Positions 1 through 36,797 of a stretch of 36,797 nucleotides of DNA are shown piece after piece. Where the stretch lies: contig JAFQED010000057.1 in NCBI GenBank assembly GCA_017415765.1, forward strand, positions 1 to 36,797. Direction: 5' to 3'. The notes below the pieces were generated by a model. That model searched no databases and was not told where the DNA came from. It saw only the letters and a list, made by a program, of their open reading frames with translations. Position 1 is the stretch's first letter. Each line of letters opens with the position of its first letter. A program made the translations under genes and the position numbers. Origin of the DNA: Desulfovibrio sp. Its GTDB lineage: Bacteria; Desulfobacterota; Desulfovibrionia; Desulfovibrionales; Desulfovibrionaceae.

Positions 1-160
1 ATAGGTGGTATAGGCTGAGTTTGGATAAGAATATGGATAAGCAACTGAGGTAGAAAGAACCTCAAAATTATCCGGTTCGGGGTCGGGAATCTTGCGATAT
101 GTATGTGAATTTAATGAAAAAGTGTCGTGAGAGACTTCAAGGTATGAATTATGAACTCCC
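1..160. other. Left edge, no gene recognised
   Basis: This AT-richer stretch holds no frame that looks like a real protein and no RNA gene I can recognise. It precedes repeat copy A. The end of a gene lying outside the window cannot be excluded, but nothing in the sequence supports one. Confidence 0.4.
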
Positions 161-347
161 TTGAAAATGGCAGTCGCTCTGGCGGACGCGCTTGTCCAGC
201 TTCGCTGGGAGAGCGGACGCCCGCGCCGTAAGCAAGCGGGACTTGTCCAGCCCGCTGGGAAACCGCGCTTTTCCCGCGCTTGTCCCGCCATGCGGGGAAG
301 CGTAGGCAGCGTGACGATTGAAACACAGAGTGTTTCAATCAAAAAAT
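161..347 (+). repeat. Dispersed hairpin repeat, copy A (longest copy)
   Basis: This stretch aligns over its length with 28806-28940 (same strand) and 1881-2014 (opposite strand), and its last third aligns with 11159-11205. Shared blocks in order are AATGGCAGTCGCTCTGGCGG, GAGCGGACGCCCGCGCCGT, a GCGGGA...TTCCCGC arm pair, GCGTAGGCAGCGT, and a perfect 11-bp stem GATTGAAACAC-AGA-GTGTTTCAATC (316-340) followed by an A-run. Compared with the other copies it carries three extra short hairpins (see 191-297). It codes for nothing recognisable and is not a T-tailed terminator on either strand. Confidence 0.85.
191..297 (+). repeat. Three 18-19 nt mini-hairpin insertions nested in repeat copy A
   Basis: Alignment with copy D (28806-28940) shows three extra segments in copy A: 191-209, 242-259 and 279-297. 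All begin CTTGTCC and each forms a small hairpin: CCAGC-TTC-GCTGG, CCAGC-C-GCTGG (minimal loop) and CCCGC-CAT-GCGGG. The flanks rejoin almost exactly as in the uninterrupted copies. The segments resemble each other more than their surroundings, so they look like repeated insertions of one small palindromic unit. The mechanism is unknown. Confidence 0.7.
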
Positions 348-384
348 GCACTAAAGAACCCCAATTTGGGGGTAGAAATGAAGA

Positions 385-419
385 AAGGGCTCATGTGCTG
401 AAATTACACATAAACCCTT
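385..419 (-). terminator. Probable terminator of tRNA-Thr
   Basis: Read on the minus strand, AAGGGTTTATGTG pairs with CACATGAGCCCTT to form a 13-bp stem (three G-U pairs) with a short AT-rich loop. It is followed by the pyrimidine-rich TCTTCATTTC. It begins 9 nt after the CCA end of the tRNA. Confidence 0.6.
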
Positions 420-427
420 GAATTTAT

Positions 428-503
428 TGGAGCCAGCTAAGAGACTTGAACTCTTGACCTGCTGATTACGAATCAGCTGCTCTACCAACTGAGCTAAGCT
501 GGC
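428..503 (-). tRNA. tRNA-Thr (anticodon CGU)
   Basis: The 76-nt minus-strand sequence folds as a complete cloverleaf. The acceptor stem is GCCAGCT/AGCTGGC, the D-arm is TAGCTCAGTTGGTAGAGCA, and the anticodon stem GCTGA/TCAGC has loop TTCGTAA. The T-arm contains GTTCAAGTC, and the 3' CCA is encoded. The anticodon CGT (plus-strand ACG at 468-470) reads the threonine codon ACG. Identity is by anticodon; the acceptor sequence was not compared with other tRNAs. Confidence 0.96.
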
Positions 504-533
504 ATGAGGAAACCTGTTTTCCGAACCAGGGTA

Positions 534-562
534 TAAATAGGGTAGAAAAAGGAAAAATGCAA
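534..562 (-). promoter_or_regulatory. Candidate promoter for tRNA-Thr
   Basis: On the minus strand TTGCAT and TATTTA are separated by 17 bp. This would place the start of transcription about 24 nt before the mature 5' end of the tRNA. Both boxes match the sigma-70 consensus only partly. Confidence 0.45.
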
Positions 563-633
563 GCCCTTTGTCCTCAAGCATCAGGGCAGACGTAGCTGGT
601 TTCCCGTGCATAGGAAGCATTTGGCACTTGCCC

Positions 634-666
634 AAAGGGGAGCAGCCCACACAGGCCCTCCCCTTT
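634..666 (-). terminator. Hairpin downstream of metK
   Basis: AAAGGGGAG (634-642) pairs perfectly with CTCCCCTTT (658-666) 22 nt past the metK stop. Read in the metK direction no T-run follows, while the opposite direction has TTTTGCTTTCT nearby. It is therefore a possible but non-canonical terminator. Confidence 0.4.
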
Positions 667-688
667 TGCTTTCTATGACTTATACTTG

Positions 689-1861
689 CTACACCTTGGC
701 GGCGGTACGCAGGTCGGCCACGGCGTTGGTGGATTCCCAGGTAAATTCGGGCAGTTCGCGGCCAAAATGCCCATAGCAGGAGGTCTTGGCATAGATGGGC
801 CGCTTGAGATCAAGGCGTTTGGTGATAAAGTAGGGACGCAGGTCAAAGACCTCACGCACGGCCCGCGTCAGCACTTCATCAGGAATTTCGCTACTGCCCT
901 GCGAGGACACCAGCACACTCACAGGCTGGGCCACACCGATGCAGTAGGCTATCTGCACTTCGCAGACAGGGGCCAGGCCGGCCGCCACTACATTCTTGGC
1001 GATGTAGCGGCCCATGTAGGCACCAGAACGGTCAACCTTGGAGGGATCCTTACCGGAGAAGGCCCCACCGCCGTGGTGGCCGCTGCCACCGTAGGTGTCC
1101 TGGATAATCTTGCGCCCGGTCAGGCCGCAGTCTCCCATGGGGCCGCCCACCACAAAACGCCCGGTGGTATTGATAAAAATTTCGCAGTCCTTTTCATCAA
1201 AGTAGCCAGAGGGTTCCAGAACGGGACGGATGACCTCGCGCCGCACGGCCTCGGCCACGTCGTCCTGGCTTACATGGGCCGCGTGCTGGGTGGAAACCAC
1301 CACATTATTGATACGCACGGGCTTGCCATCCTGATACTCAAAGGATACCTGGGTCTTTCCGTCGGGACGGAAGAAGTCCACAATGCCGTCCTTGCGCACC
1401 TTGGTCAGCCGCTGCGAAAGCTGATGCGCCCAGTAAATGGGGGCTGGCATCAGGGTAGCGGTTTCATTGCAGGCAAAACCAAACATCATGCCCTGGTCGC
1501 CCGCTCCCTGATCTTCAGGTGCGCTGCGCAGCACACCCTGGGCGATGTCCGGTGATTGGCGGTCAATGGAGGAAATGACCGCGCAGGTCTGCCAGTCGAA
1601 GCCCATTTCGGAGCTGTTGTAGCCAATCTCCTTGATGGTGTCACGCACAACGGTGGCAAAATCGGCGTAGCCACGGGTGCTGATCTCACCGGCAATAACG
1701 GCCATGCCGGTGGTCACAAGGGTTTCGCAAGCCACATGGGCATCGGGATCCTGTGCAAGGATCGTGTCAAGAATGGCATCGGAAATCTGGTCAGCCACCT
1801 TGTCAGGATGCCCTTCGGTGACGGATTCGGAAGTAAAGAAGTATTTGCCCTTGGTTTGCAT
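689..1861 (-). CDS. metK: S-adenosylmethionine synthetase
   Basis: MetK makes S-adenosylmethionine from methionine and ATP in the cytoplasm. The 390-aa product has the normal family length and its hallmark segments: [20 protein letters not shown] near the N-terminus, the [16 protein letters not shown] loop near residue 118, and the P-loop-like [19 protein letters not shown] about residues 265-283, followed by the [12 protein letters not shown] strand. The ATG at 1859-1861 lies behind AAGGAG with 6 nt spacing. Repeat copy B ends only about 20 nt upstream of the start codon, so its terminal hairpin is probably in the metK leader. No SAM riboswitch motif is visible. panC lies upstream on the same strand across the repeat. 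Confidence 0.97.
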
Positions 1862-1880
1862 GTCATGCTCCTTATACGCA

Positions 1881-2014
1881 TTTTTGATTGAACCACTCTG
1901 TGTTTCAATCGTTACGCTGCCTACGCTTCGCGGGAAAAACGTGCTTTTCCCGCTTGCTGACGGCGCGGGCGTCCGCTCAGGCGTCCGCCAGAGCGACTGC
2001 CATTGTCAATGGCA
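1881..2014 (-). repeat. Dispersed hairpin repeat, copy B (metK leader)
   Basis: Read on the minus strand this matches copy D almost base for base. It has TGCCATTG-T-CAATGGCA at its 5' end, then the CGCTCTGGCGGACGC and GAGCGGACGCCCGCGCC blocks, a GCGGGAAAA/TTTTCCCGC-type stem, GCGTAGGCAGCGT, and the terminal stem GATTGAAACAC/GTGGTTCAATC (one mismatch) with an A-run. It lacks the mini-hairpin insertions of copy A. It fills nearly the whole panC-metK gap. Confidence 0.85.
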
Positions 2015-2036
2015 TATCGCTCTCAGCCTACCCGCG

Positions 2037-2885
2037 TTACGGGCGCAGCAGGATATTGTCAATAAGCCGGGCCTTGCCCATGCGTACCGCACAGGCCATA
2101 AGCGCGGGGCCGTCCGTGGTGTCCAAAGCAGCCAATGTCTGCGGATGCACTATGGAAAGATAGTCAAGCCGCCCCAGAGGCAAATGCCGTACCCAATGTG
2201 CAAGCACCGCATCCCGGATGACCGGCACGCGGTTTTCTCCCCCTTCCACAAGACTGCGGGCCAAGAGCAGCCCCTGCTGGATGTGCGGGGCCTGGGCGCG
2301 CTCCTCTGGCGAAAGGTAGACGTTGCGGGAGGAAAGTGCCAGCCCGTCCTCCTCACGCACCGTGGGACGGGACTCGATGCGTACCGGCAGGTTCAGGTCA
2401 CGCACCATGCGCCGGATGATGGCCTGTTGCTGCCAGTCCTTTTGCCCGAATACGGCCACATCGGCCTGGCTCAGCATAAACAGCTTGAGAACCACCGTGC
2501 AGACCCCGCGAAAATGGATGGGCCGACTTTGCCCGCACAGACCACGGGCCAGCTCCGGCACTTCCACCCAGGTGGCGTGATCCGCAGCGTACATACTGCC
2601 CGGTTCCGGCATGAAGAGAGCATCGGCCCCCAGCTCACGTGCAATGGTGGCATCTCGCTCGGCATCACGCGGGTAGGCGGCAAGGTCTTCATCCGGACCA
2701 AATTGTGCAGGGTTCACAAAAAGGCTGACCACCATCCGGCGGGCAAGCCCACGCGCATGGCGCATCAGATCCATGTGTCCGGCATGGTAATAGCCCATGG
2801 TGGGTACAAGGGCGATGTCATCACCTGCCGTATGCCACTGGCGACACAGAGCCGCCAATTCTTGTGGAGAAGTTAATATCTGCAT
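2037..2885 (-). CDS. panC: Pantothenate synthetase
   Basis: PanC condenses pantoate with beta-alanine using ATP to give pantothenate, a coenzyme A precursor. The 282-aa product carries the family signatures in order. These are PTMGYYHAGH (28-37, containing the HxGH nucleotidyltransferase motif, with Tyr-Tyr where many family members have Asn-Leu), SLFVNPAQFGPDEDLAAYPR, the HFRGV substrate loop, FGQKDWQQ, and the REEDGLALSSRN (KMSKS-like) segment. Length is normal. No other pan gene is in the window. The gap to metK downstream is filled by repeat copy B. Confidence 0.97.
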   Translation of the reverse strand: MQILTSPQELAALCRQWHTAGDDIALVPTMGYYHAGHMDLMRHARGLARRMVVSLFVNPAQFGPDEDLAAYPRDAERDATIARELGADALFMPEPGSMYAADHATWVEVPELARGLCGQSRPIHFRGVCTVVLKLFMLSQADVAVFGQKDWQQQAIIRRMVRDLNLPVRIESRPTVREEDGLALSSRNVYLSPEERAQAPHIQQGLLLARSLVEGGENRVPVIRDAVLAHWVRHLPLGRLDYLSIVHPQTLAALDTTDGPALMACAVRMGKARLIDNILLRP

Positions 2886-3097
2886 ATCAAGGTATTGAGA
2901 TATAATCAGTGACCGGATGTTTATACACGCCCGGCTCTTTCTTGTAAAGAGGCAGACGTAAACCCAAACTTACCGGGCAACCTGCACCATGGACACCCCG
3001 CCATGCCATTGGCCTTGCCTCACCCCCGTTCACAAACATAACCCGACCTTGACCACGGGCCGGGCTTGCGGGCATAACAGGCCGCAGGAGGCCCACC

Positions 3098-3664
3098 ATG
3101 CTCAAACCCTTCTATCAGGGCAAGCTCGACACCTTCTGCGCCATCTATGCCGTGCTGAACGGCCTACGCCTTACCCACGGTATCCGTGTCTCACGGGCGC
3201 GTGACATCCTCAATGAAACCTTGCTGGCCCTGGCCGCCACTCCAGAGGCATTCCGCGCCGTACTGGAACAAAAAACCGACTATCTCCATTTGGTGGACGG
3301 CCTTTTGCGCGCTCAAAGCCGGGCCTTCCCCCTGGAAGTCATTCGCCCCTTCGAGCAGAGCCAGCCTCCGCCGGAGGAGCTTTGGCAGACCTTTCGACAG
3401 TGGCTTATCCCCGGCGCAAAACGGGCTGCCATCTTTCGCTTTACCCGCAGCATGTCGCCTGATGTGCCGCCGCTCAACCGCCACTGGACCACCGCCGACC
3501 GCATGGATGACGAGATCCTGCACCTTTTTGACTGTAGCCACGAGGCCGAGGCCATCCTCAACATCCGCAAGGACAGCTTTGTAACCCGGCCTGAGGCTGT
3601 CACTGCTGGTCGGCTGCTCTGCATCCTGCCGGAAAGTGTGCGCTTTTTGCGTCTGCCGTTCTGA
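3098..3664 (+). CDS. Small papain-like (putative cysteine peptidase fold) protein
   Basis: This 188-aa protein of unknown role begins behind AGGAGG with 6 nt spacing. Near the N-terminus it has GKLDTFCAIYAVLNGLRL (8-25), in which Cys14 sits at the start of a helix ending in Asn21. This resembles the catalytic-Cys helix of papain-like and C39-like peptidases. A His-Trp pair (129-130) and an LFDCS segment with Asp145 follow, which could supply the His and Asp of a Cys-His-Asp triad. No signal peptide or membrane segment is seen, so it should be cytoplasmic. It stands alone, divergent from panC, and ends at a strong terminator. The family assignment is inferred from motif order only. Confidence 0.7.
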   Translation: MLKPFYQGKLDTFCAIYAVLNGLRLTHGIRVSRARDILNETLLALAATPEAFRAVLEQKTDYLHLVDGLLRAQSRAFPLEVIRPFEQSQPPPEELWQTFRQWLIPGAKRAAIFRFTRSMSPDVPPLNRHWTTADRMDDEILHLFDCSHEAEAILNIRKDSFVTRPEAVTAGRLLCILPESVRFLRLPF

Positions 3665-3679
3665 GTAAGCACGTAAAGC

Positions 3680-3719
3680 ATAGAAGAGGGCCGCCCCAAT
3701 GGGGACGGCCCTCTTCTAT
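3680..3719. terminator. Bidirectional terminator
   Basis: ATAGAAGAGGGCCG (3680-3693) pairs perfectly with CGGCCCTCTTCTAT (3706-3719) around a C-rich/G-rich inner stem. It lies between two convergent genes, the papain-like gene and the S1 gene. Its A/T-ended arms suit termination in both directions. Confidence 0.88.
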
Positions 3720-3739
3720 ATTCCGAAAGGCGTTACAGC

Positions 3740-5446
3740 CTAGCTGTTTTCGCTTTCCTCAAACTTCTGCTTGAGCAGATCGCCCAGGCTCTGGCCGGAT
3801 TCCTGCGGGCCAGCGTGGAATTCCTTGGGCTTGCGCTCTTCTTCATCCCGTATCTGCTTGATGGAAAGACCCAGGCGGCGTTCCTCTGCACTGACATGGA
3901 TGACCTTGGCCTGGATCTCCTGCCCTTCCTTGAAGGATTCGGCCGGAGCCTTGACCTTTTTGCCGGAAAGTTCGGAAACGTGCACCAGCCCTTCAATGCC
4001 TTCTTCCACTTCCACAAAGAGGCCGAAGTCGGTGATATTGGTCACCGTACCGGTAACGGTGCAGCCCACGGGGTAGGTGGCAGGCACATGGCCCCACGGG
4101 TCATCACGCAGCTGCTTGACACCCAGGGTGAACTTTTCGTTTTCCTGATCCACGGTCAGCACCTTGGCCTGCACGATGTCACCGACCTTGTACAGCTCGC
4201 TGGGATGGCGCACCTTCTTGGTCCAGGAAATGTCAGAGACATGGATAAGGCCGTCAATACCGTCCTCGATACCGATGAACATACCGAATTCGGTGATATT
4301 CTTGATAGCACCTTCAAGGATGGTTCCTTCGGGGTACTTTTCGGCCACCAGTTCCCAGGGATTGGGCCGCACCTGCTTCATGCCGAGGCTGATGCGCTTC
4401 TTTTCGCCATCCACGCCAAGGATGACCACTTCCACTTCGTCACCGGTATGCACCATCTGGGAGGGGTGGCGCAGCTTGCGCGTCCAGGACATTTCGGAGA
4501 TGTGTACAAGACCTTCCACACCGGCTTCCAGTTCCACAAAGGCACCATAATCCACAAGATTGGTGACCTTACCTGTGCACTTGGCACCTTCGGGGAAGCG
4601 GGCAGAAATATCCTGCCACGGGTCGGGCACAAGCTGCTTGAGGCCCAGCGAGACCTTGTTGTTTTCGCGATCAAAGGAGAGCACTTTCAGGGTCAGATCC
4701 TGACCCATAGTGATCATTTCCTTGGGATGGCGGATGCGCTTCCAGCTCATGTCGGTGATGTGCAGCAGCCCGTCCAGCCCGCCAAGGTCAACAAAGACGC
4801 CGTACTCGGTGAGGTTCTTGGCCTTGCCCTGCACGATCTGGCCTTCCTCAAGGGTACGCAGCAGTTCCTGCCGTTTGGAATCGCGTTCTTCCTCAAGCAG
4901 CACACGACGCGAAACGATCACATTGCTGCGACGGCGGTTGATCTTGAGTACGCGGAACTCGAATTCCTGATTGACCAGGGCATCCATGTCAGGCACGGGG
5001 CGCAGATCCACATGCGAACCGGGCAAAAACGCCTCTACCCCGCCGATGTCCACAGTGTAACCGCCCTTGATGCGGCGCACGATATGGCCCTTGATGACCC
5101 TGTTGTTTTCCTGCACGTCTTCAAGCTGGTCAAAGACCTGCATGCGCTTGGCCTTCTCAAAGGACAGGGTGATGGTGCCGTCCATTTCGTTCTTGCGAAC
5201 TACATAGACGTCCACCTTGTCGCCCACGCTGACAACGAGGTTGCCGGCCGCATCGCGAAATTCTGCCGCAGGAATCTGCCCTTCGGACTTGAAGTTCACA
5301 TCCACCAGCACGCTGTCTTCATTAACGCGGACGATCTCGCCCTTGGTGATAGAGCCTTCCTCAAGGTCGCCAAAGTCAGGATTGAGGTAGTTTTCGAGGG
5401 CACTGCCGAAATCAATTTCGTCGTGCCCGGTTTCCTTGTCTGCCAT
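3740..5446 (-). CDS. rpsA: 30S ribosomal protein S1
   Basis: S1 binds mRNA on the small ribosomal subunit through repeated S1 (OB-fold) domains. The 568-aa product shows six such units. Units three to six are closely similar, each with a GxVxNxxxxGxFVxL/V core, an H-I/V-S/T-D/E-MSW or SDISW strand and an ending like xxxSLGxKQL. The acidic tail ends KQKFEESENS. The start chosen is the ATG at 5444-5446, 9 nt after GGAGG. The longer frame upstream would translate the ribosome binding site itself and begin with TTG. The gene is monocistronic: the qmo terminator lies upstream and a shared terminator downstream. Confidence 0.96.
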   Translation of the reverse strand: MADKETGHDEIDFGSALENYLNPDFGDLEEGSITKGEIVRVNEDSVLVDVNFKSEGQIPAAEFRDAAGNLVVSVGDKVDVYVVRKNEMDGTITLSFEKAKRMQVFDQLEDVQENNRVIKGHIVRRIKGGYTVDIGGVEAFLPGSHVDLRPVPDMDALVNQEFEFRVLKINRRRSNVIVSRRVLLEEERDSKRQELLRTLEEGQIVQGKAKNLTEYGVFVDLGGLDGLLHITDMSWKRIRHPKEMITMGQDLTLKVLSFDRENNKVSLGLKQLVPDPWQDISARFPEGAKCTGKVTNLVDYGAFVELEAGVEGLVHISEMSWTRKLRHPSQMVHTGDEVEVVILGVDGEKKRISLGMKQVRPNPWELVAEKYPEGTILEGAIKNITEFGMFIGIEDGIDGLIHVSDISWTKKVRHPSELYKVGDIVQAKVLTVDQENEKFTLGVKQLRDDPWGHVPATYPVGCTVTGTVTNITDFGLFVEVEEGIEGLVHVSELSGKKVKAPAESFKEGQEIQAKVIHVSAEERRLGLSIKQIRDEEERKPKEFHAGPQESGQSLGDLLKQKFEESENS

Positions 5447-5588
5447 GTTCCCAAGCCTCCACAAAAAATTTCCCTTCCCAAAAAGGGGTTTGAATAATTA
5501 GCAGGAAAGAACATGGAACACAAGAAAAATCTCTTGTCCGTTTCCCCTGGCCGGTGCAGCCCGCAGTGCAATGCGCGGGACTTTCCCA

Positions 5589-5622
5589 TAAAAGAGACCC
5601 CATCCTTCAGGATGGGGTCTCT
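5589..5622 (-). terminator. Terminator of the qmo operon
   Basis: A perfect 13-bp stem AGAGACCCCATCC/GGATGGGGTCTCT (5593-5605 with 5610-5622) with a 4-nt loop is followed on the minus strand by TTTTATGG. It lies 42 nt after the qmoD stop. Confidence 0.9.
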
Positions 5623-5664
5623 GTTTGCAAACAGCCGTACCAGTGCAGACTGTTTTCTGAAGTG

Positions 5665-6384
5665 TTAGAAGCCGAAGCCGTCGGAGTTGGCACCGGAGGA
5701 GCCGAAACCGAAGTCATCGGGCACACTGTTTTCTTCGGCCGGGGCAGCATCTGCCTCAGCAGCACCGGCGGCACCGGCAGCTACGCCACCAACCACCATG
5801 CCCTTGAGGCCGTCCTTGATGGCGTCCTTGATGTTCTGCATCAGGTCATCATGGCTGATGGCCACCTTACCCTGATATTCGGCAACCTGACGGCGCAGCC
5901 CGCCCATATCGGCGTTGAGGGTCTTGATCTTGCCTTCAAGCTCGTCCACCTTCTTCTGCAGGACTTCAGCCTGTCCCTGCCAGGGTTCAAGCTCCTGAAC
6001 GCGCTTTTCCAGTTCCACACAGGCTGCCGTCTGGGCAGCCAGGCTCTTGTCGCTTTCAGCCAGCCAGTCCAGCACCTTGGCGGTCATGGCCTTGGTAGGG
6101 CCATCCATGGGGGTAAGGGAGATATTGGCACCCAGGCTCTTGCTGGCACGGGCCACAAAGGCGTTCCAATCCTGTCCCTCGTTCCATTCCAGTTCCAGAA
6201 AACGGGGATACCAGCGGGCCAGCCAGCTCGCGGCAAACGGGGCAACGGCCTTGGCGCAACAGTCGCAGCCAATGCTACGCCCGGCCACATAACCGGCCAG
6301 ATCTTTCACATCCACGCCTTCCTTGCCCACAACGAGGGCCAGCACGGATTCTACGGAAAACACTTTGCGATTGCTATCAGACAT
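5665..6384 (-). CDS. qmoD: QmoD-like protein, last gene of the qmo operon
   Basis: This 239-aa protein of unknown biochemical role sits where Desulfovibrio genomes carry the promoter-distal gene after qmoABC (DVU0851 in D. vulgaris, from memory). It has no signal peptide or clear membrane span. Three cysteines (Cys40, 42, 43 in GCDCCAKA) could bind a metal or be redox active. Residues about 110-172 form heptad-rich coiled coil. An Ala/Gly-rich hinge (198-215) precedes an acidic tail ending in FGFGSSGANSDGFGF, a repeated FGF pattern. The start at 6384 follows GAGGAGGAGG with 5 nt spacing. Upstream in-frame extension would run back to the qmoC stop without a ribosome binding site. Confidence 0.82.
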   Translation of the reverse strand: MSDSNRKVFSVESVLALVVGKEGVDVKDLAGYVAGRSIGCDCCAKAVAPFAASWLARWYPRFLELEWNEGQDWNAFVARASKSLGANISLTPMDGPTKAMTAKVLDWLAESDKSLAAQTAACVELEKRVQELEPWQGQAEVLQKKVDELEGKIKTLNADMGGLRRQVAEYQGKVAISHDDLMQNIKDAIKDGLKGMVVGGVAAGAAGAAEADAAPAEENSVPDDFGFGSSGANSDGFGF

Positions 6385-6438
6385 GGCGGCCTCCTCCTCG
6401 GAGATCGATTTTGTTGATTCGTTTACACCCGGCTGCAA

Positions 6439-7617
6439 CTAGCGCCCGTACATCCGCACATAGACCAGAGCCGCCGTGCGATAGACGAAGTGCCCCAGCT
6501 TGGACCACGGCAAGTAGGCAAAGAGCATCCAGACAAAGACCAGATGCAGGTAGTACACCACGAAGGCCGGTTCGATGACATCAGCCAGACGCAGGCACTG
6601 GGCCAACACGCCAGTGACGGCCACCAGCCAGATGATGCCCAGCAGATACCAGTCATAGTAGCTGGAGACCTGCTTTGCCGGGTTGAGGCACATGCGCCGC
6701 CAGGTCAGGACAGCAAGGCCAGCCAGCAACATCAATGCGCCGATGTTGGCCAGGATCTTGACCGGGAAGGTCAGCGGCATGGGCGTTTCGATCTTGATCA
6801 TCGGAATGACCTTGCCGCCCCAGTGACCAATGGCCACCACTGCCGTCACAAAGGCCAGGATGCAGAAGCTGTACACCAGCAGCATGTGCCCGTTCTTGCG
6901 ATTGGGCGCACTTTTTTGTGTTGCCGGGCCGTCATCGCAATCATCAAACTTGCGGTGGGTGATGACTTCATCCCACAGAACGTCCCAAAGATGCCAGATC
7001 CAGCTCTTGGTTTTACCGATAACGGTCAACCCGCCTTCGGGCTTGAACATGGCCCAAAGTTTCATCACGCCGCGCATCAGGATGAAGCAGGCCCCGAAGA
7101 AGGTCAGCATGAAGATGGGGTCAATGGTGTAGTCACCATAGAATATCTGACCAAAGACGATACGGCCGTTGGCAGCGCGGGGGAACCATTCACCGCCATT
7201 GTAACCGGCGCGGATCCACCAGACCACCAACCAGAGAAGAGCTGGGATGGCAAAGAGGAAGGGCAGGCCGGAGGGCTTGCTCATCCACTTGCCAATGATG
7301 GAGGGCGAGGTCAGATCCTTGTAGATAACGTTGCGGGCTGCGGCCATCATGTCTGCGGGCTTGGCCCCACGCGGGCAAAGGTCGGAGCAGTTGCCGCAGT
7401 TGTGGCAAAGCCAGAGATCCACATCGGCTTGCAGCTTGTCCTTGAGGCCCCACGAAGCCCAGACCATTTCCTTGCGCGGATAGGGCGCATTGGCCGGGGC
7501 CATGGGGCAGGCCACGGAACAGGTGGCGCACTGGAAGCACTTTTTGAGGGATTCGCCCCCGGCTTCCGTCAACGCTCTGGTAAATTCCGTATCCGGTTTG
7601 AGTGTACACTGTGCCAT
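6439..7617 (-). CDS. qmoC: Quinone-interacting membrane-bound oxidoreductase subunit C
   Basis: QmoC is the membrane anchor that exchanges electrons with menaquinol for AprBA through QmoA/B. It fuses an HdrC-like soluble head to an HdrE/NarI-like cytochrome b domain. The 392-aa product shows two [4Fe-4S] sites, Cys27/30/33/37 and Cys71/74/77/81. About six hydrophobic spans follow, with histidines that could hold heme b, and the C-terminus is basic. The start at 7617 is 9 nt after AGGAGG; an ATG nine bases upstream is too close to that site. The ribosome binding site overlaps the qmoB stop codon, which suggests translational coupling. Confidence 0.95.
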   Translation of the reverse strand: MAQCTLKPDTEFTRALTEAGGESLKKCFQCATCSVACPMAPANAPYPRKEMVWASWGLKDKLQADVDLWLCHNCGNCSDLCPRGAKPADMMAAARNVIYKDLTSPSIIGKWMSKPSGLPFLFAIPALLWLVVWWIRAGYNGGEWFPRAANGRIVFGQIFYGDYTIDPIFMLTFFGACFILMRGVMKLWAMFKPEGGLTVIGKTKSWIWHLWDVLWDEVITHRKFDDCDDGPATQKSAPNRKNGHMLLVYSFCILAFVTAVVAIGHWGGKVIPMIKIETPMPLTFPVKILANIGALMLLAGLAVLTWRRMCLNPAKQVSSYYDWYLLGIIWLVAVTGVLAQCLRLADVIEPAFVVYYLHLVFVWMLFAYLPWSKLGHFVYRTAALVYVRMYGR

Positions 7618-7630
7618 TGCTGCCATCCTC

Positions 7631-9892
7631 CTACATGCCCTTGAACGGGTTGGGGCCCATGGCCGTGATGCGGGCCACGAAACCGTCAATAAGGTCGGGC
7701 ACCTTGTCATATTCGTCGATGGCCACTTCCATCTGCTCCACGCGTTCGGGCTGTACGCCAAGGCGGTTCAGCGTCTCGGCAATGTTTTCCTTGCGGCGGT
7801 TGCAGATTTCGGAACCCTTCACAAAGTGGCACTGGTAGTCATCGCCGTATTTGCAGCCCAGCAGCATGACGCCGTCAAAGCCCTTGCTCATGGCATCGGA
7901 CACCCAGATAGCGTTGACCGAACCAAGGCAGCGCACCGGGATGACACGGCAATAGGGGCTCCAGGACTTGCCACGCGCACCGGCCATGTCCAGTGCGGGA
8001 TAGGCGTCGTTTTCGCAGGCCAGGATCAGGATGCGCGGGCCTTCCTTCTTGAAGTCCTTGGGCACCTGCACTTCGCGGATCATGGAACCGATCTGGTCGA
8101 TATTGTAGTTGGCAAAGGAGATAACGCGCTCAGGGCAGGCACCAAAGCAGGTACCGCAGCGGCGGCAACGTGCCGGATTGGGCTTGGGTGTGCCTTTTTC
8201 GTCATCGTCCAGTGCGCCGAAGGGACATTCCTCGGTGCAGCGTTTGCACTGGGTGCAGCGCACAAAGTTGAACACCGGGTAGGACGTGTCACCCGAACGC
8301 GGATGCACGGCCACGCCATGTCCTGCCGCTTCGATGCACTGCACAGCCTTGAGCACGGCACCACGAGCATCTTCCTCACAGGCATCCATGGTCTGGGGCT
8401 GGCGTACGCAACCGGCGGCATACACGCCGGTACGCCGGGTTTCGTACGGGAAGCAGATGTAGTTGGAGTCGGCAAAACCGTCAAACAGTTCCAGATCCGG
8501 GAAGTCCGGCCCCTGACGGTAGTCAAAACCAACGGTCACTTCCTTGGCCGTGGTGGGTACCAGGCCCGTGGGCAGTACCACCATGTCCACATCCAGATCA
8601 AAATCCATACCCAGCAGGGTATTTTTGCAGGCCACCACCATGTGGCTGCCAGCGTCCCGGATCTCGGTCACATCGGCCTTGGTCATCATCAGGCCCAGCC
8701 GATCCTGCATCTGCTTGTAGAAGCGTTCAAGGATGCCGGGAACCGTCATGTCCTTGTAGAGGATGAAGGTCTGGGTGGCATCATTGGTCTTTTCGCAAAT
8801 GGTATTGGCAAGGCGCAGCATACCAACGCTGTTGACCGCATTGGAATAGCGCAGGTGCTTGATGCTTTCCAGGTCGGACTTGACAAAGCCCTTGTCTTCG
8901 CCTTCCGCAGGAGCAGCAGCTTCGCCGTCAGCGGCTTCGGTGGCTTCGGCTTCTGCAGCAGCCTTGCTGATGGCTTCTTCGGCAATGGTGGTGTCCAGCA
9001 CAAAGGCAATACGGCGGGCCGTCACCTGACCGGTCAGCAGCAGCTTGCCGAATTCGGCAGCGTGAACCACCTTGGGGTTCTGGCCAAGGCCCATGCTTTC
9101 AAGATACTTGCTTTCCAGCGGCTTCCAGCCGGTGGCAAGCACCACGGCACCCACCTGAACCGTTACCGGGCCGCCTTCACCTGCGATAACGGCCGTAAAT
9201 TCGCCGGGCTGGCCTTCCAGCTTTTGCATGACGGCATTGCAGTACACCGTGATACGGGCATCGGCGGTGACGGCCTTGATCTTGTCGCCCACATTGGTGG
9301 GCTGCTTGTCCGTCCACGGCGAAGCAAGGGGAGACCCCACAGGTATATTGTTGGCTGCGCCACCAAGCTGGGCTGCCTTTTCTACCAGCACCACCTCATA
9401 GCCGGTGGCAGCGGCTTCCATGGCTGCGGTAAGGCCAGTCCAGCCACCGCCTATCACCAGGATACGCGGCACACTGGTAATGGCAGCAGAATCCGGCACT
9501 TCACTCTTTTGCAGCTTGACCACGCCCATGTTCACATAGTCACGGGCCATGATGGTCAGCAGTTCGGGAGCCTCCGTACCCACGGGGCTGTTGTCGGGAT
9601 TCTTGTAGGCCTGCACGCACTGTTCACGCAGGTTGACGTGTTCCACCTGCACGGGGAAGCGGTACAGATCACCATCCACACGCGGCGATGCGCCGCACAG
9701 CAGAACGCCGTCCAGCCCTTCGGATTCGATGTCAGCGGCAATGCTCTCCACCGCCTTGGCCAGCAGCGGCACGACCCTGACCACCGGGGTCAGATCGCCC
9801 CACTTGTCACGGGTCTGCGCGGCAAGGGCTTCTACATCAAGGCCACCGCCGATATTTTCCAGGTCAAAATAGACGCCAATTTTACCGGCCAT
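7631..9892 (-). CDS. qmoB: Quinone-interacting membrane-bound oxidoreductase subunit B
   Basis: QmoB is an HdrA-like flavoprotein fused to a hydrogenase delta (MvhD-like) domain. In the 753-aa product, an FAD-binding Rossmann motif lies near 144-172 (VIGGGWTGLTAA). Two ferredoxin clusters follow later (CTQCKRCTEECP and CRRCGTCFGACP). A C-terminal MvhD-like part has conserved cysteines (RILILACEND, VRCLGSVN, LLGCKYGDDYQCHF). A low-complexity Ala/Glu stretch (AAAEAEATEAADGEAAAPAE) lies in the middle of the flavin domain. The start at 9892 is 6 nt after a GGAGGTA-like site. The longer frame would re-read the end of qmoA. The gap to qmoA is 5 nt. Confidence 0.95.
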   Translation of the reverse strand: MAGKIGVYFDLENIGGGLDVEALAAQTRDKWGDLTPVVRVVPLLAKAVESIAADIESEGLDGVLLCGASPRVDGDLYRFPVQVEHVNLREQCVQAYKNPDNSPVGTEAPELLTIMARDYVNMGVVKLQKSEVPDSAAITSVPRILVIGGGWTGLTAAMEAAATGYEVVLVEKAAQLGGAANNIPVGSPLASPWTDKQPTNVGDKIKAVTADARITVYCNAVMQKLEGQPGEFTAVIAGEGGPVTVQVGAVVLATGWKPLESKYLESMGLGQNPKVVHAAEFGKLLLTGQVTARRIAFVLDTTIAEEAISKAAAEAEATEAADGEAAAPAEGEDKGFVKSDLESIKHLRYSNAVNSVGMLRLANTICEKTNDATQTFILYKDMTVPGILERFYKQMQDRLGLMMTKADVTEIRDAGSHMVVACKNTLLGMDFDLDVDMVVLPTGLVPTTAKEVTVGFDYRQGPDFPDLELFDGFADSNYICFPYETRRTGVYAAGCVRQPQTMDACEEDARGAVLKAVQCIEAAGHGVAVHPRSGDTSYPVFNFVRCTQCKRCTEECPFGALDDDEKGTPKPNPARCRRCGTCFGACPERVISFANYNIDQIGSMIREVQVPKDFKKEGPRILILACENDAYPALDMAGARGKSWSPYCRVIPVRCLGSVNAIWVSDAMSKGFDGVMLLGCKYGDDYQCHFVKGSEICNRRKENIAETLNRLGVQPERVEQMEVAIDEYDKVPDLIDGFVARITAMGPNPFKGM

Positions 9893-9897
9893 GCCGC

Positions 9898-11133
9898 CTA
9901 CCTCCCTTTCACCGTTTGCACCGCCTTCAGGGCGGCGGCTGTGCCGGACTGCGCCGTGCGCGTCACATCCAGGGGCATGTAGGCGCAACCAGCTGCAAAG
10001 ATACCGGCTTCCTCGCCACCGGCGATAAAGCCTTCTTCGTCCAGCGGCAGGGGCAGCGGCAACTTGTCAGTGGCCAGAGAGGGCTGCATACCCGTGGCCA
10101 GCACAACGAGATCATAATCCAGAGTGAGCTTTTCACCACGCACGGCGTCTTCCACTGTCAGGCGCACACGGTCGCCCTCGGCCTGACAGGCATCGGCCAC
10201 CTTGCCCTTGACCAACTGGACATTGGGCATGGCCTTGACCTTGTCGAGAACATTGACGTAACGCCCAGGGGCGCGCAGGTCGATGTAGTAGATGGTGACG
10301 CGAGTGTTGGGATATTGCTCAGCAATATACAGGCTCTGCTTGAGCGAGGCCATACAGCATATGTAGGAGCAGTAGTTGAGATGGTTCTGGTCGCGCGAAC
10401 CAGCGCACTGCACAAAAGCCACCTCTTGCGGGGCACGCCCGTCAGTCGGACGCACGATACGCCCGGCCGTGGGGCCAAAGGGCGAGGCCAACCGTTCCAG
10501 CTGCATGTTGGAAACGCAGTTCTTGACATTGCCCGCACCCAGATTTTCCAGACGGGTCACGTCATACGGCTTCCAGCCGGTGGCCACAACAATGGCCCCG
10601 ACCTTCAGCTCGATGTCACGCGCTTCGGCATTAAATTCCAGAAACTTGTTGCCGCCGATGCGGGCAGCATCAGCCTTGGAAAGGGCCGACTTGTCCAGCA
10701 CATAGCGGGCGGGGTAGGCAAAGGGCATATCCTTGTAGAGGGCCTTGCGCCCTGCCAGGCCCAGTTCAAACTCGCTGGGGACCTGCCCTTCAAGGGAGGA
10801 GGCCAGCAGACTGAAATCCACATTGTGCGGAGCTGTACCACGCGGGGCCAGCCGCACCGTAACGGTGTAATCACCCTTGCACCCAGCCAGGCCGGTCACT
10901 TCGGCCAGGGTCAGGCACTTGATGCGGGGGTTCTTCCTGATGCGCTGGAACTGGATTTCCAAGCCGCAGGAGGGGGGACAAAGTTTGGGGAAATACTTGT
11001 TGAGCTGGGCTACACGACCGCCGAGCCACGGCGTTTTTTCGACGATATAGACGTCATGGCCCAGTTCCGCCGCTTCAATGGCGGCTGTAAGGCCTGCAAA
11101 GCCGCCGCCCACGACGAGAATGGCATTGGACAT
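9898..11133 (-). CDS. qmoA: Quinone-interacting membrane-bound oxidoreductase subunit A
   Basis: QmoA is the HdrA-like flavoprotein of the Qmo complex, thought to contact AprBA. The 411-aa product starts with an FAD Rossmann fold (ILVVGGGFAGLTAA, residues 5-18, followed by VEKTPWLGGR). It has the CPPSCGLE and CAGSRD...YCSYICCM segments of the HdrA core but no ferredoxin-type Cx2Cx2Cx3C cluster motif, as known for this subunit. A second dinucleotide-binding stretch (ATGMQP) and a typical GCAYMPLDVTRTAQSG C-terminal segment follow. The ATG lies 9 nt after AGGAGG. Repeat copy C ends directly before this ribosome binding site, and aprA lies upstream beyond a terminator. Confidence 0.95.
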   Translation of the reverse strand: MSNAILVVGGGFAGLTAAIEAAELGHDVYIVEKTPWLGGRVAQLNKYFPKLCPPSCGLEIQFQRIRKNPRIKCLTLAEVTGLAGCKGDYTVTVRLAPRGTAPHNVDFSLLASSLEGQVPSEFELGLAGRKALYKDMPFAYPARYVLDKSALSKADAARIGGNKFLEFNAEARDIELKVGAIVVATGWKPYDVTRLENLGAGNVKNCVSNMQLERLASPFGPTAGRIVRPTDGRAPQEVAFVQCAGSRDQNHLNYCSYICCMASLKQSLYIAEQYPNTRVTIYYIDLRAPGRYVNVLDKVKAMPNVQLVKGKVADACQAEGDRVRLTVEDAVRGEKLTLDYDLVVLATGMQPSLATDKLPLPLPLDEEGFIAGGEEAGIFAAGCAYMPLDVTRTAQSGTAAALKAVQTVKGR

Positions 11134-11158
11134 CCTTGATATCCTCCTGCATTAGAGC

Positions 11159-11260
11159 TTTTTTTGATCGAAACACGCTGTGTTCCAATCCATACGCTGC
11201 CTGGGCTTCCCAGAAGCGGCAGCCATCGCCCAAAGGGCTTACGGATGGCCTCAGCCATCC
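11159..11260 (-). repeat. Dispersed hairpin repeat, copy C (diverged, qmoA leader)
   Basis: Read on the minus strand, the segment AGGCAGCGTATGGATTGGAACACAGC continuing to GATCAAAAAA matches the conserved tail of copies A, B and D, with two mismatches in the terminal stem. The upstream part differs in sequence but keeps the same design of small hairpins: GGATGGC-CTCA-GCCATCC (11243-11260), GCCC-AAA-GGGC (about 11228-11238) and CTGGG-CTT-CCCAG (11201-11213). The A-run end lies about 25 nt before the qmoA start codon. Confidence 0.65.
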
Positions 11261-11290
11261 CATTGACTGGCTGGTACATCAGGCCAGTAT

Positions 11291-11461
11291 GTCGTTGGCG
11301 GAGCTTTCTGTAGTACAACTGCCAACGCAAAACGCAGTTCTTCCATCTTCCGATGCTGCTGCCGTCTGCCGTAGCCTTTTGCGTTGCAGCAACGTGCCGC
11401 TACGGCCTTGGTACACGTTTTCGCAGTCGCCAGGGCGGATCCCGTTGTAGCGGTGATCCGC
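11291..11461 (-). other. Structured leader upstream of qmoA with competing stems
   Basis: Several inverted repeats fill this non-coding stretch: GCGGATC/GATCCGC (11435-11441 with 11455-11461), GCCGTAGC/GCTACGGC (11368-11375 with 11399-11406) enclosing GCGTTGC/GCAACG (11381-11394), and GTTGGC/GCCAAC (11294-11299 with 11321-11326). CAACGCAAAA (11323-11332) is also a perfect 10-bp complement of TTTTGCGTTG (11377-11386), and this pairing would break the local hairpins. If transcribed as the qmo leader it could switch between folds. No known riboswitch class is recognised. Confidence 0.5.
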
Positions 11462-11490
11462 GCCAGCATAACGGCTGGACTACCCCACCG

Positions 11491-11523
11491 TAAGAAAAAA
11501 GAGGGCGGAACAAGCCCCGCCCT
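11491..11523 (-). terminator. Terminator of the aprBA operon
   Basis: On the minus strand AGGGCGG pairs with CCGCCCT across an 8-nt loop and is followed by CTTTTTTCTTA, a classical intrinsic terminator. It separates aprBA from qmoABCD, so the two operons probably have their own promoters or share limited read-through. Confidence 0.85.
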
Positions 11524-11572
11524 GAACTGCGATCGACCGGCGCAGGGCATATACCCCGCAGGGCCATCGAAT

Positions 11573-11596
11573 GGGGGCGGCCCGAGGGCCGCCCCC
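11573..11596 (-). other. GC-rich hairpin just after aprA
   Basis: GGGGGCGGCC and GGCCGCCCCC form a very stable hairpin with a 4-nt loop, 20 nt after the aprA stop. It has no T-run and lies before the true terminator. It may protect the 3' end of the abundant aprBA message. Confidence 0.6.
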
Positions 11597-11615
11597 TGAT
11601 TGTCGATTCCGCCGA

Positions 11616-13604
11616 TTAGTCGGGGATGATCTGGTAGTAGGGCTTCTTGAAGATCTTGGTCTCGCCGGTGGCGGGATCATACTTGGAGTTCACGAAGCAC
11701 TTCCACTTGCTGTCATCCAGACCCATGAAGTCGGCGCGATAGTAGAAGCCGGGGTAACGGGATTCTTCGCGGAAGGCGATGTGCTGCATGTGCAGACGCA
11801 CCGTCCAGAGGCGATGGTAGTTTTCCCAGCAGCGCAGCAGTTCGTGCAGGTCACGGGCAGCCAGCTTCAGGGAGTCTTCTTCCATCATGCCAAGCAGGTC
11901 GAAGCCGGTATCCAGCAGGGCCTGCGAGGTGGTGTAGTAGGTGCCCACGCCACCGCCGTATTCGTCGGTGCACTTCACGAGACGCATCATGAAGTTCTTG
12001 GGCGTGATGTAGTTGGGGTTCACCACGGGGTCGGTGGAGGCATCCTTGCCGGCCAGGTAGTTGTAGTAAGGACGGTAGATGAGCTGCTTCAGTTCATCGG
12101 CCGTTTCCTTGAATTCAGGGGCGAAGTCCTTGTGGTCAACGCACCAGCGCACCATCTGCTTGCCAGCGATACGGCCTTCGGCGTGCGAACCGGAGGAGAA
12201 CTTGTGGCCGGAAGCACCAACGCCGTCAGCGCAGGTGAAGAGGCCTTCAACGGTAGTCATGCGGTTGTAGACCTTACCGTTGCTGGCGCGCACCTTGTAG
12301 TCTTCAGGCACCCAGGCTTCGTCGGGCCCGGAAACCCAGATACCGCAGCAGCCGGAGTGCGAACCGAGCAGGTAAGGCTCGGTGGGCATGATTTCGGAAC
12401 CGCGTTCTTCGGGAGCGGTGTTGGTGGCGGCCCACAGGTTGGCCTGACCAACGCACATGTCGAGGAAGTCTTCCCAGGCTTCGGATTCAAGATCCTTCTG
12501 CTGTTCTTCGGTCAGGGTGGCGAAGGTGGTCAGCAGGGCGGTCTTGGTGTCCATGTAGATGGGGCCGCGGCCTTCGCGCATTTCGCGAAGCATCATGTGG
12601 TTACGCAGACAGGTGGGGATAACGTGACCCTTGGCGTAGCCGCGATCTTCGTAGGGCTTGAGCATGGCCTTGTTGGTGGCGCAGTAGTCTTCGCCCTTGG
12701 AGTTGGTGGCCTTGGCCTTGAAGAGCAGGAACCAGGCACCCACCGGGCCGTAACCGTCCTTGAAGCGGGCGGGCACGAAACGGTTTTCCATCATGGTCAT
12801 TTCGGCACCGACCTGGGCACACATGGTGTAGGTAGAACCGGCGTTCCACACGGGATACCAGGCGCGGCCCATGCCTTCACCGGTGGAGCGGGGACGGTAC
12901 ACGTTCACTGCGCCGCCAGCGGCCACCATAACGGTGTTGGCTTTGAAGATGTGCACTTCGTTGGCACGCAGGTTGAAGCCCACGGCACCAGCGATGCGGT
13001 TGGGGGTGTTCTTGTCAAGGAGCAGCTTCACGATGAAGATGCGTTCCATGATGCGGTCTTCACCCAGGGCATTCTTGGCAGCTTCGGCCACGATGCACTT
13101 GTAGGATTCACCGTTGATCATGATCTGCCAGCGGCCGGAACGCACGGGCTTGTCACCCTTGCGGAGGCTCTTGCCAGCGGCCTTGGCATCGGCACCGTTC
13201 ATGTTGTGGCCATCGTCACCCTTGATCCAGCAGGGCAGACCCCAGTCTTCAAACAGGTGCACGCTGTCGTCAACGTGACGGCCCACGTCGAAGATAAGGT
13301 CTTCGCGCACGAGGCCCATCAGGTCGGTACGAACCATGCGGACATAGTCGTCAGCGTTGTTTTCACCCAGGTAGGTGTTGATGGCGGAAAGGCCCTGAGC
13401 CACGGCACCGGAGCGTTCGAGGGAGGCCTTGTCGCACAGCACCATCTTCAGACCATGCTTGTCGCCCCAGCGTGCGGCTTCATACGCCACGCCGCAGGCA
13501 CCCATGCCGCCGCCCACGATGAGCATATCAACGGCATGTTCTTTCACTTCGGGTTCGCTGATGGCTACGCCCTTGTTCACTTCCTTAACGGGAATCATCG
13601 GCAT
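11616..13604 (-). CDS. aprA: Adenylylsulfate (APS) reductase, alpha subunit
   Basis: AprA is the FAD subunit that reduces adenosine 5'-phosphosulfate to sulfite and AMP in dissimilatory sulfate reduction. The 662-aa product has normal length for the bacterial enzyme. It shows the FAD-binding fold (MLIVGGGMGACGVAYEA, 27-43), the ERSGAVAQGLSAINTY flavin loop (63-78), the IPTCLRNHMMLREMREGRGP segment that carries active-site Arg and His residues in this family, and the LLGSHSGCCGIWVSGP and SGSHAEGRIAGK motifs near the flavin. The start is ATG behind AAGGAG (8 nt). It is cotranscribed with aprB, 37 nt upstream, and ends before a stable hairpin and a terminator. Confidence 0.98.
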   Translation of the reverse strand: MPMIPVKEVNKGVAISEPEVKEHAVDMLIVGGGMGACGVAYEAARWGDKHGLKMVLCDKASLERSGAVAQGLSAINTYLGENNADDYVRMVRTDLMGLVREDLIFDVGRHVDDSVHLFEDWGLPCWIKGDDGHNMNGADAKAAGKSLRKGDKPVRSGRWQIMINGESYKCIVAEAAKNALGEDRIMERIFIVKLLLDKNTPNRIAGAVGFNLRANEVHIFKANTVMVAAGGAVNVYRPRSTGEGMGRAWYPVWNAGSTYTMCAQVGAEMTMMENRFVPARFKDGYGPVGAWFLLFKAKATNSKGEDYCATNKAMLKPYEDRGYAKGHVIPTCLRNHMMLREMREGRGPIYMDTKTALLTTFATLTEEQQKDLESEAWEDFLDMCVGQANLWAATNTAPEERGSEIMPTEPYLLGSHSGCCGIWVSGPDEAWVPEDYKVRASNGKVYNRMTTVEGLFTCADGVGASGHKFSSGSHAEGRIAGKQMVRWCVDHKDFAPEFKETADELKQLIYRPYYNYLAGKDASTDPVVNPNYITPKNFMMRLVKCTDEYGGGVGTYYTTSQALLDTGFDLLGMMEEDSLKLAARDLHELLRCWENYHRLWTVRLHMQHIAFREESRYPGFYYRADFMGLDDSKWKCFVNSKYDPATGETKIFKKPYYQIIPD

Positions 13605-13641
13605 AATGGTTTCTCCTTATCGCACTGACGGTTGTGGGGGC

Positions 13642-14130
13642 CTAGCGGCCGAGTTCCATGTAGCTGGCGACCTTGTCGGCCTCGGTCACATCGAACTTCT
13701 TGCCCAGAACTTCCTTGGGAGCGGCCAGGGCCTGTTCGGTGAAGAGCAGTTCGTCTTCCAGGTTGCCGCCTTCGGGATGCCCTTCATAAGGCTTGATGGA
13801 GCCTTCGGGCGTGGTGCGAATGGGGAACTTGAAACGCTTGACGTTGCCATTGCGGAACTTGACCGTCCACATGATGGAGTCGGCAGAGCGCATGGGGATA
13901 CAGGTGCCGCCCATGGGCGCGAAGTCCGCGTAGGGGCGGGCAGTGATGGCACCCTGCGGGCAGATTTTCACGCAGGAATAGCATTCCCAGCACGCATCGG
14001 GTTCCTGGTTGTAGGCCTTCATTTCCTCGGGGTCGAGGATCATGAGGTCGTTGGGGCAAATGTACATGCAGGCCGTCTTTTCGCCACCCTTGCAGCCGTC
14101 GCATTTGGACGGATCGACATACGTCGGCAT
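13642..14130 (-). CDS. aprB: Adenylylsulfate (APS) reductase, beta subunit
   Basis: AprB is the ferredoxin-like electron-transfer subunit of APS reductase. In the 162-aa product, two [4Fe-4S] sites are carried by Cys10/13/21/25 (with the long loop CDGCKGGEKTAC typical of AprB) and Cys47/50/53/57. The C-terminal tail wraps around AprA in known structures. The start at 14130 (MPTYVDPSKC) is 6 nt after GGAGG; the 22-codon upstream extension has no ribosome binding site of its own. It is the first gene of the apr operon, with about 300 bp of non-coding sequence to the next, divergent gene. Confidence 0.97.
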   Translation of the reverse strand: MPTYVDPSKCDGCKGGEKTACMYICPNDLMILDPEEMKAYNQEPDACWECYSCVKICPQGAITARPYADFAPMGGTCIPMRSADSIMWTVKFRNGNVKRFKFPIRTTPEGSIKPYEGHPEGGNLEDELLFTEQALAAPKEVLGKKFDVTEADKVASYMELGR

Positions 14131-14155
14131 ACGTATCCTCCAACTTAAAAGAGTT

Positions 14156-14339
14156 AAAATTTTGCAGCCCACCTGGTGGACGTGAAAACAGCACACAGGG
14201 GGTTCGCTTGTGTTTTTGGTAACAAGCTATGGGTATTTGCGTCAAGCCCTGTTCAGAAAAAATCTCGGCAGAGCTGCGTTGTTTATCTATTTTTGTTAAT
14301 AAAATCAGCTAATTATGTGGACAAAAATTTTGCAGCCCA
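14156..14339. repeat. 16-bp direct repeat flanking the apr promoter region
   Basis: AAAATTTTGCAGCCCA occurs at 14156-14171 and again, identical and in the same orientation, at 14324-14339. The two bracket the stretch that must hold the aprBA promoter. Each contains the palindrome AAAATTTT. They could be paired protein-binding sites or a chance or duplication remnant. Confidence 0.6.
14217..14245 (-). promoter_or_regulatory. Candidate aprBA promoter
   Basis: On the minus strand TTGACG (14240-14245) is followed after 17 bp by TTACCA (14217-14222). The -35 box is good and the -10 box is weak. Transcription would begin about 80 nt before the aprB start codon. The rest of the 300-bp aprB/14431 gap is AT-rich and holds the direct repeats. 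Confidence 0.35.
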
Positions 14340-14430
14340 TTTTACCTCCCCGGCCCCCCCAAGCTGTACGGCTTGCACCGGAGGGCGTTTCGGGCTATCA
14401 GCTTTGTCACGCTACTTTCAAGGGATAGAC

Positions 14431-16161
14431 ATGAGCGACTTCAAGCAAGAAACGCGTCCCCGCCGTCCGCTGCGCGAGGTGGTGGCCGATATTGACCGCG
14501 ATATTTTGCGGATGCTGCTGCGCCGCCACAACCTGTTGGACAAGATGCGCAACAGCAAGGGTTTTCTGGAACCGACAGAAGAAAAGCTCCTGCGCCAGTC
14601 GTGGGAGGCAGCAGCGGCACGCATCAGCCATGACCCGCGCCTGACGGTTCGCCTTTTTTCCCTGTTGCAGGAAGTGGAGTTCATTCCCCGGCCCGCCCGT
14701 GCCGAGGATGGGGACGAAGCTGCCCCCCCTGCGGAAACCCAGCGCACAGCCTTTAACCTGGCCCCGCCACTCAAGCCCGTGCGGCTGGAGCTGACCGCCC
14801 CGCAGGAACGCCGGGCCAGTCAGGCCATGCTCATGCTGGCGGCGGGTTCTGGTCAGGCCCTGCGGCTGGCCCCCTGTTTGCTTGACGACGCTACCGTGGA
14901 TCAGGTCAAGGCACTGGCCCAGATGGGGGCAGCCGTTACCCGTGAGGAAAATGGCGTTACGGTGCGGGCCTCACGCCCCCTGGAATGTCCCGACAAGGTG
15001 CTGCATGTGGGGAGCTGTGCGTGGAATTTCTTTCTCCTGCTGGCCTTCTACCTTGGGCGTCCTTCGCGGGCCAGGTTTTCTGGCGAGGCCGAGCTGAAGC
15101 TGGCCGACCTTTCGGCAGTGCGCCGCTTCCTGCCGCAGATGGGTGCGCGCCTGACGCATGTGGTGCCCAAAAGCGATGGTCTGCCCGTACGCATAGAATG
15201 TTCCGGCATTTTGCCCGATCACGTCACCTTTCCAGCCGAAGCCCCGGCCGAGCTTGCCGAAGCCATCCTGCTGGCAGCTCCTTTTTATGACAGGGCCATC
15301 AGCCTTGAGCTGGGTGGGCATCCCTGCCACGCAGGAATCTGCGCCCACATCCTGCCACTGTTGCAGCAAGTTGGTGCCGATGTCAGCCAAAACGGGACAT
15401 GCGTGCGTGTGGCCCCTGCCCCTCTCCTGCTGCAAGAGGAACCGGATCTCCCGATAGAGCCGGAGCTGGCTGCAACCTTGCTGGCCCTGCCCCTGGCCCT
15501 TGGCGGCAAGACCCGCCTTGGGGGGCACTGGCCTCAGGACAAGGCTGCAGCCCCTGCTCTTGCCATGCTGCGTGGCCTTGGCCTTGCGCTGGAAGAACGT
15601 GGCGGGCACATCACGGCCTCGGCCTCTGCCCCGCTGGGCAGCGTGAACTTTACCCCTCCGGCCGACTGTGGCCCGCACTGGCTGCCGCTGGCCTCTGCCC
15701 TGGCTGCTCTGGTGACCCTGCGCGGTGGCAAGGCCGGTCTGCCTGTCAGTGACGAAAGCAGGAATGACGAAACGGGACACCATCTGGACGGCTTTTTGCT
15801 GGCTTGCGGACTGGAGCGGCAGGAAGACGGCAGCCTGGCCAAAAAGGATCAGAATACGGCAGAGGGTGGCAACAGTGGGCCGGCCTCGATCGGCTGGAAT
15901 GCCCCCTCCCCGGCCTGGGCACTGGCCCTGGCACTGGCCGCCTGTGGGCGCGATGCCCGGCTGAACCCGGCCAAGTCCGGCTTCAAGCTGGGGAATCCCG
16001 GTATCATGATGCAGCTGTATCCGGCTTTCTGGGCCTTGTACAATGCCCTGCCTGAACCGGCAGAAAAGCGTCCCCGCACAGAAGATGCTCCTGCCCCTGC
16101 GCGACGGCGCATCCGTACCAGAGCGGTGGCTGTGCCGCCGGAATTACCGGAAGAGGTGTAG
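14431..16161 (+). CDS. Chorismate mutase-like/EPSP synthase-like fusion (possible pseudoenzyme half)
   Basis: This 576-aa fusion has an N-terminal AroQ-type chorismate mutase helix set. Arg15, Arg32, Lys43 and Arg55 have exactly the spacing of Arg11, Arg28, Lys39 and Arg51 in the E. coli enzyme; the Asp48 and Glu52 equivalents are Lys52 and Gln56. From about residue 115 the chain follows the EPSP synthase fold (ALRLAPCLLDDATVDQVKAL; LGGKTRLGGHWPQD). However, the GSKS and GNAGT motifs, the Ser-Ser-Gln triplet and the basic phosphate-binding residues are absent. The C-terminus is an Arg/Pro-rich tail. Start chosen: ATG at 14431, 4 nt after a weak AAGGGAT; frames further upstream lack a site. 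The gene is divergent from aprBA and ends in a terminator. The second half is probably not a working EPSP synthase. Confidence 0.75.
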   Translation: MSDFKQETRPRRPLREVVADIDRDILRMLLRRHNLLDKMRNSKGFLEPTEEKLLRQSWEAAAARISHDPRLTVRLFSLLQEVEFIPRPARAEDGDEAAPPAETQRTAFNLAPPLKPVRLELTAPQERRASQAMLMLAAGSGQALRLAPCLLDDATVDQVKALAQMGAAVTREENGVTVRASRPLECPDKVLHVGSCAWNFFLLLAFYLGRPSRARFSGEAELKLADLSAVRRFLPQMGARLTHVVPKSDGLPVRIECSGILPDHVTFPAEAPAELAEAILLAAPFYDRAISLELGGHPCHAGICAHILPLLQQVGADVSQNGTCVRVAPAPLLLQEEPDLPIEPELAATLLALPLALGGKTRLGGHWPQDKAAAPALAMLRGLGLALEERGGHITASASAPLGSVNFTPPADCGPHWLPLASALAALVTLRGGKAGLPVSDESRNDETGHHLDGFLLACGLERQEDGSLAKKDQNTAEGGNSGPASIGWNAPSPAWALALALAACGRDARLNPAKSGFKLGNPGIMMQLYPAFWALYNALPEPAEKRPRTEDAPAPARRRIRTRAVAVPPELPEEV

Positions 16162-16170
16162 CAGCTTGGG

Positions 16171-16209
16171 GGGGAGGGCAAGGCTCTTCCCTTTGCCCTC
16201 CCCTTTCTT
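16171..16209 (+). terminator. Terminator of the CM/EPSPS-like gene
   Basis: GGGGAGGGCAA (16171-16181) pairs with TTGCCCTCCCC (16193-16203), followed by TTTCTTG, starting 10 nt after the stop codon. Confidence 0.85.
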
Positions 16210-16284
16210 GTGAGTAAAAGAACGAGCTTGTAAAATAGTGTACGGTACGGGTCTGTTTGGCAAGCATGCCTGTGCCCACAAGAC

Positions 16285-16315
16285 ACAAAAAACCCCGTCT
16301 GCATGGCAAACGGGG
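16285..16315 (-). terminator. Terminator of the lipoprotein gene
   Basis: On the minus strand CCCCGT and ACGGGG pair around an 11-nt loop and are followed by TTTTTTGTGTC. Confidence 0.82.
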
Positions 16316-16381
16316 CATGGCTGCACAGGGCAGATCTACGTTTGGATGGGTGGATATTTTCTATCCGCCCCTGTTCAAAAA

Positions 16382-16816
16382 CTATTCCTGGGAGAACTGG
16401 AACACCCGCACCATGAGCGGTTGCACGTTGTCACGCCCATAGGCACTGACCACAAAGCCGTAGCGACCGCTTTGCCCCGGCGGAGGACACGGCCCACGAT
16501 AAAACTGGGTCAACGCGCCTTCAGGGATGATACCGCTGCCGTCTTCTTGCCAGACGCCGCCGCCAAGGAGCTTCTCTCCATCGGCGAGGTATTCCAGCAA
16601 ACGTACCTGGTAAGAACGCGTACCCTGTGGCATATTTTCCACATGTATCTCCGGTGAGATGCGTGAACAACGATGCACATCGCGCAGGTCGATGGAAAGG
16701 GTCATGCCCTCAGGGGTGGTATCCACCTCCCTGGAGGAGCAACCGCCCAGCATCAGGGCGGCACACAGGGTCATCAGGAAGAGCCGGGCCACCCCGGCGG
16801 TATGTTTCAAAAGCAT
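16382..16816 (-). CDS. PEBP (YbhB/YbcL)-like lipoprotein
   Basis: This is a 144-aa predicted lipoprotein. The N-terminus has two basic residues, a hydrophobic stretch and the lipobox LGGC with Cys26, so signal peptidase II processing is expected. The mature part contains the pattern CSRISPEIHVENMPQGTRSY followed later by YRGPCPPPGQSGRYGFVVSAY. This matches the SP-x-I/L...P-x-GT-x-S and GPCPP-G...RY-x-F segments of phosphatidylethanolamine-binding (YbhB/YbcL) proteins. The usual long middle of that family is shortened. The start at 16816 is used because GGAGG lies 5 nt before it; the ATG 12 bases upstream overlaps that site. It stands alone between two convergent or divergent neighbours. Function unknown. 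Confidence 0.75.
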   Translation of the reverse strand: MLLKHTAGVARLFLMTLCAALMLGGCSSREVDTTPEGMTLSIDLRDVHRCSRISPEIHVENMPQGTRSYQVRLLEYLADGEKLLGGGVWQEDGSGIIPEGALTQFYRGPCPPPGQSGRYGFVVSAYGRDNVQPLMVRVFQFSQE

Positions 16817-16903
16817 TCGGGCCTCCATCTGGTATGCTCGACTGCCATAACATAGCCTATCACAAGGGCAAAGACAACAGCAAAGCGTGTAGCAGGAGGA
16901 GAT

Positions 16904-18094
16904 ATGTCGATACTTGCCAGCAGTGTCCAGGGATATATGGGAAATTCCTCATGGATCCGCCGGATGTTTGAAGCCGGGGGGCAGCTCAAGGCCAAATACG
17001 GCGCGGAGAATGTCTATGATTTCAGCCTTGGTAACCCTGACCTGCCCGCACCCGCACCCGTAGGCGAGGCCCTGCGGGAGCTGGCCGGGCGCGCCCATGA
17101 ACCCTTTGCCTTTGGCTATATGCCCAATGGGGGTTTCCCCTGGCTGCGCGAACAACTGGCCGCCCACCTCAGCACAGAACAGGGCGTCAGGCTGCACGCC
17201 GAAGATGTTTTGTTGAGCTGCGGCGCGGCCGGGGCACTCAATGCCTTTTTGCGGGCCGTACTTGACCCCGGTGAGGAAATGCTCTCCTTCGCGCCCTATT
17301 TTGTGGAATACGGCTTCTATGTGGCCAACCACGGTGGCGTCTTCAAAAGTGTCATGAGCAAGCCCGACACCTTCGCGCCCGACCTGGCCGCACTGGAGGC
17401 TGCCATCACCCCAAAAACCCGCGTGGTGCTGATCAACTCGCCGCACAATCCTACCGGGGCAGTCTATACGGCAGCCGACCTGCGAGAGCTGGCCGCCCTG
17501 CTGGAACGCAAGAGCCAACAGTATGGCCGTCCCATCTGGCTGGCCTCGGACGAGCCATACCGCTTTTTGGCCTATGACGGGGTGGAAGTCCCCTCGGTGC
17601 TGCCGCTCTACCCCTATGCCATAGCCCTCAGCTCCTTCTCCAAGAATCTTTCCCTGCCCGGCGAGCGGGTAGGCTATCTGGCCGTTTCTCCCGACCTGCC
17701 GGAAAAGGAGGAGCTCATGGCCGGGCTGACCCTGACCAACCGTATCCTCGGCTACGTCAATCCGCCGGTTATCGGCCAGCATGTAGTAGCCAAAACCCTG
17801 GGTAGCCAGGTCGACCTTGCTGTCTATGCGGCCCGGCGCGAAGCCATGGGTGAAGTGCTGCGGGCCGGCGGCTATGACTTCCAGATGCCGGCCGGGGCAT
17901 TTTACTTCTTTCCCAAGGCACCCGGCGGGGACGATGTGGCCTTTGTCAACGCCCTTCTGGACGAACGGGTGCTGGCCGTACCGGGCCAGGGCTTTGGATG
18001 CCCGGGGCATTTCCGGCTGGCCTTCTGCGTGGACACAAAGGTCATCCGCGCGGCGGCAGACGGCTTTGCCAGGGCACGCGCCAAGTTTGCCTGA
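16904..18094 (+). CDS. PLP-dependent aminotransferase, class I/II
   Basis: This cytoplasmic fold-type I aminotransferase has 396 aa, the normal length. Visible features are YDFSLGNPDLPAP near the N-terminus (substrate-loop Gly), NSPHNPTG (178-185, the Asn that contacts PLP), SDEPYR (215-220, Asp and Tyr to PLP), SSFSKNLSLPGERVGY with the Schiff-base Lys247 and phosphate-binding Arg255, and GHFRLAF with the carboxylate-binding Arg. This is the AspC/AlaT-like group, but the substrate cannot be fixed from sequence. Start: ATG preceded by GGAGGAGAT. Monocistronic, with a strong terminator about 85 nt after the stop. Confidence 0.92.
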   Translation: MSILASSVQGYMGNSSWIRRMFEAGGQLKAKYGAENVYDFSLGNPDLPAPAPVGEALRELAGRAHEPFAFGYMPNGGFPWLREQLAAHLSTEQGVRLHAEDVLLSCGAAGALNAFLRAVLDPGEEMLSFAPYFVEYGFYVANHGGVFKSVMSKPDTFAPDLAALEAAITPKTRVVLINSPHNPTGAVYTAADLRELAALLERKSQQYGRPIWLASDEPYRFLAYDGVEVPSVLPLYPYAIALSSFSKNLSLPGERVGYLAVSPDLPEKEELMAGLTLTNRILGYVNPPVIGQHVVAKTLGSQVDLAVYAARREAMGEVLRAGGYDFQMPAGAFYFFPKAPGGDDVAFVNALLDERVLAVPGQGFGCPGHFRLAFCVDTKVIRAAADGFARARAKFA

Positions 18095-18154
18095 TCCTAC
18101 GGCAGACAGCAGCCCGCCAACAGCCATACAGGCATGCAGGATCGACAGGCAAGG

Positions 18155-18171
18155 TTGGCACACATCCTGCT
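18155..18171 (+). promoter_or_regulatory. Candidate sigma-54 promoter for flgE
   Basis: TTGGCACACATCCTGCT has GG (18157-18158) and GC (18169-18170) separated by exactly 10 nt and a full TGGCAC upstream box, as in -24/-12 promoters. Transcription would start near 18181, inside the terminator of the preceding gene, leaving only part of that hairpin in the flgE message. Flagellar genes are often sigma-54 dependent. Confidence 0.45.
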
Positions 18172-18178
18172 TTATCCA

Positions 18179-18216
18179 GGGCGGAGAGGAAGAAATTTCC
18201 TCTCTGCCCCTTTTTT
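18179..18216 (+). terminator. Terminator of the aminotransferase gene
   Basis: GGGCGGAGAGGAA pairs with TTCCTCTCTGCCC (one G-U pair) and is followed by CTTTTTTG. Confidence 0.88.
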
Positions 18217-18267
18217 GTCAATGCGCACGAAGCATGAACAGGCTGGGGCATTTTTGAGGAGGCAAAC

Positions 18268-19785
18268 ATGAACTCCGCACTGTTCATCGGCGCGAGCGGT
18301 ATGAAGGGCCTGAGCCAGGGCTTACAGGTCACCACCAATAATATCGCCAATGTCAGCACGCTTGGCTACAAGCAGCAAAGTATCCTTTTCTCTGACCTGA
18401 TCTATGCCTCGCAGGGCAATCTGGGCAGCGGCTGGGAATCGCAGGAAGACTCCAAGGTCGCTCTGGGCCAGACTGGCATGGGCGTCCAGGTTGACACTAT
18501 ACGCACCCTGTTCAACCAGGGCAATTTTGAGTCCAGCAATACAGTCAGTGATCTTGCCATCAACGGCAAGGGATTCTTTCAGGTCAGCGATGACGAAAGT
18601 GGCGCACTCTACTATACCCGAGCCGGGGATTTTCGGGCAGACGAGGCGGGCGTACTGCGAAACCCGTCTGGACTGGCCCTCAACGGCTATCAGTATGATG
18701 CCAATGGCACGCGCAGCAATACCCTGTCCAGCGTGACCATCGACAAGTTCAGCGTCATGCCGGCCAAGGCGACCAGCAGCGTGAGCCTGACCCTTAATCT
18801 GGATCCGGCAAACGACAACGTGACTGACGCTCAGAACCCCTATTTCAGCCTGCTGGGCAGCTATGATGCCACCCAGACTGTTCCCCTTGCCAGTGATGCC
18901 TACAATGGCACACAGGCCATGACCATCTATGATGCCACTGGTACGGCCCATACCGTTACCCTCTATTTTGACGCTGCGCCCGCCCAGTCCGGCAGCAAGG
19001 CCGTGGAATTCATTGCCACCCGCGAGGTGCAGCCCCGCTTTGACGATACTGGCAAGCTCATCCCCAACGAGGTGGGTGATGGGCTGCTGATGAGTGGCCT
19101 ACTGCATTTTGATTCTGCGGGCAGACTGCTGGATATTTCGGCCTTCACTCCCGCCACGGCGGGCAGCAAGGATCTGGCCGACTGGCAGGCCGCCTCGCTT
19201 TCGTCCACGGGGCAACCACAGCTGGACATCAACGGACAGGCCGTGTCGCTGGATTTTGGCTTGTCCACCAACGGTGGCTGGCAAAATGCCCCCGCCTCGG
19301 CCGCCGATGTGGGAACGGACTCCAACCTGCTGCCCGTGCTGGGCAATGGGGTGATCCGTTCCGAAACCGCCAGCGTAGCCAATGGCGGTTCTCTTGGGCA
19401 CTATTCGCAGGATGGCTATCCTGCGGGGACGCTCAACCGCTATTACATCCATCAGGACGGTACGGTGGAGGGCTATTTTTCCAACGGGCAAACACAGGAT
19501 CTCTGGCAAATCCCCCTTTGCCGCTTTGTGAGCGAAGACGGACTGCGGCGTGAGGGAAGCAATCTCTTCAGTGCCACGGAAGCCGCCGGGCAGATGGACG
19601 TAGGCGTGGCCGGTTCGGAAAACTTTGGCGAAATCAGTGCCTACAATATCGAACAGTCCAATGTGGATCTGAGCAGCGAAATGGTCAACATGATCATTAC
19701 CCAGCGCGGTTTCCAGTCCAACAGCAAGGTGGTGACCACCGCTGACCAGATGTTACAGAAGGCCATGGAGCTGAAGCGGCACTAA
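18268..19785 (+). CDS. flgE: Flagellar hook protein
   Basis: FlgE polymerises into the flagellar hook outside the cell after type III export. The 505-aa product has the N-terminal rod/hook motif (FIGASGMKGLSQGLQVTTNNIANVSTLGYK) and the SDLAINGKGFFQV segment with RAGDFRADEAGVLRNPSGLALNGYQ. A variable FlgE D2-like middle follows, then the C-terminal AYNIEQSNVDLSSEMVNMIITQRGFQSN helix that pairs with the N-terminus. There is no signal peptide, as expected. Start behind AGGAGG (5 nt). No other flagellar gene is nearby, so this is a solitary copy, perhaps a second hook gene. A sigma-54-like promoter lies upstream. Confidence 0.94.
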   Translation: MNSALFIGASGMKGLSQGLQVTTNNIANVSTLGYKQQSILFSDLIYASQGNLGSGWESQEDSKVALGQTGMGVQVDTIRTLFNQGNFESSNTVSDLAINGKGFFQVSDDESGALYYTRAGDFRADEAGVLRNPSGLALNGYQYDANGTRSNTLSSVTIDKFSVMPAKATSSVSLTLNLDPANDNVTDAQNPYFSLLGSYDATQTVPLASDAYNGTQAMTIYDATGTAHTVTLYFDAAPAQSGSKAVEFIATREVQPRFDDTGKLIPNEVGDGLLMSGLLHFDSAGRLLDISAFTPATAGSKDLADWQAASLSSTGQPQLDINGQAVSLDFGLSTNGGWQNAPASAADVGTDSNLLPVLGNGVIRSETASVANGGSLGHYSQDGYPAGTLNRYYIHQDGTVEGYFSNGQTQDLWQIPLCRFVSEDGLRREGSNLFSATEAAGQMDVGVAGSENFGEISAYNIEQSNVDLSSEMVNMIITQRGFQSNSKVVTTADQMLQKAMELKRH

Positions 19786-19827
19786 GCTGGACTTTCCGCA
19801 GCATGTGGGGTGTCAGCAGTTTTTTGG

Positions 19828-19856
19828 GGGCGGCAAATCTTGCCGCCCTCTTGCTT
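19828..19856 (+). terminator. Terminator of flgE
   Basis: GGGCGGCAA-ATC-TTGCCGCCC is a perfect 9-bp stem followed by TCTTGCTT. Confidence 0.85.
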
Positions 19857-19950
19857 GCCCCAAAGCCGGACTTGGGATAGGCTTTTTTTGCCATGCCTAC
19901 CCTCCGGCGGCAGGGCAAAGGGCGGCTTTGCAGCAGCCCAAGGAGAAGAT

Positions 19951-20799
19951 ATGTCCAAGGCCTCGTTCCTGCCCACCCGCCTTTATGGTGTCCTTGGCTG
20001 GCCTCTGGCCCAGAGCCTGTCGCCGCTGCTGCACAATTGCGGTTTTCAGACTTTGGGCATCCCTTCCGTCTATCTGCGCTGGGAAGTCCCGCCGCAAAAG
20101 CTCCCCGCCTTCGTGGACAGTGTGCGTCTGCTACCCATCAGCGGCTGTTCCATCACCATCCCGCACAAGGTCAGTATCATGCCGCTGCTTGACCGTATTG
20201 ACGAAACAGCGCGTCTGGCCGGAGCAGTCAATACGCTGTTCTGGGAAGGCGAGACCCTCTGCGGCAGCAATACCGACGTGGCGGGCTTTTTGGCCCCGCT
20301 GGAAGGCATGGAGCTGACGGATGCCCCTATCCTCCTGCTGGGGGCGGGCGGTGCAGCGCGGGCCATTGCGGCGGGGTTGCGTCTGCGGGGTTGCCGGACT
20401 GTGCATGTCTGCACCCCTTCCGACACAAGCCATCTGCCGCTGGCCGAAGAATTTGGCCTTACCCCCCTTCGCTGGGAGCAGCGGTACAGCATGGCCGCCC
20501 GGCTTGTCATCAATGCTACCCCGCTGGGTATGCGCGGCAAGCACGAGGATGAAAGCCCCTACGACTTCAGCCGTGCCCCCTGCCCGAACGGGCTGGCCTA
20601 TGACATTGTCTATAATCCTCTTGAGACACGCTTTCTGCGCGAGGCACGGGCCGCCGGACGCCAGTGCGTAAGTGGGAAAGAGATGTTCTACGCCCAGGGG
20701 GATGCCCAGTTCCGTCTCTGGACAGGTCAGCCCCTGCCCCCGGCAGCGCAGGAGGCCCTCAATAACGCCCTTGGCTGCACCCCCGGTACACAGGCATGA
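19951..20799 (+). CDS. aroE: Shikimate dehydrogenase
   Basis: AroE reduces 3-dehydroshikimate to shikimate with NADPH. The 282-aa product has the shikimate-binding SLSP serines (22, 24), the catalytic Lys73 in ITIPHK, Asn94 in AGAVNT, Asp109 in SNTD, the NADP-binding loop LLGAGGAARA (129-138) and the late INATPLGM and YNPLETRFL segments. The start at 19951 lies 5 nt after AAGGAG; the frame is open further upstream but overlaps the flgE terminator, so the longer version is unlikely. The stop codon overlaps the start of aroQ (ATGA), so the two consecutive shikimate-pathway steps are coupled. Confidence 0.96.
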   Translation: MSKASFLPTRLYGVLGWPLAQSLSPLLHNCGFQTLGIPSVYLRWEVPPQKLPAFVDSVRLLPISGCSITIPHKVSIMPLLDRIDETARLAGAVNTLFWEGETLCGSNTDVAGFLAPLEGMELTDAPILLLGAGGAARAIAAGLRLRGCRTVHVCTPSDTSHLPLAEEFGLTPLRWEQRYSMAARLVINATPLGMRGKHEDESPYDFSRAPCPNGLAYDIVYNPLETRFLREARAAGRQCVSGKEMFYAQGDAQFRLWTGQPLPPAAQEALNNALGCTPGTQA

Positions 20800-21269
20800 A
20801 TATGCACAGCGTCAACATCCTCGTTCTGCACGGCGTCAACCTCAATATGTTCGGCAAGCGCGATCCTGCCCATTACGGTACGGTCAGTCTGGCCGAGATT
20901 GACGCAGCCCTGACTGCCCTCGGCGCGGAGCTTGGCCTTGCTGTCACCAGCTACCAGACCAATCACGAGGGCAGCATGGTGGAGCGCATCCATCAGGCCC
21001 TGGACGAGGACTTCCATGCCATAGTCATCAATGCCGGGGCATGGACCCACTACAGCCATGCCATTGCCGATGCCTTGGACATTCTGCCTGTGCCCAAGGT
21101 AGAGGTCCACATGTCCCATGTCCATGCGCGGCAGGCTTTCCGACGGGAGTCTGTCCTTGCCAGGGTCTGTGCGGGCAGCATTGAAGGCTTTGGGCTAGAA
21201 AGCTATCTGCTGGGTCTGCGTGCGGCAGCGGCTCTTGTCCGGCGAGACAGGGAAAAGACTTGGGTGTAG
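20796..21269 (+). CDS. aroQ: 3-Dehydroquinate dehydratase, type II
   Basis: AroQ dehydrates 3-dehydroquinate to 3-dehydroshikimate, the substrate of AroE. The 157-aa length and motifs are those of the small type II dodecameric enzyme: LHGVNLNMFGKRDP, the catalytic Tyr in HYGT, QTNHEG, INAGAWTHYSHA and EVHMSHVHAR with the catalytic His. The start overlaps the aroE stop. A second ATG two codons on is an alternative, and no separate ribosome binding site is seen. It has a C-terminal extension of basic residues beyond the core. Confidence 0.95.
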   Translation: MNMHSVNILVLHGVNLNMFGKRDPAHYGTVSLAEIDAALTALGAELGLAVTSYQTNHEGSMVERIHQALDEDFHAIVINAGAWTHYSHAIADALDILPVPKVEVHMSHVHARQAFRRESVLARVCAGSIEGFGLESYLLGLRAAAALVRRDREKTWV

Positions 21270-21277
21270 TCTTGTTT

Positions 21278-21299
21278 ATCGCATCTGCGATTGTTTTTT
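21278..21299 (+). terminator. Probable terminator of aroEQ
   Basis: A short stem ATCGC-ATCT-GCGAT is followed by TGTTTTTTG, 9 nt after the aroQ stop. The stem is only 5 bp, so termination may be partial. Confidence 0.55.
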
Positions 21300-21356
21300 G
21301 GGGGGATTTCCGGCTATGAACACTACTCTGCTCTCACCTTCAACCAGAGAGTTGCC

Positions 21357-21956
21357 ATGAACAAGGTCACAGATATAAGCAGTCTGCGCGATCCGGCCTT
21401 TACAGCCGCCGTCCAGGCCGACAGTGGGCAGGACGTCACTACCTGCTACCAGTGCGGCAACTGCACGGCGGGCTGTCCGGCCTCCTTTGCCTATGACAGA
21501 CAGGTCAGTCAGATCATGCGCGGGGTACAGCTTGGCCTCAAGGATGAAGTCCTGAACACGCGCTCCATCTGGATGTGCCTGTCCTGCTCCACATGCAGTC
21601 TCCGTTGCCCCAACAACATAGATGTGGCGGCAGTCATGGAGACCCTGCGGCACATGGCCCGCAAGGAAGGACGTGTTACCGTGCCCAAGGTGGAAAAGTT
21701 CTGGTTTTCCTTTCTGGATACGGTGCGCGTTTTTGGCCGCACCTATGAAATCGGCACCATGGCCCTGTATATGCTGCGCTCCCTGCGCATCTTTACCGAT
21801 CTGGATCTGGCCCCCGAAGCTCTGAAAAAACGCAAGCTGGGCCTGATCCCCCACGCTATCCCAAGGCAGGATGTCCCCGATGACGGAGCCAGGGCCGTGG
21901 GGCGCATCATGCAACGCTACAGGCAACGCGCTCTGCGCGAGGGGGTGCGCCCATGA
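21357..21956 (+). CDS. hdrC: Heterodisulfide reductase-like subunit C of the Flx-Hdr complex
   Basis: HdrC passes electrons from HdrA to the disulfide-reducing HdrB. In the 199-aa product, two [4Fe-4S] sites are formed by Cys30/33/36/40 (CYQCGNCTAGCP) and Cys74/77/80/84 (CLSCSTCSLRCP). No membrane span is present, unlike the membrane HdrC/QmoC types. The start is set at 21357 (MNKVTDIS) by comparison with the usual HdrC N-terminus; the ribosome binding site is weak. It opens an operon in which each gene overlaps the next, and its stop overlaps the hdrB start (ATGA). Confidence 0.92.
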   Translation: MNKVTDISSLRDPAFTAAVQADSGQDVTTCYQCGNCTAGCPASFAYDRQVSQIMRGVQLGLKDEVLNTRSIWMCLSCSTCSLRCPNNIDVAAVMETLRHMARKEGRVTVPKVEKFWFSFLDTVRVFGRTYEIGTMALYMLRSLRIFTDLDLAPEALKKRKLGLIPHAIPRQDVPDDGARAVGRIMQRYRQRALREGVRP

Positions 21957-22846
21957 GTGTTGTTTCCTTTGCCTATTATCCGGGCTGTTCTGCCAAGGGA
22001 TCCTCGGCAGACTATGAAAGATCCACCCGCACGGTCTGTGGCCTGTTGGATATCTGCCTGGAAGAGCTGCCCGGCTGGAACTGCTGTGGCTCTACCCCGG
22101 CCCATGCTGTGGACACAGAACTTTCGGCGGCCCTGTGTGTACGCAATCTGGACATTGCGGCCCAATGCGGTGCCAAAACCGTGCTGACTCCCTGCCCGTC
22201 CTGTCTTTCCAACCTGCGTCATGCGGGCAGACGCATGGCAACGCCGGAATTCCGCGCCCGCGTCAATGAGCTGCTGGACGCACCAGCGGCCGAAACCTTG
22301 CCGGAAGTGACTTCCGTCATGCAGGGCATTGCCCGACAGTATGACAAGGCCGCCCTGACTGCCAGGGTCAAAAAGCCCCTCACAGGTCTGCGGCTGGGGG
22401 CCTATTACGGCTGCCTGATGAGCCGCCCGGCAGACCTGATGGACTTTGGCGACCCGGAAAATCCGACCCTGATGGAAGAAATGCTGACAGCCTGCGGGGC
22501 AGAGGTGGTGGATTTTCCCCTCAAGACCAGCTGTTGTGGGGCCTCCTTTGGCATACCGGAACGCCCCATGACTGCCCGCAATTCTGCCAAAATACTGGAT
22601 CTGGCCGTCAATATGGGGCTGGACGCGCTGGTGGTGGCCTGCCCTCTCTGCCAGATGAATCTGGACTTGCGGCAAAAACAGGCTGCCAAAAGCGCGGGCA
22701 CAACCTTCGATTTGCCCGTACCCTACTTTACCCAGTTGCTGGGGCTGGCCCTGGGTGCCCCTACCGACCAGCTGGGGCTGGACAAGCTGTGTGTCAGCCT
22801 TGACGGCCTCTTGAAAAAAGCAGAAGGAGGCCAGCAATGCGGATAG
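21953..22846 (+). CDS. hdrB: Heterodisulfide reductase-like subunit B of the Flx-Hdr complex
   Basis: HdrB is the subunit that reduces a disulfide using two non-cubane [4Fe-4S] clusters. Both CCG domains are complete in the 297-aa product: Cys12, Cys44-Cys45, Cys81 and Cys84, then Cys154, Cys194-Cys195, Cys230 and Cys233. This suggests an active enzyme. The natural substrate in sulfate reducers is thought to be a DsrC-type trisulfide/disulfide or a related carrier, which the sequence does not settle. It overlaps hdrC by 4 bp and hdrA by 10 bp. Confidence 0.94.
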   Translation: MSVVSFAYYPGCSAKGSSADYERSTRTVCGLLDICLEELPGWNCCGSTPAHAVDTELSAALCVRNLDIAAQCGAKTVLTPCPSCLSNLRHAGRRMATPEFRARVNELLDAPAAETLPEVTSVMQGIARQYDKAALTARVKKPLTGLRLGAYYGCLMSRPADLMDFGDPENPTLMEEMLTACGAEVVDFPLKTSCCGASFGIPERPMTARNSAKILDLAVNMGLDALVVACPLCQMNLDLRQKQAAKSAGTTFDLPVPYFTQLLGLALGAPTDQLGLDKLCVSLDGLLKKAEGGQQCG

Positions 22847-24798
22847 GCGTTTTTATCTGTCACTGCGGCAGCAATATCGGTGGCACGGTGGACTGCGCCA
22901 GAGTGGCCGAACTTTCCCGTGCCTTCCCTGATGTGGTCTATGCCGATGATCCCATGTACACCTGTGCCGAGCCGGGACAGGCTGCCATAGAGGCCGCCAT
23001 CCACGAGCACAGGCTGGACGGCGTTGTGGTGGCCTCCTGTACGCCCAGGATGCACGAACCCACCTTCCGCCGCACGGTGGAAAGGGCCGGCCTGAACCGC
23101 TATATGTTCGAGATGGCCAATATCCGCGAGCATGTCTCATGGATAGGCAAGGACAAGGAGGCCAATACCAACAAGGCCGCCGAGCTGGTGCTGATGGCTG
23201 TGGAAAAGCTGCGCCGCAACACACCGCTGACGCCCAAGTCCTTTGACATCACCAAGAAGGTACTGATCATCGGCGGAGGTGTGGCGGGTATCCAGGCCGC
23301 GCTGGACTGTGCCGATGGCGGCGTTCCCGTGGTGCTGGTAGAACGCGAGGCCACCATCGGCGGCAAGATGGCCAAGCTGGACAAGACCTTCCCCACGGTG
23401 GACTGCTCGGCTTGTATCCTTGGCCCCAAGATGGTGGACGTGGCCCAGCACCCCAATATCACCCTGTACGCCTATGCGGAAGTAGAGGATATTTCCGGCT
23501 ATGTGGGCAATTTTTCTGTAAAAATCCGCAAGAAAGCCGCCTATGTGGACTGGAGCAAATGCACCGGCTGTGGGGCCTGTACCGAAAAATGCCCGGCCCG
23601 CAAAACCCCTGATGCCTTTAATGAACTGACCGGCCCCACCACGGCTATCAATATCGCCTTCCCGCAGGCCATCCCCAAGAAGGCGGTCATCAATGCCGCA
23701 CACTGCCGCCAGCTCAGCAAGGGCAAATGCGGTGTTTGCGCCAAGGTCTGCCCCACCGGGGCCATCCGCTACGATATGGAGGATGAGATTGTCACCGAGG
23801 AAGTGGGCAGCATCGTGGCTGCCACCGGCTATGACCTCATGGACTGGACGGTGTACAGTGAATACGGTGGCGGCAAATATCCCGATGTCATCACCTCGCT
23901 CCAGTACGAGCGGCTGCTCTCGGCCTCTGGCCCTACGGGCGGGCATATCCTGCGCCCCTCGGACGGACGCGAGCCCAAGAGCGTGGTATTTATCCAATGT
24001 GTCGGATCGCGTGACAAGTCCGTAGGGCGGCCCTACTGTTCCGGCTTTTGCTGCATGTACACAGCCAAGCAGGCCGTGCTGACCAAGGATCACATCCCGG
24101 ATTCACAGTCCTGGGTCTTCTACATGGACATCCGCGCCCCCGGCAAGATGTACGACGAGTTCACCCGCCGCGCTGTGGAGGAATACGGCACGGAGTACAT
24201 CCGTGGGCGCGTCTCTGCCATTTATCCTGACGGCAAGGGACAGTATGTGGTCATGGGGGTGGATACCCTGCTGGGGCAGCCTGTGGAGATCAAGGCCGAC
24301 CTCGTGGTACTGGCCGTGGGTATCGAAGCCAGCAAGGGCGCATCCCAACTGGCAGAAAAGCTGCGTATCTCCTACGATCAATACGGCTTCTTCATGGAGA
24401 GCCACGTCAAGCTCAAGCCGGTGGAAACCAATACCGCCGGGGTTTTTCTGGCGGGCGTCTGCCAGGGGGCCAAGGACATCCCTGCCTCGGTGGCCCAGGG
24501 TTCGGCTGCGGCGGCCAAGGTGCTGGCTCTCTTTGCCCGCGACAAACTGGAAAGCGACCCCCAGATAGCCCAGGTGGATATGCGCCGCTGTGTCAACTGC
24601 GGCAAGTGTATCCGCTGCTGCCCCTTCGGGGCCATCAAGGAAGTGGAAATGCGCGGCGAGGGCAAGGCACAGGTCATTGAAACCGTCTGTCAGGGCTGCG
24701 GCCTGTGCACGGCCACCTGTCCGCAGGGGGCTATCCAGCTCTCACACGCCACCGACAATCAGATTCTTGCGGAGGTCAACGCGCTATGCCAGTGCTAG
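22837..24798 (+). CDS. hdrA: Heterodisulfide reductase-like subunit A (flavin-bifurcating)
   Basis: HdrA holds the FAD at which electrons from NADH (through Flx) are expected to split between ferredoxin and HdrB. The 653-aa product has an N-terminal domain with its own Cys set (Cys8, 10, 20, 43, 68). The FAD Rossmann motif VLIIGGGVAGIQAA lies at 142-155. A ferredoxin-like insertion has Cys242/245/248/252 and Cys290/298/301/305. The core YCSGFCCM (400-407) and two C-terminal [4Fe-4S] sites (Cys585/588/591/595 and Cys618/621/624/628) follow. This is the full-length archetype, unlike the shorter QmoA/QmoB. It overlaps the next gene by 13 bp. Confidence 0.95.
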   Translation: MRIGVFICHCGSNIGGTVDCARVAELSRAFPDVVYADDPMYTCAEPGQAAIEAAIHEHRLDGVVVASCTPRMHEPTFRRTVERAGLNRYMFEMANIREHVSWIGKDKEANTNKAAELVLMAVEKLRRNTPLTPKSFDITKKVLIIGGGVAGIQAALDCADGGVPVVLVEREATIGGKMAKLDKTFPTVDCSACILGPKMVDVAQHPNITLYAYAEVEDISGYVGNFSVKIRKKAAYVDWSKCTGCGACTEKCPARKTPDAFNELTGPTTAINIAFPQAIPKKAVINAAHCRQLSKGKCGVCAKVCPTGAIRYDMEDEIVTEEVGSIVAATGYDLMDWTVYSEYGGGKYPDVITSLQYERLLSASGPTGGHILRPSDGREPKSVVFIQCVGSRDKSVGRPYCSGFCCMYTAKQAVLTKDHIPDSQSWVFYMDIRAPGKMYDEFTRRAVEEYGTEYIRGRVSAIYPDGKGQYVVMGVDTLLGQPVEIKADLVVLAVGIEASKGASQLAEKLRISYDQYGFFMESHVKLKPVETNTAGVFLAGVCQGAKDIPASVAQGSAAAAKVLALFARDKLESDPQIAQVDMRRCVNCGKCIRCCPFGAIKEVEMRGEGKAQVIETVCQGCGLCTATCPQGAIQLSHATDNQILAEVNALCQC

Positions 24799-26234
24799 AA
24801 GGCAAAGAACTGCGGATCGTGGGTTTTCTCTGCAACTGGTGTTCCTATGGAGGGGCCGATACGGCCGGTGTAGCCCGCGCCGGTCAGCCCACAGACCTGC
24901 GCATCATCCGCGTTCCCTGTTCGGGCCGCATCGACCCGCTGTTTATCGTCAAGGCCCTGCTGGGCGGGGCTGACGGCGTACTGGTGTCAGGCTGTCACCC
25001 ACGGGACTGCCACTATGCGGCGGGCAACTTTTATGCGCGGCGCAGGCTGGAAGTGCTCAAACAGTTTTTGCCCGTGCTGGGCATTGACGAGCGGCGTTTC
25101 GAGTACACCTGGGTTTCGGCATCCGAAGGGCAACGCTGGCAGCAGGTGGTCACGGTCTTTACCGAGCGCATCCATCAGCTGGGCCGTGCCCCGCGTTTTG
25201 ACGATGCCGAACCTCTGCTCAAGCTGGCGGATATGGCCCTCACCTCCTTGCGTCCCCTGGGCACAGGCCAAACAGCCGCCCTGGACGAACTCAAGGACGC
25301 CATCAGGGCCAAACTGCCCGAACTGGATTGCGTCATCGGCTGGCAGCAGGGCTATGATGCGGCCCATACCGTGCCGCTCTTCATCCGCAAGCCGGAAGAT
25401 GTGGACAAGCTGGTCTGGGGGCCGTTCAATGTCAACAATCCCGCCGTGTACCTACCCTCCTTCAAGGGCAAGAAGGTGGGCATTGTGGTCAAGGGCTGCG
25501 ATTCCCGCTCGGTGGTGGAACTGTTGCAGGAAAACCTCATCCGGCGCGAGGATGTGACCATCTTTGCCCTGCCCTGTGAAGGCACGCTGGACATGGCCCG
25601 CGTCAACGAAAAACTGGGCCGCTATCAGCGCATTGACAGCGTCAGCCTTGATGAGGCCGGGGCCACCATCGTGGCAGACGGCACGGAACACCGCTTCTGC
25701 ATGACGGAATATGCCCAGGGCAAATGCTATGGCTGTACCACCCCTGCGGCAGTGCTGGCTGATACCCGTCTGGGGACGCCCACGCCGGTGCAGCCCGGTA
25801 CTGTCGTCCCACCGGAGCTGGCCCTGCTGGACAGCATGAGCCTTGAAGAGCGTATGGCCTTCTGGCGTGGACAGATGGAACGCTGCCTGCGCTGCTATGC
25901 CTGCCGCAATGCCTGTCCCATGTGCGTCTGCCGGGATTTCTGCATTTCTGACAGCCGAAACCCGCACTGGATGAGCCAGGAGGACAGCCCCCGCGAAAAA
26001 CTCTTTTTCCAGACCATCCACGCCATGCACCTGGCCGGGCGTTGCACGGGCTGTGGCGAATGTCAGCGGGCCTGTCCCGTGGGTATCCCGATACTTGCCC
26101 TGCGTCAGCAGATCGCACGCGCCGTGGCCCAGCTCTTTGACGGCTACAGGCCCGGCCTTGATCCCGCAGCCGTGCCTCCCTTGCTGGGCTATGAGGTGGA
26201 GGAGAAGAACATCCATGAGAGGGACTGGAAATGA
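24786..26234 (+). CDS. flxCD: FlxD-FlxC fusion: MvhD-like domain joined to an iron-sulfur dehydrogenase subunit
   Basis: This 482-aa protein has residues 1-140 as an MvhD-type domain (Cys16, 19, 45, 70, 75; SGCHPRDCHYAAGN) that docks an electron donor onto HdrA. Residues about 165-482 resemble the FdhB/FrhB-like iron-sulfur subunit FlxC. They contain VVKGCDSRSVVELLQEN, LPCEGTLDM, Cys305/314/317 and two ferredoxin sites (Cys367/370/373/377; Cys420/423/426/430), with extra cysteines CVCRDFC next to the first. In the clusters I know of, FlxC and FlxD are mostly separate chains; here they are one frame without a stop. Start: ATG at 24786 behind GGAGG (10 nt), inside the end of hdrA. Coupled to flxB by ATGA. 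Confidence 0.88.
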   Translation: MPVLEGKELRIVGFLCNWCSYGGADTAGVARAGQPTDLRIIRVPCSGRIDPLFIVKALLGGADGVLVSGCHPRDCHYAAGNFYARRRLEVLKQFLPVLGIDERRFEYTWVSASEGQRWQQVVTVFTERIHQLGRAPRFDDAEPLLKLADMALTSLRPLGTGQTAALDELKDAIRAKLPELDCVIGWQQGYDAAHTVPLFIRKPEDVDKLVWGPFNVNNPAVYLPSFKGKKVGIVVKGCDSRSVVELLQENLIRREDVTIFALPCEGTLDMARVNEKLGRYQRIDSVSLDEAGATIVADGTEHRFCMTEYAQGKCYGCTTPAAVLADTRLGTPTPVQPGTVVPPELALLDSMSLEERMAFWRGQMERCLRCYACRNACPMCVCRDFCISDSRNPHWMSQEDSPREKLFFQTIHAMHLAGRCTGCGECQRACPVGIPILALRQQIARAVAQLFDGYRPGLDPAAVPPLLGYEVEEKNIHERDWK

Positions 26235-27298
26235 GCATGATCCGTTTTGTGACTGCCGATGGTCTGCCCGGCTTTCTGGCCCATCTCGCCAAAGACGGGC
26301 AGCGCGTGCTGGTTCCGGTAGAAAAACCGGCCAACAAGCCTTCTGTGGTGTTTGAACCCTGGCAGGAGGGCAAAGCCTTTACCCTGGCCAAGGCCACTGT
26401 CCCGCCCAAGGAAGCCGTACTGCCCCAGTGCGAGACCCTGTTCAGCTTCAAAAAGGCCAAGGATCCGGCCGACCCCGCCAGGGTCAGTCTGCAACTGGAG
26501 GAAGCCCCTCCGCCACCGCCCACTGTGGTCTTTGCCTGCCGCCCCTGCGATGCACGCGGCTTTGCCGTGCTGGACAGGCCCTATCTGCACGGGCCCTTTG
26601 CAGACCCCTGCTACAAGGCCCGGCGTGAGGCCCTGACTGTCATCACCCTCACCTGTGCCAGTGGCTGCAATACCTGCTTTTGCCATTGGGTGGGGGGCGG
26701 CCCTTCCTCCCCTGAAGGTTCGGACGTGCTGATGACCGCCATTGAAGGGGGCTACGTCCTGCAAGCCATCACCCCCAGGGGGGAAGCCTGCCTTGCAGCC
26801 TCTGCCCTGCCTGACGGAGCAGAAGTCTTCCCCAGGGCAGAAGAAGCCCGCAAGGCAGCCTGGCAAAGCCTGGAGCCTGCGCCTGATCTCAAGGACGCCC
26901 CCCAACGGCTGGCCGCGCTTTTTACAGACACGACCTTCTGGCAGGAGCAGACCGACCGCTGCCTGTCCTGCGGGGCGTGTACCTACTTCTGCCCCACCTG
27001 CTACTGCTTCAACATCACTGACGAAGGCGAGGGCCTGAGTGAAAAGGGAGGCCGGCGTCTGCGCAGCTGGGACAACTGCATGTCATCCCTCTTTACCCGC
27101 GAGGCCAGCGGACACAATCCGCGCAACGCAAAGGCCCTGCGGATGCGAAACCGCGTTTCGCACAAGTTTGCCACCTATCCCGAAAACTGGGGCAGTTTTT
27201 CCTGTAACGGCTGTGGCCGCTGCATCAGCAACTGCCCGGTATGTCTGGATATACGCGCCATAGTACTTGCTGCACTGGAGAAAGGAGCTGACGCATGA
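26231..27298 (+). CDS. flxB: Flx complex iron-sulfur subunit B
   Basis: FlxB is an electron-transfer subunit similar to the beta subunits of soluble hydrogenases and to AsrA of anaerobic sulfite reductase. The 355-aa product has VFACRPCDARGFAVLDR (100-116) and a Cys group at 142/146/149/151 typical of the family's N-terminal half. Two [4Fe-4S] sites follow at Cys244/247/250/254 (CLSCGACTYFCP) and Cys325/328/331/335 (CNGCGRCISNCP). It should link the FlxA flavin to FlxC/D. It overlaps both neighbours by ATGA, so stoichiometric translation is likely. Confidence 0.9.
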   Translation: MSMIRFVTADGLPGFLAHLAKDGQRVLVPVEKPANKPSVVFEPWQEGKAFTLAKATVPPKEAVLPQCETLFSFKKAKDPADPARVSLQLEEAPPPPPTVVFACRPCDARGFAVLDRPYLHGPFADPCYKARREALTVITLTCASGCNTCFCHWVGGGPSSPEGSDVLMTAIEGGYVLQAITPRGEACLAASALPDGAEVFPRAEEARKAAWQSLEPAPDLKDAPQRLAALFTDTTFWQEQTDRCLSCGACTYFCPTCYCFNITDEGEGLSEKGGRRLRSWDNCMSSLFTREASGHNPRNAKALRMRNRVSHKFATYPENWGSFSCNGCGRCISNCPVCLDIRAIVLAALEKGADA

Positions 27299-28182
27299 GC
27301 GGCACGAAGACCCAACAGACCATGCTGCGGGAGATAAGCCCACGCCCCATGCCTGACGGCAATCCTTATCTGCCCATGCCCGCCACTGTGGCAGAGGTCA
27401 TTCAGGAAACCGGCAATATCAAAACCATGCGCGTGGTGCTGGACGATGCCGAGGCCATGCGCCAATTTGTGTATGAACCGGGCCAGGTGGGGCAGCTTTC
27501 GGTCTTTGGCGCGGGGGAATCCACCTTTGTCATCAACTCTCCGCCCTCCCAAAAGGACTACCTGCAATTTTCCGTCATGCAGGCCGGTGAGGTCACGGCG
27601 GCCATCCATCGCCTGTCCCCCGGAGACAAGGTTGGGGTACGCGCCCCGCTGGGCAATTACTTTCCCTATGCGGACTGGAAGGGCAAGGATGTCTTTTTTG
27701 TGGGCGGCGGCATCGGCATGGCCCCCATCCGTACCATCATGCTGCACTTGCTGGAACACAAGGACGACTACGGCAAGGTGAGCCTGCTCTATGGCGCACG
27801 CAGCCCGCGTGACATGGCCTACAGTTATGAACTGGATGACTGGCTGCGTCGCCCTGACCTTGACTGTACCCTCTGCATCGATGCCCCCTTTGAGGGATGG
27901 GAACACAAGGTGGGGCTTATCCCCAACGTGCTGCTGGAGCTGGCCCCCAGCCCGGCCAACTGTGTGGCCGTGCTTTGCGGCCCGCCCATCATGATCAAGT
28001 TTACGGTGCAGGCCCTGGAAAAACTGGGCTTCGCACCGGAAAACATCGTGACCACGCTGGAAAAACGCATGAAATGCGGTATCGGCATTTGTGGCCGCTG
28101 CAACATTGGCGGGCGTTATGTCTGCATTGATGGCCCCGTGTTCACATGGAAGGAATTACAGGCCCTGCCGCCGGAACTCTGA
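27295..28182 (+). CDS. flxA: Flx complex NADH-oxidising flavoprotein A
   Basis: FlxA is a ferredoxin-NAD(P) reductase-type subunit expected to oxidise NADH. In the 295-aa product, an FAD-binding barrel (about 30-125) contains the FVINSPPS segment in place of the classical RxYS. The nucleotide domain carries FFVGGGIGMAPIR (134-146) and LCGPPIMI. A PyrK-like [2Fe-2S] ligand set closes it (Cys261, 266, 269, 277 in CGIGICGRCN...YVC). It is last in the hdrCBA-flxCD-flxB-flxA operon. In D. vulgaris a similar cluster is associated with alcohol oxidation; no alcohol dehydrogenase gene is in this window. Confidence 0.92.
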   Translation: MSGTKTQQTMLREISPRPMPDGNPYLPMPATVAEVIQETGNIKTMRVVLDDAEAMRQFVYEPGQVGQLSVFGAGESTFVINSPPSQKDYLQFSVMQAGEVTAAIHRLSPGDKVGVRAPLGNYFPYADWKGKDVFFVGGGIGMAPIRTIMLHLLEHKDDYGKVSLLYGARSPRDMAYSYELDDWLRRPDLDCTLCIDAPFEGWEHKVGLIPNVLLELAPSPANCVAVLCGPPIMIKFTVQALEKLGFAPENIVTTLEKRMKCGIGICGRCNIGGRYVCIDGPVFTWKELQALPPEL

Positions 28183-28237
28183 TCACGTCCTTGTCCGCTC
28201 CATGCAGGAAAGGATGTCCCGAAGCCAAGGAGAACTG

Positions 28238-28786
28238 ATGCAAAAACTCTTGTCTTGCTGCTGCCTCTGCGCCCTGCTGGCGGGCTTGCCCGTCATGGCC
28301 GGAGCAGCCAATGCCAAAATAGACCCGGAAAGCTATATCTGCGCCGAACTGGTGGCCCTGGCCAGCACCGAAAGCGATGGCCCGTTGTTCGAGGCCCTGC
28401 AACTGGACGGCTATGCCGCCGCAGCCCTGGAACAGGATCTGGCCGTGCCGGAGGCCCTTGCCCCCCTTGCCATGCAGGTGGTTGCCATCTGTCAGGCCCA
28501 TCCGACAGAAAAGGTCAGCACTGTCTGGCAGGATGTACGCAAGCAGGCCGTCTTCCCCAGGGGCGGGCCGTGGCAGGCAGAGCGCGTGCCCTGCAAGACG
28601 TATAATGACAACCCTGATGAGGGCAGTGGCTTCCCTGTCTGGCTGGATGGCTACAATCGGCAAAAAAGCGGCACAACTGCGTCCATCCTGGAGAACAATG
28701 AAACCTACCAGAGCTTTTTACAGGCCTGTAGCCGCAAACCCGAAGCCCGCATGCTGGACGTGCTGCGCGAACAGTTGCAGCAGTAG
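28238..28786 (+). CDS. Secreted protein with two HdeA-like units
   Basis: This 182-aa predicted periplasmic protein has a signal peptide of about 26 residues (LLSCCCLCALLAGL core, cleavage after AANA). The mature chain contains the same pattern twice: Cys35 - LDGY (56-59) - Cys85-x3-Pro, and Cys119 - LDGY (136-139) - Cys164-x3-Pro. Cysteine spacing and the C...GY...C...P layout recall the acid-stress chaperone HdeA, which has one disulfide per unit. The longer frame upstream would overlap flxA; the start at 28238 follows AAGGAG by 5 nt. It lies 55 nt after flxA with no terminator between, so it may be cotranscribed. The family call rests on pattern only. Confidence 0.72.
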   Translation: MQKLLSCCCLCALLAGLPVMAGAANAKIDPESYICAELVALASTESDGPLFEALQLDGYAAAALEQDLAVPEALAPLAMQVVAICQAHPTEKVSTVWQDVRKQAVFPRGGPWQAERVPCKTYNDNPDEGSGFPVWLDGYNRQKSGTTASILENNETYQSFLQACSRKPEARMLDVLREQLQQ

Positions 28787-28805
28787 GCACTGGCTGTAGA
28801 GCTAA

Positions 28806-28940
28806 ATGCCATTGAAAATGGCAGTTGCTCTGGCGGACGCGAGAGCGGACGCCCGCGCCGTCAGCAAGCGGGAAAACCGCGTTTTTCCCGCGAAGCGTAG
28901 GCAGCGTGACGATTGAAACACAGAGTGTTTCAATCAAAAA
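28806..28940 (+). repeat. Dispersed hairpin repeat, copy D
   Basis: This is the cleanest copy on the plus strand. It contains TGCCATT-GAA-AATGGCA, GCTCTGGCGGACGC, GAGCGGACGCCCGCGCCGTC, GCGGGAAAA...TTTTCCCGC, GCGTAGGCAGCGT and the perfect stem GATTGAAACAC-AGA-GTGTTTCAATC (28911-28935) plus an A-run. It lies between the HdeA-like gene and the convergent ackA terminator, so here it is not in the leader of any gene. Confidence 0.85.
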
Positions 28941-28957
28941 TGCTCTGGACACATCCA

Positions 28958-28998
28958 GAAAAAATGAGGGGACGAACCGGTATTACCGATTCGTCCCC
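28958..28998 (-). terminator. Terminator after ackA
   Basis: On the minus strand GGGGACGAA and TTCGTCCCC pair with an inner CGGT/ACCG extension and are followed by TCATTTTTTCTGG. Confidence 0.88.
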
Positions 28999-29020
28999 CT
29001 ATTATTTGTTCAACTGCTAC

Positions 29021-30229
29021 CTAGGCCAGCACTTCCTGCGTGGCCATGGCGATCTGCAATTCTTCGTTGGTGGGGATGACCAGCACCGGCACGGAGCTGT
29101 CCGGCGTGGAGATGACGCGGGCACCGGGCTTGCGGGTATTATTTTCTGCCACATCCAGCTTGATGCCCAGGCCTTCCAGCCCTTCAATGACGCCAGCACG
29201 GACCAGATTGTCGTTTTCGCCAATGCCGGCGGTAAAGACAAGGGCATCCACCTTGCCGTCCAGCAGGAAGAAGTAGGAACCAAGGATCTTCTTGATGCTG
29301 CGTACCAGCATACGGAAGGCCAGTTCGGCCTGTTCGTTGCCCTTTTCGCGCTGGCTGTGTACGTCACGCATATCGGTGAAGCCGCACAGGCCCAGCAGGC
29401 CGGACTTCTTGTTCATCAGGGTGTCCACCTCGGCCGGGGAGAGGTTTTTCTTTTCCATGATGAAGGGAACGATGGCCGGGTCAATGCTGCCGCAGCGCGT
29501 CCCCATGATCAGCCCTTCCAGCGGGGTCAGGCCCATGCTGGTGTCAAAGCACTTGCCGTTCTTCACGCAGCTCATGGACGAGCCATTGCCAAGGTGCATG
29601 GTGATGGAGCGCAGCTCGGCAAGAGGCTTGCCCAAAAATTCCGCAGTCTTGCGGGCAATGTACTTGTGCGAGGTACCGTGGAAGCCGTAACGGCGGATAC
29701 GCAGTTCCTCGTACAGTTCATAAGGCAGGGCGTACATATAGGCTTCCTTGCTCATACCCATACCGAATTCGGTGTCGAACACGGCCACATTGGGCACACC
29801 GGGAAAGAGCTTTTCCGCCACTTCGATGCCCATGAGGTTGGCCGGATTGTGCAGGGGGCCAAGCAGGAAACATTCCCTAATGATGCCCTTGACCTTCTCG
29901 TCGACCTTGACCGGGTCGGTGACGGCTTCGCCGCCGTGCAGCACACGATGGCCGATACCGTAGATTTCGCTCTTGTCCTTGATGACGCCCACTTCCGGGT
30001 CAGTCAGGAGGGAGATGACCAGCTCCATGGCTTCCACATGGGTGGGGAAGGCCGCTTCACGGACGAGCTTCTGTTCCTTGTCCGTATCAGGGGCGATCTT
30101 GTGGGTCAGGACACCTGTGGGCTGGCCGATGCGTTCGGCAAGGCCGGAACAAAGCACGCTCTGATCGTCCATTTCAAGCAGCTGGTATTTGCAGGAGGAA
30201 GAACCGGCATTGATGACCAGTATTTTCAT
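29021..30229 (-). CDS. ackA: Acetate kinase
   Basis: AckA converts acetyl phosphate and ADP to acetate and ATP. The 402-aa product has the family motifs VINAGSSSCKYQL (5-17), GHRVLHGGE, the LHNPAN His (127), Asp152 in FDTEF, YGFHGTSH (181-188), HLGNGSSM and TAGIGEND. The usual FDTAFHQTMP-type signature reads FDTEFGMGMS (151-160): the Asp is kept, but the His after Phe is Gly and the QTMP part is changed. All other catalytic motifs are intact, so activity is likely. Start: ATG behind AAGGATGT. It lies downstream of pta in the same direction, separated by 74 nt holding a hairpin. Confidence 0.96.
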   Translation of the reverse strand: MKILVINAGSSSCKYQLLEMDDQSVLCSGLAERIGQPTGVLTHKIAPDTDKEQKLVREAAFPTHVEAMELVISLLTDPEVGVIKDKSEIYGIGHRVLHGGEAVTDPVKVDEKVKGIIRECFLLGPLHNPANLMGIEVAEKLFPGVPNVAVFDTEFGMGMSKEAYMYALPYELYEELRIRRYGFHGTSHKYIARKTAEFLGKPLAELRSITMHLGNGSSMSCVKNGKCFDTSMGLTPLEGLIMGTRCGSIDPAIVPFIMEKKNLSPAEVDTLMNKKSGLLGLCGFTDMRDVHSQREKGNEQAELAFRMLVRSIKKILGSYFFLLDGKVDALVFTAGIGENDNLVRAGVIEGLEGLGIKLDVAENNTRKPGARVISTPDSSVPVLVIPTNEELQIAMATQEVLA

Positions 30230-30250
30230 GACACATCCTTTTTGTCTGTA

Positions 30251-30281
30251 GGGCCGACCGCAGGTCGATGCTGGTCGGCCC
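30251..30281 (-). other. Intercistronic hairpin between pta and ackA
   Basis: GGGCCGACC (30251-30259) and GGTCGGCCC (30273-30281) form a perfect 9-bp stem with a 13-nt loop. No T-run follows in the direction of transcription. It is more likely a processing or stability element than a terminator. Confidence 0.6.
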
Positions 30282-30303
30282 GGGATATTGGCTCAAGGCC
30301 AGG

Positions 30304-32421
30304 TTATTTCTGGGCTGCCTTCTTTTCGGCAGCAGCCTGCACGGCGGTGATGGCAACGGTGTTCACGATGTCCGGCACGGTGCAGCCACGCGAAAGGTCA
30401 TTCACAGGCTTGTTCAAGCCCTGAAGGACCGGCCCGATAGCCACCGCGCCCGCAGCGCGCTGCACGGCCTTGTAGGTATTGTTGCCGGTATTCAGGTCAG
30501 GGAAGATGAACACGGTGGCCTTGCCCGCCACCTTGCTGTCGGGCAGCTTGGTCCTTGCCACAGCGGGGTCAATGGCGGCATCGTACTGGATAGGCCCTTC
30601 CAGGGCCAGTTCAGGAGCCATTTCCTTGGCCAGCCTGGTGGCCTCGATGACCACATCCACGTCTGTTCCCTTGCCCGAAGAGCCTGTGGAGTAGGAAAGC
30701 ATGGCCACACGCGGGTCCACGCCAAAGACTTCGGCAGTGCGGGCCGAGGCCACGGCGATTTCGGCCAGTTGCTGCGCGCTGGGATTGGGATTGACGGCGC
30801 AGTCGCCAAAGACCAGCACACGATCCTTGAGGCACATCAAAAAGACCGAAGAGACCACCGAGTAGCCGGGGCGGGTCTTGATGAACTCGAATGCCGGGCG
30901 GATGGTATGGGCGGTGGTGTTGACCGCGCCGGAAACCATGCCATCGGCATCGTCCTTCTTGACCATCATGGTGGCGTAATAGGTGGCGTCACGCATGATG
31001 TCCCGCGCCTGTTCAAGGGTGATGCCCTTGGCCTTGCGGAGCTCTGCATAGGTCTGGGCATACTCTTCAAACTTGGGTGATGTGACCGGGTCGATCAGGG
31101 TCGCGCCTTCAATATCCAGGCCAAGGGCATTGGCCTTGGCACGGATGTTGTCCACATTGCCCAGCAGGATGATGTCGGCCACTTCGCGGCGCAGCAGGAT
31201 GTCCGTGGCCTGGAGGATGCGCTCTTCCTCGCCTTCGGCCAGCACGATCCGCATCCTGGCGTTTTTGGCGCGTTCGATGAGTTCAAATTCAAACATCATG
31301 GGCGTCATACGACCGCTGGTCTTGCAGAGCAGACGCTTGGAGATCTCCTTGCCGTTGACATAGTGCTCGTACAGGCCCAGTACGGTATTGATCTTGCGGG
31401 CATCGCCCGGCTCGATCAAGCCGTAGATCTCCTGCAGGGCCATGATGGTACGGTAGGTATGCTGTTCGGTCAGCAGCACAGGCAGTGGTGTACCGCCCCA
31501 GCCCTTGACAAGCTGGCAGATCTCGTCCGAGGGGCGCAGCCCACCGGTCAGCAGTACCCCTGCGATGTCGGGCTTGGTGGAGGACTGGCGGGTAGCCAGC
31601 GCGGCCAGCAGTATGTCCGAACGGTCGCCGGGCGAGATGATGAGCTGATCCTTGGCCACATAGGACAAAAAGTTATCCACATGCATGGCCGCCACAAGAT
31701 AGTCGCCCACCAGGGTATCCAGCCGGTTTTCACCAAAGAGCACTTCGGCGTTGAGGCCCTTCTGCACATCCTGCATGGTGGCGCGGCCAATGGTGGGGTC
31801 GTTGGGCACGGCGTAAATCATGGCCGGCACGCCATCCTGTGCAAAATCCTTGCGGAAGTCTTCCACATCGGTCAGGCTGAGGTCAGCCCGATTGATGATG
31901 GTGGCGATGACTTCCAACGCATAGGGCTGGAGGCTGTCCATGGTCAGGCGCAGGGATTCGTGGATGTCCTGCGGGCTGGCGTTGTCGCCACTGGTCACGA
32001 GGATCACAGGGCAGCCGAGATTGGCCGCGATCTCGGCATTCAGCTCGAATTCGGACACCGGATCCTTGCCCAGAAAGTCCGTGCCCACGCAAAGTACAAA
32101 ATCGTACTTGGCCTGCAGGTGCTTGAACTTGCGCAGGATGTTCTCGATGAGCAGGGTACGCGAACCCTGATTGATGATCTCGCGTGCTTCGGCCAGGGTG
32201 TAGGCAAAGGTGTCGGGATACTCCATGTCGAGCTTGAAATGCTCAAGCATGAGGTTGATGTCCGGGTCGCGGTCGTCCAGTTGCGGCTCGTTGATGATGG
32301 GCCGGAAAAAAGCCACATTCTGCATCTGGCGGCTGAGCATCTGCATGGTGCCAAGGGCCACGGCACTCTTGCCGGACATGGCACTGGTGGCAGTGATATA
32401 AAGGCAGTGGTGCTGCTGCAT
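30304..32421 (-). CDS. pta: Phosphate acetyltransferase (long form with P-loop domain)
   Basis: Pta converts acetyl-CoA and phosphate to acetyl phosphate. The 705-aa product is the three-domain form. It has an N-terminal P-loop ATPase-like domain (TATSAMSGKSAVALG, residues 10-24), a middle DRTGG domain (about 215-330) and the C-terminal PTA catalytic domain from about 373 (MRIVLAEGEEERILQA; DADGMVSGAVNTTAHTIRP; CAVNPNPSAQQLAEIA; FPDLNTGNNTYKAVQRAAGA). Length is normal for this form. The start is behind an AAGGGGA site. It lies between por and ackA in the same direction, giving the route pyruvate to acetate with ATP formation. Confidence 0.97.
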   Translation of the reverse strand: MQQHHCLYITATSAMSGKSAVALGTMQMLSRQMQNVAFFRPIINEPQLDDRDPDINLMLEHFKLDMEYPDTFAYTLAEAREIINQGSRTLLIENILRKFKHLQAKYDFVLCVGTDFLGKDPVSEFELNAEIAANLGCPVILVTSGDNASPQDIHESLRLTMDSLQPYALEVIATIINRADLSLTDVEDFRKDFAQDGVPAMIYAVPNDPTIGRATMQDVQKGLNAEVLFGENRLDTLVGDYLVAAMHVDNFLSYVAKDQLIISPGDRSDILLAALATRQSSTKPDIAGVLLTGGLRPSDEICQLVKGWGGTPLPVLLTEQHTYRTIMALQEIYGLIEPGDARKINTVLGLYEHYVNGKEISKRLLCKTSGRMTPMMFEFELIERAKNARMRIVLAEGEEERILQATDILLRREVADIILLGNVDNIRAKANALGLDIEGATLIDPVTSPKFEEYAQTYAELRKAKGITLEQARDIMRDATYYATMMVKKDDADGMVSGAVNTTAHTIRPAFEFIKTRPGYSVVSSVFLMCLKDRVLVFGDCAVNPNPSAQQLAEIAVASARTAEVFGVDPRVAMLSYSTGSSGKGTDVDVVIEATRLAKEMAPELALEGPIQYDAAIDPAVARTKLPDSKVAGKATVFIFPDLNTGNNTYKAVQRAAGAVAIGPVLQGLNKPVNDLSRGCTVPDIVNTVAITAVQAAAEKKAAQK

Positions 32422-32443
32422 GGGTGCTTCCCCTTACAAAGAA

Positions 32444-32501
32444 GGCGCGGCCTTGGCCGCGCCACACTGTGTTGCGCGGCCGCGCACCCTGCGGGTGCGC
32501 G
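32444..32501 (-). other. Two strong hairpins between por and pta
   Basis: GGCGCGGCC-TT-GGCCGCGCC (32444-32463, minimal loop) and CGCGCACCC-TGC-GGGTGCGCG (32481-32501) fill the 93-nt por-pta gap. On the minus strand the second is followed after a few bases by the first, then by TTCTTTG. They may act as a partial terminator or as RNA-stability elements that let por and pta be expressed at different levels. Confidence 0.6.
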
Positions 32502-32514
32502 ACCGGGATACTGC

Positions 32515-36702
<4,188 letters not shown>

Positions 36703-36797
36703 ATGAAGAAGATCGCTACGCTCGTTCTGGCGGCCGGTCTGGTGCTGAGTGCCGTTACCGGCGCACAGGCCATTGATTTCAAGGCCAAGGGTCAGTG
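36703..36797 (+). CDS. Outer-membrane porin, Desulfovibrio type (5' end only)
   Basis: The window ends 31 codons into this frame. It encodes a signal peptide (MKKIATLVLAAGLVLSAVTG core, cleavage after AQA) followed by IDFKAKGQ. The N-terminal signal plus mature (V/I)DFKAKGQ pattern is what I know from the abundant homotrimeric porins of Desulfovibrio. GGAAGG lies 6 nt before the ATG. The rest of the protein is outside the window, so the family call rests on few residues. Confidence 0.7.
   Translation, partial: MKKIATLVLAAGLVLSAVTGAQAIDFKAKGQ

Follow-up and report, generated by a model that had tools for sequence, protein, structure and literature searches.

A modular multi-hairpin repeat dispersed in Desulfovibrio, probably a non-autonomous element of the IS630/Tc1-mariner type

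The window, a 36,797-nucleotide stretch of Desulfovibrio sp. DNA, holds four copies (A to D) of a hairpin-rich repeat that adjoin the core genes metK, panC, aprA, and ackA (Table 1). Copy C is located between aprA and an HdrA-like gene, which we take to be of the QmoA type. The initial annotation had recognized four copies in 37 kb, and all four places match R1, a covariance model of the family built from 25 rows, with copies B and D among the rows and copies A and C outside them. The ends of the unit fall beyond the intervals first drawn, fully for copy D and partly for copies A to C. Copies A, B, and D had been called near-identical; their identity is 87 to 92%. Copy C, described as keeping the design and not the sequence, has 63 to 67% identity to the other three, and a TAGAGC left end was looked for in it and not seen. 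Copy A owes its extra length to three hairpin modules, inserted at fixed positions in a ∼150-bp plan that the copies share. Rfam families matched only tRNA within the window, with nothing over the element copies, and none covered the element at 6 other loci.

Table 1. Repeat copies and their parts in the window
Feature	Position	Strand	Basis
Copy A, all three optional hairpin modules, ∼15 left-end bases degraded or lost	150..353	+	Model R1, 73 bits; sequence
Module M1 of copy A, CTTGTCCAGC-TTC-GCTGGG hairpin	191..209	+	Sequence; module counts
Module M2 of copy A, CTTGTCCAGC-CC-GCTGGG hairpin	242..259	+	Sequence; module counts
Module M3 of copy A, CTTGTCCCGC-CAT-GCGGGG hairpin	279..297	+	Sequence; module counts
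Tail hairpin of copy A, GATTGAAACAC-AGA-GTGTTTCAATC	316..340	+	Tail pattern 302-340, exact
Copy B, basic form without modules, panC/metK intergenic, left TA changed	1873..2024	-	R1, 156 bits at 1874-2024; sequence
Copy C, divergent, right end and tail hairpin retained, left part unlike the others	11153..11275	-	R1, 34 bits, E=2e-7
Copy D, basic form, unnamed ORF/ackA intergenic, right TA to TG	28797..28947	+	R1, 169 bits
Left TA-GAGC end and first hairpin of copy D	28797..28831	+	RNA fold; cross-species alignment
Tail hairpin of copy D	28911..28935	+	RNA fold; tail pattern 28897-28935

In well-kept copies the unit begins with TAGAGCG and terminates with ...ATGCTCTA. It is ∼150 bp long with the bounds TA-GAGC...GCTC-TA, and it comprises a body of four hairpins, without room for a transposase gene, plus optional 18- to 19-bp hairpin modules at three fixed sites. 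The design first proposed, a conserved tail preceded by small hairpins, is real, and the unit is larger than that description. Copies in the window's genome fall into length classes of 149 to 152, 169 to 171, 187 to 191, and 208 to 209 bp, with composites of up to 309 bp. Among 51 copies, 19 have no module, 30 have one of nine combinations, and 2 have modules of unassigned site. A 48-bp insert interrupts the tail stem of four copies. The right ends in this genome vary (TCTA, TATA, ACTA, and CTTA). Like bacterial MITEs, the repeat is short, non-coding, dispersed, and highly base paired, with short terminal inverted repeats (TAGAGC at both ends) and a target site duplication. The MITE definition, taken from PMC3049150, also includes AT-richness, which was not found in 37 copies from the window's genome (mean GC, 0.557, versus 0.531 in their 60-bp flanks and 0.594 in the window). 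In the sections of PMC3049150 drawn on here, RUP and SPRITE are called AT-rich and BOX is given without a GC value; AT-richness is not kept by every element classed as a MITE.

The initial annotation had expected many dispersed copies genome-wide and proposed a search with the 45-bp conserved tail. A pattern search of this type over the window's genome (2.10 Mb, 74 contigs) gave 54 sites, 46 of them exact, which represent somewhat fewer distinct copies because some are at the ends of contigs and, in at least one case (L010 and L040, with an identical flank), a single copy was counted twice. The reversed tail pattern, run as a control, gave no sites. RNA folding of copy D gave z=-6.8 on the + strand and -5.6 on the - strand, and folding of copy A gave z=-3.6, with 1 of 200 shuffles as good. 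Together, the site counts and the folds of copies A and D rule out a chance origin of the copies. Among 198 model matches from this genome and its relatives, both ends were recognizable in 85, and these 85 all have different flanks, so the expected dispersal is borne out and a single segmental duplication does not account for it. Several contigs of the window's genome begin or finish inside a repeat copy, and repeat copies break assemblies.

Relatives detected with the covariance model occur in 49 of 79 same-genus genomes and in 82 of 348 genomes of the order, counts that are lower bounds, as at most 38 candidates per genome were scored in the genus search and at most 8 in the order search. 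Strict filters were used in both, and weak matches close to the threshold may be spurious. Among the order matches listed, all fall within one family, the Desulfovibrionaceae, in 14 genera. Twelve genomes of the genus have at least 38 candidates.

The same 85 two-ended copies were used to examine the target site. Two internal empty sites were recovered, one in the window's own genome (L004 copy versus L002, L024, L078, and L080) and one in Desulfovibrio sp. ZJ369 (L175 versus L151), and in each the filled form has the element and two TAs where the empty form has a single TA; these are the only two clean cases among the 85 copies, and both lie within other repeats. The target preference is YTAR, with T or C before the TA in 69 of 85 copies and A or G after it in 80 of 85. 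A stop-codon test took 49 of 53 copies, after exclusion of two false joins and of two copies truncated at the end of a contig. An ORF receives its TAG from the left end of the element in 9 copies and from the right end in 3, and all 12 restore TAA or TAG once a single TA is removed. The duplication is not independently proven by this, since a purine follows the right TA in 37 of 37 copies checked in the window's genome. Duplication of TA is in keeping with a DDE transposase of the IS630/Tc1-mariner type.

Elements of that type are present in relatives that carry repeats of the same superfamily. Full-length copies of 993 to 998 bp carry TAGAG at both ends, and two of them (L186 in genome G071 and L209 in genome G063) have an uninterrupted transposase ORF, both assigned to NF033545, the IS630 family (E values of 8e-57 and 7e-58). 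The repeat has ends like those of the IS630 element of the same host in three genomes: ZJ369 (right ends, 16 of 17 bases), G012 (left end of the repeat, 20 of 21), and G071 (19 of 21). The left end of the G012 repeat also agrees with the G071 IS terminus at 21 of 21 bases. No match was found between the body of the repeat and the IS interior. ZJ369 has 49 IS630 matches, at least 16 of which begin within 10 bases of a contig start. The window's genome itself has three DDE_3 matches, all IS630 remnants without identified ends and one below the family cut-off; the two compared show 39 to 50% identity to the transposases of relatives. Strong end matches are confined to relatives: the best match of the window's own element type to a relative's IS end is 11 of 11 bases at the terminus, with an E value of 0.11, and ties with an internal chance match. 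We consider it probable, from the shared ends and the TA duplication, that the repeats form a superfamily of non-autonomous MITEs of the IS630/Tc1-mariner type.

Mobilization of these TA-ended elements by another DDE transposase, from an unseen IS with identical ends, would explain the 12 of 20 element-rich genomes in which no IS630 relative was found, including the single-contig genomes G007 and G058. Nor is DDE_3 presence associated with copy number (7 of 20 genomes with at least 10 model matches versus 21 of 59 others). However, the IS630 ends match the repeats where the IS was compared, and no other candidate was seen among the families searched, DDE_3/IS630 and Y1; we regard such an enzyme as unlikely.

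The placement and structure of the copies also bear on an RNA function. The left end points toward a gene's 3' end in 42 cases versus 13, and copies between co-directional genes lie in sense orientation in 18 cases and antisense in 4. The initial annotation had proposed a test for compensatory changes, and such changes are present: stems differ in sequence between species and retain pairing. In both counts of covariation the structure was drawn from the very sequences counted, and in one of them the alignment was also fitted to that structure; in the other, additional pair types were not in excess (26 versus 24.4 from shuffling; 107 of 500 shuffles). G-U did not significantly exceed A-C at paired positions in either of two RNA-strand counts (24:13, P=0.10; best 58 of 90 rows, 56 distinct; and 73:52, P=0.07; best 85 of 108 rows, 80 distinct). 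A primarily regulatory RNA, conserved in 3'UTRs or between cistrons and only secondarily mobile, would account for the covariation, the sense bias, and the stronger fold of the + strand. It is nevertheless improbable, given the lack of a significant G-U excess and of any Rfam match over the element, the freely varying module content, and the site of copy B, which is empty in relatives including G063, G032, and others, with an exact insertion junction that is not recoverable because the intergenic DNA is too diverged. A role as an intrinsic terminator was rejected, the tail hairpin of copy D being followed by A on the + strand. A scan of positions 28700 to 29100 gave two terminator-like sites on the - strand, at 28967 to 28999 and at 28943 to 28960, the latter overlapping the last element bases, and one promoter-like match over the tail of copy D (28913 to 28941).

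The proposal that the repeat is mobile or actively copied stands insofar as it looks mobile, is modular, and has no gene of its own; service by a REP-associated tyrosine transposase is not supported. A search that, as a control, gives Y1 matches in 5 of 14 genomes found none in the window's genome, which is 91% complete. Eight Y1 loci were fetched from relatives, and the element does not bound any of them; near two, a copy or fragment of it lies at a distance of ∼0.5 kb on a single side, and the three with inspected flanks have other GC-rich hairpins there. Movement as single-stranded DNA by a hairpin-recognizing Y1 (RAYT/IS200-type) enzyme, as for REP/REPIN elements, is thus highly improbable despite the conserved hairpins close to both ends, the GTAG preceding the tail region in the window's species (not retained in copies of other species), and the Y1 matches in 13 of 20 element-rich genomes, and the TA duplication at the two empty sites also stands against it.

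Several known repeats invite comparison, here with the sections of the cited sources drawn on. The pneumococcal RUP with IS630-Spn1 is likewise a short, gene-less repeat with a TA target and ends like those of a same-host IS630 (PMC2229807, PMC3049150). RUP is described as ∼107 bp long and found almost exclusively in S. pneumoniae and S. mitis, whereas the Desulfovibrio element is modular, has four hairpins, and ranges with rewritten stems over 14 genera of one family. BOX of Streptococcus is also modular (boxA, variable boxB, and boxC), with terminal inverted repeats, target site duplication, and structure when transcribed (PMC3049150). The resemblance is architectural only: variation in BOX comes from absence or repetition of the central boxB, while our element has a single kind of small hairpin module at three separate sites and, in four copies, the insert splitting the tail stem. 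The ends of our element resemble IS630, whereas for BOX the similarity is to ISSpn2 and is lower. Correia/NEMIS of Neisseria shares TA termini, an IS630-type MITE nature, and forms (∼107 and ∼155 bp) differing by an internal block (PMC2229807, PMC2817692); its terminal inverted repeats are 24 bp, in contrast to a shared end of ∼6 bp followed by different hairpins. REP/REPIN elements with RAYT are similarly high-copy extragenic palindromes whose pairing is kept through complementary changes (PMC2817692, PMC3733652), but they are tied to Y1 transposases of the IS200/IS605 type. ERIC, compared by description only, is ∼127 bp with TA termini, a 7-bp terminal inverted repeat, and an orientation-dependent transcript effect, and is not described as modular in the part of PMC2229807 used. 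A literature search by title and start of abstract, with most subscription journals outside its coverage, returned no description of this repeat in Desulfovibrio.

Under the IS630-type reading, the enzyme of an IS630-type transposon was probably borrowed by gene-less elements. The transposase would have bound the short element ends, excised the element, and reinserted it at a TA that was thereby duplicated, and the autonomous partner may later have decayed in the window's genome. Element bodies would have diversified as small hairpin modules were gained or lost and stem arms were replaced in pairs. Copies would persist mostly in intergenic DNA, preferring the left end toward a gene's 3' end, and transcription would thus carry many of them into mRNA as structured 3' or intercistronic segments. 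We raise only tentatively a family-wide superfamily of multi-hairpin mobile elements in which, between species, stems are exchanged one arm at a time under an unchanged fold, which grow by insertion of hairpin into hairpin and are kept in sense behind genes, a selfish IS630 MITE possibly turned into a recurrent 3'UTR or intercistronic structural element throughout the Desulfovibrionaceae.

The repeats form a large natural series for comparing MITE ends, body modules, and host IS630 elements across genomes, and with it one can ask directly about the origin of MITE bodies and the cause of stem covariation in a mobile DNA element. The copies in the window may be co-transcribed with the core genes that they adjoin and thus may affect mRNA processing in sulfate reducers.

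The window holds four copies of one repeat, all matched by a covariance model whose 25 source copies comprise 13 from the window's genome (B and D among them), 6 from Desulfovibrio sp. ZJ369, and 3 each from the relatives G063 and G012. The conserved tail noted in the initial annotation is genuine and abundant, its pattern occurring with at most 3 mismatches at 54 sites in the 2.10-Mb genome (46 exact, some of the 54 being halves of a single copy at contig ends), against 0 for a reversed control pattern. The basic form is 149 to 152 bp long, and its parts run TA-GAGCG-[hairpin 1]-GGCGGACGC-[hairpin 2]-GCCCGCGCCG-[stem with hairpin 3]-GTAGGCAGCG-[tail hairpin]-AAAAATGCTC-TA. RNA folding of copy D predicts the element's hairpins (-70.4 kcal/mol, z -6.8), and the opposite strand folds less strongly (-64.1, z -5.6).

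Copies of the repeat in the window, with covariance-model scores
Copy	Position	Strand	Score (bits)	Location
A	150-353	+	73	
B	1873-2024	-	156	
C	11153-11275	-	34	Between aprA and an HdrA-like gene of sulfate respiration
D	28797-28947	+	169	

Longer copies carry an extra hairpin of 18 to 19 bp, CTTGTCCNGC-loop-GCNGGG, at up to three fixed sites; in a census of 51 copies, 19 lacked modules, 30 had one of nine combinations, and 2 had a module whose site was unassigned. The first module is inverted at one locus (L068), and in ZJ369 the third module occupies the same site, doubled in some copies. In four copies (L069, L074, L087, and L104), the tail stem is interrupted by an insert of 48 bp, and a module akin to it adjoins the left hairpin of L002. 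The element's left hairpin is also found alone, as a 36- to 37-bp unit with TA at both sides. A second module pool (GCCGTTGCGACGAAGGAAGC... type), common to several species, lies next to or within elements (L002, L078, L080, L127, and L133).

The compensatory changes proposed as a check on the stems were found. In a first test on a plain MAFFT alignment (25 copies, 39 pairs, 96.3% of cells paired, hairpin 1 misaligned in three G012 rows), both sides had changed at 13 pairs (shuffle mean, 9.7, with 3/500 reaching 13; slid partners, 2 to 4) and in 74 cells (shuffles, 22.4, 0/500; slid partners, 2 to 17); the number of further pair types was not above shuffles (26 versus 24.4, 107/500). A larger, model-fitted alignment gave both-side changes at 37 of 39 pairs and in 619 cells, versus 19 to 31 pairs and 43 to 180 cells with slid partners. 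DNA-level hairpin repair via template switching could also keep the arms complementary.

Well-preserved copies carry a terminal TA on each side. Insertions into other repeats with uninterrupted counterparts were found twice, once in the window's genome (L004, compared with L002 and three others) and once in ZJ369 (L175, compared with L151), and both sites have a single TA when empty and two when filled. Among 85 copies with both ends recognizable, from this genome and relatives, the target is YTAR, with a pyrimidine before TA in 69 and a purine after it in 80. Passages of PMC2170065 describe TA as the insertion target of IS630/Tc1-mariner transposases, duplicated on insertion. Relatives carry full-length IS630-family elements with TAGAG at each end; the transposase open reading frame (ORF) is uninterrupted in two (L186 and L209), both assigned to NF033545 (IS630 family), and broken in two (that of G012 and L210 of ZJ369). 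The left end of a G012 repeat copy matches an IS terminus of the relative G071 at 21/21 bases and that of its own IS at 20/21, a G071 copy matches its own IS at 19/21, and the right ends of a repeat copy and the IS in ZJ369 agree at 16/17; in all three types, IS termini gave the lowest E-values. We read the repeats as miniature elements (MITEs) of the IS630/Tc1-mariner type; confidence in this is slightly lowered by the weak end match of the window's own type, which at best reaches 11/11 bases at an IS terminus (E 0.11), equaled by an internal chance hit.

The window's genome has IS630 as remnants only. At L018 (contig C32, about 1277-1675), an IS630 transposase fragment ends at an inserted element copy, and no transposase continuation was seen in the 30 bases past the element's other end. 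In ZJ369, at least 16 IS630 matches start no more than 10 bases from a contig start; IS630 seems to be high-copy there and to break that assembly.

Another transposase, not yet seen, is a possible mobilizer: among 20 element-rich genomes (at least 10 model matches in the genus search), 12, two of them single-contig assemblies, have no IS630 relative, and copy number does not follow the presence of DDE_3 (7/20 versus 21/59 other genomes). Our reading is that these genomes lost the IS630 partner after amplification. Service by a REP-associated Y1 transposase, suggested in the initial annotation, was not borne out, as no Y1 gene was found in the window's genome and, with Y1 genes in 13/20 element-rich genomes, 0/8 loci from such genomes had the element at both sides, 2 having an element copy or fragment on one side only, roughly 0.5 kb away. 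The single-contig relative G007 has 13 matches to Y1 (IS200-type), 10 of them with the same score, apparently the mark of a recent IS expansion of its own.

The tail sequence is nearly private to the window's species (at most 2 mismatches in 6/79 same-genus genomes, its own included). The architecture is wider, the model matching 49/79 genomes with up to 38 candidates per genome scored (12 genomes reach this cap). Among the matches listed order-wide, 82/348 genomes, all of one family, and 14/59 genera are represented. A pattern scan of named genomes returned 32 stretches: 27 from ZJ369, 2 from Desulfovibrionaceae bacterium A70_62_DF_DSS, 1 from a further Desulfovibrionaceae record, and 2, apparently chance matches, from other phyla. 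Earlier papers already describe IS630-linked short MITEs that duplicate TA, namely RUP (PMC2229807, PMC3049150) and Correia (PMC2229807, PMC2817692), as well as the modular BOX (PMC3049150). Titles and abstract openings searched yielded no publication on the Desulfovibrio repeat; as far as these searches go, the combination of IS630 type and modularity, the covarying multi-hairpin body, and the one-family spread are new.

G-U pairs do not significantly outnumber A-C pairs, which leaves orientation as the chief hint of a role as RNA. Across 85 copies, the neighboring ORF has its 3' end toward the element's left end 42 times versus 13 (p 0.0001), and copies flanked by codirectional ORFs are sense in 18 cases and antisense in 4 (p 0.004); ORF calls were mechanical, and two alternative callers, on overlapping copy sets, gave 17/4 and 14/2. 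No ORF was found reading through any of the 85 copies, which does not exclude split genes because the element holds stops. The element supplies the neighboring ORF's TAG stop in 12 of 49 copies of the window's genome (e.g., L020, L009, L017, and L027). The HdrA-like gene beside copy C is presumably QmoA-type, and a structured insertion between it and aprA could affect their co-expression.
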